Positions 1 to 64,000 of a stretch of 64,000 bases of DNA are shown here, piece by piece (the stretch's first letter is position 1; each line of letters begins with the position of its first letter). Where the stretch lies: NCBI GenBank assembly GCA_021014325.1, contig CM037461.1, forward strand, positions 9,391,501 through 9,455,500, written 5' to 3'. Origin of the DNA: Plazaster borealis. Lineage: Eukaryota > Echinodermata > Asteroidea > Forcipulatida > Labidiasteridae. The notes under the pieces were generated by a model that was given only the letters and a program-made list of their open reading frames with translations, had not been told where the DNA came from and made no database searches. A program made the position numbers and the translations under genes.

Positions 1-286
1 GTCGATAAAAATAAGAATGCAGTGGGTGGAAATGGAATTGGTTGGACAGGCCAATTGAAGAAACTGCTCTTGCTGAAGTCGTTTGAAGACTTGACTGGCC
101 TGCTGCTGTGGTCAGGTGGTGTGACGTATTTTTTTTTTTACTATTTTGCTGTCCAAACGTGAGCATTATTCATTTGAATAAACAATGGGACAGAACCTAC
201 AGCATTTTGTTGAATTTAGTTGGAAAGGGTTCTCTTCATGCACAAGCTAGTGCAAATTGTGGTCCGATACAACAACAAACAAAAAA

Positions 287-321
<35 letters not shown>

Positions 322-897
322 CTGAGAATACAATTCATAATTGTTAGACCTCTAGAGCAGGCCGCTTTGCAATAAGTGATTTTCGCTGAAAATATTAGTT
401 TATATCATAAATGTCATAATTTTCCTCTTTTTACGACTCGGTGAGTTTTATGCCTGACTTGCAACTTAAGTTTTAAGTGCTCGGCGGTGCTACTCTTTTT
501 GGGAATTCAATGTTGGCATCTCTGCCAAAGGCAAACTTTGACCTAGGGGCATGACCTTGAAGAAAAGGTCATACGATTTTGACGTTAACTTTTGAAATGT
601 AGCCCCAGTCTTGATCTATCACATGCCCAATTATGAACATCATAGCTTTCATATTCAATGAGATACAGCAAATACTAAATGGTCATTTTTCAACTTTAAA
701 AACCTTGTAATTCGACACCCGATGACGTCATCATAACGTCATGAAAACTGTACCATCTTCATATTTAGGTTCAATTGTCTGATGAGTTTCAATGTTTAAT
801 TCAGTTTCAATCTTGAGTTATGCTCTAGAGAAGAGTTCCAGGGAAGAAGAAGAAGAAGAAGAAGATGGAGAAGATAAGAAAAAAACCAGAACAAAAA
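1..897. other. Non-coding left flank
   Basis: No gene is supported here. The stretch is AT-rich, with a long T run at about 291-317 and a GAA/GAAGAA microsatellite at about 844-866. Short open frames are low-complexity and show no recognisable domain. Confidence 0.6.
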
Positions 898-1050
898 CAG
901 AGAGGTGTTCGTGCTTGTATTGCACGAACACCTAAAAACAGAACAATAACAAGAGGTGTTCGTGCTGAATTGCACGAACACCTAAAAAAAAAACCAGAAA
1001 ACCCCCCAGAACCATAACAATAACAAGGAGGTGTCTGTGCTTGTATTGCA
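898..1050 (+). repeat. Tandem array of short hairpins
   Basis: The motif AGGTGTTCGTGC is followed a few bases later by its reverse complement GCACGAACACCT. The pair occurs at about 903-932 and 953-982, and a decayed third copy (GGTGTCTGTGC) lies at 1028-1045. The spacers are A-rich (AAAAACAGAACAATAAC type). Each unit can fold into a 12-bp stem. The array abuts the 5' end of the recognisable LINE reverse transcriptase, so it may be the element's 5' region or the truncation point. Confidence 0.7.
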
Positions 1051-2265
1051 ATCCAATGCATTGTACTATGTGTAGCTTTGATCTTGTAACTGTGGAAGAA
1101 TTAACTCACTTTGTAAAGCAATGTTCCTCAAAATCGTGTGATTTAGATCCCATGCCCACATGGTTACTCAAAAAACACTTACCAGCTGTCATTCAGGTTT
1201 TGTGTCGCGTCGTGAATTGCTCACTGTCTTCGGGTGTGTTTCCGGCTGAGCTCCGCAAAGCTAGGATCACTCCTGTCCTAAAGAAGCCATCCCTTGACAC
1301 TCAGCAACCGACCTGTCTCTAATCTACCCTTCCTTGGTAAACTCATCGAAAAGGTGGTCTCCTCACAGGTTGCTTCTTTTGTCCAATCTAATGACTTGTC
1401 TGAGCCTTTGCAGTCTGCGTACCGTCCTTCTCATAGCACCGAAACAGCACTTATTACAGTTCAAGACGCTTTTCTTAGAGCTATTGATTCACATCAGGCT
1501 GTTTTTCTCATTATGGTGGACTTGTCGGCCGCTTTCGATACAGTTGACCACAATATCCTCTTACAGCGTCTCACAAACGACTTTGGTCTAGATGGAGTTG
1601 TTCACCAGTGGTTCCACACATACTTGAGTGATAGAACTAGCCAGGTTTGTGTGAAGGATGCCCTCTCTACTGAAGCGAAGCTTAAATATGGTGTTCCTCA
1701 GGGCTCTGTCATCGGTCCTCAGATCTTCACTTATTACTCTCACACCATCGGTCAAATTATTCGCCGTCACTCAATCCAGTATCACATCTATGCTGACGAT
1801 GTACAGTTATTCTTAACATTCAACCCCTCCCGGCCTGGAGATGCGGCTTGTGCTTTGTTTCGATTGTCTCGGTGTGTCAGCGAACTTCAATCCTGGTTGA
1901 TCACCAATAAGCTCAAGATGAACCCTGATAAGACAGAATTCTTCATTGCAGCCTCACCCACTCACTTCAAATATCTCGAGCACCTCACTTTTAATCTCAA
2001 TGGCACTCAAATTCATCCCTCTCCATCAGTCAGAAACTTGGGTGTTGTCTTTGACCGCAACATGAATATGTCGGCTCACGTCACTCAACTCTGTCGGGCT
2101 CTTAATTGGCATATCCGCAACCTTAGCCGGATCAGAAGGTTTCTAGATTTCAGTGCTTGTCACAATGCAGTCCGTGCCTTAATTTTGTCTAAGCTGGACT
2201 ATGGCTGCTGCCTCCTGAATGGTGTCTCCAAGAAAGATGTATCTCGCCTTCAACGGCTTCAAAAC
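1041..2265 (+). pseudogene. CR1/jockey-like non-LTR retrotransposon reverse transcriptase, frameshifted and truncated
   Basis: This is the remains of a LINE ORF2 protein, which copies element RNA into DNA at a nicked target. The first part (1041-about 1300) carries the CR1-type SKSCDLDPMPTWLL segment and SLSSGVFP. The frame then shifts near 1300, inside the usual KKPSLD...NRPVSNLPFL junction. The second frame holds, in order, the RPVSNLPFLGKL box, the SAYRPSHSTETAL box, the first catalytic-aspartate motif DLSAAFDTVDH, GVPQGSVIGPQ, the catalytic YADD box (about 1789-1800), the LKMNPDKTEF thumb-proximal motif and NLGVVFD. It stops after RLQRLQN at about 2265. No endonuclease domain is visible upstream, so the copy is 5'-truncated. 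Family membership is secure; the exact clade within the CR1/jockey group is not. Confidence 0.88.
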
Positions 2266-2398
2266 CGATGGTTGAATCAAGAGATGTATCTGCTATGGTG
2301 ATAGGTGGGAGTGAAATCTTGCTTCTGAATTTGGATGAAAGATGGAGAAACTCCGTTTTTTGTTGATTTAACTTTAAGCCATTTCTTGAAGAACACAC
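2266..2398 (-). pseudogene. Inverted fragment of a second CR1-like reverse transcriptase
   Basis: On the minus strand this short stretch encodes the RT segment GLKLNQQKTEFLHLSS followed by SLPPITIADTSL. It is homologous to the LKMNPDKTEFF block of the neighbouring plus-strand RT but clearly diverged from it. The plus-strand RT similarity ends at about 2265, exactly where this inverted fragment begins, so the two pieces meet head-to-head without spacer. Because the sequences differ, this is a junction of two copies rather than a simple internal inversion of one. Confidence 0.7.
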
Positions 2399-2604
2399 TT
2401 TGATGTCATCATATATTTATAAACGCAGTAATATGCAAAGTAGGTAGTGCAAGAGGGCGCTAGTCTAATAAACCTTCAGTAGTCTAAAAATTGCATACTT
2501 TTATAAAATTTACAGAAATATCAAATATGATCGTATCTGGTGATGGGTTTCAAAATGTTTAAGCCATACAGTCAGCAAGGATTTTCCCCATGGTTGATGA
2601 ACCT

Positions 2605-3795
2605 TTGTATGGTGTCCTAAAGACGACAATGTGCGTCGTGTCGCCTAGGCCGTCGCCCGTCGCGTCGTGCGTCGCGTCGTGCCGTTGCCTGTCACGTCGT
2701 CTATTTTTCAATTGCTTTTCATAGTGGCTTTGGCTGCCGTCGTCCGTCGCGTCGTCCGTCGCGTCAACCGTCGCGCCTTCCCTTTTCTAATCAGTTTTAA
2801 TACTTTTTTTCACTCGACACAGGGATAAACTTTGTGTGGGAATTTGCGTGGGAAAATACTTTAGTAAGAGTAGCCACTAGCACACATAGGTGCCATCTTG
2901 GAAAGTGGTTTATTATAATAAACTCAGCAAAACCTTTAACCGGCATACATGGACTGTGCACTATATATTCATGAGCAGTTAAGAAAGTAGTGCCACAGTG
3001 ATTAAATTACATTAATTAGGGTTTCACTCTACCCTCTATAAACATACAGATATTTAAAAATAACATTAATAGATTGAAATATTTATCAGGGGTAACGTAC
3101 AATAATTGAGATTTTGAAAAATAATACCTTCACCAATTTGGATAAAACCATATAAAATGCGGTAACAAATATGTTGGGCCCCCTAACTGTTGAATTAGTC
3201 TTTATATTTTATTAATATTATTTTTATTTATTAATATTATTTTTAATATAATTATTTTGTATGTTTATAGAAGGACGAATGAAACCATACATGAGCCGTG
3301 TGCAAGCCAGTCATGAGAAGAGACCATAGTTTGACCACGAAAACAATTGATGGTATCTGATACGGGCCTAAATGCATCATAAAGAGGTGTTTTTTGAAGG
3401 ACAAGCAAGAACAAAAAGTAGGTACGGAACGCACTCAAGATGTTCAAAAAGCTTTTAAAATGTTTTCAGTTACAAAGCTTATCCCTGTGTCGAGTGAGAA
3501 ACAAGTATTAAAACTGATTAGAAAAGCGGCGACGCGACGGCACGACGCGACGGGTGACGGCACGACGCGACGGACGACTCGACGTGCGACGCGACGGATG
3601 ACGCGACAGACGACGCGACCGCACAAAGCGAAGGACCACGGCACGACGGCAGCCAAAGCCACTATGAAAAACAACTGAAAAACAGGCGACGCGACGGGCG
3701 ACGGCACGACGCACGAGGCGACGGGCGACTGCACAGGTGATACGACGGCATGACGCGAAGTACATTTGTCTTCTTTAGAATGCCATACCATACCC
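2605..3795. mobile_element. Fold-back-like element with GTCGC-rich terminal inverted repeats
   Basis: The left arm (about 2605-2850) and the right arm (about 3475-3795) are imperfect reverse complements. Shared blocks include CTAAAGACGACAATGT / CTAAAGAAGACAAATGT near the outside, TGGCTTTGGCTGCCGTCGT in the middle, and TCGACACAGGGATAA at the inner edge. The arms consist largely of degenerate tandem GTCGCGTCGT subrepeats. The ~620 bp between them is AT-rich and has no recognisable gene. This looks like a non-autonomous fold-back element. Outer ends are uncertain by tens of bases and no target duplication was identified. The long frames across the arms are products of the GC-rich subrepeat. Confidence 0.72.
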
Positions 3796-4856
3796 TTGAA
3801 CGAGAGGACTTGTCAAGTTGATGAATCATACGTTATTTGCCTGCCTCTCTGCTGCTGTTGCATTTTCAGTGAAGCGAGCACGACAGCTGTGTTCCCGGGT
3901 AGGGTACTGCCCCATGTACGCTGATGACCGGAATACGGGGAGCGAGAGCTGTGTGGTGGCCCTGATGAAGGGACATCGCCTTTCGCAAGTATTTGCGAGG
4001 AAATTATGCGATAAGGTTTTGAGGAGATGAAGATATTGCACCAGTTACTGAGGAAGCAGAACAACAATGATGGCGAAAACTGAAAAAACTAAACAAAAAA
4101 CAAACAAAAAAACGGCGACATGGAAAATTAGTTGATGTTTATATTTATAGAAGCAAATAAAAAAGTCAAACAGTTGTTTTTGCCCAGTGTTGATAATCTT
4201 TATTGTTCTTTTCACATCCAGGTAATAAAATAGCAGCAAGTTTAAATTTGTTATGTTATCTAAAAAAGTCAGCAGACCTGCAGCTTGTATGATCAGTGTC
4301 GTAGTCGAGGTATTATCATGTGATGCTATGATATATCACCACATCTCTTGTACTGTGCATACGCCTTACCCAAAACCTCGTTAGTTAACGGTGAACGGTA
4401 TGTGAATGACATTCACCAAATATTAAGGGTTAATATTGCTCGAGGGCACTCAAAATAAACAATAGCTGTTTTTGCTTTGTCCAATGAAATCAGATTATTT
4501 AATTGTATTTTTTAAACCTCTGTAAAAAAAAAAAATGCAGGGCACCTGCCAGATAGCAAAATTAAAGCTTTGTTGCAAGTTTAACTACCAAGATTGTGAA
4601 AAAAATTGTAATGAATAATTTTGTTTTACATAAAACAATAATGAGTATTCCCCCCCCCCCTAAACTGATGTATTCAAACTGAAACCGATTTTTCCCCCAA
4701 GTTTTTTGTTTTGTTTTATTTGTTAAACTAAACGAAAAAATAAATAAAATGAAACAAAAAAATCACATAGGGCCTAAACTAGATTTCTGTTTTGAGTTTC
4801 ATTCTTTACACACTTCACAACCTCCAAACCAATTGAATTGGTCAGTTAACCTGGAT
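3796..4856. other. Non-coding stretch
   Basis: A 70-residue plus-strand frame (3818-4030) is present, but it has no recognisable domain and no splice context. The remainder is AT-rich, with a C10 run near 4651 and several A-rich stretches. Nothing functional can be supported. Confidence 0.5.
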
Positions 4857-5520
4857 GAAAAAGCAATTTGTGGGACAGTTCACACCACAGACACATGTTC
4901 TGTGTGAGTGTTGGCGGAAACCTGGTGGGTCTGTATCTCAAAGCGTAGTGAAACACAAGGGTGTAAGGATTGGAGTGCTTAGAACCCCTGTCTCTTCCTG
5001 GGCACCCCACTGCCTAACTAGGCAGATTGTTTTCAATACCAGTGGTACTTGAAGAAGTGGTGTCACAGCCTTTGTGTTTCCTCTTCTGATGACTGCCACG
5101 TCGGGAGTTCTTCAACACAATGGTATCAGAAGATGATGATGATGATGAGACGGAGCCATCATTAACAAGAATACAAGTTTCAGTTGAGTCTGCATCAGAG
5201 GAGGCATACTCTTCTGTGAATCTGGAGGTACTGCGCTGAGTTAATGCCTCCTCATCTCCTGATGAAAAAAATACACAAATGAAGGAAAATGTAGAAACTT
5301 AGATCGAGGTTTAATGAGGTTATTCAGGTATAAGAAATGTCATGGTTAAAACATAGTTTTTAAAATAAATCAGCAGGAATGTTTTAATTGTTATTTTTGT
5401 TTTAATAGTTCAGCAAAATTTCAGGAACACATGTTATTTGCAACTATGCTTATAACAAAAAAAGAAATTAAATAAATTTTGAATGGTATTTGTATTTTTT
5501 ATTTTTGTAAGGACAGAGTA
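4857..5520. repeat. Host tandem unit 1 (5' part; continues at 20462)
   Basis: This is the first copy of a ~0.7 kb unit starting GAAAAAGCAATTTGTGGGAC. The same sequence begins again at 20503 and at 60437. The unit consists of a terminal-exon-like block (to about 5258) and an intron-like block ending GGACAGAGTA. EnSpm-A interrupts the unit right after 5520, and the unit resumes at 20462 as TTGTTGTTG...CACCACTATCAA. The uninterrupted junction, GGACAGAGTATTGTTGTTG, is preserved at about 60384-60402. Confidence 0.88.
5014..5258 (-). CDS. Serine-rich terminal-exon-like frame, copy 1 (hypothetical)
   Basis: Read on the minus strand, a polypyrimidine tract ending TTTTTTTCATCAG (acceptor) precedes a frame of about 80 codons. 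It begins GDEEALTQRSTS, runs through a serine-rich acidic stretch (the GATGAT microsatellite), a basic KxSRRGSHQK patch, and ends GIENNLPS at a stop. The same frame recurs in the other two tandem units. I do not recognise the protein. Conservation of the acceptor and of the open frame between copies suggests a real terminal exon of a host gene, duplicated in tandem, but no complete gene model can be drawn. Confidence 0.35.
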
Positions 5521-7690
5521 CACTGTAAAACCGCTGAACGCATGACACGTTTATAATCTAAACACTTTCATGTCGGATTTTGTCGATAAACACATGACGC
5601 GTTTTTAATCTAAACACATGATAACAAAACTAAGAATGACGCGTTTATCATTTAAACACCGAGTGTTTAAGCAATGCAAAACGTTTAACAAAGTGGTGTG
5701 GGTCGTATAATATATCTCTTATAAACACAATGTGTTTAGTTACTACACGTGATAAACACATGACACGTTTTCAAACTAAACACATAATAGTACAATACAA
5801 ATGGTGTGTTTATCATTTAAACACAATGTGTTTAGTTTTACAAAAGATAAACACATGTTTTTTAAAACTAAACATGTAATAATGCAATACAAATGGCGCG
5901 TTTATTGTCTAAACACAATGTGTTTATTTTTATACACGTGATAAACACATGCGTTTTTAAACTAAACGTATGATTAATATAATACAAATTGTGCGTTTAT
6001 CATTTAAACACAATGTGTTTAGTTTTACAAAAGATAAACACATGCTTTTTAAAACTAAACATGTAATAATGCAATACAAATGGCGCGTTTATCGTCTAAA
6101 CACAATGTGTTTAGTTTTATACACACGTGATAAACACATGCGTTTTAAAACTAAACGTATGATAATATAATACAAATTGTGCGTTTATCATCTAAACACA
6201 ATGTGTTTAGTTACACACAAGATAAACACTTGCGTTTTTAAACTAAACTTGTAATAATGCAATACAAATGGCGCGTTTATCGTCTAAACACAATGTGTTT
6301 AGTTTTATACACACGTGATAAACACATGCGTTTTAAAACTAAACGTATGATAATATAATACAAATGGTGCGTTTATCATCTAAACACAATGTGTTTAGTT
6401 ACACACAAGATAAACACTTGCGTTTTTAAACTAAACATATAACTTAGTAAAAACGTGGTGCGTTTATCGTCTAAACACCATGTGTGTAGTTTATACACGT
6501 GTTAAACACATGCCGTTTTAAACTACACATAATAATAAAATATGGTGCGTTCTTGAACACAATGTGTTTAGTTTTATACGTGCGTTTTTAAACTAAACAT
6601 ATCATAACAGAATACAAACTTGGTGCGTTTACCAAACACAGTGTGTTTAGTTTATTCACCATGATAAACACATGCGTTTTTAAACTAAACATATAATTAT
6701 AATACATTACAAATGGCGCGTTTATCTTCTAAACACAATGTGTTAAGTTTACACTCTAAAAAGCGTGTTCAGCAATTAAACATTAGTAACCTGTTTCCAT
6801 GTCAAATTCCTAAACACTACACTAATAAACACAATACGTTTAATCTTATACACATGAAAACACGTGATACGTTTAAAAACTAAACACATAGTAGAATAAT
6901 ACAAACGGCGCGTTTACAAGTATGTTTAGTTATACACGTGTTTTTAAATAAACACATGTTAATAAAAGAAAAATGGAGCGTGTTTTATCAAACACAATGT
7001 GTTTCAATGAAACACATGATAAACACGTGCGGTTTTAAAACAAACACATAAAATGAAAGACAGCGTTTATGATCTAATCACAATGTGTTACATTTATACA
7101 CTTGTTAAACACATGTGTTTTTAAAATAAACACATGATGAAAAAAGACAATGGTGCGTTTATGATCTGAACACGTGTTTCATTTATGATAAACACGTGCA
7201 TTTTTAAAAGAAACATAATAAGAAAGGACAACTGGTGCGTTTATAATCTAAACACTGTTTCATTTAAAACACGTGCGTTTTCAAAACATACATGATGATA
7301 AAAGAAAATGGTGCGGTTATGATCATGGGGAAACACAACTTGTTTCATTTATACACATGATAAACAGTGCGTTTTTAAAAGAAACACATAGTAGTGATGC
7401 TATACGCTGCGCTGTACGATCTTTGGTTTGATGGTAAACGTATCATATAATGGTTACCAACATAAACACAAGGCCCCACACACACCGCTATCGCCCACAG
7501 TCCTCTAGGTAACATGCCAGAATCGACGATCCGCCTTACTTTTAAACTTCAGTGCATTGCTTTTACACTTGGTTTTTAGATAGTGATAAACACCAAATTA
7601 TGGTATTTTATGTTCAGTTTGAAAAACGCATGTTTATAATTTATGCCTAAACACAATGTGTTTAGTTGATAAACGCACCATTTGTACTTT
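5521..7690. repeat. Left subterminal repeat array of EnSpm-A
   Basis: About twenty diverged copies of a ~93-95 bp monomer occur here. They pair into ~187 bp dimers between about 5880 and 6430. Each monomer contains GCGTTTATCATCTAAACAC, the palindrome TAAACACAATGTGTTTA, a spacer, and AAACACATGCGTTTTTAAAC. Copies become more diverged away from the 5' end of the element. Subterminal repeats of this kind are the binding sites for element-encoded proteins in plant En/Spm; that role here is inference. Confidence 0.85.
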
Positions 7691-8865
7691 TAGTTCAAAA
7701 AATGCATTGTGTGTTCAGATGATAAACGCGCGCACCGTCTCACGACAGCATCATCGGAGACCTCATACTGAACACTGAGTGGCATGGTGGAAACGTTACA
7801 CTTATAAATTTGATGTTTTCGTATAAGAAACTGGAAACTATAAGTCGCTGGTTCAAGTCCCGCTCCAGTCAATTTTTCTTTGTTTACCCAAAAATGTTTA
7901 ATATATAATTACGGTCTAGTAGGCATAGTACAGTTCTATGGACCTTGAAAGTCAAACTGATACTTCCGCGGAAAGTTGAAGGTTCCTAGTGTATTTGCAA
8001 CGTTACTGCGTTAAAATGTCCTAAATGTCGTAACCGTGTTTATAAAAAAAATGCTAAACATAATCGATAAAAGTTAAGGAACGACCGTATATAGGGCCTA
8101 CTCCCGCCAAAAAGTATCAATATATGTATGTATAAATTAACTGCACGCGCTAGGTCTCGTGTGATTGGTTGGAACTTTACAGCGCGCAGAAGGCGACGTG
8201 CAATGTCTGCATCCGCTATACTTTAACTATAGCATTTGTTGCATGCAAATTAATGATGATACGGATGTGTCGTTGTTTTTTGTCACACACACACCCCATC
8301 CAGTCAACGGCGCAGTGAGAGTCAGCTCCTCCTCCATCTTTTTATTTGAAGATTAAAAGGTAGGCCTTCTGTACAGCTCTGTCATCTCAATAATTGTCCT
8401 AATCGAATAATATTTATCCAATCACAAAAGTTGCTTTTATATTGCAGATATTTTCAGAACTCATTTTATGTTATTTGTTGGGGATAGGCCCTAGTTAATA
8501 GTTTGAGTTTTATATTTTATAGCACAAAGCCCAGACCATGTACGTTACAGTACAATTCGCGTACGTAGGCCTAACGTTAGGGCCAGGCTTATGGTGCAGC
8601 ATAGGCCTACTCACTGTATAAATCAACGTTCTGTTGTGTTGGTCTTAACAGATAGATACAGTACAGGGGCTCGGATTATTTTTCTTAATATGTTGTAGGG
8701 CCTAACCTTAGCTGTTCTATGACTGTATGATATGATGATGAGTAACTTTAATGTTATGACATAGGCCTAGTAATGGGATTGCCTGCATGCATTAAGCCTA
8801 TTCCTAGCATCCGAAGAGTGTTGTTCCTGGCGTGTTTTTGTGTTTTATTCTGTAAACTTATTTAT
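7691..8865 (+). promoter_or_regulatory. 5' region of EnSpm-A transposase with candidate non-coding first exon
   Basis: No coding frame is supported. A plausible donor, AAAAG|GTAGGC, lies at 8359/8360 after the CTCCTCCATC stretch and could end a 5' untranslated exon leading to the transposase. A pol III B-box-like GGTTCAAGTCC at about 7850 is isolated and may be a tRNA-derived remnant. Confidence 0.3.
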
Positions 8866-11349
8866 ATGATGGACACTGATGATGATAAGTTCAAATGCTC
8901 GTTATGTTGCTTCTGTAGTCATTCGTACGATAGATTTACCTCACATGTAATTCGTTCGCACCGCCATGACGCAAATTTTTTCGTTTTCTGTAGTTTTGGG
9001 AACTGTTCATATTCAACCAGGAGTTGGGGAGCCTTTAGAGCTCACATTAGTCGGAAACATTCTTTTCAAAATGTGAATGATGCTGACAATGACATTGATA
9101 TGACTAATAATTTTGGTAATGCTGATGATGTTCCTGAGACAGGCCTAGGTGATGGTGAGGTTTTGTCTGAAACACAAATTACCAGAAATTGTAATGCCTC
9201 GTTTAGCCTCGCCTTGGAATGCTCCCATAATATGACACATTCTTCTGTTGATACAGTTATTGCATCCGTTTCCTCTTTGATTGAGCAACACGTCTCTTTG
9301 TTCAAGAGCAAGGTTCATGACAACCTTCTAGAACTAAATATTCCTGGTGGGTTCTTGGATTCAATTTCTGTGGACCATATGCTTGATGCAATAGGCACAC
9401 GGAAAAGAAGAGACAAATTGTATGAACATACCTACTTCTATGTTCCACCAAAAGCAGTCAAACTTGGGGAGAGGTTTGCTACCGTTAAGGGTACTCTACA
9501 GAAGAAAGATGTTGTTGGATATTGCATTCCATTCGCAAAAAGTTTGACAAACTTAGTACAACTGCCAGATGTGTGGAAGTGCACTAATAACCCACGTGAT
9601 TCTTCAGACTATATGTGCGATATTTCTGATGGTGAATACATTAGATCAGACCCCTTATTCACAAGAAACCCCCATGCACTTCAGGTCATTCTAAACACAG
9701 ATGACATTGAAATAGTTAACCCGATTGGGCATCACACGAAGAAACATAAACTGACTATGTTTTATTACACATTGTCAAATATCCCACCTGAGTATAGGTC
9801 ACAGCTACACGCTATCCAACTTTTAGGGGTTGCCAGAAGTAAGGATGTCAGGAAGTATGGACCTGGTGTTTTATTGCAAGACTTCATAAGTTGCATAAAT
9901 AAACTTGGTTCTGGCGGTCTTCAGGTTGAAATCAATGGTGAAATCATAAGTCTTGAAGGCAAACTTGTTGTTGTACCCTGTGATACACCAGCAGCACAGT
10001 GGCTTGGGGGCTTTAAGGAGGGTGTGTCATTTGCATTACATGGTTGCAGGTGTTGTCAGGCTTCTCAGTCTGATATGAAACGAATGTTTACGGAACAAGA
10101 TTTCAACATGCGAGAGGAAATGGAGCACAGAAGGAGATGCAACTCTCTTGACAGCTTGTCTACAGTTGCAAAGACATACTGGAGTAAACGATGGGGTATA
10201 AATTCAACAAGCTGTCTCCAGAATATCTCTGATTTCAATATCTGTAACGGCTTAGTGCAAGATCCCATGCATTTATTTCTTGAAGGCTTGATACCACATG
10301 AGCTGAAATACATGCTCTATGATTATATCGTGGTTTCAAAGTATTTTACTTTGAAGTGGCTAAATGCAAGGATAGCCTCCTTTCCATATTCCTACCTTCA
10401 TCGAGGAGCCAAGCCAGAAATACTAGATATGGCTCATATAGTTGGAGAAGGAAAACTGAAAGAAACTTCTGCTGCAACTATGACCCTCGTATGTACTTTG
10501 CCTTACATTGTAGGTCAGAAGGTACCCAAAGGAGAAGCTAAATGGCAAAATTTTTTGAGGCTCGTTCAAATTTTGCTCATATCAACTAGTCCTTGTTGCA
10601 ACCAATTGACAGCTTCTTTGCTTTCTCAGCTCATATATGAACATCACAGTTCCTTTACTGCTCTCTATCCAAAGGGGAATATTACCCCTAAGATGCATTA
10701 TTGCATCCATCTCCCAAGACAAATGATGAATTATGGCTCGTTAAGAAACCACTGGTGTATGCGCTTTGAGGCAAAACATGGGTACTTCAAAACTAAACAA
10801 TGGCGATGTTTCAAAAACCTTCCACTGAGCATCTGCATTAAGCATCAGAAGTATATGTGCTACAAGCAGTTGGGTTCACAGGGCCATAAGACAGAAACAT
10901 TTATGTATTCTGGTGACACTGTGCGTGAAGGAAAGTCTGTTAACTTAAACGATGAGTACCCAGAACTTGTTGGTAGTATTGCTGCCTCTATAGGTGTTGA
11001 CACTCAAGGTGAGAACGGTCTTCAAGCTTACAAGACGTCGGGTCTAACCATCCATGGGCACGAGTACAGACCAGGCTGCTGTTTGGTTCTGAACTATAAA
11101 GATGACTTGCAACAGTTTGGAATTTTGGAGGCCATTGTAATCATCAACGATGAAAAAGTTTTCATTGTTGAGTGCATGCACACTGAGTACTTTGATTTTC
11201 ATGTTTTGTCTTACATATTGGAGTCAAAACACGAATATGTGGGTGTTCGTTTTTCACAGCTATTTTCAAAGTGGCCACTAAGTGTGTATAACTATGCAGG
11301 GAAGAAATGTGTTATCAATAAATATTCACACACATGTGAGTTATTTTAA
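8866..11349 (+). CDS. EnSpm/CACTA-type transposase with two N-terminal C2H2 fingers (copy A)
   Basis: This is the catalytic protein expected to cut out and reinsert EnSpm-A. It is an uninterrupted frame of 827 aa from the methionine pair at 8866/8869. An upstream in-frame ATG at 8773 would add a hydrophobic stretch absent from the homologue, so the later start is preferred. Residues about 11-33 and 45-70 form two C2H2-like fingers (CxxC...HxxxxH type), probably for DNA binding. The catalytic core shows NTDDIEIVNPIG (D279/D280), PCDTPAAQWLGGFKEG, a CxxC pair (CRCC), DPMHLFLEGL (D466, H469) and MRFEAKH (E635). These are the candidate D, D and E of an RNase H-fold transposase, with the D-x2-H signature typical of CMC enzymes. 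The residue assignment is inference from motif order. It is co-linear with the copy B protein along its whole length. No stop or frameshift is present. Confidence 0.85.
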   Translation: MMDTDDDKFKCSLCCFCSHSYDRFTSHVIRSHRHDANFFVFCSFGNCSYSTRSWGAFRAHISRKHSFQNVNDADNDIDMTNNFGNADDVPETGLGDGEVLSETQITRNCNASFSLALECSHNMTHSSVDTVIASVSSLIEQHVSLFKSKVHDNLLELNIPGGFLDSISVDHMLDAIGTRKRRDKLYEHTYFYVPPKAVKLGERFATVKGTLQKKDVVGYCIPFAKSLTNLVQLPDVWKCTNNPRDSSDYMCDISDGEYIRSDPLFTRNPHALQVILNTDDIEIVNPIGHHTKKHKLTMFYYTLSNIPPEYRSQLHAIQLLGVARSKDVRKYGPGVLLQDFISCINKLGSGGLQVEINGEIISLEGKLVVVPCDTPAAQWLGGFKEGVSFALHGCRCCQASQSDMKRMFTEQDFNMREEMEHRRRCNSLDSLSTVAKTYWSKRWGINSTSCLQNISDFNICNGLVQDPMHLFLEGLIPHELKYMLYDYIVVSKYFTLKWLNARIASFPYSYLHRGAKPEILDMAHIVGEGKLKETSAATMTLVCTLPYIVGQKVPKGEAKWQNFLRLVQILLISTSPCCNQLTASLLSQLIYEHHSSFTALYPKGNITPKMHYCIHLPRQMMNYGSLRNHWCMRFEAKHGYFKTKQWRCFKNLPLSICIKHQKYMCYKQLGSQGHKTETFMYSGDTVREGKSVNLNDEYPELVGSIAASIGVDTQGENGLQAYKTSGLTIHGHEYRPGCCLVLNYKDDLQQFGILEAIVIINDEKVFIVECMHTEYFDFHVLSYILESKHEYVGVRFSQLFSKWPLSVYNYAGKKCVINKYSHTCELF

Positions 11350-11984
11350 ACCAAAAACAAGGGTCCTAAAGGGGTGTTTCTAATTGATAATTGATAATTG
11401 TCCCAGCGGTTACACTTTTAGTAATTGCTCCATAAGTTTTGGACCATATAAAAGCATACCTGATGGGAAGCACTGGGGAGCTGCTGATAGTATAAAACAT
11501 TGCCAGAAACAATTTCCTTGAAAGTTAAGAGAAAAGGGTAACTTTCTAACACAAAAATCAAAATGGTGAAAGTATTACTGCCATAACAGTCAACTTCAAA
11601 CAATGTGTTCACATGGTCAAAAATTTGCATGGTTTTTCACTATTATCTCGTGACTCGGACAACAATTTGAGCTCACATTTTCACGGGTGAGCTTTTTCAT
11701 GTATACATTGAATCACACAAAGTAAGAATGCTGCACCATTAGCTTTATCGATCCTATATCTTACCTTTAAATGTTTAATTTATTTAATAACTTAGGTCAT
11801 GCACCGCCTTTGATGCCATTTGGAGAGTTTATGTAAACTTGTGGGGTTTATTAAATGTGAGTTCTGGAAAACATCTGCAATATAAAAAATTTCCAAATTC
11901 CAATGCAGTTTACTTTTTTCAAAAAGTCATCAAACATCCAAATTAATTGAGAACTTGTTTACTGTCCAAGGTTGATTGTTCAGT
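11350..11984. other. Intergenic spacer in EnSpm-A with decayed MITE
   Basis: Positions about 11400-11720 weakly resemble the AGGCACTGGACAC repeat family of 40738-41070 (shared TGATAGTATAAAACATTG, ACACAAAGTAAGAAT). This is probably an old degenerate copy. No gene is supported. Confidence 0.4.
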
Positions 11985-14900
11985 ATGCCAGTATATAAAA
12001 TTTGGAGCTCTGACAGAGAACTGCGCAAGAGTGTTGTAGCCACCAGCATTCAAGAGATGATTGAAAAGGGTATGTACTCTCGTTACCTGTATGTCATCTT
12101 CAGTTTGTCTTATACAATACACTTCACAGTATTGAAATATTTGAGTTGACTTATTAGAAGGACATTATCTCATGCAAACATGTGTTTTACTATAAGGGGA
12201 ACAAATGAGTAGGAACAAGGTCTTAAACGGCTGTCAGACCGCGCAGGGTGATAGAGGATCGAACCGCCAGGCATTTTCTTTATCGCCCTGCAAGGTTTTA
12301 AACAGCCGTTTAAGACTTGAGTCACTTCTCCATTATTCCCATTTACCTTTACAGTCAAAACACATCAAAACTTTTGGGTCCAAAAGTAAAACATGCAAAC
12401 ATTGTTAATTTTCAACAGTTTCATTCAACAAAACACCCCCGCATCTATGTAAAGGTAAGGCCCTTTAGTAAAGAACTCCTTATAAGGAGATTGGCTTGCG
12501 CGTTGGCATACTGCGTGATATGAACCGATGCTCCTCTACCAATAGGAATGAATAAACTGTCTTATAAACACATGTGCTAGCTGGCATGTCACGCTCATGT
12601 TTAAACACTTTTGGCCATGTTTTAAAACACACCCATGCGACATACTCTCGACCGATCAGATTAGATAGGTATTTATGAATATTCTTTAAACTTCCTCATG
12701 TTATCAACTCAAAGAATTTTATTTTAAACCATGCCCATTTTTCAGCAATCAACTTGTAAATGCATGTTCTTGGTAAATTTTGATTTGCCCGACTAAAACA
12801 AATTATGCGATTGTCATTATGGAGGTTTTCAAATGCTATTTCTCAATTTGGACACATGTTGAAAGATGGAAACACGTTCTTACTTGTATTTTGTGCATGT
12901 CGTCCATATAGGTAGAGTTAACTTTGACCTTGAACATGAGTTAGACTCGTATCGACTTGTGACTGAAGATGATGGCACTGAAATCGAAGACGATCCGGTC
13001 TTGCAGGAGATGGGAAGTGGAACAATTTTCATGCTACTTAAAGATGGAGAAAGCTGGAAAGCTGCCATATTACCTGTAAACAAGACACCAGACCAAGCAG
13101 TGGACTGTGTAACTCCTCTGACCCCGCAGTCACAGGGTCCACCCGAAGCTCCAATCAGTCACAGTCCCAGTCAACGAGTAACCGAGTCTTCATCCCTACC
13201 TGTATTCAGCCCTCGGGTTTTGGAGCACCTCAGGTCAGGCAAGGAGTGTATGGTGTGGAGAGATCTGATAAATGAGGCAGCCAACTACTACATCAGCAAA
13301 CATCCACAACTGAGTAGTACTTCTGAGTACTATAGCATTGGTCGTAAAATGTTCTGCAGCTACCCGTCCATACAGAGGGAAGGAGAGCATGAATGGGTAG
13401 GAATCAAGTTATCTAAATTATTGAGAATCAGTGAAAGACCATGGCTACTGTTTTCATCACAACCGATATTATTTTTCGTGGCAACTATCATGATTTTGTT
13501 TGGTGTTTTTATTTCAATTTGATCCAGTCCTTTTTCACGAAGTGCCTTTCCCAGCGAATAAGACATATTCGATGGACAGATAAGAAGAGGACTCCAACCG
13601 CGAACAAAAGTCACGGATCTGACAATGGTGCATCTGCTACGAAGAAGCCTCGACCATCAGCCCGTATATCCTGCACCTCAGCTGATGGCTCTTCAGATGT
13701 AACAGAAGAACAGTATGAAAAACATCTCACTGAGATCCAAGGCGAATGGGCAAAGGGGGACAAGAGAAATGACGTTCATCTGAATCTTCTGCTGTCAGAA
13801 TGCTTCAAGTCCAACCAGACGTGGATTAAAAGGCTTCCAGACTCTAAGATAAAGCCAATTTTGGAAAAGATCCCATGTTATGAAGATGGGCTGATGGTAA
13901 ATATGATTTCATTATAAAGGTTCAAGGACTAAGTGCTCGTGGCATAATAATGATGTGGTCCTTTGCTATAACCCTACAGCAGTGTTCTAAATGCTAGTTA
14001 AGATAATTAAGGTAAACATTTTCTTGAACTAACTAGTCCAACTGTCTATTAAATGTTCCAGGCTACCTGGTTAAGAGCAAGCAGTAGTAGCACTGACTGT
14101 CACTATCACTATCTATTAGTACAGTATATGGATGAAAATGCTCATACTGCATAGCACCATATGGCCTAAAAGTATTGTTGTATACTTGAGCTATTGAGAT
14201 GGTTGTATATACTTTGTGCACCTATATCGCCATTTACATGTGGGAGGTGTCTGACTTAAAGCTGAAAGACAATGATGAGGTTTTTATTTATTTTTATTTC
14301 GTTCCCCTGAAATATTATTTTGAGGGAGCGAAATATTACTTTGAGGAAATGAAAAAAAAAAGAAAAAAAACTGTCTCTTTACGGGCTCTTTAATTTTAAG
14401 ATGTCTACCAGTGAAAACATTTATTTCCTCAAAAAACCTTTACAGTTTTACAGCTCATTTAAATCATGAAGGTTAGAAAAAATGTTGCTACCTTCACGTT
14501 TGATTCACTGCATGGGTGCATCATGTTTTTTCTGATTTTACTACATTTTTATGAACAGATTACTGGTGAGTTCCAGAGGATACTTGGAGATATGCAGTTT
14601 TCTACACTTAAAGACAACACCAAGAACTTCATGAATGCTGTAGAGGATATCTTGCATTTGCCATCAACAGAGGTAAACATATTGTGTTAGTGTTAGTTTT
14701 TCCTCTCACGATGGTGGCTGATTCATGTGAAATTTACCAAAGTCAACTGGTGGGGTAATTATTACAGGCAGATCTTTAGGGGTGTAAGAATTCAGCTTTT
14801 CGGCTGATTTCAGTTTAATTTTGTTTTGATGTAGGATGTAGGATGTAGTGGCCGAGCGGTTAAGAGCATCGAATTCAAGTTCTGGTGGTTAGTCATCAGG

Positions 14901-15170
14901 GTGTGGGTTCGAATCCCGGCCATGGCACTTGTGTCCTTGAGCAAGACACTTAACTATAATTGCTTCTCTTCACCCAGGGGTGTAAATGGGTACCTGCGAG
15001 GGTAGAGGTTGATAGTGTGTTTGAAAAAGCCTTCGGAGCGCCACGGTTGCCCAGGGCTGTATACTCCCCAGGGAGCTGAGAAAGGTTAAAGGAATGTTAT
15101 TGGCCCAATGACCAGGGCACTAATGTTAAGCGCATTGAGACGTTTATTGTAAAATGCGCTATATAAGAAC

Positions 15171-15202
<32 letters not shown>

Positions 15203-17073
15203 GCTGTTTACTCTGAATTTCAGCTTTTTTGTACGCCTGCTCTGTACAAAAATATGAACATTTTCAAAATTTCAGCTTTTTGCTAGCAGTTTAGCTGTTT
15301 TATTTCATTTTTATTTCATTTCTTTTTTGTATGTGGCCACTTACATCACCGGATCTTATAGTAGGTTGATCGAACAGTATAGTTGAAGTGACTAGATAAA
15401 TTCACTCCGGGAACGTTTTTTTGTTTAGAGTAAATGTACTTCAAGGTCAGATTTATCTTTCAGTAGAGTCCTTATGAGTGTGAGTAAAAAAGATCAAAAC
15501 TCTTAGACTAAAATGATGTAAAATGAAGTATGAATCAATATGTTGTTGGATGTGAACAATAAATTGGTGCATTGAATGCAATGAAAAACTTTACTTTAAC
15601 TATTTTATGTAAATATCAGTGCTGGGTTCTCCTGAGAGATCCAGGATGATAATTTATATTGACAATTTTTTTCTTCATTTACACCTAATTACAGGAACCC
15701 GAGAGGATGGTAACAATAATTGAACAGGTGGAGAAAGCAACAGCTTTTGACAAAGGGAAGGGTGTAAAAACCAAGAGGGTAATCACCATCCTAGATGTGA
15801 GTGAATATTGTGTTATGTTTGAGGTCAATAACTTGCACATCATCATAAAACTACAGTGTTTTTTATAACCACTATTATTGTTGATGAGTTGGACTTGGTC
15901 CGCGTTTTTTCAAGGGAAATTGAGTCATTAACCCTTAATGACTCCATATTGGACTTGACTTTTGGTTTAAATGACTTGACTTTGACTCAACCAAAGTGTC
16001 GTGACTCATTTCAAATTAACCAATGTGCCTGACTTGACCCAACGTGAGCTGGTCATGTGTACACGCCTCGGCTTGACTTGGACCTTATAAGTGCAACTTG
16101 GCAAATTTTAAGCCTGTGTACACTTTTTATTTAATTTTTTTTTAAAAAACATTCTGTGGTGGTTTGTGAAACTGGACTTTGCGAATATGGTTGATATATT
16201 AAGTTTACATTGGTAACAACTGTCAATAGTTGTCTATTGCTGGTGTAACTGAAAGTCCACTAAAATAAATACTGGCCAATAGACGGGAGCATAAGGAAAA
16301 CACATTGTTTACTCCATTTTTCCTCACCAACCGATATCATGTTAACCTGCCACTTTTGCTTTGGATGAAGAGTGATTCATCCTATTCTCTACAAACTGAA
16401 CTGGCAGTTTTTAAATTCATGATCGATTGTCTTCATTCATTCATTCATTCATTCATTATTGATTTATTCTTTAAAAAAAACAAATTCCCATGGCGACCGG
16501 AGGTCGAATTACAGGAAAATATACAAAGATTAAAATTAGAAAAAAAAATCACACTATTACAAATTTGGAAACAAGATTTGGAAACAAGATTGACAAGATC
16601 AACTAAACATTTTTTGTAAATGACCTGCAACAAGGTGATGTCAAACAGGGCTTCCTCAGTCATGGCCATGTAACTGCACACACACTGCACATTAACATTA
16701 CTTTACATGGTTTTATTTTCAGGACATTCCAGATAACGAGGTTGAAGCCGCCCTGCAAACTGGGAATAAGGAGCCGCCAAAACTGCTAATATTCAAGAGA
16801 GATGGCCAGATATTGGGGATCTTCATTGTTGGTGATGGGGTTCATATATCGTGCAAGGATAAGATGGTGACAGATGCGGTAATCACATTGTTGGGAGTAT
16901 ATTATGTTTTCGACCTTGATTATCCTAAAATATACTCTCAGATCCTTGGGATCCTACAGACTCATGTTGTTGGAGGAGTTCCATTCGAGGGCAAAAAAAG
17001 TGCCAAATACCGAACATTTAATAACTCCCTGTGCAAACGATTGGCACAAAAAGGGTGCAGTAATGAAAAGTAG
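11985..17073 (+). CDS. CIDE-N domain / SAMD3-like protein, second gene of EnSpm-A
   Basis: Six exons join in frame with GT-AG borders: 11985-12069, 12912-13396, 13528-13896, 14559-14672, 15695-15796 and 16723-17073. Together they encode 501 aa. Residues 1-75 form a CIDE-N domain: start MPVYKIWSSDRELRKSV, then EMIEKG, then LVTEDDGTEIEDD, then FMLLKDGESW, matching the VLEEDGT...DD...W pattern of CIDE/DFF40/DFF45 proteins. The rest resembles SAMD3-like proteins: SLPVFSP linker, VWRDLINEAANYYISKHP, EYYSIGRKMFCSYPSI, LSQRIRHIRW followed by a basic patch, and a C-terminal LLGVYYVFDLDYPKIYSQ block. The gene lies 0.6 kb downstream of the transposase in the same direction. The same pair recurs in EnSpm-B. 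Its function is unknown; a TNPA-like accessory role is inference. CIDE-N assignment is strong, SAMD3 similarity good. Confidence 0.82.
12217..12318. repeat. ~100 bp hairpin in intron 1 of the CIDE-N gene
   Basis: AAGGTCTTAAACGGCTGT at 12217 and its near reverse complement ACAGCCGTTTAAGACTT ending at 12318 bracket a short GC-rich centre that also pairs (GCAGGGTGATA / TATCGCCCTGC). It is a MITE-sized palindrome within the intron. Confidence 0.65.
14841..15202 (+). mobile_element. tRNA-derived SINE with (ATT)n tail
   Basis: The head has a pol III A box (TGGCCGAGCGGTTAAGA, Leu/Ser-type) at about 14849 and a B box GGGTTCGAATCCCGG at about 14905, with a long variable-arm spacing between them. The body contains CCTTGAGCAAGACACTTAAC and AATGGGTACCT, and the 3' end reads GCGCTATATAAGAACTTG followed by ATT repeats to about 15202. 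It sits in intron 4 of the CIDE-N gene. This is a retroposed element rather than a functional tRNA gene. Confidence 0.85.
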
Positions 17074-17537
17074 TAGTGAGTCAAAAAGAAAGTTGTAAAA
17101 TAATACTCATTATTTGACTGACAAAGGATCCTTATCAGTTGAAAGCCTATGGAAATTAACAGAATAATTTTTAAAAAATAGAGCAAAAAACCCAACCAGT
17201 TAAGGCATTTGCAACAATAACATTTACCAACATTTTACAGGAATTTATTTCCATTTCTTAAGGGGCAAGACCACTTTGTCCCTCATTCTATTTCCCTCAG
17301 GAAAACAGAACACTCCAGGCCTATGATTTCTTTGATTTTTTCCAGATTTCAGGAATTTAAAATCGCCGAGCAAAAACCTTTTCTTGAAAAACAGCTTTAT
17401 ACATCAGGATTGTTTACAACCTGGAACTTGTTCTCCCTTTTGAAATCTCCCTTTTAAATGTTAACAATTCTGATGTAGTTGTGTGCATTTCTGGTAATGC
17501 ACACAGTCCTTAAAAACTTCTATCAAACTTTACTCCT

Positions 17538-17730
17538 GGGCCCAATTTCATAGAGCTGCTTAAGCAGAAAATATTGCTTAACAGTTTTCTGCTAAGCAGA
17601 AATGAGCAGGATACCAGTCACAAATTGTACATGTGACATGGTCCTTTGGCTGGTAACCTTATTCTGGTAAGCACAATTTTGTTGTGCTTAGCTACTTTTT
17701 GTGCTCAAGCAGCTCTATGAAATTGGGCCC
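17538..17730. mobile_element. Palindromic MITE, GGGCCCAATTTCATAG family (copy 1)
   Basis: The element starts GGGCCCAATTTCATAGAGC and ends with the reverse complement GCTCTATGAAATTGGGCCC. Most of its 193 bp folds into one long stem, including GCTTAAGCAG / TCAAGCAGC and GGTAACC motifs. A near-identical copy lies at 54009-54205, and diverged relatives lie at about 30186-30436 and 50838-50955. Confidence 0.88.
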
Positions 17731-19035
17731 AGATCTTGTGGGTTTTCAATTTCTTATAGACTCACTGCTAGTGATTTCTTAGTTTTTATTAAGGCCCATG
17801 AATATATTCTGCATGACTTTATTATCAAAATGCAAAACCATTGGAAAAAGTTAGCTTGTTGAAAGTTCAGACTTGTAGCTCAATTTCTGACGTGAGTTGT
17901 GACGCTTGATTATTATTGTCAGTTTTATCAATTGAATGTTGAAAATGAAATAAAGTAGAACGTTGTAAAGAACATTTAACGAGGCTACCTCATCAAGCAA
18001 CTAGTCTAGTGCACCCCCTTGGGTATGTGCTATGTTTTAAGTGCACCCATTCTGAAAATTGACCATTCGTTACTGGGTTTATCCACAGAGCTATTAGCTC
18101 CATGTTTCCTCTGAGCTCATTTCAGTTCGAGACTGAAATGTCCAGCTGGGGCAAGCTGATGAGGTGACCTCTTTGTTTATGGTTTCCCCGCCAAAACGGA
18201 TCAACAGGCTCTATGCTATATTCATTCACGTTGGGAAAACTGTTAACTTGATATAACTGACTGACATCACTAGCAGATGATCATTTTGGTTGTGAAAATT
18301 GCCAATATCTCATAATGAAATGATATGACATGAGTCAAATATTTGTAAATATAATTAACCTAACTTCAATGCAGATCATGCAAAGCCAGAAATGTCAACC
18401 GGTACGATAAAACTAGTAAAACACGATAATACGGGGTTATTTTTCATAACGAATTACGATATTGGGCCCCCCCCCCAAAAAAAAAAAAAAAAAAAAAAAA
18501 AAGCCCAACAACAACAATAAAAATCAGCTCAAAATCTAGGAAATATAATAATGTAACCATTTAACATGCTCTAAATTGCACAGTTGAGCATTTCAAACCA
18601 ATCATAAACATCCTCTTAAAAATATTCCGAGGACCTTTTTCAATTCACACCACTTTGGCCAAATTTCGGTTACATTTTCAGGAAAATACTATTTTTGCTT
18701 CAAAAATCTTTTTGTTTGTTTTACTCTTTAGAATACTATTTTTTTTTGTAGGCAAAGGTTGACATCTCTGCACGGCTATTTTGTTTTGGTGTTTTAAAAA
18801 AAGAGCTAAACAATGGCTACAGAGGCTAAGGACTTTTAAAGAAAAAAATAAGGGAAAGTGTTGTTTTTTTTGGTGATCAAATACTTGAAGTATTGCTGCT
18901 GGAGTTTTGTTTTCTAAATAACAAATTAGTAAAATACATAGGCCCGCCAACATAAAAGACCGTGGTGCTCATGTTCGATGTTTGTGAATTTTCAAGATTT
19001 AAGCGTTCAGTTTTAAAGTTGTTTTGGCGTTTAGT

Positions 19036-19184
19036 TATGACTCTGTGATTGATCATACTCCCATCTTTTTAAACAATGTGAAGTTTTTTTAGAGGTATTG
19101 CATGTTAAACACTGGTAAGAGTTGAAGCAAATCACAGTGTTTAAAAAGTTTTACAATTGGAGTATGATCAATCACAGAGTCATA
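19036..19184. repeat. 149 bp element with 26 bp perfect inverted ends
   Basis: Positions 19036-19061 begin TATGACTCTGTGATTGATCA and are exactly reverse-complemented at 19159-19184. The interior is AT-rich and contains a TTAAACACTG-type subterminal motif, so it may be a small MITE or part of the EnSpm-A terminal region. Confidence 0.75.
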
Positions 19185-19439
19185 AAATACATGTTAAACA
19201 TTTCCTTAAAACCCTATCGACCGTATCGAATATGAAGTTTACCATTCAACTGCCTGACTGACCTTTGAACATGGCGTCTGTGAGCGTGTACGTGCGTGTG
19301 CCATAGAAATCAAACCAGACGCTGAGTGCTTCATTGATACCATTAGATATGGAATGATTGATACGCGTTTAGACGCGCGCACGGCCTGTCTTACAATATG
19401 GCTGCTTTCATGGCAACAAAGGGGTTATTCGATACGATA

Positions 19440-20459
19440 CATAAGATTATAAACACGTAACAATGTTTTTAAAGTGTTACAGCCTATAAACATGTCAAAG
19501 TGTTTATTTAAAAACATTTAAACACCTGTTAAACATTTGTTAAATGCTATATACGTTTACATTTGGAACACATGAAAACTTTTTAAATGTGTTGAAGTGT
19601 TTAATAATTAAATACAGTGTGTATAAAAATAAAACATTCATGCGTTCTAAAAAAAACCCGTGTTGCAGTGTTAAGTCCTTAAACGTGTTTGTGTTTACAG
19701 ATAAACATTGATGTGTTCAGAATATAAATATGATCAAACTCTAAACACAGATAGCTGATAAACGCGTCACAGTGTTTTTAAACTGTTACAGCCTATAAAC
19801 ATGTCAGAGTGTTTATTACAGAACATTTAAACACTTGTTAAACATTTGTTAAATGCTATATACGTTTAGATTTGGAGCATATTACAAGTTTATAAACGTG
19901 TTGAAGTGTTTAATATTTAAATACAGTGTGTATAAAAATAAACACTGATATGTTCTTAAAATAAACATGGGTTGCAGTGTTCAGTCCTTAAACGTGTTTA
20001 TGTTTATAGATAAACATTGATATGTTCAGAATATAAACATGATCAAACTCTAAACGCAGATAGCTGATAAACGCGTCACAGTGTTTTTAAACTGTTACAG
20101 CCTATAAACATGTCAGAGTGTTTATTAAAGAACATTTAAACACTTGTTAAACATTTGTTAAATGCTATATACGTTTAGATTTGGAGCATATTACAAGTTT
20201 ATAAACGTGTTGAAGCGTTTAATATTTAAATACAGTGTGTATAAAAATAAACACTGATGTGTTCTTAAAATAAACATGGGTTGCAGTGTTCAGTCCTTAA
20301 ACGTGTTTATGTTTATAGATAAACATTGATGTGTTCAGAATATAAATATGTTCAAACCCTAAACGCAGTTTAACTGATAAACGCGTCACAGTGTTTTTAA
20401 ACTGTTACGTTTTTGCGTTTATGTAAGTGTTTAGATCCTAAACACTTGGTTTTACAGTG
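19440..20459. repeat. Right subterminal repeat array of EnSpm-A
   Basis: Three and a part copies of a ~305 bp unit occur here (starts near 19463, 19770, 20075 and 20390). Each contains ATAAACGCGTCACAGTGTTT, CCTATAAACATGTC, AACACTTGTTAAACATTTG and several AAACAC/GTGTTT half-palindromes. The last copies are nearly identical, implying recent homogenisation. The unit differs in period from the left array (~94 bp), so the two ends are asymmetric, but both are built on the same AAACAC / GTGTTTA words. Confidence 0.85.
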
Positions 20460-20461
20460 TA

Positions 20462-20778
20462 TTGTTGTTGTTGATGTTTTTCATGAATGGCACCACTATC
20501 AAGAAAAAGCAATTTGTGGGACAGTTCACACCACAGACACATCCTGTGAGAGTGTTGGCGGAAACCTGGTGGGTCTGTATCTCAAACCGTAGTGAAACAC
20601 AAGGGTGAAAGGATTTGAGTGCTTAGAACCCCTGTCCCTTCCTGGACACCCCACTGCCTAACTAGGCAGATTGTTTTCAATACCAGTGATACTTGAAGAA
20701 GTGGTGTCACAGCCTTTTTGTTTCTTCTTCTGATGACTGCCACGTCGGGATTTCTTCAACACAATGGTATCAGAAGAT
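20462..20778. repeat. End of host unit 1 and start of host unit 2 (interrupted)
   Basis: Positions 20462-20502 complete unit 1 (TTGTTGTTGTTGATG...CACCACTATCAA). From 20503 the next unit starts with GAAAAAGCAATTTGTGGG. It runs through the same terminal-exon-like frame (minus strand stop near 20658) as far as GGTATCAGAAGAT at 20778. There the 39 kb fold-back element begins, and the unit resumes at 60001 with GATGATGATG. The minus-strand frame is therefore truncated into transposon sequence. Confidence 0.87.
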
Positions 20779-20875
20779 ACTAGACTGAACTCAGCACTAA
20801 ATTTAGTGCCAGCACCAAATTTGGTGCTGGCAAGAAATTTAGTGCTAGCACCAAATTTCAAAAAAACTTGTCAAC
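20779..20875 (+). repeat. Left terminal inverted repeat of the fold-back element
   Basis: This is the outermost unique segment, matched in inverse at about 59895-59991. It contains two full palindromes, GCACTAAATTTAGTGC and GCACCAAATTTGGTGC, followed by a third imperfect one, then CTTGTCAACGACCGTCAAGG. Similarity to the right end continues for about 190 bp into the first satellite monomer. Such stacked palindromes are candidate transposase-binding sites. Confidence 0.85.
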
Positions 20876-20934
20876 GACCGTCAAGGACAGTCCGAACAGA
20901 ACCAAAATTCTCGTTTTATACCCCGTTTTCAATT

Positions 20935-22405
20935 ACAATGTTTTCATCGTAAAAACATGAAATCTTCAGTTTTTTCTTCATAGATGTCTTCTTTATATCC
21001 CAAACAATCATGCCTAGGCGCCCCCAATTAATTAATCCACGACTTAACTCGGCCCACTTAATTGGATATTTGCATAATTACAGCCCGTGTGCGAAAATAC
21101 TTCACAAGTTGTATATTAAACACGCAACTACCTAATTTTCATTTGGAAAGTTTTCATCGTAAAAACATGAAATCTTAAGTTTTTTCTTCATACACGTCTT
21201 CCTTATATCCCAAACCATCATGCCTCGGCGCCCCCAATTAATTAGTCCACTAATTAGATCAGCCTAACTAATTGAATATTTGCATAATATCAGCCCGTAT
21301 GCGAATTTACTAGGACAACTACCTAATTTTCATTTGAAAGGTTTTCATCGTAAAAACATGAAATCTTCAGTTTTTTCTTCACAGATGTCTTCCTTATATC
21401 CCAAACCATCATGCCTAGGCGCCCCCAATTAATTAGTCTACTAATTAGATCAGCCTAACTAATTGAATATTTGCATAATATCAGCCCGTGTGCGAATTTA
21501 GTATACAACATACCTAGTTTTCATTTGAAAAGTTTTCATCGTAAAAACATGAAATCTTAAGTTTTTTCTTCATACACGTCTTCCTTATATCCCAAACCAT
21601 CATGCCTAGGCGCCCCCAATTAATTAGTTTACTAATTAGATCAGCCTAACTAATTGAATATTTGCATAAAATTAGCCCGTACACGAATTTAGTATACAAC
21701 ATACCTAGTTTTCATTTGAAAAGTTTTCATCGTAAAAACATGAAATCTGAAGTTTTTTCTTCATACAAGTCTTCCTTATATCCCAAACCATCATGCCTAG
21801 GCGCCCCCAATTAATTAGTCCACTAATTAAATCAGCCTAACTAATTGAATATTTGCATAATATCAGCCCGTATGCGAATTTTTAAACAAGTTCACGACTA
21901 AACACGCAACTACCTAATTTTCATTTCAAAAGTTTTCATCGTAAAAACATGAAATCTTCAGTTTTTTCTTCATACACGTCTTCCTTATATCCCAAACCAT
22001 CATGCCTAGGTGCCCCAATTAATTAGTCCACTAATTAAATCAGCCTAACTAATTGAATATTTGCATAATATCAGCCCGTATGCGAATTTTTAAACAAGTT
22101 CACGATTAAACACGCAACTACCTAATTTTCATTTGAAAAGTTTTCATCGTAAAAACATGAAATCTTCAGTTTTTTCTTCATACACGTCTTCCTTATATCC
22201 CAAACCATCATGCCTAGGCGCCCCCAATTAATTAGTCTACTAATTAGATCAGCCTAACTAATTGAATATTTGCATAAAATTAGCCCGTACGCGAATTTAG
22301 TATACAACATACCAAGTTTTCATTTGAAAAGTTTTCATTGTAAAAACATGCAATCTTCAGTTTTTTCTTAACAGATGTCTTCCTTATATCCCAAACCATC
22401 ATGCC
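20935..22405 (-). repeat. Satellite array of the left arm (about 8 monomers)
   Basis: Monomers of roughly 190-210 bp recur, with CCATCATGCC at about 21000, 21210, 21400, 21590, 21790, 21990, 22200 and 22395. Key words are TTTTCATCGTAAAAACATG, CCTTATATCCCAAACC, CTAGGCGCCCCCAATTAATT, ACTAATTA and ATTTGCATAAT. Orientation is opposite to that of the right arm. EnSpm-B inserts into the last monomer at the TA of CCTAGGCG. Confidence 0.92.
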
Positions 22406-22407
22406 TA

Positions 22408-22775
22408 CACTGTAAAAACAAGTGTTTAGGTTTTAAACACATAAATAAACACCCATCTGTGACACTTTTAAAATACCTAACGCCGTTTATTATGTGTACA
22501 CGTTTAAATTATAATCATATTCGGTGTTTAAAATCAACACACCGACGGAGTTTAAAATAAAAACAGAACAGCGTGTTTATCTTGTACACACGTCAAGTGT
22601 TTAAAATTTAAATACCAGCAATGTTTAAACAATAAACACGTATTAAAAAAGTAAACACGTCAATCCGTTCAAATAATAAACACAATAACACGTTTATTGC
22701 CTGTGACACTTTTAAAACGTCTAACGCCATTTTTTATTATTTCAAGTGTTTAAATTCTCAACATGTGTTTAATTA
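22408..22775. repeat. 3' subterminal repeats of EnSpm-B
   Basis: There are diverged copies of a short unit containing AAACACG, TGTTTAAA and CCTAACGCCGTTTATT-like words. These are the equivalent of the right array of EnSpm-A but much shorter and without a clear 305 bp period. Confidence 0.65.
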
Positions 22776-22986
22776 TAACATCAAAATTCAGTTCCTCTTC
22801 TTTAGTATAGGCCCTATACTCTCTGCCTAATATACTGGCAGCAAAAGTGTGCTGAAATTAACTAGTATAAACCAGTGCCAATTATTTAACTTAAAAAAAA
22901 TTCTTTTTAAAAAATCCTTTCTTTTTCTTATAGGGCCTACTTCAAATAATCACTAAATCTCTGCCTTTCTGACAAAAATGTTTTAA

Positions 22987-23367
22987 AGGGAGGTTACATC
23001 ATTGCAGAAATAGAAAACAAAATACTTCTAAGTTACTGCAAAATAACTTACTTGACTGAGAGTACTTTATTACCAAGCATCCAGTGAACTCGTTTCGCCA
23101 GGTGTTATTTCATTTTATTTTAAAGAAAAGTTGCAATTTCTATAGGGATTTTGAATCTATGATCGGCCGACCATCGTGTTTATGTGCATTTATAATATGA
23201 ATGTGCACAAAATGCTTGATAAAATAGAAGCCGTTATTCGCTGTTCTCTTGAAAACGTAAAGACTGATTTTGATGAAATTTTCACAGATTAGTTTTATGA
23301 TATGTATTTTAAAAACTAGATGATTGAAGGGATTAATTCTTCCAAAAACCAATGATGTAACCTCCCT
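22987..23367. mobile_element. MITE with TTAA duplication (381 bp)
   Basis: The ends are AGGGAGGTTACATCATTG at 22987 and its reverse complement CAATGATGTAACCTCCCT ending at 23367. They are flanked by TTAA at 22983-22986 and 23368-23371. A TTAA target fits piggyBac- or Kolobok-mobilised non-autonomous elements. No coding capacity. Confidence 0.82.
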
Positions 23368-24351
23368 TTAAAGGGTAACCATACGGCGTAAAAATGTGAA
23401 CATCATGCATTCTGCATGCTTTGAAAGCTAAAGAAATTATCAATTGCATATATAGGCCTATTTATAGAAATGTTTGAGTTTAAACATTCTTAATATCCTT
23501 CTAATAACAAGCTAAACAAATTGTCAATTGCATTTGCCTTTTATAATGTGTGAGTTTAAAAAATTTCAATTGCGTATTTATATAAAATTTGAATAAAATA
23601 ATGCAATGTTGGTTTGCCACGGTATGACCAAACATTTTAAACATCACCAAAGTTAAATGGAACAAACAGTTTTATTCTTTTTTAGTATTTCTGAGAAATC
23701 ACAAAACTTCACAAAATCTCTGCCTAAATACTAACAAACATCTTTTTAGAGTAACCAGTGCTAAAATTGAAAAAATAAATAGCACTATATACGAATTTTC
23801 ACTCAAAAATGATTTTTTTAAAAATTGTTTTTTGTTTTTTTCTTAATATCCTTCTATAACTAAAACTCTGCCCTACTGACAAAAATCGTTATGGAGTGTA
23901 TTTTTGCAATGATTTTAAAACAGTATGCACTATTAAGGACTACAAAACAGTCCCGAACTTTAAAGCCCCTTTTCAGCATTTTCCTTTTTTTTGGACATGC
24001 CGAATTTTCGAACTTCAAAAAGCCACATCTTGTCAATGAAATGTCCGATTCAAATTCAATAAACAGCATTGTAAGGATAATTTTGTTCTCTTCCATAATA
24101 GCCTGAAACCTAAAGTTCGACCTCTGCCCAGTTTTGTCTCATTTGCCAGAACGCCTCACATATTAGTTTCAGTTCCTTTTTGGGGGGAGGGGAGGGGGGT
24201 AATCTTATCGTGACACTATGTGAAAATGTCATTTTGTTAAACTCCTGATAAACAACTGTGAAACTTTTATCCATAACCTAATGTTTAATTTTTCAGGAAA
24301 CTATTTAAAACGAATTTAGACCGAATTGTGACAAGATGATGTTTGACTTAT

Positions 24352-27300
24352 TTAAGTACTTGCCAAGGCTTGAAATTTTGAGCAGAATTTACTTAACCTG
24401 CTTGACATTTGTCCAGTGTATTTGTCTCCAACAATGAACTGTTGGAGAAAGCCTAATCCCTGGGAGAAAATCTTTGGGTAATCCAAATCAAACGTATAAT
24501 AAACACCAAGTAGAAGAATGACGCAATCTACCGCAGTCTTGGGGTTAGAGACCACTCTAATGGTGTCCCCACAAACAACACATTGCTGAACTTCGTTGTT
24601 ATGTACAAAAATTACAAGGCGGGGCGAGTCCAGGGGTTTCGTCATTGTTAATGTATCAGTTTCAGCAGCATCCTGTTGGGAAAATACAATTTAGAACAAG
24701 GTAAAAACTAACTGCATTAACATCAACACTAAAACTTGCTTCCTTGTCTCCTCTCCACACATCTCTGGGCCCTGAGAGAGAACAGTGCTAATGCACTGAT
24801 CAGGCTTTTAGGATGGCGTTGATAAACCTCGGAATACTCCATATAGTTTAGTTGGCTTATGTGCATACTGGATGTCTTTCTCTTGGTTTACCATTATGTT
24901 TCATTTGAACAGGTATACAGGGGCACAAGAATACTTTGTTTTCCAATGGGCTTCTGGCATTTTCTCAATATACATGTATAACTGTACAAATAACTTTTCC
25001 CATCCTTTACAGTTAGGTGAATACTATACAGGTTTAAAATAAGTATCGTCCAGGAATAATTACCTCATGTACTGTAACAAAGCTCCTGGACTTGGTGCCT
25101 TTCCCGCGGTCAAACTTTGTGTTGATTTCAATAAATGCCATCACATCAAGCATCTGCAGAGGGCCCTTAAATAGTTTCGCAAAACAAATAACAACAAAAC
25201 TATTAGTTTACCTTACATTGGAATAAATGGATGTCCCCTCAATTAGATTTAAAGGATGATGGACACTCTGGCTTATCTTTTTGCTGATTAACAGTGATGT
25301 TTAACAGTTTATAATTAATAAACAATGATTCAGAAGAAAACAATTATTTTGTACCTTCCTGTGTATTTTTAATTATTATTTTTTCTTAAAAAAATAATAG
25401 TCTTCAGAAACGCCCACTTGCTGACATTGCTAGACTCCTCCACCGAAGTCACATGCATTACATAATATATTCATGAGCCTTTTTTAATAGAAAGAACACA
25501 TAATGACATCCATTTTGTGAACTAAGCCGTTAAACCGTCACTGAACAATTGTCCTTTAGAATAGCGCATGAATATAATGAAACGATGAAGTCGGTGTTGT
25601 GATCTAGCATAATCACAAAGTGTAGACGTTCCCAACGACTATTATTTTTTAAGAAAATAGATCACTTTAAAATACACAGGAACACACAACATAATTTTTT
25701 TCTTATGAATCGTTGTTTATTAATTATAAACTGTTGAACAACACACAGTCATGCAACTGCAATTTGTGAGCAGGAAAGTGACAGACACAGCAAGACTTTG
25801 TACTGTGTTTTTCTATTTTCAATGCCACAGCTGAAAAACCAAAAACCAGGAAATCAGCTGAGCTGCTGAAACCTTGCATGCCTGAACACATGGAATGGCC
25901 ACTATACTATGGTCATCATCCTTTTAAAAAACAAGAGTCTAGATTGCAGAGAAAGCAGGCTTACATGATGACTAATAAACTTTGATTATGGAAGCCTGAA
26001 TATACACCTTTGGTATGACACTTTGAAGAGGTTTGCACAGACAAATTTAGAGGTTTTCAGTCTGTTGACCCCTTGCAGTAACATCACATGCCATTTACCT
26101 CCCAAAATGTTTATCATAGGTGATGACGTCTTGTGCATTTGGTCAATATTGTACTGCAGAAATCAATTTAACTCAGAATGTACTCAAACATTTCACTTAC
26201 CTTTCGACATTGTGTCATCTTGTCAACTGATGACATAAGTGTGTCAGCTCTGGCACGTAGTTGCTCCATGGTCTTGTTTGTCACCATGTAGAATTCCATC
26301 ATGACCTTACTTGCAATATTAAAAACAAACAATTATTAGTTGTAAAAACAAACAGAATTACATGGACAGAGTTTATCTAAAGTTGATCTAGCATCCCTTG
26401 GTTTCTCTGCAGGCCATGGAAGTCATAATTTGTTCAAAATGTTTCTTCAAAATTTAAGACAATATTGAGGGTGCTGGTGAATGTAAAACATCACAAAACA
26501 TTAAATAGATGAAATTTTGCATCGGGGATAATGAATATGATGCAAAAATTACATCTATTTAATTGTTCGCAGTACCCACTGCTATAGGATTCGAACTGGC
26601 CTCTCTACCCCGGGCGCACTCGGTGGTCTAGAGGTTAAGACATCTGCTCTAGTATGCGGGAGGTGGTGGGTTCGAATCCCACCCGAGTCAGTTAGCCTGT
26701 GTTATTTTTCACAGGACTCGGGAAAGCACCGAGTATACGGTGCTATCACACATCGGTGTAGGGTAAACCAAATAATCACAAAACATGCAAGCGCTGATTG
26801 TTGAAGTGGGATGATCAAATGTGTTCATGATATGTCTCGTGAAAACTAAGCAACGAGTGCTGAACTGTGCATTTAGAGTATTTAATTGAATACTGATTGG
26901 CCTGGAAATTGAAACTTTATCATGAAATGATATCATAGAAACAAGATGTTTTAACAATATCTGGAGAGCTTAACTGGGATAGTAAAAGAACAATCTTAAA
27001 GAACAATCTTAAAGAAAACAAACAAAAACTTACAAATTCGCCCAGTTCAAAGCATGGGTACTTGGTTATGATGGGCAGTAGTTCTCCACTTGTGATTGTT
27101 GTCATCCACCTCCTCCTCTGATTGAAACTCTCTTTAAGCAGAAGCTTGATGTGAGCCGCGTTGGGATGCTCTTTATCCATTTCGCTCTGGATGGTTTCGA
27201 TGTGCTTCTCTGAATCATCGTCGGATGATTGTCCGCACGGAGAATGGGCTGGTGACGATGACTTAGAAAAATCACACCTCGGTGGCGGTTTTACAGATGC

Positions 27301-29874
27301 ACTGCCAAGATCATCGCTTTTACGCTTAAGAGACCACCTGAAGTTTCGAATTTTCTGGCTTAGGGATCTGTTAAAATAAGACTGAAAAACCAAGTGAACA
27401 GTCTGTTCTGTTAAAAAGTCATTTCCGACTTTTAAGACATTTTACAGTGTCCATCAAATTATATTTTATGAAGTGATGTGTCTTACAAATATCCCTGCTT
27501 CTGTATCAATCAAACAAGGTTGCAGTGGTTGGTGAAAATTTACTGGTTGATATTTCACAAATTCCATTGCTATATGGCCTGACAAATGAGGGCAGTCAGT
27601 TTTAAAATGGCATAAAGGTGTGCAAAAAACAGAACCGTAAAACTTCCCTATAAAAGCAATGGTTGATTCAATAGGTTTACTCATTAATATCATTGACCAA
27701 CAATGAGACAACTTAAAGAGTGATACATTATTGGTCATCTTTGCAAATGGTAAGATTTCAGATTGAAACCATTCAAATCTTTTGTTTATCATTACTGGCT
27801 GTATCATACCTTTAACCATGGAAAGATTTGTATGCGCTAGCGTCTAATAGTGATGTTGCAATTTCGCTTGGGATGCGGCACACGGTCTCATGAATAAGCA
27901 AATTTGCATTGGGAAACGTTCAATTGACCTGTCAAAACATCCTCAAAATTTGCAATGAAAAGGTTATAACAGTGGTGGCAACATAAGTATACATTTGTGA
28001 ATTGTGTTTTTAAATTTTACAATGTCCATTTTATAGGCTCTGTAAATCTATAAATATATGGATGTTCGACTTCTAACTCGGTTCATCACTTGTTAATGCC
28101 TTCCTAATTATTTCACATTGACTTACCCATGGCTCATTTCCTTCGTGTTTTATGGATGCTGGATATTTGGTATACATTTTATGACCAATAGACTTGTAGT
28201 CATCTGCAGAACCAATATTTGGATACTTGGCCATGAAGAAATGCGCACTTTCTTCGATAACTTTACTCCACACTGCTTTGCCTTGGCCAGATTCAAGCTT
28301 GTTGCTTACAAATGGGCTGAAGACAGGAAGGCTGATGTCGTCACATCGGGACCTTTTAGCTGAAAAGGAGATTTTTCAGAGATTTAATTTTACAATTGTT
28401 TATTTCTAAAGAATCATATGGCCAGTACTATGTTTCAACAAATTTAGTCTGATGTTATTCTTTGGTAATTGAAAAACCTAATAATTTCTAACGTTAAGTC
28501 TGACTCCACAATGATTAAAAAATCAAGTCCAAGTCTTACAAATTATTACTGTAGTCAGACGCCGAGTCACAACGTGATATAAGTCTAAGTCATGTCTGAG
28601 GCCAATTACACAGGTGTGCATCAGTCAGTGTGTGTGACATTTGAACTTTTTCATGCATAACGAGAATAATATAATCTAATTATATTAATTTGGTTTACCC
28701 TACACCGATGTGTGATAGCACCGTATACTCGGTGCTTTCCCGAGTCCTGTGAAAAATAACACAGGCTAACTGACTCGGGTGGGATTCGAACCCACCACCT
28801 CCCGCATACTAGAGCAGATGTCTTAACCTCTAGACCACCGAGTGCGCCCGGGGTAGAGAGGCCAGTTCGAATCCTATAGCAGTGGGTACTGCGAACAATT
28901 AAATAGATGTAATTTTGCCCTACACTGATGCAAAATTACATCTATTTAATTGTTCGCAGTACCCACTGTTATTTTTCACAGGACTCGGGAAAGCACCGAG
29001 TACATGTATACGGTGCTATCACACATCGGTGTAGGGTAAACCAAATTAATATTCATTATCCCCGATGCAAAATTACATCTATATAATCTAAGTACTTACA
29101 AGACCAGCTGATCGGAGATTTGTCAAGTGATGAAGTTAACGCACTGCTTTCAGAACGAGACGTAATAATCTGGCAGTCCCCCTCATTGAGTTTGCCAGAA
29201 TCAAATTGTTGTGATGCCACTGAAGTCCATTCCTCATCACTGCTCAGGAGAATCAGCGTATGTGACTGGACGGCCATAAGTACCTGATCATCATCTATCC
29301 TGGTACCATCCTCCTCAAGAACAACACTGCACGCCTGTATGTTCAGTTTAACTCCTCCTAAAAACACACCCAAAACAGATGGAAATTAAATTATGAATAT
29401 CCCAACTCTATACCATGAAAAAAAAATTTTTTTTTAGTGTCAATCAGATGGTTTAGCTGTGTATTCTCTAAATGTAAAACTCCTTTTGTCTGCCATACCA
29501 CTCTTACAAAGAGCCGTAATTATGGCATGCAACTCTTTTTATAGTGAAATATGGTATTGTCCACTTGAATCATAGTGAAGTTTGCTAATACTTCACACTC
29601 AAAAAGAGTGATCCACAGCGAGTTTCTCTCTCAAAAGTCAAACTGACACCACTACATGTAGGGCGAGAGAATGAAATTTTCACTCTTTTACATTAGGAGA
29701 GTAGTAATTATAACTTTGACATGAACAGCAAGTTGGTCAACTGCATTTGTTTATACAGTAATCCGAAAGGGAAATGTCAATTAAAATACCTTTCTCGATG
29801 AGCTCATCCATAGAGTTACAGACAACCATACTCTTTGCTTGTCTCTTGGAATCCCATACTTTGTAAGCAGGCAT
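24352..29874 (-). CDS. CIDE-N domain / SAMD3-like protein, second gene of EnSpm-B
   Basis: Seven exons join in frame with GT-AG borders: 29874-29790, 29357-29100, 28359-28127, 27381-27034, 26305-26201, 25153-25064 and 24672-24352. Together they encode 479 aa. Residues 1-75 are a CIDE-N domain: start MPAYKVWDSKRQAKSMVV, MDELIEKG, VVLEEDGTRIDDD, LILLSSDEEW. There follow SLPVFSP, VWSKVIEESAHFFMAKYP, DYKSIGHKMYTKYPASI, LSQKIRNFRW plus a basic patch, and the C-terminal LLGVYYTFDLDYPKIFSQ block. It is co-linear with the gene in EnSpm-A. Here exons 2 and 3 are separated by an intron that copy A lacks. Exon 1 of 85 nt is the same length in both copies. It lies about 0.6 kb downstream of the transposase. 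The function is unknown; conservation of the open frame through seven exons argues for selection on the element. Confidence 0.83.
25303..25735. mobile_element. 433 bp MITE in an intron of the CIDE-N gene
   Basis: The ends are AACAGTTTATAATTAATAAA at 25303 and its reverse complement ending CTGTT at 25735. The inner parts also pair over at least 100 bp (AATTATTATTTTTTCTTAAA / TTTAAGAAAATAG region). There is no coding sequence. The target duplication was not determined. Confidence 0.75.
26530..26775 (+). mobile_element. tRNA-like SINE/MITE unit (copy 1)
   Basis: A tRNA-like segment at 26618-26688 has a near-complete acceptor stem (ACTCGG / CCGAGT), an A box GGTCTAGAGGTTAAGA and a B box GGTTCGAATCC. 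It is flanked by AATTGTTCGCAGTACCCACTG on the left and TTTTTCACAGGACTCGGGAA...CATCGGTGTAGGGTAAACC on the right. The anticodon arm pairs only with G-T wobble and an odd loop, so it is not called as a functional tRNA. A near-identical copy lies inverted at 28690-28919. Confidence 0.72.
28683..29066. repeat. Inverted pair of tRNA-like units, one lacking the tRNA segment
   Basis: Copy 2 (minus, about 28690-28919) contains the full tRNA-like segment (28773-28843). Immediately beside it, copy 3 (plus, about 28928-29045) has the same flanks, but the tRNA part is missing between CACTG and TTATT. The two form an inverted repeat of about 80 bp per arm (ATTAATTTGGTTTACCCTAC at 28684, its complement near 29050). 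It lies in the intron of EnSpm-B's CIDE-N gene that copy A does not have. Confidence 0.78.
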
Positions 29875-30185
29875 TGTTTCGCTTTTGAGTTATGACCTGT
29901 GTGTGCAGACAATACGGTTACTTAAACTTTTATGCCCCTAGCCTCTGTATGGCGGAAATTTGTCAAGATGGCGGCATTTTATGCTGCAGTAATTTAATGG
30001 AAAATATTTTTCACCTCCTAGCCGGATAATCCCATGAAAATAAAACAGTAAATGGGCCGATCACAAGAATTTTTTCGTGTTTGTTAAATATTTGTCATTT
30101 AGCCTGCATTATCCGCCATCTTCACAAATTTCCACCAAAACGCAGTAATTTTTCAGAAATTCATGACAGTGCAGCATTAGTCTGG

Positions 30186-30436
30186 AAACTGGGCTCAATT
30201 TCATGGCGCTGCTTTCCACAAGCGAATAATTGGCACTAACGGTACCAGCAGAAAATTCTGTGCTTACGTGATCCTATATATTTCATGGGTTAGCGCGTAA
30301 CTGAGGATTTCTCGCTTACTCGGCAAGGGTTGAAATTCGGCACTGTAAGTGTTGAAATTGTTGAAGTGTTGAAACACAGTAAGCGGGGAATGGTGCCCGT
30401 ATAGCGCAGAATTCTGCAGCACCATAAAAATGGGCC
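30186..30436. repeat. Diverged GGGCCCAATTTCATAG-type hairpin
   Basis: The left end reads GGGCTCAATTTCATGGCGCTGC, shared in diverged form with the intact hairpin MITEs at 17538 and 54009. The right end reads GCAGCACCATAAAAATGGGCCC. The interior is largely self-complementary in short blocks (GCAGAAAATTCTG / CAGAATTCTGC). It lies between the CIDE-N gene and the transposase of EnSpm-B. Confidence 0.55.
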
Positions 30437-30461
30437 CGGCTATGTTGACCTTGAACTTCAT

Positions 30462-32900
30462 TCAAAGATGAGAGTATTGATTAATCACTGCAGTCTGGCC
30501 TGAATATAGGTGAAAGCTGAGCGGCCATTTGGAACTGAGGTTCTTGGAAGCAACTACTGTACACCTGCCTGACCTGGACAAAATAAAACAAAGTCCTTGT
30601 TCCTCGAAGCGATCAACACTCATGTTTTCAACAACGAAATACTTGTCATGGTTACTAATTAGCATTTTCATAATCTTTCCAAATTTTGGAACCTCGTCAT
30701 CGTCAAAACCTAGCCTTAAACAGCATCCCGTTCGAAATCTGTGACCATGAATTGATACACTATCTGTCAAGTATACAAATGTTGCTGGATCCCTGAAGTT
30801 ATCAGAGCCGCTTTCAGCACAAAGCTGATCCACTAATTGAGGAAACTTGTCATGCAACAATTCTTCGGATCCTTCGTCTACTGTATCACCTTCGTACAGA
30901 AAATTGTTCTGACTTGACTGCATGTGACACATAAGCAACTGATGCTTACGACAAACACTAAGTGGAAGATTCTTGAAATTTTTCCACTTTCTTGATTTGG
31001 TGTTTGTGTGTTTCGCCTCGAATCGCATACACCAGTGAAACCGACTTGGGCCATACTTTAAGATCTGAGAAGGTAGGTGGACACAGTAGTGCATCTTTGG
31101 CGTGAACGATGCACGTGGATATTCCTGTTGAAAGACACAATGGTGTGTGTAGATCATTTGCTGCAACTGCCCTACTGTATTCCGGTCGGCACATGGACTG
31201 AGACATAGTAGCATTACCTTAACCAAACAAAGGAAGTTTAACCATTTAACATTACCTTGTGGAATACAAGGCCCAATGATGAAGGGCAAGATAACAGAAA
31301 GAGTATGCATCGAAGCTGCTGTCTGCTTGATACGCTGGTCACCAAGCAAATGGCCTTTATCGATGGGAACAACTTTTGCAGACTCCTCTAGAGAAGTGTA
31401 AGGAAAATGTGCTAGTTTTCCATTGAGCCATTTCAGGGTAAAATACCTCTGGACAACAATGAAGTCATACAACATCAACTTCATCTCATATGGAACCAGA
31501 CCTTCCAGGAATACGTGCATTGGGTCATGAACCAAAGCAGAGCACAGAGGAAAATGAGGAACATCAAGCAAACAACTAGAATTATTAATACCCCACATTT
31601 TGCTCCAGTAGGTATAGGCAGCAGGAGTAAGATCACCCATTAAGTTGCATCGCTCCCGATGTACTTCTTCCCCTCTTATTGAGATTTCATCTTGGTGTAG
31701 CTTCCTTTTCATGTCTTCTGTTGAGGTGTCACATGTTCTGCATGCTTTAAAGGCAAACCCAACACCCTCTTTGAAGCCACCCAACCATTGTGCTGCAGGC
31801 GTGTCACAAGGGCAAATTGCCAGAAATCCTTCAAATAATTGCTGTCTACCATTTATTTGTAAATGTACACCACCATTTCCAAGACGACTCACAGCAGCCA
31901 CAAAATCTTGTAACAACTTCTTACAACCAAAACGGCCAAGTCTTATATCTTGTGTTCTGGCAACAGCAAGCAATTGAATGCTGGATAGACGGGAACGATA
32001 CTCAGGTGGGAGATTTCCCAAAACCCAGTAGAACATTGACAATTTGTGTTTCTTAACATGAACTCCGATTGGGTTGACAATTTCAATGTCGTCACAATTA
32101 AGGATGAATGTCAGTGCATTAGGGTTTCTTTTTATCAGCTCATGGTTTCGTATGGCCTCACCGTCACAGATATCGAACATCATGTCAGTGGTACTTTCAT
32201 GTGAATTCTCTATACACCTTAGAACCTCTGGCAAATTCAAAAATTGCTGCAAGTTTTGCAGAAAGGGAATAAAGTATCCAACTCTTTTAACACGTTTGAT
32301 AAGTCCCTTGGTGTGAACTGTTTTGTGACCCAAAGTAACACCCACTGGTTTGATAAGACCAAAAGTCTCTTCATACACCTTCACGCGTCTGTGAGAGCTT
32401 TGATAATTGTAGAACACATTTTCAAGGGTTCTATCCAGAACCTCTATGGGATTGTTATCTTCATGACCATTCCGACCACCAGGACCAAGCAACTCATTTT
32501 GAGCTGCGGAGATTACATCTTTAATAAGAATGGAAGTTTCCGCAAGTACTGATGCCAAAGCTTTATCAGTTAGTCCATGGCGAGCCTGCAACGACAATGA
32601 ATAGGCACCAATTCTTCTTTCAAGCGCGTATGTTGCATTATCTTCATTATTCAAGACCTCATCTGGGCCAGAGTCATCAGAACTTTCTGTGTCTTCATTT
32701 CTGTCTACGTTTAAATTTATGTTGCTATGCTTACGCCAAACATGAGTTTTAAATGCTGCCCAACTTTTGGATGAGTAATTGCAATGACCTCTTGAACAAG
32801 TGACTATGAAATGAGGATCATTCTTATGTAAATGCACTGTATGTTTTTCAAAAGATTTGTATGCATTTGATCTGTAGTAACACATACTACACTGCCACAT
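30462..32900 (-). CDS. EnSpm/CACTA-type transposase with two N-terminal C2H2 fingers (copy B)
   Basis: This is the catalytic protein of EnSpm-B: 812 aa from ATG at 32900, which lies just inside an exon whose acceptor (TTTTCAAG|GTCTGC) is at 32938-32939. An ATG at 32963 lies upstream of that acceptor and is unlikely to be used. Two C2H2-like fingers follow the start (C4/C7 with MWQCSMCYY; second CSRGHCNYSS...HVWRKH). The core has NCDDIEIVNPIG (D270/D271), PCDTPAAQWLGGFKEG, CRTC, HDPMHVFLEGL (D459, H462) and MRFEAKH (E628), in the same order and spacing as copy A. No stop or frameshift is present over 2.4 kb. The enzyme class is inferred from motifs and the element's CACTG ends. Together with the downstream CIDE-N gene it forms a conserved two-gene module. 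Confidence 0.85.
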   Translation of the reverse strand: MWQCSMCYYRSNAYKSFEKHTVHLHKNDPHFIVTCSRGHCNYSSKSWAAFKTHVWRKHSNINLNVDRNEDTESSDDSGPDEVLNNEDNATYALERRIGAYSLSLQARHGLTDKALASVLAETSILIKDVISAAQNELLGPGGRNGHEDNNPIEVLDRTLENVFYNYQSSHRRVKVYEETFGLIKPVGVTLGHKTVHTKGLIKRVKRVGYFIPFLQNLQQFLNLPEVLRCIENSHESTTDMMFDICDGEAIRNHELIKRNPNALTFILNCDDIEIVNPIGVHVKKHKLSMFYWVLGNLPPEYRSRLSSIQLLAVARTQDIRLGRFGCKKLLQDFVAAVSRLGNGGVHLQINGRQQLFEGFLAICPCDTPAAQWLGGFKEGVGFAFKACRTCDTSTEDMKRKLHQDEISIRGEEVHRERCNLMGDLTPAAYTYWSKMWGINNSSCLLDVPHFPLCSALVHDPMHVFLEGLVPYEMKLMLYDFIVVQRYFTLKWLNGKLAHFPYTSLEESAKVVPIDKGHLLGDQRIKQTAASMHTLSVILPFIIGPCIPQGNVKWLNFLCLVKVMLLCLSPCADRNTVGQLQQMIYTHHCVFQQEYPRASFTPKMHYCVHLPSQILKYGPSRFHWCMRFEAKHTNTKSRKWKNFKNLPLSVCRKHQLLMCHMQSSQNNFLYEGDTVDEGSEELLHDKFPQLVDQLCAESGSDNFRDPATFVYLTDSVSIHGHRFRTGCCLRLGFDDDEVPKFGKIMKMLISNHDKYFVVENMSVDRFEEQGLCFILSRSGRCTVVASKNLSSKWPLSFHLYSGQTAVINQYSHL

Positions 32901-32940
32901 GGTTAACTCTAAAGCACATACCCCTTTGTATGCAGACCTT

Positions 32941-33679
32941 GAAAATAAATGAAAAAGAAACATGTGTTAAGGGAAAGTTCATCTTGAATAAAACATTAAC
33001 TGATCTAAACAATCAAAACATCAACTGCCTTTGACTTAAAGGGATTTTAATAGGATTAGATTTCATTAGTTTTGGGGGAAAAAATGTATTTCAATCATCT
33101 ACTTTTCAAAATATACATCATAAAAATAACCTGTGAAAAAATCATCAAAACATATCATTCGCGTTTTCGAGAAAACAGCACGTAACATTTCACTTTCATC
33201 AGCTTTTTGTGCATATTCATATTGTGTTTTCCAATTTGATTATTGCAATCAAAATCAGCTGTTGCATTTCCGGTGGTCTTCAGATACAGTTTTCTCAAAT
33301 ATTATCGCAATATTGCATAGGGTGATTGGTATAGTGTGTCACCTTTACAAGTTCAGACCCGCTCTATCGAAATGAGGAATGTCTCGGGAATTTGACATTC
33401 TTTTTTTTTTATATGAGCGTAACAAGCAAATGTTAACATCTTAAATGATTCAAAAATTATGATCAAGCGACCTACATGGCCAAAATAATGAGGAATTTTC
33501 GACGACCTTGACGCCAAGATTTACGACCCGTATGAAAATAATTGATGTGAGAAAAATTAATTTTAAAAACCCTGCGTCTCCCACACTCATAAATTTTTGT
33601 GTTTGTTTAAAAAAAAAAAAAAAACACGATTTCTAACCCTCCGTAGTCAGAAAAACATTAGGCCAAAAATTGACAAATG
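32941..33679. other. Non-coding region upstream of the EnSpm-B transposase
   Basis: Part of the presumed 5' intron. It contains the 33 bp segment GACCCGCTCTATCGAAATGA... at about 33358, which recurs inverted at about 45059-45091, and an A-run near 33608. No gene was seen. Confidence 0.5.
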
Positions 33680-33688
33680 ACCCATGAT

Positions 33689-35971
33689 TAGCCCCATTAA
33701 TAGTGCCAAATACTCTGGACTTCCTCCGATCCTTGGCCCTAGGCCCACGTACCTCCAGGAGGTGACATTTGTTTTCGAAAATAAACTCACGTTTTATGCC
33801 GAGATTTTTTTCCCCAGTTGTCCCTTATTGTGGCTCTTTTGTAGACAGCACATCAAAACGAAAAAGAGCCCGCTCGTTTTGGTGTAATTTATGAAGAAAA
33901 TCGGAGGCGTTACTCACACGATTTTCACTGCCCGGCATCCATGATGGTTTCTAATGCGCATGCGCGCTGACATACAGCGCTGTGTGTGTGACCTGTCTGT
34001 ACTACTAGCTAGTCGCTGCTTCAGCAGTTTTCTTGCGATGTGGTTTACTTGGAAGTGATACGTCGACACTAGGCAATTCTTCATCACTCGGTAAGCGTAA
34101 CAATTTCCTACCATCTTAACATTTCCTACCATCTTTTCTCCCTTCTTTCTCTAAAATTGAACAACTTATTGTCTACAATACAGCTTGTATTTAAAAGAAT
34201 TAACATAATTTTCAGGGGGAATTGAACATTGCATACTTTGTTTTTTTATAAGACAAGACATCACTGGGAGTTTGAAAAGGAATATTGGAGTTTTTAGTCC
34301 ATTTGTTGTATGATTATTTTCTTACCATTGTACTACTCGGTAAGAAGTGCAGCAGCTTTGGATAGTATAATGCATTTTGAGAAACTTTTCACTTCGAAGT
34401 ACGGCGGTTATGGAAAAATCTATCACTTTTATCCCCTAAAACATTTGAATCTGAGAAGTGTTACGCGTAACGTTTCTCAGAGTGTGTATTCCAATGCAGA
34501 TTATTCTTCCTGCTTGGACATAACCGCTCCAGATTATCGGCAATACCTAAAAAATGCTACAACCTTTTGAAATTAAATTTTCACAGGTTAGTTTTATGGT
34601 ATATATCTACAACTATATAGGTTTGAAACAAACAATAGGCTCCAATTACCAAAACGTGTACCATGCCTTTAAGAAGAATAAAGAAGTTTGAAGATTTTTA
34701 TACTGCGTTTATTGCAACTACAAAACAAAAGAAAACAATATCAGCATCAATCGAAACACATCTGACATGATTTTGTTATGAATTTTTCCATGTAGTTACA
34801 AACAATAATGTTTTTAATTTAGATAAGGAAAGTCTCAGGATAACCCCAAAACGAACTTGAACATTGATCTAATCATATCAATAAAAATACATTTATTTAT
34901 TATATTTATTTATTTATTTATTTATTTCATTTTCCGGGATATTACAAACAGTGAATCATAGACAAAACAATGACTTGTACAAATAACACCGAGTAGTAAA
35001 CATAACCAAAAAATATAACAGAAAACAACACCCAAAAAGCTCCCGCGGGATTACCCAAAAGAAACAAGTTTCTGTCGAGGGGTTCTCCAAACTAATTAAA
35101 TAACAATTAATAACAGTACACTGAATGGAATATTCCCTTTCAGAGGGAAGACATGTCTTACAAATAAAATATCCCACCCATCCCTATGTAAACAACAACT
35201 AATTAAAGAAATAGATATACAAATAAACAATCACACAAACAAATAAATGTCAAACTAACTATACTTACTTACTAACTAACTAACTAACTAACTAAAACTA
35301 ACTAATTAAACAATTAATTAAATAATTAATTAACAATTTTCGTTCAAGTGTTTTGCCCAAGAAAATCGGACATATCCGCAGAATTCCAATTTTACCTAAT
35401 AAAGGCTTACTCTAAATTTACAAATCATAAATTATTATTATCATTAATCCCATTATTATAATTTCACCCCCCCCCCTCCTCCCCCCTGGGTGTTTCGGGG
35501 TTCGACCATTTCCTTCCTCCATGGTTCAACTAAAATATCGCCCGCTAAGTTTGCTATCACCGGGCGCGCCGGCCGACAGAGATACACGTGCAGCCTGACG
35601 TATCACTTCCAAATAAACCACATCGCAAGAAAACTGCTGAAGCAGCGACTAGCTAGTAGTACAGACAGGTCACACACACAGCGCTGTATGTCAGCGCGCA
35701 TGCGCATTATAAACCATCATGGATGCCGGGCAGTGAAAATCGTGTGAGTAACGCCTCCGATTTTCTTCATAAATTACACCAAAACGAGCGGGCTCTTTTT
35801 CGTTTTGATGTGCTGTCTACAAAAGAGCCACAATAAGGGACAACTGGGGAAAAAATCTCGGCATAAAACGTGAGTTTATTTTCGAAAACAAATGTCACCT
35901 CCTGGAGGTACGTGGGCGTAGGGCCAAGGATCGGAGGAAGTCCAGAGTATTTGGCACTATTAATGGGGCTA
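33689..35971. mobile_element. Non-autonomous long-TIR (MULE-like) element with 9-bp duplication
   Basis: Inverted arms of about 375 bp (33689-34063 and 35599-35971) begin TAGCCCCATTAATAGTGCC and remain closely matched throughout. They are flanked by the 9-bp direct repeat ACCCATGAT at 33680-33688 and 35972-35980. The 1.5 kb interior has no gene. It holds the degenerate end of a TTAA-type MITE near 34671, TTTATT and AACT microsatellites (about 34895-34926, 35275-35300) and a C9 run. Long TIRs with a 9-bp duplication fit the MuDR superfamily. Confidence 0.87.
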
Positions 35972-35980
35972 ACCCATGAT

Positions 35981-36740
35981 AAGTTTAGTCATTATGTGAG
36001 AACACTTTTAATAGTAAGTTTGACAATTTTTACCTTAAAATTCCAAGCAATTTGTGTCGTTATTTCCAACTAAAAATCCGAGTTTCGTTCCGTCAAAGTA
36101 CGAGACAGCCTGGCGCCACATCAAAGCAAGTCCCACGGGGATTACCGCACTGGACCACCCGCGTCCCATGTACAGCGCGCGGTGTTTGAATACACGCCCG
36201 TAGTGTGACTCTGAAGGCTCGAAGAATTTCCATCGGCAATTTTCCCGTTCATGGTTCATCATGTTCGTATGGTTTACACGATTTGTTTCACCCAACACAA
36301 TGTTTAACTGATAGAGTACATGTATACCTTTAGCCTTCATAATTATTTTGGATTAATACAACCAAGTAAAACCACAAAATAGTGAAGGAATCGGACAACG
36401 TTATCTGAGATAAACAATCACGAATCAAAACACACAGTCGCCATTGATGTCCACGACAGTTATAAACATAGCTTGGTTTCTCACACGAGCCGTGTGGCCG
36501 TGTATACAAAGCAGCGCGATATACATTGCACACACAGTACATCCAGGCTAGCTGTCACGTGTGGTCTCGTCGGGTGGAGGCCGCCAATCTGCTTGGGATA
36601 ACAAAGGCCTGTATACCAGACCATGTCTACGTCGCGGCATGAAAAGGGGGTGGTGCTTAACTTAATGCCTTGTTACAGCAGATCTGCATAGATACTGTGT
36701 CTATTCTTGGAGTGCCGAGGTCACGACCTTTCTATTGATG
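35981..36740. other. Non-coding segment of EnSpm-B
   Basis: No gene is recognised. It is moderately GC-rich in parts and contains short frames without domains. It lies between the long-TIR element and ISL2EU-1. Confidence 0.5.
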
Positions 36741-36942
36741 TATAGAGAGGTTGCGTGACCCCGCAAAAAGTTCGTTGAGGGCGCCGTCGGCCATGTTGAG
36801 TACTACTTCGGTTGCTAACGCCGTCGTCTGCTCCAGCAGCAGACGCGCGTTTTTTGCAACCGAGAAGGCTTTTTCGACATACAAATTTGGTGAAGGTTTT
36901 CCTGCAGTGTTTTATTTGGTCTGTTAATTAAATAATAGCACA

Positions 36943-39900
36943 ATGAAAGTTGATCAGGGCAACATCAAGTACATATTAACTCTGGATAATGCAAGTCAAC
37001 GCCGATACTGCGAGAAAATACAACGAATAAACAACAAAGATCCGTACGAATTAAAACCTGCTGACTGGTCTTCAAACATTGAACTTTTCGCAGCAGTGTC
37101 TTACCCAGATATTATAAATTACTTACTCTATGTTAAGAGTGCATACACTTTAGAGGAATTCAGAGCGTTTAAGTCCCTTGATGCATACAACCAGTTTTTA
37201 TCTGGATGGGTGACGGACGTAAAGGTGCACATCGAGGGAAATCTGCACTTGCATACGGCAAAGGTAAAATTGTTAGTAAACAAACTTTGGGGTTGTATCT
37301 TTTTAAACTCTTGAGGCCGCCCTTGTGAATTGCAAAACATTATGATTTACATGATGATATAGGGACGTGCGGTGATACTAAATACCGGAAAACACCGTAC
37401 CACCACTGCCGAAAACAAATTATTTTTGTTCAAAACGGAACTGGGGTTTTAACAAATATGACTTGTTTTCGGCAATGGTGGTACGGTAGTTGGCTGGCCT
37501 TCGTCCCTTTATAATATTTAGTTTAGATTCCACTATCTGAGGCGGCGATTCATATTTCTACCTCCATGATTCAACATTCAACAAATAATATGCACAGCAG
37601 GGCACAGGCATGCGGGCTCTTGTTGATCTTTGTACGGATTTGGGTAATGACACTTATGGTTTACGTAGACCTATACTTTCATTGTTATTAATTTATGTTT
37701 GGGATTTGTGTATTTATTTTATTCATTTGAATCAAGACAATTTTTGCAACTTATTTTGTCATGAGTCAGTGCAACATTAATTAGACAACACCGGACATGG
37801 GTGGACAATAGATGTAGTCTTTGAATTTCATTCATTCTGATTCTAGAGCAAGTCTGGCATGCCTGGTGTTACTGAGTGTTAGGCTACACTGTACTGATTT
37901 AGCTGACACAAAGTGTAGGCTGAATACCTATCTTATTGTTTTTAAAATTTTTGATTGACATGATTGAATACAAAATAACTTACTACATTGTCATTGTACT
38001 CGTACTGATAGCTTATGTAGGTACATGATCAAGACGATGGTGCATGCAGATGTACTTTTTAAATGTTGTGCCCCCCTCCCTTTTCTTTCAGGTCCTGCAC
38101 TCTCAATCCCTCAGCGAGAAGCCTTTACAGCCATGGGTTATCATACAAAAGGATGGAACAGTGGAAAGTGCTCATTGCAACTGTATGGCTGGCTTGGGTG
38201 AATCATGCACCCATGTTGCTGCAACCCTTTTTGCTTTGGACGCAGCTGTCAAGCATCGAAACACTAAAACAGTTACTGAGGACAAAGCTTACTGGCTGCC
38301 AGCAGCCTCCAAGAAGGCAAGCTTAATTAAAATTACTCTTAATAATACTGGGAACTGTTTCTGAGTAATTGCAATATGGATAGGATGAGGTAGTAATGAG
38401 CTCAGTAAGCATGATCAAAACTTACTTTTGGATAATGATAAACAAACACTCCTGACATTATGACAAAATATTAATCGTTTTATGGTATGCCAGTTTTAAT
38501 CTTCAGTGGCAAGTAAGTTAGAGAAATTATTTAATAATGTCATACATGTATTTCATGTAGGTTCCATTTTCTGAGGTGAGATTCATGGATTTTCGGTCAG
38601 CAAAGAAGAGGAAATCTGATCTGGACCAAGGACACACTCATGATCTACACACTGACAAGCTCGTACCTGGCAAAAAGGACTTGGGCAGCAAGCCTTCAGA
38701 AAAAGAAAAGGAAGAATTACTACAGCAAATATACCAAGCAGAACCACAGGCAGCAGCAGTATTGACTGTAGCAAAGAAATACTGCAAAAACTTTGCACCA
38801 AAGTATACCGAACTTCCACCCCAAATGAGCAGTCTTCGGAGTACAATTTACAACACTCTCACATTCAGTGAACTCTTAACAAAATGTGAGGATGTTTTTC
38901 ACAATCTTCCAAGTATAACTGCAACTATGGTGCAGAATGTAGAGCAGATAACCAGAAATCAATCTGAGTCCTCAGATTGGTTCACTCACCGGGCAGGGAG
39001 AGTCACAGCTTCAAAAATGAAGGCTGCCTGTTCAACTGACCCGGCAAATCCATCCGTGTCTTTAATAAAGACCATCTGCTATCCCACAGAATCAAAGTTT
39101 TCTACTGCAGCAACAAGGTAACCAGTCTGATGTACATGTGTACATGTGTTGCCCTTCGTTTTATTTAAAAAAATTCTGTGATGAAAGTCAACATTGCACA
39201 TGAATTGATTTCAGACTTGAGATAATGTCATCAGATTTTCTGTTGTTTTACAGATGGGGTGTTGAACATGAGAAAGTTGCAAGAGATGAGTACTGTGATG
39301 CAGTTAAACATTCTCATGAAGAATTCCAAATCAAAGAGTGGCCTTCACCTTCATGCTGCTTATCCACATCTAGGTGCCTCCCAGATGGTATTGTCTCTTG
39401 TTGCTGTTGTGGACATGGTGTGTGTGAAATAAAGGTATGCAGAGACTCTCCTTCTATCATTCAATAATCGTTTACAAAGGATTAGCATAAAATACCAAAT
39501 AAACATGATATGACAGAAATCTCAAAACTTTTTCTTAGCTGTGCCTTAATTAATAAGAGAAAATTGAAACACCTTCCAATTTAAACACCTTGTTACTAGG
39601 GTCATAGCTCCCCAGCAGTCCATTCTCATCTTGGATTCTGTATTTTGTTTTTTCAACATCTTGCGGTTAAACCACCCCTCTGTGCCCTTTATTTCTTCCT
39701 TGCCTTTTCTTACTGACTGCATTTTGCTTTTCTCTGGTATATTTGTGTATGATTTCCTTTTTAAGCATTTGATGACTCTGCTAGGGTTGAAATATCAGAA
39801 CATTAATTAGCAGTTTTGCAAAGAAAAAATGATTAAAAATAAAAATAAAACTGTTTTTCTTTTTCTTTTCCATGTATATTGAGCAGTGTCCATACAACAT

Positions 39901-40312
39901 GCGTCAGGCAGATTTATGCAGTGACGAGCTTCCTAAAGATTTCTGCCTAAAACGGCAAAATGGCCAGTTGTCACTAAATAAGACTCACTCTTACTTCTAC
40001 CAGGTAATAATGCTTGTTTCGATTTCTAGTAATTTTGGTGCACGCTAGCCAATAAAGATTTAGAGAGGCTATTCATTACAAGTTATAATAAAAATAGTGT
40101 TAGTGTTTTGGTCTCAAAGGATAACATGATGGTTTGATTCCTTTACAGGTACAAGCACAACTTTTATCTGTAAAGCAGAGTTTTGTGACCTCATCACGTG
40201 GACGACAAAGAGCCTTGTCATTTGCCGGATAGAGCCTGATGAAGAATTTTGGGCAAGCATTCAACCGAACCTTCAAAATTTCTTCTGTAGAGGCATCTTG
40301 CCGAATTGTTGA
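36943..40312 (+). pseudogene. SWIM zinc finger / YqaJ-like exonuclease of ISL2EU-1, frameshifted in the last exon
   Basis: Exons 36943-37263, 38092-38316, 38561-39117, 39254-39434, 39887-40003 and 40149-40312 join in frame until the last. The SWIM motif CxC...CxH is CNCMAGLGESCTH in exon 2. The YqaJ (lambda exonuclease-like) fold shows WFTHRAGRVTASK, TRWGVEHEKVARDEY (metal-binding Glu), LPDGIVSC (Asp), VCEIKCP (E-x-K) and YFYQVQAQL (Gln). Exon 2 appears to use a GC donor (AAG|GCAAGC), because homology runs KK|VPFSEV into exon 3. After VQAQLLSVKQ the frame hits TAG at 40230. The expected C-terminus (FCDLITWTTKSL...FWASIQPNLQ) continues in another frame to a stop at 40310, so a 1-2 nt indel near 40178 has inactivated it. 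Confidence 0.82.
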
Positions 40313-40737
40313 TCAATTGGTACACAACACGTGTTTTAACACCTGTGCAACTTAACACAAAGGTATGCTATTGCCATAAGGAAGATGGAGGGCAGATGAT
40401 CACATGTGGCAAAACTGAGTGTAAAATAAAGTTTTTCATATGAAATGCCTAAAGTTGAGCAAATATCCGAAGCGCAAATGGATCTGCCCAACATGCAAGA
40501 AACCACCCAATTAAGGTTCAAACCTAATTGCATTGACCAGTCGCAATAAATGAAACTGTGAATCATCCAATCTGTAACCTGTGTGAAATTTGTTTTATTT
40601 CATATAAATAACTGCATTAACCAATCACATCTGCAACTGTGTGTCAAAAATATCAACAAGCCGTCAGTATGGAATTCCATAGCTGCCATTTCAAATAGCA
40701 GTAATAGAGTTTCATTCATTAGTGTAGTCACCATTAA

Positions 40738-41070
40738 AGGCACTGGACACTATTGGTAATTACTCAAAATAATTGTTAGCATAAACACTTACTTGGTAAC
40801 GAGCAATGGAGAGCTGTTGATAGTATAAAACATTGTGAGAAACGGCTCCTCTGAAGTAACTTAGTTTTTGAGAAAGAGGTAATTTCTCACTCAAATAATA
40901 AAAGACTTCAGCTGAAGCCTTTTATTATGCATCTGAAAGCACACAAAGTAATGCAACAAGGGTGTTTTTTTTCTCATGATTCTCTTGCAAATTCGATGAC
41001 CAATGCATATGTTGGGATACACAAAGTGAGAATACTGCTCTTTGACAATTACCAAACGTGTCCAGTGCCT
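40738..41070. mobile_element. MITE with TTAA duplication, AGGCACTGGACAC family
   Basis: The element begins AGGCACTGGACACTATTGGT and ends CAAACGTGTCCAGTGCCT. It is flanked by TTAA at 40734-40737 and 41071-41074, and is 333 bp long. A diverged inverted relative lies at about 48447-48812, and older traces lie at 11400-11720 and near 34671. TTAA fits piggyBac or Kolobok mobilisation. Confidence 0.87.
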
Positions 41071-41830
41071 TTAACATGTTTAAGATGTCTGTTTTCAGCT
41101 TCTTCTTATGTGTGTGAGGGGGGGGGGGTGTTAATTTCACTGGCTAATCACTTCATACAATCTTATTTTACTACACTATGGACTTGGTAGCAAATTAAAG
41201 AGGATTTAGCACAAATTCATAATATGAGCTCAAAACCCCAAACTGAAAAAAGTACCAAAGTCTCATTCAAGGTTCTGGTCACAAAAGTAAAGTTACAAGA
41301 AGTCTCGCTTTATCCACTAAGCTAAAGTAGTAAGTAGCCCAGACCGATTTCCTACCCTGGCCTGATAGAACTTTAGAATCGAAGGACAGTTCTTTTCAAA
41401 ATTAAAAAGTCTCCTCCAACCAATCTACATTGTATAAAGCAAGTCAATACAAACAATCACATAGTAATATTGCAAACCAAATTAATACCCTTATACAACT
41501 GTAAAGTGTTATTAATTGTACATGTACACTGATGTCAATAAGTAAAAATTTATGTTTACAATTACACAGCTTTTGTAAATTTTAAGTCATCTTGACAAGT
41601 ATGCAATAAATAGCCTACTGTTCGCTGCCTCAAATGATGTACATTGTACATGTTGTACTGATATTCTTTCAAAGCACAAAGTTGGTATGAAAAACATGTT
41701 TTTGAAATTCAGTAATGAGCCTTTTCAGTTGTCAGATGGTGTACCGGTACTGTAAGTAATATTGCAAATCTTCAAATAAGAGTGGGTGGTTCTAACAAAA
41801 TAAAAACGCCTGAAACTCTATTCATGATGG

Positions 41831-44670
41831 TTATTTCAATGGGACAACTGAAGGACATGCGTTAGTTAAGCTACAGCATACCCTTGCAATTTTATCAATG
41901 GGTGCATCTGTCTGACCAGCTCTACGTGTTACAAGTTCCATCGGTTGGGTTGATCCTAATATCTTATACTTTTGCCTTACAGCACCAATTACTCTCTCAA
42001 TATGTATTCTTACATTTGCAATTTTTCTTGTTTCCTCTACTTCAAGTGCAGATAGCTGTTTCTTTCCCTTAGTGAATGCTGGAATTGCTAATCTGGCACA
42101 ATAAAACCCAACACTTTCTGCAATGTCAAAACCTCGATCAGCTAGCACAACATCTCCCTTTATTAAGTTGTCTAAAATCCCACAATTTTCTGTCAAATGT
42201 TTATCACTGACTCTACCTCCCCAGGCTTTTGAAATAAAAGATATAATACCATGTGGCGTTATGCCTATTAGAAATTTCACTGTATTGTGATGCTTATAAC
42301 TTGACCAAGTCATAGCTCTTGCCAATAAATTACTTGGACGATCTGTAAATATTTCAAAACAATCAATAATAGTTGCTACTTTGTCACCAAATGCTCTCAT
42401 GAAATCACAGGAACATTTGTTCTAAGCAGTTCCCTTTCAGGCCACACGATGAGATGACTTAATCTTAAATCCATCATATCTATCCACTTATCAAATATAC
42501 GACAAGCACTAACCATTGAGATATTAAACCTGTATGCAAGATCTTGAAAGGCTAAGTTCAAACGTAATCGCATCATAACTAAAACAAATTCTTGGAATTG
42601 CGAAAGAGCATTTCTATGAGATGTAGCTACATGTGGTGCGATAAAATTGAAGATTGACATCATTAGGGCCAGATTTGTAAGACCAGTATAAAATTTTACT
42701 TTATCATCATTTGCAAAAATGCTTCATCAATTTTGTGATGTGTTTCTTTTTCGCGATATTCATACAGCTGCTGTCGTAGTTGAAGCATGTCATCTTCACT
42801 TTGACTCATAGCATGCATTGTTATGTCTGTGTTGAGAGTTTGATAGGCCATACCTGCTGTCTCGGGCAAGTTAACTTTTTCCACCACTTTACTAGAATCA
42901 TGACTGTCTTCCATAACTGTATTAAATGAGAAATAAGTACAGTAAAGGGTATCAATTCAGAGGCATAAATCCATGTTGAAAAGAGGGGGGGGGTGTTAAT
43001 TCTGAAGTTTTTGTATAAATTGCCAGTGTGAAAAAACACACGCATATCGTTTATTTTTATTTGTCTAGACACACCCAGTATGGTAATAGTGCATGTTATT
43101 TTGAGACAAGATATTTTTTTTTTTGGGGGGGGGTGATCCTATTGAGGGGGGTATATTAATACATTTAAATGTACATCCCTTGTAATTGATGCCTGTTTCT
43201 TTGTTGTCTATTTGTCATACAATTGTGCAGAATTTGTGGTTTGTTTTGGGACTGGAATGGAAGTTCAAACTCAAGTATCATCTCTAAAGACTTTCAAAAA
43301 AGTCAATGTTATCTTGGCAGCTATAGGCCTAAGTGTGCGTACATATCCGTAACAAACATGCCAAAAATTAGGGCAGTGTTAAGCTTTATTGTTTCTATAA
43401 GATAGTGATGTCTATATGTTCCCTTTTTTTCTTTTAAATGTAATTTTAAACTTCCTCTTAAAAGGTCAGAAACTAGAGGGTTAGGTTAACTGCAAGAAAA
43501 TTGCTACATTATGTTACCTTCAAATTCTTGTTGTTTATCATCTGTTGACACTGTGGATGATGTTTTCACTGTGACCGGTCTTTTCGAGCGACTTCTTCTT
43601 TGTCGTCGAGATGCTCTCTTCAAAGACCATTTCAATGTTTCCTCATTAAATGTGCAAGTCTCCAAGTTACGTTTTGGACTCCAGTCTGGGTTTGTTGTGT
43701 CATACAGTGCTGCTGGTTTTCCTACAAAGCAAAACACACATCAAAAGAAATGTACAATTTGTCTACAGTACATCACTAGTAGTAGTAGGAGTACAATGTA
43801 TTGCCATGTGCATGGGCATGATGATGGGGCTATCTACCCCGAGTCCTACTCCTAGGGCGTTTACGAAACGGAGGCTCAGGCTCAGGCTCAGGCTTCAGGC
43901 TAGCTAGGCCCTCAGTTGTTTTGACTATACGCGTGCTATGCGTTCAGGGATTCAGACGAGAGAACGGAGCCTGAAGCCTAAGCCTGAGCCTTCATTTCGT
44001 AAACGCCCCTTGTCCTAAAACTATGAGGATGTTAACGAGTCATTGATGATTGCATCATAGTTCTAGTGTAGTAATGTAATGCATACTATAAAACAGGCCT
44101 ACTTCTTTTCACATGAGATTTTTCAGACTCTGTCCATCACTCACAAGCGTTTTTGTTAATGTTTAGGCAACAAAATTAACATATACTAATTAGCCAATAA
44201 TATTGACAAGTTTGACACTATTGTCACGTCTTAGAAGAGTAGAAAAAAGAAGTCGTAGTTAATCATCATCTGAATTTCAGAGGATTGTAATTCACTTTCA
44301 CTTCACTCTTCAGCTTAAAAATTAATGGCCATAAACAAAACAGTCAGACATGGTCAGACCTCAGACCATGGAGCCATCACTAATCAGACAATCATAATTT
44401 TCTCACCATTGGCTTTATTTTCTCTCAATTAATTTCTCAACTTCATGACTTACCACTAATGAAGTGATCACTACAAACACGAACGTTGACCAAACTGGAC
44501 TCTGTAATGTCTGTTCGTCCAATGTTTTTAAGCCATGCAGCCCTCCGATGTTTCGACAGTTCTTCAGATTGTTTGCCTTGGTGCAAAATAATCGACGGTA
44601 GCCGAAAAAAAGATATGCCACGGTCTCGTGGCTTACGATGTTTACACGATTTAACTGAACACTGGGCCAT
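41831..44670 (-). pseudogene. THAP domain / DDE_Tnp_4-type transposase of ISL2EU-1, two frameshifts
   Basis: Exons are 44670-44454, 43721-43518 and 42916-41831. Exon 1 carries a THAP DNA-binding domain (MAQCSVKSCKHRK...AAWLKNIGR...VCSDHFISG), and exon 2 continues it with GKPAALYDTTNPDW. Exon 3 holds a helix-turn-helix-like LAYRFNISMVSACRIFDKW and the catalytic core IIDCFE (D), VLADRGF (D) and RIHIERVIG (E). The frame breaks near 42720, where the conserved FANDDKVKFYTGL continues in another frame. It breaks again near 42405, between RTNVP and [10 protein letters not shown]. The triad is intact but the gene is broken. It is convergent with the YqaJ gene of the same element. Confidence 0.84.
43855..44008. 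mobile_element. ~154 bp hairpin MITE in a transposase intron
   Basis: GGGCGTTTACGAAACGGAGG at the left and TTCATTTCGTAAACGCCC at the right are inverted. The inner arms pair as GGCTCAGGCTCAGGCTTCAG with CTGAAGCCTAAGCCTGAGCC. It lies in the first intron of the ISL2EU-1 transposase gene. Confidence 0.8.
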
Positions 44671-45467
44671 TATCTGCTTCCGTTTTTATAACAATAAAAA
44701 TAACTCAGGCCTGGCGGTTGGTGTCGCTGTTTATTGTTTACGTTACTCTAGCCAGCTGATTTAGTACTCAACATGGCGGCGGGTGTCAAAATCTGACGGT
44801 GTGACGTCACGTGAAACCTCTCTATAGCATGCATGAGTTTCGTTGTGAATAGCGCAGCGATGCCGTTTCGAAAAAGACTGAATTTTCGTCCCTTGGGGGT
44901 TATTTACAAATAATTTGTATTATTTAGGACAAGGAAATGGTCCAGAATTCGTCTGTTTTTCCATCTTCATTAATCTTTCGACATACATAAAAAAATCGAT
45001 GTTTACAATTTGTTTCGTTTACGTTTCATTTTGGTATCAAATTACACGGAATGTGCCTAGCCGAGACATCCTCATTTCGATAGAGCGGGTCACAATTGCA
45101 GTAGTTTCTTTCACGGTATTGATACAAAAGTATTACAGTTGAAAAGATGAAGAGTTGTTTGTCAAGTTTGTGATCTGATATTTTTATAGACTTACACTAC
45201 ACATGCTATAGAAGCGAGAAATTAACAACAAATGCTTGACCTCCATATGATCGTGACCTTGTGTGATGTACGGAGTGCACACTAGGGTAACGTTTCATAG
45301 TGTACGCGTATCGTACAAAACAAGGCTGAACTATTTCACAGTATTGTAGGCCTAATGTAAAAAGAAAAATGCACACTAACGCAGACTGCCATGAGTTTTT
45401 AAGTATTTTTTTTAGCCTACCATGGGTTTAAATTAGTTTTGTTCTGGGCTCAGAATTGTTGACTTAC

Positions 45468-45535
45468 CTTAATTTATCTACCGCAGTCTACGTACGAGCT
45501 CGCTCATCGTCGTCGGAGTGCAGTACAAAAAATGG
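45468..45535 (-). promoter_or_regulatory. Candidate 5' untranslated exon of the EnSpm-B transposase
   Basis: On the minus strand a donor AAG|GTAAGTC ends at 45468, after a GC-rich CGACGACGATGAGCGAGC stretch. The transposase exon has a clear acceptor at 32938, and copy A shows a donor in the equivalent place (8359). A 5' exon joined across the nested insertions is possible. This is inference from splice-like sequence only. Confidence 0.3.
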
Positions 45536-45824
45536 CTGCCTTTTCCATTCCCGCCGCCGCGCGGCTGCTTCTCTTTGGTGAAATCTCATTGGTTGACAGT
45601 TTTCTTGACACTTCTACGTCACGGTGCCTTAAACACTCCGTCGTGTTTAGTCCATGTTTATTATGCAGCATTGTGTTTATTCGGCGTTTACAAGTGTTAT
45701 CACAAAATTATCAGCAGCCTAATTAACGCTACTAATTTAGGATATTTAGCACTGTCAACCTTTTGACGACTTTTAAAATACATTCGTGTTGAATTACTTA
45801 GATGTTGAGATCAGGAATTAAAAA

Positions 45825-45995
45825 ATAGTTGATGATAAAAACACCATATTTTTAAACACATTCAGCGCAGCAGCAAATAAACACACCTGTTTAATTTATT
45901 ATCACTGGATGTGTTTAGGTTGATCACACAATGTTTTGGTTTTAAACACAGTGTTTATTTCATAAACGCGTCACGCGTTAGCATTTTTTACAGTG
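45825..45995. repeat. 5' subterminal repeats of EnSpm-B
   Basis: A short series of TTTAAACACA, AAACACACCTG, GTGTTTAGG and ATAAACGCGTCACGCG words ends at the TTTTTTACAGTG terminus. It is the counterpart of the much longer 5521-7690 array of EnSpm-A, with only two or three units left. Confidence 0.65.
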
Positions 45996-45997
45996 TA

Positions 45998-46777
45998 GGC
46001 GCCCCCAATTAATTAGTCTACTAATTAGATCAGCCTAACTAATTGAATATTTGCATAAAATTAGCCCGTACGCGAATTTAGTATATAACATACCTAGTTT
46101 TCATTCGAAAAGTTTTTATCGTAAAAACATGAAATCTTCAGTTTTTTCTTCATAGAAGTCTTCCTTATATCCCAAACCATCATGCCTATTGCCCCAAATT
46201 AATTAGTCTACTAATTAAATTAGCCTAACTAATTGAATATTTGCATAATATCAGCCCGTATGCGAATTTTTAAACAAGTTCACGATTAAACACGCAACTA
46301 CCTAATTTTCTTTTGAAAAGTTTTCATCGTAAAGAAATCTTCATTTTTTTCTTCATACACGTCTTTCTTATATCCCAAACCATCATGCCTAGGCGCCCCC
46401 AATTAATTAGTCCACTAATTAGGTCAGCCTAACTAATTGAATATTTGCATAAAATTAGCCCGTCCTCGAATTTAGTATACAACATACCTAATTTTCATTT
46501 GAAAAGTTTTCATCGTAAAAACATGAAATCTTCAGTTTTTTCTTCACAGATGTCTTCCTTATATCCCAAACCATCATGCCTAGGCGCCCCCAATTGATTA
46601 GTCCACTAATTAAATCAGCCTAACTAATTGAATATTTGCATAATACCAGCCCGTGTGCGAATTTTTAAACAAGTTCCAGATTAAAAACGCAAATGTCTAA
46701 TTTTCATTTGAAAAGTTTTCATCGTAAAAACATGCAATCTTCATTTTTGTTCTTCACAGATGTCTTCCTTATATCCA
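45998..46777 (-). repeat. Remainder of left-arm satellite array (about 4 monomers)
   Basis: This continues the array interrupted at 22405, beginning GGCGCCCCCAATTAATTAG. CATCATGCC recurs at about 46178, 46380 and 46573. Orientation is the same as 20935-22405. The array ends at CCTTATATCC near 46777, where unrelated DNA starts. Confidence 0.9.
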
Positions 46778-46779
46778 AG

Positions 46780-47270
46780 TCGTGCTCCAGCTACTATGCA
46801 TGACAACGGGAGGCGCTGTACATTAAAGTTTTGTGGGAAGTATTGTTTGTACTGGAGGCGCTATATAATTAATGTCTAGACGCCTATAAAGAGAGTGAAA
46901 GAGAGACCAGCCGGTAAGTTGTGTTGGATTAAATAAAATGTTGCCAACCAGAATTATCTTCGTGATGACCATTATTTCTGTCGACTCCACTTAATTTTAA
47001 TCTCCCCATAGACTAGAGATATATTTTCTCAAAACGGACGGCCTTTGGTCCAGCCGCTCGGACCCTTGGGTAGAACTGTCACAATATTCTGCTCAACGCC
47101 TTTAACGGCGACCTGTTTAACACGGGAAAGTACTGTTACAGAAAAGTAAAGATCCATTGCATATGACGTCACACTCTAAAAAAGGAGGCAGATCATTGGA
47201 CGATAGCTGTTCTCTGTGCGTAAAAACGTGCGCGTGACCTCAGCGTATCTGTAGCGTTTCGCGTTATGCA
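46780..47270. other. Core segment of the fold-back element, possible solo LTR remnant
   Basis: A CCTATAAAGAGAG TATA-like box near 46890 and a TTAAATAAAATG polyadenylation-like word near 46930 are spaced as in an LTR. However, no paired LTR, primer-binding site or coding domain was found. The remainder is unremarkable. Confidence 0.25.
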
Positions 47271-47278
47271 AGGGGGAC

Positions 47279-47457
47279 CTATAGACCTTATGCATTGACG
47301 TCATCCAGCCCCATCTTAGAGGCAAAACGATGACGAAACAATCGAAACGCACAGATTTTTACGCGCGGCGCAAAGGATTGACCAATGAACAACCTCCTTT
47401 TGACCTCTGGGCGAGGGCGCCCTACTGAGATGACATCATTGTGCATAAGGTCTATTG
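47279..47457. repeat. Small inverted-repeat element (about 180 bp)
   Basis: ATAGACCTTATGCATTGACG at the left and TCATTGTGCATAAGGTCTAT at the right are inverted. The GACGTCAT / ATGACATC blocks behind them also pair. No coding sequence. Target duplication is ambiguous because the flanks are AT-rich. Confidence 0.65.
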
Positions 47458-47462
47458 ATTTC

Positions 47463-48100
47463 CGTAGACCCGGAACGCGCCTCCGAACAATGCACGTCAT
47501 TTTTGGTGTCAAAACTCTCTTTTGTGCTTGTTTGTATAGACCAATCCGACGCGCACCAGGCGCGCAAGTGTTGAGCACCGCGCGCCACTGCTGCGGTGTA
47601 CATGTGCCTAGTTTTGTGCACAAATACATGAGGAAATCATGTTCCTTTTCACTCTTTATGGAAATTAATTGTTTTCCTCAACGACTTACACGATTTCCTT
47701 TCCAGGACATCATGATATACTAATGTAGATCACTAACCACAGATATTTGCAACTAAATAGAAACCGAATCATCTTGAAAACGGTGCTTGTCTTAGGTGAG
47801 TTAGGGGAAAAAGACGCGGAAACTGCATAATAGTCGACATCGGCAGAGTATTTTGTCAGAATTTCAGTATTTTACTCTGTGCCTAATTAAAAAATTATCA
47901 AGAATGTAGTAAATCGTCATATCATGCAGCCATGTCAGAGAAATTTCATAGATTGTCGAGGAAGACATTAAATTTCCATAAAAAGTGAAAAGGGAAACGA
48001 TTTTCTCGGGTCTTTGTGCACAAAATTAGGCACAAGTACACCGCAGCAGTGGCGCGCGGCGCCCATGGCGGCGCCCAGCACTCGCGCCTGGATTGGTGTA
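47463..48100. repeat. Large hairpin element, split by ISL2EU-2 (continues 53816-53860)
   Basis: The left arm (about 47488-47700) contains GTCAAAAC, ATAGACCAATCC, CGCGCGCCACTGCTGCGG and CTCTTTATGGAAATTAAT in order. The right arm (about 47945-48100) contains their reverse complements in reverse order. The outermost part of the right arm (ATTTTGACACCCAAAATG) is displaced to 53816, on the far side of ISL2EU-2. The centre, about 47700-47940, is AT-rich and non-coding. Confidence 0.8.
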
Positions 48101-48331
48101 TACAACAATCCTTCACCGATCTTGAACTCTTGGTGGCAGCAGACACGCCGCCATTACTGCGGTGGTACGACCTTTCCCCAACATGCTGCATAGCGCTCCG
48201 GTTTATGGTCGGGCTCTTCGGCGCGATCAGCTGCAGCAGTCACAGGTTAATTTTGCAAATTGTTTGGAAGAGGTCTGTGTGATCTATGATCTGATGATGT
48301 GATTCATGAGTCTCTGCACTGATTTCCAGCC

Positions 48332-50694
48332 ATGGCTTGGATAGACGACGTCCGTCAGTGGCCAACTGTCACAGTAAAAGGTAGGCCTGTGTGACACAGG
48401 ACCAACGTTCCTGGAGTCGTAATTTCGTAAACAATAGTTTGGGAACACGTTTGGTAATTGTCGAAGACCAGTGTTCTCACTTGGTGTATCCCAACATATG
48501 CATAAAATAACAAGCCTGTGAAAATTTGGGCTCAATTGGCCATCGAAGTTGCAAGAAAATGATGAAAGAAAAAACACCCTTGTTGTACAAATTGTGTGCT
48601 TTCTCAGATAGGAATAAAAACTTCTTGCAAGAAGTTTTTATTGTTTTAGTGAGAAATTACCTCTTTCTCAAAAACTACGTTACTTCAAGTTCAGAGGGAG
48701 TCGTTTCCTACAATGTTTTATACTATCAACAGCTCTCCTTTGCTTGTTATCGAGTAAGTTTTTATGCTAATATTTGTTTTGAGTCATTACCAAACGTGTA
48801 CGATACCTTTAAAGGTTGTGGTGTATTTTTTAAGTTGAACCATTTAAATTGGCGGGCGTTTAAAACTGTCCTATCCCTGTGTGGGGACGCTGTGGGCATG
48901 CTGGGCTGGGGTCGTGGGAGTTAATCCCTTGTAAACAACTTAAATTAAATCACTTTTGTGTACACTTTCATGAGGGCTCTGTCTGTGAAAATTAATACTT
49001 CACAAAACTGCACTTGACCTTTTTTTAGAGTGACTCTTTAATATTTTTGTTTGAAACATTTGGAAACATGAGTTGTTTTGAAGGGTGTCAGGTCTACATG
49101 TAAATTTTTATTAAATAAATGAACTGTTTAGGGAGTTATTACCGTCGATGTATCAAACACAGTTTTGAAAGTTATACAATTAAGGGATTGTTGGCTGTTC
49201 TGTTCTGAAACCTGAAAAGAAGACAAAAGGCTGTACCAAAGTACATGTACTTGACAAATTGCTATGTCTGGCAAACATTTTGAGATATTTGTTTTAAGTA
49301 TTTTTTGTTTTTCTTCAGGAATTGAGAACTACTTCATTGCGACCCCAGCCTGTGACAGTCAACCCAACTCCAACTACAGATCTTTGATTGAAGGTCAGAA
49401 CTATCTTAGGTCTGGTTGGGTTGGTAAGATTCAACATCAATTGTTGAATGATGGCATTGACATCCTGCTACAGGGACAGGTGAGATATTCTCAGATGATC
49501 AACAAATACCATGATGTGAGTGTCACCCTCCGCAGGGAAACAGCAGTTGTATTAGAAATCAAGTGTGACTGCATGGCCAACAAAGGCATGTGTTGCAGCC
49601 ATGCTGCAGGCCTTATGTATAAACTCCACCAAGCAGTAGCCAGGGGGTATACTGGACAAGGATGTACTGATGTGTCATGTGCCTGGAATAGTGGAACCTC
49701 TCAGAATGTTTTACCAGATACTGTTGAAAATATAAGATTACAGTATGGTTTGGAACCACAATCAATGTCACGCCTATCCACTGCCCTGGAAACTGATGCA
49801 GATGTTATTAAACATTTTGGTACTGGTATCTTGAAAGATCTCTCTGCCATACCAGGGACAATTCTACATCATGTAGTCACTGCCAAAGAACATACATGTA
49901 CATTGCCTAAGGAAATCAACCTGCCCAAAACACATGGTGCATGTTCCATGCAAGAATGTGACCTCTGTAACGATGTGTACATGAAATATGTCAAAATAGG
50001 TGATGAAAAAAGAAAAGCCCTTGCCAGAGAAACAGCCAATCAAGATTCAGAGTTATGGTTACAACAAAGATTGATCCGAATTACAAGCAGTGAGGCTTCA
50101 AGTGTTCCAAAGAAGGCCGACCCCAAAAAGTGGATCACCAGAAAATTGAACAACCGATTTTGGGGAAATGCAGCTACACGACATGGCACGGAATGTGAGC
50201 CAATTGCCCGAAAACAGTACAGTCGGGATATGCAGAAAGACATTGCAGTAACTGGACTCCATGTACATCCAGTGGATAACTGGCTGGGAGCAAGCCCAGA
50301 TGGCATTCTTGATGATGACACAATCATTGAGATTAAGTGTCCCACTGATCAAAAGCTGGAACAGTATGACGGTTGCATCTTAAAGCTTGTTGAGAGTGGC
50401 AAATATGATATAAGGTTAAACAATGGCATCTACTTTCTTCGTCAGACAGCATCCGGTTGGGGGTACTACTACCAGGTTCAAGTCACAATGCATTGCACAG
50501 GGAAACACATGTGTAAACTTATTTTGTGGACACGATCTAAATACATTGTTGTTGATGTACCATATGACCAAACATGGATCCAGAGTCAGGTAGATCATCT
50601 CCGTCAAATTTACTTCGGACACTTGCTTCCTGCACTAGCAGATAACATAGCCTATGGCCACATTCAAATGATTGACATAACAAGAGAACAGTAA
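48332..50694 (+). CDS. SWIM zinc finger / YqaJ-like exonuclease of ISL2EU-2
   Basis: Two exons, 48332-48380 (start MAWIDDVRQWPTV) and 49319-50694, join in frame (GT-AG) into about 474 aa. A SWIM motif, CDCMANKGMCCSH (CxC...CxH), lies near residue 97. The C-terminal half is a YqaJ / lambda-exonuclease-like domain: WLQQRLIRITSSEAS, ATRHGTECEPIARKQY (metal-binding Glu), WLGASPDGIL (Asp), TIIEIKCP (E-x-K pair) and GYYYQVQVTMH (Gln). All expected catalytic residues are present and the frame is open to its stop. The family resects DNA ends in phage recombination; what it does for the transposon is unknown. It faces the transposase gene convergently with about 570 bp between. Confidence 0.87.
48447..48812 (-). 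mobile_element. Diverged MITE of the AGGCACTGGACAC family
   Basis: It shares GAGAAATTACCTCTTTCTCA, ACAATGTTTTATACTATCAA and TTACCAAACGTGTACG with the element at 40738-41070, in the opposite orientation. The right end abuts TTTAAAGG; the left end is degenerate (AACACGTTTGGTAATTG). It lies in intron 1 of the YqaJ gene. Confidence 0.75.
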
Positions 50695-51263
50695 GGACCA
50701 GAAATAAAAACGAAACACTAGTAATAATCTTTTCAGGTAATTGTGGATTTATTTGATGTGATTTCCAGCATTTGTAGATGTATAAACACAGAGTCACATA
50801 CATTGCTCATTGATAAGAGACCAGCTTAAATTAGCTGGGCCAAATTTCATTGAGCTGCTAACCACTGAAGTATGTGCTTACTGGCAATGATCTCCACTTG
50901 AGTGTACATGGAATTTTGTCGGTAAGCCCATAACTCTACAGTAAGCAGCAAAATTTGCATTTACAAATGTATAGTGATGTGGTACTTATTAAGGCCATGA
51001 CAGACGGCAATTTTTCAGACAACTTGGAGGCAACCAACTGCACTGCGTGCACAGGGAACACCTCAGCAGCACAAGAGACAATCCTTTAGCTGTAACTCAC
51101 TATCCCCAAGAAAATAATGAGAAAACTGAAAGGTAAATGAATTGTCTTCATAGAGATTGCCTGGAACTGGTTGCCTGTAAATTGCCTCGTGTGACATGGC
51201 CTTAATTATCATCATAGAGGTATTCCATGGTTTACAAGAAACCTGTAACAAGAAAATGTACCC

Positions 51264-53615
51264 TTACAACTCATTTGCTTCATAGCTCTGGACAATGTCA
51301 TCTATTTCCTCATCCTCATCTTTGATTAGTTTACGTTGCATGTTACAGAGACCTGCGCATACAGTTAGAATATCATCTACACTTTTTACATTACCAGGAA
51401 TTACATTAGATAGAATGTTAAAACACTTTAATCTTCTGATTGCCCTTTCGACATGTATCCTGACATTAGCTATACGTCTTGTTCTGGTAACTGCTTGTTC
51501 TGGCAATTCAGGCAGTCCCCTTGCAAAGGCTGGAATTGCAAGGTTAACACCTGAAGGTAATAAATCATCGATGGTAAAACCCCTATCAGCTAAAACTTCA
51601 TCTCCAGGGAGTAATTGTTTTAAAAAACCAGAGTTTTCTGTTATCATGGTGTCACTAGCCCGACCACCAAAAAGTTTAGAAACAAACATTACAAAACCAT
51701 TGGGTGCAATGCAATACAAAGCTTTATAGGTGTTATGATGCTTATAGTTACTGTATGTCTGAGCACGTTTTTTTCAAATCCTGTGGACGTTGAACAAAAA
51801 TCTCAGTGCAGTCAATGATACATGTTGCCCTTGGGAATGTGGTTAAAAAGGATTTTGGGCGTACTCTTCTGAGTGTATCTCTTGGAAGCCAAAGGATAAC
51901 CTTCAATCTCATGAACTCGGCCATAACACAAATCCAAGTGGAAAATATTTCACAAGCTGATGTTCGAGAAATGTTAAATCTCTGTGCCAGATCTGTGAAC
52001 ATTAATCCTAAACGTAGACGCATCAAAACTAACAGAATTTGTTGATGAACAGGTAGCTTGAAGTTCATGGGCTTTAACAAAAATGCAACCAGGGCACTGA
52101 CCAAAGATGAAAATACTACCTTACTAAGACCAGTATAAAATTTACTGTCTTTGTCATTCATATCAAGGATTGACAATGTATGTACATGTAAATCAGTTTG
52201 TGCTGCTGATGACGTCAAGTTTCCATGATTTGTTGTTTGTGTGGATGCAGAGGATGTTGTACAAGTGGCCTTGCACCAGCACGCATTGTAATTGTGATCA
52301 GTAGTGCTCACATCTCTGTCTTGCTTTATCTCTATTTCCTGTTGTTCCATGGCTTCATCTGTAGTTTCTTCATCACACTGTAAATGGTCACTTCTAGTCT
52401 CACTTCTGCGCTGCTTTGGCGGGGCTCGTCCTTTCGGGAGTGTGTCCTGCCATTGCATAATATATCAAAGACAAATCAGTTTATTGAATTTATCAATGCA
52501 GATTCAACAAAAAAACATTAGAAATCCATACTGTGTGAGTCAGTTTCATGTACTATCCTGCGGAGCCCCAAACAGGACAGGGGACAAGAATTTGAAAGGG
52601 TAATAAAATGTTGAGGGAACAAATTAATATTTCGAGTGAATGAATTACTATGTTATTTTGTGAGAGTGAATTATTATTTCGAGGGAACAAAATAAGTGCT
52701 CAGTAATATTTTGTGGAAACAAAATAATATTTGATGGGAATGAATTAACATTTCTAAATCATTGCAGCCTAACTAATTTTTTAATATCACAAAATATTTG
52801 TAGAAATTTAGGCAAAAACTTACATTAGTATTGTATCCCATATTGAGAACAGGGTAGGGATGGGCTGCAGTGGGTCTACCATCTGGAAAATGGATCCCAC
52901 ATACCTGTAAAAAAGACGAAACAAAATAACGTTTTAGATCAAACTACATGTATGTATTAAAATTATCCTCTGATTCTATTTGACCACTACTTTTTCACCC
53001 CTTTTTCACCTATCATAACAATTTATTATAATCTTGTTTGAGGAATGTTTTTGTTGTGACATAAGTGGTTCATGTATGGAATCTTACCCTGCCCTTGTCT
53101 TGCACTGCAGAGGCAAGACAAATGCTACTCAAAAAAAAAAAGAAACTGCTATTCCAAGAAAGAGCACCTGTTTGGGGGAGGGGGGATTACTAAATTTTCT
53201 ATTTTATTCAAACATATAATAAGGCCAACAACTTCATGACTGACAAGGGGCACTGTGAAGTAAGCCTGTTGTGCAATGACATGAAGATAATCCCCAAGTC
53301 ATTTAGGCTTACATGTTAAAAACTTTCAAAATTAAACATATTGCTCCTACCCCCCCCCCCTAGAGTCCTTACCACACTGTAAAACTTGGGCTCAAAACAT
53401 TTGCTGTTGATGTTTTTTATCCATTGCCGTCTCTCCCGCTGCCGAGCTGGAAATCGGTGCAGCGAATACGGTATTAGGCAGGGGCAATCATTGTGAATCA
53501 CGTCATGGTGGATATTGCAGATGGACCTCTTCCACGCTTGCACCTTCCCACTGCTACTACCGCACCCCACGACAACACAACATCTTCCAGACCGGCCGCC
53601 CCCTTGTTTTCCCAT
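51264..53615 (-). pseudogene. THAP domain / DDE_Tnp_4-type transposase of ISL2EU-2, one single-base frameshift
   Basis: Exons are 53615-53373, 52904-52824 and 52446-51264, with GT-AG borders. Exon 1 starts the THAP domain (CCVVVGCG, LHRFPARQRERRQWIKNI), and exon 2 finishes it (VCGIHFPDGRPTAAHPYP). Exon 3 contains DSKFYTGLSK, an LAQRFNISRTSACEIF helix-turn-helix-like segment, CIIDCTE (D), VLADRGF (D) and [10 protein letters not shown] (E), and ends in an acidic tail. The only lesion is at 51768-51774, where a run of seven T (A on the coding strand) shifts the frame after QRPQDLKK. With one base fewer, the conserved [12 protein letters not shown] would follow. It could be a sequencing error or a very recent inactivation. 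Confidence 0.85.
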
Positions 53616-54008
53616 TAATATTGTACAAGCGATTTGCAAAGTAAAAGTCTAACAAACTGATCAGATGATCGCCGTGTAGCCCAACCCTTAAACCCGTCGC
53701 TAGGCAGCGCAGTGAGTAGAGCGCCGCACCCGGCCGCCGGCCCAAGTACCACCGCAGTAATGGAGGCGTGTCTGCTGCCACCAAGAGTTCAAGATCGGTG
53801 AAGGATTGTTGTATACGATTTTGACACCCAAAATGACACCTGCGCATTGTATCCTAACCTTTAATCAAGGCGCATGCGGCACCCCCAGATGTCACGCACG
53901 AAAAAAGACTAGCGCGAGGGGAAACGCCTTTACCAACCCGTATTGGGGCTTTATGTTTTTCTTTACTTTTTGCTACCGATTTTGGTAGGAGGTTTATGTT
54001 GAGCAACT

Positions 54009-54205
54009 GGGCCCAATTTCATAGAGCTGCTTTAATAAGCAGAAAATATTGGTTAACAATTTTCTGCTAAGCAGAAATGAGCAGGATACCAGTAATAAAT
54101 TGTACTTGTGGTATGCTAGTTTGGCTGGTAACCTTATTCTGGTCAGCATAATTTTAATGTGCTTAGCTACTTCTTGTGCTTAAGCAGCTCTGTGAAATTG
54201 GGCCC
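54009..54205. mobile_element. Palindromic MITE, GGGCCCAATTTCATAG family (copy 2)
   Basis: It begins GGGCCCAATTTCATAGAGCTGC and ends GTGAAATTGGGCCC. It is near-identical to the element at 17538-17730 along its whole length, including the AAGCAGAAATGAGCAGGATA segment. It lies just outside the right satellite arm. Confidence 0.87.
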
Positions 54206-54240
54206 TGGCCTATAACAAGACTTCAACATGATTTCAACAG

Positions 54241-57200
54241 AGGTAAATTAATTATGCAATAATTGTGTAATTAGTTGGGCTGATCTTTTTAGTTGACCAA
54301 TTAATTAGGGCCGCCTAGGCATAATGGTTTGGGATATAGGAAAGACATCTGTGAAGAAAAAACTGAAGATTTCATGTTTTTACGATGAAAACTTTTCAAA
54401 TGAAAATTAGGTATGTTGTATACTAAATTCGCGTACGGGCTAATTTGATGCAAATATTCAATTAGTTAGGCTGACCTAATTAGTGGACTAATTAATTGGG
54501 GCGCCTAGGCATCATGGTTTTGGATATAAGGAAGACATCTGTGAAGAAAAAACTTAAGATTTCATGTTTTCAAGATGAAAACTTTTGAAATGAAAATTAG
54601 GTATTTGCGTGTTTAATCTGGAACTTGTTTAAAAATTCGCACACGGGCTGATATGATGCAAATATTCAATTAGTTAGGCTGATCTAATTAGAGGACTAAT
54701 TAATTGGGGACGCCTAGGCATGATGGTTTGGGATATAAGGAAGACGTGTATAAAGAAAAAACTGAAAATTTTATGTTTTTACGATGAAAACTTTTGAAAT
54801 GAAAATTAGGTATTTGCGTGTTTAATCTGGAACTTATTTAAAAATTCGCACCCGGGCTGATATTATGCAAATATTCAATTAGTTAGGCTGATCTAATTAG
54901 AGGACTAAATAATTAGGGGCGCCTAGGCATGATGGTTTGGGATATAAGAAAGACGTGTAAGAAGAAAAAACTGAAGATTTCATGTTTTTATGATGAAAAC
55001 TTTTCAAATGAAAATTAGGTAGTTGCGTGTTTAATCGTGAATTTAAAAATTCGCATACGGGCTGATATTATGCAAATATTCAATTAGTTAGGCTGATCTA
55101 ATTAGTAGACTAATTAATTGGGGGCGCCTAGGCACGATGGTTTGGGATATAAGGAAGACGTGTATGAAGAAAAAACTGAAGATTTCATGTTTTTACGATG
55201 AAAACTTTTCAAATGAAAACTAGGTATGTTGTATACTAAATTCGCGTACGGGCTAATTTGATGCAAATATTCAATTAGTTAGGCTGATCTAATTAGTAGA
55301 CTAATTAATTGGGGGCGCCTAGGCATGATGGTTTGGGATATAAGGAAAACATCTGTGAAGAAAAACTGAAGATTGCATGTTTTTACGATAAAAACTTTTC
55401 AAATGAAAATTAGATATTTGCGTTTTTAATCTGGAACTTGTTTAAAAATTCGCACACGGGCTGGTATTATGCAAATATTCAATTAGTTAGGCTGATTTAA
55501 TTAGTGGACTAATCAATTGGGGGCGCCTAGGCATGATGGTTTGGGATATAAGGAAGACGTGTAAGAAGAAAAAACTGAAGATTTCATGTTTTTACGATGA
55601 AAACTTTTGAAATGAAAATTAGGTATTTGCGTGTTTAATCTGGAACTTATTTAAAAATTCGCACACGGGCTGATATTATGCAAATATTCAATTAGTTGGG
55701 CTGATCTAATTAGTGGACTAATTAATTTGGGGCGCCTAGGCATGATGGTTTTGGATATGAAGAAGACGTCTATGAAGAAAAAACTGAATTTTTTTTGTTT
55801 TTACGATGAAAACTTTTCAAATGAAAATTAGATATTTGCGTTTTTAATCTGGAACTTGTTTAAAAATTCGCACACGGGCTGATATTATGCAAATATTGAA
55901 TTAGTTAGGCTGATCTAATTAGAGGACTAATTAATTTGGGGCGCCTAGGCATGATGGTTTTGGATATGAAGAAGACGTCTATGAAGAAAAAACTGAGTTT
56001 CTTTTGTTTTTACGATGAAAACTTTTCAAATGAAAATTAGATATTTGCGTTTTTAATCTGGAACTTGTTTAAAAATTCGCACACGGGCTGATATTATGCA
56101 AATATTGAATTAGTTAGGCTGATCTAATTAGAGGACTAATTAATTGGGGCGCCTAGGCATGATGGTTTGGGATATAAGGAAGACGTGTAAGAAGAAAAAA
56201 CTGAAGATTTCATGTTTGATGGTTTGAAATATAAGGAAGACATCTGTTAAGAAAAAACTGAAGATTGCATGTTTTTATGAAAACTTTTCAAATGAAAACT
56301 TGGTATGTTGTATACTAAATTCGCGTACGGGCTAATTTTATGCAAATATTCAATTAGTTAGGCTGATCTAATTAGTAGACTAATTAATTGGGGGCGCCTA
56401 GGCATGATGGTTTGGGATATAAGGAAAAGGTGTATGATAAAAAAACTGAAGATTTCATGTTTTTACGATAAAAACTTTTCAAATGAAAATTAGGTAGTTG
56501 CGTGTTTAATCGTAAATTTAAAAATTCGCATACGGGCTGATATTATGCAAATATTCAATTAGTTAGGCTGATCTAATTAGTAGACTAATTAATTGGGGGC
56601 GCCTAGGCATGATGGTTTGGGATATAAGGAAGACGTGTAAGAAGAAAAAAATGAAGATTTTATGTTTTTACGATGAAAACTTGAAATTGAAAATTAGGTA
56701 TTTGCGTGTTTAATCTGGAACTTGTTTAAAAATTCGCACACGGGCTGATATTATGCAAATATTCAATTAGTTGGGCTGATCTAATTAGTGGACTAATTAA
56801 TTTGGGGCGCCTAGGCATGATGGTTTTGGATATGAAGAAGACGTCTATGAAGAAAAAACTGAATTTTTTTTGTTTTTACGATGAAAACTTTTCAAATGAA
56901 AATTAGATATTTGCGTTTTTAATCTGGAACTTGTTTAAAAATTCGCACACGGGCTGATATTATGCAAATATTGAATTAGTTAGGCTGATCTAATTAGAGG
57001 ACTAATTAATTGGGGCGCCTAGGCATGATGGTTTGGGATATAAGGAAGACGTGTAAGAAGAAAAAACTGAAGATTTCATGTTTGATGGTTTGGGATATAA
57101 GGAAGACATCTGTTAAGAAAAAACTGAAGATTGCATGTTTTTACGATGAAAACTTTTCAAATGAAAACTTGGTATGTTGTATACTAAATTCGCGTACGGG

Positions 57201-59810
57201 CTAATTTTATGCAAATATTCAATTAGTTAGGCTGATCTAATTAGTAGACTAATTAATTGGGGGCGCCTAGGCATGATGGTTTGGGATATAAGGAAAAGGT
57301 GTATGAAGAAAAAACTGAAGATTTCATGTTTTTACGATAAAAACTTTTCAAATGAAAATTAGGTAGTTGCGTGTTTAATCGTGAATTTAAAAATTCGCAT
57401 ACGGGCTGATATTATGCAAATATTCAATTAGTTAGGCTGATCTAATTAGTAGACTAATTAATTGGGGGCGCCTAGGCATGATGGTTTGGGATATAAGGAA
57501 GACGTGTAAGAAGAAAAAAATGAAGATTTTATGTTTTTACGATGAAAACTTTTGAAATTGAAAATTAGGTATTTGCGTGTTTAATCTGGAACTTGTTTAA
57601 AAATTCGCACACGGGCTGATATTATGCAAATATTCAATTAGTTGGGCTGATCTAATTAGTGGACTAATTAATTTGGGGCGCCTAGGCATGATGGTTTGGG
57701 ATATAAGGAAGACGTGTAAGAAGAAAAAACTGAAGATTTCATGTTTGATGGTTTGGGATATAAGGAAGACATCTGTTAAGAAAAAACTGAAGATTGCATG
57801 TTTTTACGATGAAAACTTTTCAAATGAAAACTTGGTATGTTGTATACTAAATTCGCGTACGGGCTAATTTTATGCAAATATTCAATTAGTTAGGCTGATC
57901 TAATTAGTAGACTAATTAATTGGGGGCGCCTAGGCATGATGGTTTGGGATATAAGGAAAACGTGTATGAAGAAAAAACTGAAGATTTCATGTTTTTACGA
58001 TAAAAACTTTTCAAATGAAAATTAGGTAGTTGCGTGTTTAATCGTGAATTTAAAAATTCGCATACGGGCTGATATTATGCAAATATTGAATTAGTTAGGC
58101 TGATCTAATTAGTAGACTAATTAATTGGGGGCGCCTAGGCATGATGGTTTGGGATATAAGGAAGACGTGTAAGAAGAAAAAACTGAAGATTTCATGTTTG
58201 ATGGTTTGGGATATAAGGAAGACATCTGTTAAGAAAAAACTGAAGATTGCATGTTTTTACGATGAAAACTTTTCAAATGAAAACTTGGTATGTTGTATAC
58301 TAAATTCGCGTACGGGCTAATTTTATGCAAATATTCAATTAGTTAGGCTGATCTAATTAGTAGACTAATTAATTGGGGGCGCCTAGGCATGATGGTTTGG
58401 GATATAAGGAAAACGTGTATGAAGAAAAAACTGAAGATTTCATGTTTTTACGATAAAAACTTTTCAAATGAAAATTAGGTAGTTGCGTGTTTAATCGTGA
58501 ATTTAAAAATTCGCATACGGGCTGATATTATGCAAATATTCAATTAGTTAGGCTGATCTAATTAGTAGACTAATTAATTGGGGGCGCCTAGGCATGATGG
58601 TTTGGGATATAAGGAAGATGTGTATGAAGAAAAAACTTAAGATTTCATGTTTTTACGATGAAAACTATTCAAATGAAAACTAGGTACACTGTTAAAAATG
58701 TCCGTAAATTTACGGACTCCGTAAAGTGAAATATTCCGTATTTTCGCTGTAATTTTACGGACTTTCCGTAAATGTAAATATTAATTATGCTAATAATCGT
58801 AATTACAATCAACCACATTTGCCCAAACACCTACACATAGTATAGTACATGTAAGTACATACTGTTATTTCACCCACAACCGTGTACACATGTACAAACT
58901 CATGTTAAGGGTTTTTTATTTTACGGAATTAAAAAACTTTTCCGGTAATAGAGCTGCCAGTAAAAAAAAATAGTTCCGTATTCCTGCAGCTCTATTACCG
59001 GAAAAGTTTTTTAATTCCGTAAAATAAAAAAACCCTTAACATGAGTTTGTACATGTGTACACGGTTGTGGGTGAAATAACAGTATATACTTACATGTACT
59101 ATATTATGTGTAGGTGTTTGGGCAAATGTGGTTGATTGTAATTACGCTTATTAGCATAATTAATATTTACATTTACGGAAAGTCCGAAAAATTACGGCGA
59201 AAATACGGAATATTTCACTTTACGGAGTCCGTAAATTTACGGACATTTTTAACAGTGTATGTTGTATACTAAATTCGCGTACGGGCTGATATTATGCAAA
59301 TATTCAATTAGTTAGGCTGATCTAATTAGTAGACTAATTAATTGGGGGCGCCTAGGCATGATGGTTTGGGATATAAGGAAGACATCTGTGAAGAAAAAAA
59401 TGAAGATTTCATGTTTTTACGATGAAAACCTTTCAAATGAAAATTAGGTAGTTGTCCTAGTAAACTCGCTTACGGGCTGATATTATGCAAACATTCAATT
59501 AGTTAGGCTGATCTAATTAGTGGACTAATTAATTGGGGGCGCCGAGGCATCATGGTTTGGGATATAAGGAAGACGTGTATGAAGAAAAAACTGAAGATTT
59601 CATGTTTTTACGATGAAAACTTTCCAAATGAAAATTAGGTACTTGCGTGTTTAATATACAATTTGTGAAGTATTTTCGCACACGGGCTGTAATTATGCAA
59701 ATATCCAATTAATTGGGCTGAGTTAAGTCGTGGATTAATTAATTGGGGGCGCCTAGGCATGATGGTTTGGGATATAAAGAAGACATCTATGAAGACAAAA
59801 CTGAAGATTT
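54241..59810 (+). repeat. Satellite array of the right arm (about 24 monomers)
   Basis: Monomers of ~195-210 bp recur in the orientation inverse to the left arm. Marker words: GGCGCCTAGGCATGATGG, GGATATAAGGAAGACG, TTTACGATGAAAACTTTTC, ATTATGCAAATATTCAATTA and GATCTAATTAG. Within 56100-58600 a truncated monomer (CATGTTTGATGGTTTGGG) recurs at about 56211, 57077, 57740 and 58193. This produces higher-order repeats; a 64-codon frame is duplicated exactly 663 bp apart (57010 and 57673). The arm is interrupted by the hairpin MITE at 58687-59257. Confidence 0.92.
58687..59257. mobile_element. 571 bp near-perfect hairpin MITE with CACTG ends (EnSpm-type)
   Basis: The ends are CACTGTTAAAAATGTCCGTA at 58687 and the reverse complement ending AACAGTG at 59257. 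They are flanked by TA at 58685-58686 and 59258-59259, and the flanks rejoin as the satellite word GGTATGTTG. The two halves pair almost completely, from TTTACGGACTCCGTAAAG down to a ~40 bp loop near 58975. CACTG ends and TA duplication match the EnSpm elements in the window, which could supply transposase in trans. Confidence 0.9.
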
Positions 59811-60000
59811 CATGTTTTTACGATGAAAACATTGTAATTGAAAACGGGGTATAAAACGAGAATTTTGGTTCTGTTCGGACTGTCCTTGACGGTCGTTGAC
59901 AAGTTTTTTTGAAATTTGGTGCTAGCACTAAATTTCTTGCCAGCACCAAATTTGGTGCTGGCACTAAATTTAGTGCTGAGTTCAGTCTGGTTCAGAAGAT

Positions 60001-60840
60001 GATGATGATGATGATGATGAGACGGAGCCATCATTAACAAGAATACAAGTTTCAGTTGAGTCTGCATCAGAGGAGGCATACTCTTCTGTGAATCTGGAGG
60101 TACTGCGCTGAGTTAATGCCTCCTCATCTCCTGATGAAAAAAATACACAAATAAAGAAAAATGCAGAAACTTAGATCAAGGTTTAATGAGGTTATTCAGG
60201 TATAATAAATGTCATGGTTAAAACATAGTTTTTAAAATAAATCAGCAGGAATGTTTTAATTGTTATTTTTTGTTTTAATAGTTCAGCAAAATTTCAGGAA
60301 CACATGTTATTTGCAACTATGCTTATAACAAAAAAAGAAATTAAACAAATTTTGAATGGTATTGGTATTTTTTATTTTTGTAAGGACAGAGTATTGTTGT
60401 TGTTGATTTTTTTTTCATGAATGGCACCACTATCAAGAAAAAGCAATTTGTGGGACAGTTCACACCACAGACACATCCTGTGAGAGTGTTGGCGGAAACC
60501 TGGTGGGTCTGTATCTCAAAGCGTAGTGAAACACAAGGGTGTAAGGATCGGAGTGCTTAGAACCCCTGTCTCTTCCTGGGCACCCCACTGCCTAACTAGG
60601 CAGATTGTTTTCAATACCAGTGGTACTTGAAGAAGTGGTGTCACAGCCTTTGTGTTTCCTCTTCTGATGACTGCCACGTCGGGATTTCTTCAACACAATG
60701 GTATCAGAAGATGATGATGATGATGAGACGGAGCCATCATTAACAAGAATACAAGTTTCAGTTGAGTCTGCATCAGAGGAGGCATACTCTTCTGTGAATC
60801 TGGAGGTACTGCGCTGAGTTAATGCCTCCTCATCTCCCGG
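60001..60840. repeat. Rest of host unit 2 and partial host unit 3
   Basis: From 60001 (GATGATG...GAGACGGAGCC) unit 2 resumes and runs to about 60436, including GGACAGAGTATTGTTGTTG, the empty EnSpm-A site. Unit 3 starts at 60437 with GAAAAAGCAATTTGTGGG and stays similar to about 60835, where it diverges at CATCTCC|CGG. Unit 3 contains GGTATCAGAAGATGATG, the empty fold-back site. Confidence 0.88.
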
Positions 60841-60855
60841 TGATAAAGTAGTCAA
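60592..60855 (-). CDS. Serine-rich terminal-exon-like frame, copy 3 (hypothetical)
   Basis: This is an 87-codon frame ending GIENNLPS at a TAG stop. It contains TQRSTSRFTEEYASSDADST, a serine run encoded by the GATGAT repeat, and a basic SRRGSHQKRKHKGC patch. It is the same frame as at 5014-5258. Unlike copies 1 and 2, the TCATCAG acceptor just upstream is lost (ACCGGGAGATG here), because the tandem unit ends there. Not recognised. A small exon-like segment bounded by CTTTCCAG and GTAAGTTG at 61203-61237 might belong to the same host gene. Low confidence. Confidence 0.33.
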   Translation of the reverse strand: MTTLSPGDEEALTQRSTSRFTEEYASSDADSTETCILVNDGSVSSSSSSSDTIVLKKSRRGSHQKRKHKGCDTTSSSTTGIENNLPS

Positions 60856-61620
60856 AGAAGGCAGACAAATAGCAATAGATTGATAATGAAACCAACAATA
60901 TTGACAAGATGTGAGTCTTACAGAATGGTATTAACTGGATAGCGATATTATGCAAGTTTCATTGATAACTGGAGTGAACATTTAAAAAAAAGTATAAAGT
61001 CCCTTAGGGCCTACAGACTTTCACTTTGCGTTAAAAGTCAAGATTATAATTTCAATGGCAACACAAAACGGAAAAAAGGAAACCAACTGAAATATTTTCA
61101 ACTTTGTATTAGTCACACAAAATGATAACAAAATGAGTGAGAACTAATCATAATTAAGATGCAGTTATATATTGATTCAAAGTTTCCAACGGAACAACTT
61201 ACCTGACACATTTGACATTCTTGTTGTCGACTTAAATCTGGAAAGAAGTTAACAATAGAAAATGACTTAATTTGTAGATCTGCAATGAAAGGCACACGTT
61301 ACACAAACACACGCACACATTGCAGTCACTCTGCAACAAACAACAGACACAACACACACGACAGAGCTCACGCGTCATAAGTTTGAAACTCAGGCCAATT
61401 TATGAGCCAATAAATACTTTGTGTTCTTAATCAAATGTTATACATAATAAACTTATTTGTTTATTAATGGTAATTTGTGTGTTGGTACTACTATACTTCA
61501 TAAACTTACCCCTTGATCAGCGCCAAGCAACACCGAAGTACACCGAGATGTAACTCATATGAGCGAACGCAAAGTTCTTGTAAACGTGCGTATCTTTTCC
61601 ACGTGTACAATGTACTCACT
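60856..61620. other. Non-coding spacer right of the tandem units
   Basis: AT-rich, with one exon-like 35 nt segment on the minus strand (61203-61237, between a CCAG acceptor and a GTAAGT donor). There are CA-rich stretches at about 61290-61360. No full gene is visible. Confidence 0.45.
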
Positions 61621-61627
61621 CTTCTTG

Positions 61628-62009
61628 CTCCTTATGGTGACCGTAGAAAAAAAATGTCTAATAAGGTGATCGAATTCTACACCACATTACAAATCTTAGG
61701 GTGACTGTAGAAGAAATGACTCATAAGGTGACCGAATTCTACACCACATTACATGTCTTATTGTGACTGTAGAAGAAATTACTCATAAGGTGACCGAATT
61801 CTACACCACATTACATGTCTTATGGTGACCGTAGAAGAAATGTCTCATAAGGTGACCGAATTCTACACCACATTACATGTCTTATGGTGACCGTAGAAGA
61901 AATGTCTCATAAGGTGACCGAATTCTACACCACATTACATGTCTAATGGTGACTGTAGAGGAAATGACTCATAAGGTGACCGAATTCTACACCACATTAC
62001 ATGTCTTTA
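61628..62009 (+). repeat. 62 bp tandem repeat, about six copies
   Basis: The unit contains TTATGGTGACCGTAGAAGAA, ATGTCTCATAAGGTGACCG and AATTCTACACCACATTACATG. Copies differ at a few positions; the two central ones are nearly identical. The array stops directly at the GGGTGCGTTCG terminus of the Harbinger element. Confidence 0.9.
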
Positions 62010-62217
62010 TGGGTGCGTTCGATTAGCTTCCCCGGGTCGACCCCGGTGTGCTCATCCGGGTGAGCCCCTGACAAGAGCTAATCGAACGATCACCCGCGCC
62101 CCCTCGTGGTGAGATTCGAGAAAGTGTCAAAGGTCGGCGGCGGAATCGGCGCGGCATTTAATTTTGCAAAAACACAACAATCGTCCACTGTCGTCTGCTA
62201 TATAGCACTAGAATAGA

Positions 62218-64000
62218 ATGGAAAGGCGTAAGTCTAAATTAGTAGCAACGGTAATTTCTCTTCGTTCTATTAATACAGTAATTAGAGACCAAATTCAGTG
62301 TATTGATCAAATGAGTAAAAATGATAGTTTGTACTTGAATTTAATTACAAGCAGACGAGAAAAGGTGCCAAAAATAGTGAATTACTGCGAGTCTACCGTT
62401 TTATTATACGAGTCTACTGATTTTAAACAGCACTTCAGGCTAGAAAGGGAAACCTTTGAGGCATTTCTCTGCAAGCTTGGCCCTTGCCCGGAGTTTGTAC
62501 AAAGACAAACTCCAGGGAGACAACAAATCTCAGTAGAGAAGTCAGCCCTGGTATTCCTGTGGTATGTCGGTAAGTCTAAATAGTTTCATTTAAAAATCAT
62601 CAGACGGTATAATTCTGTTTGGTATGTCTCTGATGCTTGGTGGTAGGCCTAGGCCTTATGATGCATGTGGGGGTCAAGCATATCTCAGTGATTTAAAACA
62701 CAGGTCTACATTTTGATGAGCTTATTTGTTTGGTCCATAAGAGTCATAAAAATGAATATAATATAGTTTACAAAAACAAAGTAAATCAAGTTGTACAACA
62801 AATAATGATTTTACTTCAATACTTTCAATTCATTTATTAAAACCAACACATTGGAGCTACAAATAAATATTAAATACATGTTTATCAAAATGCAGTTTAT
62901 TGACAGATGTGATATTTAACAAGGCCAGTGTATGGTAACAATGTAGAGTAAAATAATTCCTGCAAATTGTGTAAGTTTTTGCTTTTCACATAAATAAATT
63001 AACCAGTATTTGGTTGATATATTTATACAAACATTTCAGACTGAGTGTATTTATAGCAAGGACTTATGGCTACATAATAATAAATATTAAATGTAAACTG
63101 AATGTCAACAGTTCTACGTCCTATTTTTGTTTGTACAAGTAATTAAATAATTCCTGCAAATTGTGTTAGTTTCTGCTTTTCACATAAATTAACCAGTGTT
63201 TTGTTTATACATTTAAACAAATATTTCGGACTGCTTATATTTATGACAAAGACATAGGGCTACATAACAATAAATATTAAATATATAAACTCAACGCCTT
63301 ATTTTTCTTTTTGTACAAGTAATTTGTATTGATACAACTGTGTGTCTGGCAAGTGCTACAAGTGCCTTTTTTAAATTAATAAACCATATTATTATTAATA
63401 ATAATGATTTATTTTTAAAGTAAAATTATTCCTCAAGGGTTGGACCTTCACCCATTTAATGCAAACTTTTTTGTTTTAATCAATAATGCAGGCAATCTGG
63501 AATCTTTTCGTTCTATGGCTGACCGCTTTGATTTGTCGAAATCAACAGCACATGAATGCTGCAAGAAGGTAGCTAATGCAGTAAAGTTGCATTTGATGCC
63601 AACAATTGTTAAGTGGCCAAACACCACTGAAGCACAGAATGCAAATGCTATTGGCTTTACAAAACTCTGTGCCCTCCCCAACATCATTGGAGCAGTAGAT
63701 GGCTGCCACATCAGGATTAAAGCACCAACAAGTCACCCAGAGGCTTACTTTAATCGTAAGCATCACTACTCAATTGTCCTCTAAGGGGTGTGTGACCATC
63801 AGCTGATCTTTACTAACATTATGTGTGGCTGGCCAGGTAGCTGCCATGATGCGAGGGTTTTCCGCAACTCAAGCATGTACACATCATCAGCAAACAAGTT
63901 CCTTGATGAAAAATATTTAATTGGTGACTCAGCCTACCCCCTCAAATCTTTCTTGATGACCCCATTTAAAGATTACGGCAACGTCACAAGAAACCAAAGA
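62218..64000 (+). pseudogene. HARBI1-like DDE transposase with one nonsense codon (partial)
   Basis: Exon 1 (62218-62569) and exon 2 (63492 onward) join in frame as WYVG|NLESFRSMADRF, the conserved HARBI1 block. The helix-turn-helix-like RFDLSKSTAHECC follows. The catalytic core shows IIGAVDGCHIRI (first Asp) and YLIGDSAYPL (second Asp, after 63900); the third acidic residue lies beyond the window. At 63782-63784 a TAA replaces the residue normally between SIVL and GVCDHQ, with the frame otherwise continuing intact, so a single C-to-T change would explain it. Alternatively it is readthrough or an assembly error. Confidence 0.85.
62944..63290 (+). repeat. Duplicated ~190 bp segment in the transposase intron
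   Basis: AATAATTCCTGCAAATTGTG, TTTCTGCTTTTCACATAAAT-like and GGCTACATAA.AATAAATAT words occur once at 62951-63100 and again at 63147-63290, in direct orientation and about 195 bp apart. AT-rich, no coding frame. Confidence 0.75.

Follow-up and report, generated by a model that had tools for sequence, protein, structure and literature searches.

A CIDE-N protein encoded by the second gene of animal EnSpm/CACTA transposons as a candidate TNPA-like helper

Two EnSpm/CACTA elements, A and B, lie in a 64,000-nucleotide stretch of the Plazaster borealis genome (contig CM037461.1, positions 9,391,501 to 9,455,500; the window). In each, the transposase gene is followed by a second gene whose product begins with a CIDE-N domain, which is familiar elsewhere from proteins of cell death and fat storage. 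This second gene is located inside the terminal repeats, has moved with the element and is maintained as a protein. We give a probability of about one half to the reading that A and B are two-gene animal elements in which the second product would act as a TNPA-like helper, with CIDE-N as its head-to-tail assembly module.

Elements, ends and transposases

The elements, their transposases and the subterminal repeats of A are located as follows (window positions unless a contig is named).

5521-20459, plus strand: element A, EnSpm/CACTA, 14,939 bp, CACTGTAAAA at both termini, target-site duplication TA/TA
22408-45995, minus strand: element B, EnSpm/CACTA, 23,588 bp (nested insertion counted), CACTGTAAAA termini, target-site duplication TA/TA
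C7:12509154-12524601: element B', 15,448 bp, without the nested insertion, CACTGTAAAA termini, target-site duplication AA/AA
about 36746-44823 (within a few bases), unstranded: nested DNA transposon with YqaJ and DDE_Tnp_4 ORFs; B' lacks it
8866-11349, plus strand: transposase of A, with a pair of C2H2 fingers and a D/D/E triad accompanied by C(2)C and H(3)H motifs
30462-32900, minus strand: transposase of B, start codon set by comparison, a further upstream exon possible
5521-7520, unstranded: left subterminal repeats of A, 47 TAAACAC/GTGTTTA heptamers in 2 kb
18521-20459, unstranded: right subterminal repeats of A, 18 heptamers over 1.9 kb (the last two bins)

A and B are EnSpm/CACTA elements by their CACTGTAAAA ends, short target-site duplications (2 bp in all three of A, B and B'), D/D/E with C(2)C/H(3)H motifs and subterminal repeats. 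The sequence-only reading, made from the letters of the window, took A and B for copies of one transposon; they belong instead to different families, with transposases 46% and second proteins 34-36% identical. The actual second copy of B is B', which is 99% identical to it and 3.1 Mb distant. The identity between B and B' breaks off at CACTG on both sides (within one base) and the flanks are unrelated. Thus, the transposase and the second gene moved together. The same reading had closed the span at 32964; B extends to 45995 because the DDE_Tnp_4/YqaJ transposon is nested inside it. In all three elements (A, B and B'), TAAACAC/GTGTTTA heptamers are concentrated in the outermost kilobases. In mononucleotide shuffles of the left 2 kb of A, the mean heptamer count was 0.5 and the largest 6.

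The stop-to-stop transposase ORFs of 865 codons (A) and 834 codons (B) are both open, and the fingers and D/D/E motifs are present, in agreement with the intact C2H2/DDE transposase first described in each element. The start codon in A was picked by alignment to Acanthaster P0009, to which the A transposase is 79% identical. In EnSpm transposases, C(2)C and H(3-4)H are placed between the second D and the E of D/D/E in the cited passages of PMC12730594. Over 122 aligned sequences these columns read D 119, D 122, C 122, C 122, H 113, H 115 and E 114, the catalytic D being our own assignment and the remainder being gaps except for one L. Pfam Transposase_21 (PF02992) gave no match in the transposase of A or B at E<=1, and was present in 2 of the 120 transposase homologues listed.

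Structure, recurrence and constraint of the second gene

A and B share one layout, an open transposase ORF followed at a distance of 0.6 kb by a spliced gene of the same orientation, which lies within the element ends. The exons are given below.

11985-12069, plus strand: A exon 1, first part of CIDE-N
12912-13396, plus strand: A exon 2, remainder of CIDE-N, then the beginning of the middle domain
13528-13896, plus strand: A exon 3
14559-14672, plus strand: A exon 4
15695-15796, plus strand: A exon 5
16723-17073, plus strand: A exon 6, conserved C-terminal domain
29790-29874, minus strand: B exon 1, first part of CIDE-N
29100-29357, minus strand: B exon 2, remainder of CIDE-N
28127-28359, minus strand: B exon 3, middle domain; B' has a 1-base gap here
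27034-27381, minus strand: B exon 4
26201-26305, minus strand: B exon 5
25064-25165, minus strand: B exon 6
24352-24672, minus strand: B exon 7, conserved C-terminal domain

The predicted products are 501 aa from 6 exons (A) and 483 aa from 7 exons (B). All modelled junctions are GT/AG and internal stops are absent, so that the open, spliced genes of six and seven exons on the transposase strand stand as originally proposed. The exon models are backed by database proteins, Acanthaster P0001 being 77% identical to the A product over 499 aa and Lytechinus P0002 41% over 506 aa. In P0001 the C-terminal part is present twice. With its 1-base gap in exon 3, the B' copy is probably not self-sufficient.

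CIDE-N was scored with PF02017, whose gathering cut-off is 23.5 bits. The match suspected by eye was borne out at 63.8 bits in A (E 1.5e-17) and 60.1 bits in B (E 2.2e-16), over profile positions 4-76 in both, and P0005 reached 70.2 bits. A scan of the genome (560.6 Mb) returned five CIDE-N matches at E<=1e-3. Since A, B and B' account for three of these five through their exon 2, the occurrence of CIDE-N beside the transposase is not due to chance. A separate, complete CIDE-N frame was found at C12:15391080 (90.6 bits), and the second-gene core was not found in its examined flanks. The best solved relative is DREP2 (4d2k; E 5.4e-9 by sequence, 3.1e-14 by profile), with CAD and ICAD chains scoring lower. 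In an alignment of seven family sequences with DREP2, judged by eye on the linear sequence, the basic and the acidic stretches are both retained.

The core of the second protein, a putative SAMD3-like part according to the sequence-only reading, had no significant match in Pfam, NCBIfam or PDB sequences, and the searches brought up neither a sequence nor a model of SAMD3. No SAM domain was detected by Pfam at E<=1 in the second proteins of A or B, nor at E<=10 in P0001-P0003, P0005, P0004 and P0006. The structure model was poor (mean pLDDT 50.8), and no clear match emerged when it was compared with solved structures; DNA binding by the second protein is for these reasons a guess.

CIDE-N occupies the same slot beside two further transposases, 25-26% identical to that of B. 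Loci T26 and T30, like A, B and B', encode a CIDE-N second gene next to the transposase, and a phase-1 intron cuts the domain at the same place in A, B, T26 and T30. The T26 and T30 domains score 26.4 and 25.0 bits over profile positions 3-54 only, both above the cut-off. T30 has a frameshift. Among 30 transposase loci, five have CIDE-N exon 1 within the 1.5-kb downstream flank; at T12 a half-domain scores 14.7 bits, under the cut-off. Second-gene homology was found in 9 of 13 other loci examined, four of the 13 having been chosen because of hints, and 4 of the 13 extended loci were without a second gene. Eight of twelve second-gene clusters had none of the listed transposases within 10 kb. 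Core homology with no detected CIDE-N is seen at T09, T14, T15, T19, T21 and T23, and in the L032 group the second protein has a different N-terminus. CIDE-N is therefore a feature of a subset of the family and is not universal.

Relatives of the second protein are present in the databases from Acanthaster, Lytechinus and Patiria (echinoderms) and Littorina (mollusc). These relatives, together with the recurrence beside 25-26%-identical transposases, rule out the single recent shared origin that the sequence-only reading had named as the outcome that would undo it. The Acanthaster transposase and second protein are both reported on contigs of 1,640,093 bp and diverge alike from A (79% and 77% identity), while the Lytechinus second protein and the best transposase of that animal are on contigs of different lengths. 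Outside the Plazaster genome, Acanthaster would be the one case of the pairing.

Comparison of synonymous and nonsynonymous changes, proposed at the outset, points to constraint on the second-gene coding sequence (A against B, pS 0.80 and pN 0.45; T26 against T30, pS 0.785 and pN 0.27). For CIDE-N itself, dN/dS between T26 and T30 is ~0.13, with dS near saturation. The interpretation first offered is partly supported. The CIDE-N gene belongs to the transposon and has moved with it; in several relatives that show second-gene homology, no CIDE-N is detectable.

Possible roles of the second protein

In the favoured helper reading, gene 1 would supply the cutting enzyme, the C2H2/DDE transposase, and gene 2 a helper built of an N-terminal CIDE-N, a helical middle domain and the conserved C-terminal domain. 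Such a helper may bind the dense TAAACAC/GTGTTTA subterminal repeats near both ends, as TNPA does in plants, and its CIDE-N domains would stack head to tail via opposite charged faces; opposed charged faces form CIDE filaments in the cited passages of PMC8647176. Stacking would collect many helpers per end, join the ends, and load or steady the transposase. The zinc fingers of the transposase itself could also read the repeats. In some relatives another N-terminus would replace CIDE-N, consistent with a shared core that can be fitted with different assembly modules.

That CIDE-N might tether its partner to the transposase had also been suggested; direct CIDE-CIDE contact is unlikely, since Pfam finds no CIDE-N in the transposase of A or of B. 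The same result weighs on a different reading, to which we give perhaps a one-in-five standing among our estimates, in which gene 2 regulates the transposase in the manner of ICAD and CAD, chaperoning the cutting enzyme or holding it back until assembly has finished, and is not a DNA-end binder. The CIDE-N pair of DFF40/DFF45 (CAD/ICAD) does govern a DNA-cutting enzyme (PMC8647176, cited passages), and the CIDE-N gene adjoins one in A, B, B', T26 and T30. However, CAD and ICAD both have CIDE-N, so that contact here would need another domain, and the closest PDB domain is that of DREP2.

It is rather improbable that the core is the functional part, through DNA binding or anti-silencing, with CIDE-N or the other N-termini only tuning dosage or location. 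The core is indeed more widespread than CIDE-N and carries another N-terminus in the L032 group, but CIDE-N is constrained too. Slightly less probable again is an action on the host, with CIDE-N joining or blocking DFF40/DFF45-type assemblies and so blunting apoptosis or DNA fragmentation from transposition breaks. CIDE domains pair with one another, and the complete frame at C12:15391080 could be a host partner; the core is nevertheless present in elements without detectable CIDE-N, which excludes host CIDE proteins as a general target. Host genes are known to be captured by DNA transposons, and there are damaged copies of gene 2 (B' in exon 3, T30 by its frameshift), yet a captured passenger without a role in transposition is very improbable for a constrained protein found in the same slot beside such distant transposases and with relatives in another phylum.

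A wider form of the helper reading, tentative and in our estimate well short of even odds, is that animal CACTA elements have their own conserved TNPA-type helper family with interchangeable N-terminal self-assembly modules, CIDE-N being one version; the ends would be brought together by CIDE filaments, and among cellular CIDE-N or SAMD3-like genes some would be carried by transposons or descend from them. One such case would be Hydra, for which CIDE-N enrichment is listed beside transposase domains (PMC7642931, cited passages). A caution would follow for animal genomes, where CIDE-N 'gene family expansions' may represent copies of a transposon.

Comparison with known systems

The sequence-only reading knew of no description of this pairing, and our literature search for a CIDE-N gene with a CACTA transposase likewise found none. 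Known CIDE-N proteins (DFF40/CAD, DFF45/ICAD, CIDE-A/B/C, DREP1-4) share with the second protein an N-terminal CIDE-N above the Pfam cut-off, whereas the second protein is transposon-borne and has no other known domain after it. RAG2 is a kelch/PHD protein and is not known to carry CIDE-N. RAG1-RAG2-type transposons also have a second gene from the same transposon (PMC4411706), and RAG1 is related to the EnSpm group (PMC12730594). Fungal TET/JBP transposons, EnSpm included, carry an accessory gene beside the transposase; there the accessory is an enzyme that unrelated transposon lineages have in common (PMC12730594), while the CIDE-N protein was sought here only beside this EnSpm/CACTA transposase family.

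Plant CACTA (En/Spm) elements have CACT.. ends, crowded subterminal repeats and a DDE transposase with a second element-encoded protein (PMC2613891, PMC1636069), as do A and B. They require TNPD and TNPA, the latter recognising the subterminal repeats, and the cited passages of these two papers do not mention CIDE-N for them. A single alternatively spliced unit gives rise to the two Spm proteins, whereas gene 2 in A and B is modelled as a separate downstream spliced gene; the target-site duplication is 3 bp in a plant CACTA element (PMC2613891) against 2 bp in A, B and B'.

SmTRC1 and related animal elements have an animal CACTA transposase, with relatives in sea urchin, and a TNPA-like role is expected of another product (PMC1636069). 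Their second products have no detectable similarity to those of other animal or fungal elements, and the cited passages mention no CIDE-N. That 2006 report thus expected a TNPA-like DNA-binding partner, with candidates unlike anything from other animal elements. A second gene inside the ends, in deeply separated families of one genome, with relatives in other animals and a recognisable assembly domain, makes the missing partner directly testable, and would give CIDE-N a new role next to a DNA-cutting enzyme.

Elements A and B and their transposases

The genome searched measured 560.6 Mb in 717 contigs, and the window corresponds to C7:9391501-9455500 of its contig, C7. The two EnSpm/CACTA transposons of the window (A and B), a second copy of B elsewhere on the contig (B') and an insertion inside B were delimited as follows.

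Elements A, B and B' and the transposon nested in B (window positions unless C7 is given)
5521-20459, plus strand: element A, 14,939 bp; starts with CACTGTAAAA at either end, with TA outside each end
22408-45995, minus strand: element B; end motif as in A, TA on either side
C7:12509154-12524601: element B', 15,448 bp; AA/AA flanks, without the nested insert
about 36746-44823: DNA transposon nested inside B; YqaJ ORF 38561-39121 and DDE_Tnp_4 ORF 41831-42421 (minus)

B and B' align over two blocks, which are 99.1% and 99.4% identical. At one end the identity breaks off with CACTG and at the other it runs one base past this motif; the flanks are unlike. A segmental duplication is ruled out by these ends, exact to within one base, and by the differing flanks; as judged from their boundaries, B and B' are two insertions of one mobile element. 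The TIRs of the transposon nested in B start with AGAGGTT, and about 5 bases are duplicated where it inserted. The heptamer TAAACAC/GTGTTTA occurs in 33 and 14 copies in the first two kb of A and in 14 copies in its last bin, and in 8-12 copies in each terminal bin of B and B'; every other bin of the three elements has 4 or fewer, and 16 copies lie in the remaining 25.5 kb of the window.

A second transposon of the nested kind lies at 49255-52464, with a YqaJ ORF on the plus strand (59 bits) and DDE_Tnp_4 and HTH_Tnp_4 ORFs on the minus strand. A tandem satellite with a unit of about 191-209 bp occupies 20779-22401, 45940-46795 and 54425-59991; its blocks, inverted and direct, flank element B and extend beyond it, and two of them share 98% complementarity across 735 bp. 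Upstream of A, a reverse transcriptase-like ORF was seen by eye at 1282-2301.

The transposase ORFs (gene 1) of A and B are both open, each with two N-terminal C2H2 fingers, and a Pfam search gave no significant label for either. In an alignment of A, B and 120 listed homologues of the 127 found (122 sequences; residues numbered on the stop-to-stop ORF of A), the conserved positions were D317 (119/122), D411, C432 and C435 (122/122 each), H649 (113/122), H653 (115/122) and E673 (114/122). These aligned residues fit the D/D/E pattern, including C(2)C and H(3-4)H motifs, that is given for the EnSpm-Mirage-Chapaev-Transib group (PMC12730594). A and B belong to different families because their transposases are only 46% identical; the sequence-only reading, which took them for copies of the same transposon, has to be corrected on this point.

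The second gene and its CIDE-N domain

The second gene (gene 2) has the strand of the transposase and begins downstream of the transposase stop codon, at a distance of 635 bp in A and 587 bp in B. Its splice models encode 501 aa (A) and 483 aa (B), with GT/AG at every junction and without stops; exon 3 of the B' copy shows a gap of one base. The CIDE-N domain proposed earlier by inspection was recovered by the Pfam profile (cut-off 23.5 bits) at E 1.5e-17 and 63.8 bits in A and at E 2.2e-16 and 60.1 bits in B, and the closest solved structures are DREP2, CIDE-3 and CIDE-A. The 400 residues beyond CIDE-N, the core, gave no significant match in Pfam or NCBIfam (the latter queried with P0002, P0003 and P0005), nor in a sequence-profile search of the PDB, where a single match at E 0.43 was set aside.

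Database relatives of the protein were found in Acanthaster (P0001), Lytechinus (P0002), Patiria (P0003 and P0004) and Littorina (P0005 and P0006), the Acanthaster relative being the nearest to the protein of element A. CIDE-N scored above the cut-off in P0001, P0002 and P0005; P0006 showed only the first part of the domain (20.9 bits, below cut-off), and no CIDE-N was found by profile search in P0003 and P0004. The Acanthaster transposase P0009 is 79% and the second protein P0001 77% identical to those of A, and each is reported on a 1,640,093-bp contig. Lytechinus P0002 and the best listed transposase, P0058, lie on contigs of differing size, which either counts against a pair there or merely reflects best matches from separate copies.

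Pairing and constraint across the genome

The transposase search scored 54 of 107 candidates and listed 56 matches in the genome, some being fragments of one copy. Contig C7 holds 28 of the 56, 27 of them within 8.5-15.2 Mb, perhaps a region of low recombination. When a CIDE-N exon-1 profile was run on the 1.5-kb downstream flanks of 30 matches, A, B and B' scored at E about 1e-20, L030 at 0.003 and L026 at 0.027; the next-best flank gave 0.55.

Thirteen loci other than A, B and B' were extended by 5-8 kb: T12, T14, T26 (L026) and T30 (L030) on earlier hints, and T09, T10, T11, T15, T18, T19, T20, T21 and T23 as strong or long matches. At T26 (C543) and T30 (C7:11.83 Mb), whose transposases are 25-26% identical to that of B, CIDE-N lies directly downstream of the transposase and above the cut-off (26.4 and 25.0 bits), with a frameshift in the T30 gene. 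A, B, T26 and T30 agree in the position and phase of the intron dividing CIDE-N. At T12 (L012 with L047 and L048; C7:1230110-1246254) the gene order is reversed, with a CIDE-N half-domain (14.7 bits, below cut-off) and C-terminal core homology upstream of the transposase on the same strand. Core homology was present on the transposase strand in T09 and T14 and, with the profile broadened by T26 and T30, also in T15, T19, T21 and T23. In total, 9 of the 13 loci (5 of the 9 not chosen on hints) showed homology to the second gene, and the extended flanks of T10, T11, T18 and T20 showed none. In a strict control, where the profile was limited to A, B and P0001-P0006 and the threshold was E<=0.05, 11 matches were obtained in 5 of the 13 regions, all 11 on the transposase strand, and ten dinucleotide shuffles gave 0,0,0,0,1,0,0,0,0,0; T26 fell below this threshold.

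T09, T14, T15, T19, T21, T23 and the L032 group showed no CIDE-N, with the proviso that short split exons may escape such a search. The N-terminus of the L032 group differs from CIDE-N and has no Pfam match; in 5 of the 7 places where the group occurs, a transposase match precedes it by about 310-550 nt. By eye, the second genes of L032, L033, L017 and L031, directly downstream of a transposase, seem to have a ubiquitin-like or PB1-like N-terminus. Two queries brought up 12 second-gene clusters, and for 8 of them none of the listed transposase matches lay within 10 kb. Two other CIDE-N frames, one complete in a single exon (L001, C12:15391080, 90.6 bits) and one a half-domain (L037, C176:21841, 44.9 bits), had no significant second-gene core in the flanks examined.

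Between A and B, the second gene gave pS 0.80 and pN 0.45; between T26 and T30, its large exon gave pS 0.785 and pN 0.273, and CIDE-N a dN/dS of 0.13 with dS close to saturation. The transposases were similar (pS/pN 0.81/0.38 and 0.77/0.24). Most differences in the compared coding sequences fall at third codon positions. These codon patterns indicate that the transposase and the second gene have both evolved as proteins.

A possible helper protein and plant CACTA elements

A CIDE-N gene paired with a CACTA transposase was not described in the open-access titles and abstract openings searched, and within this scope the result agrees with the sequence-only reading, which knew of no description. 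In the available part of the Hydra genome paper, CIDE-N is among the enriched domains, beside transposase domains, and is classed as a DNA-binding motif; that part makes no connection between CIDE-N and transposons (PMC7642931).

CIDE domains are described as stacking head to tail via oppositely charged faces (PMC8647176), and a basic and an acidic stretch were seen by eye in all seven family CIDE-N sequences aligned with DREP2. Plant CACTA elements require two proteins: TNPD is the transposase and TNPA recognises subterminal repeats (PMC2613891, PMC1636069). The simplest reading that joins these observations is that the second protein would be a TNPA-like helper assembling on the subterminal repeats by CIDE stacking; it would then bind DNA and may be needed for transposition. 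What the analysis shows directly is where the second gene lies in the element, that it moves with it, that its coding sequence is constrained and that its product has the CIDE-N domain. A structure model of the protein was too weak to back DNA binding. The likeness to the plant elements extends to the DNA, as A, B and B' also have crowded subterminal repeats (TAAACAC/GTGTTTA).
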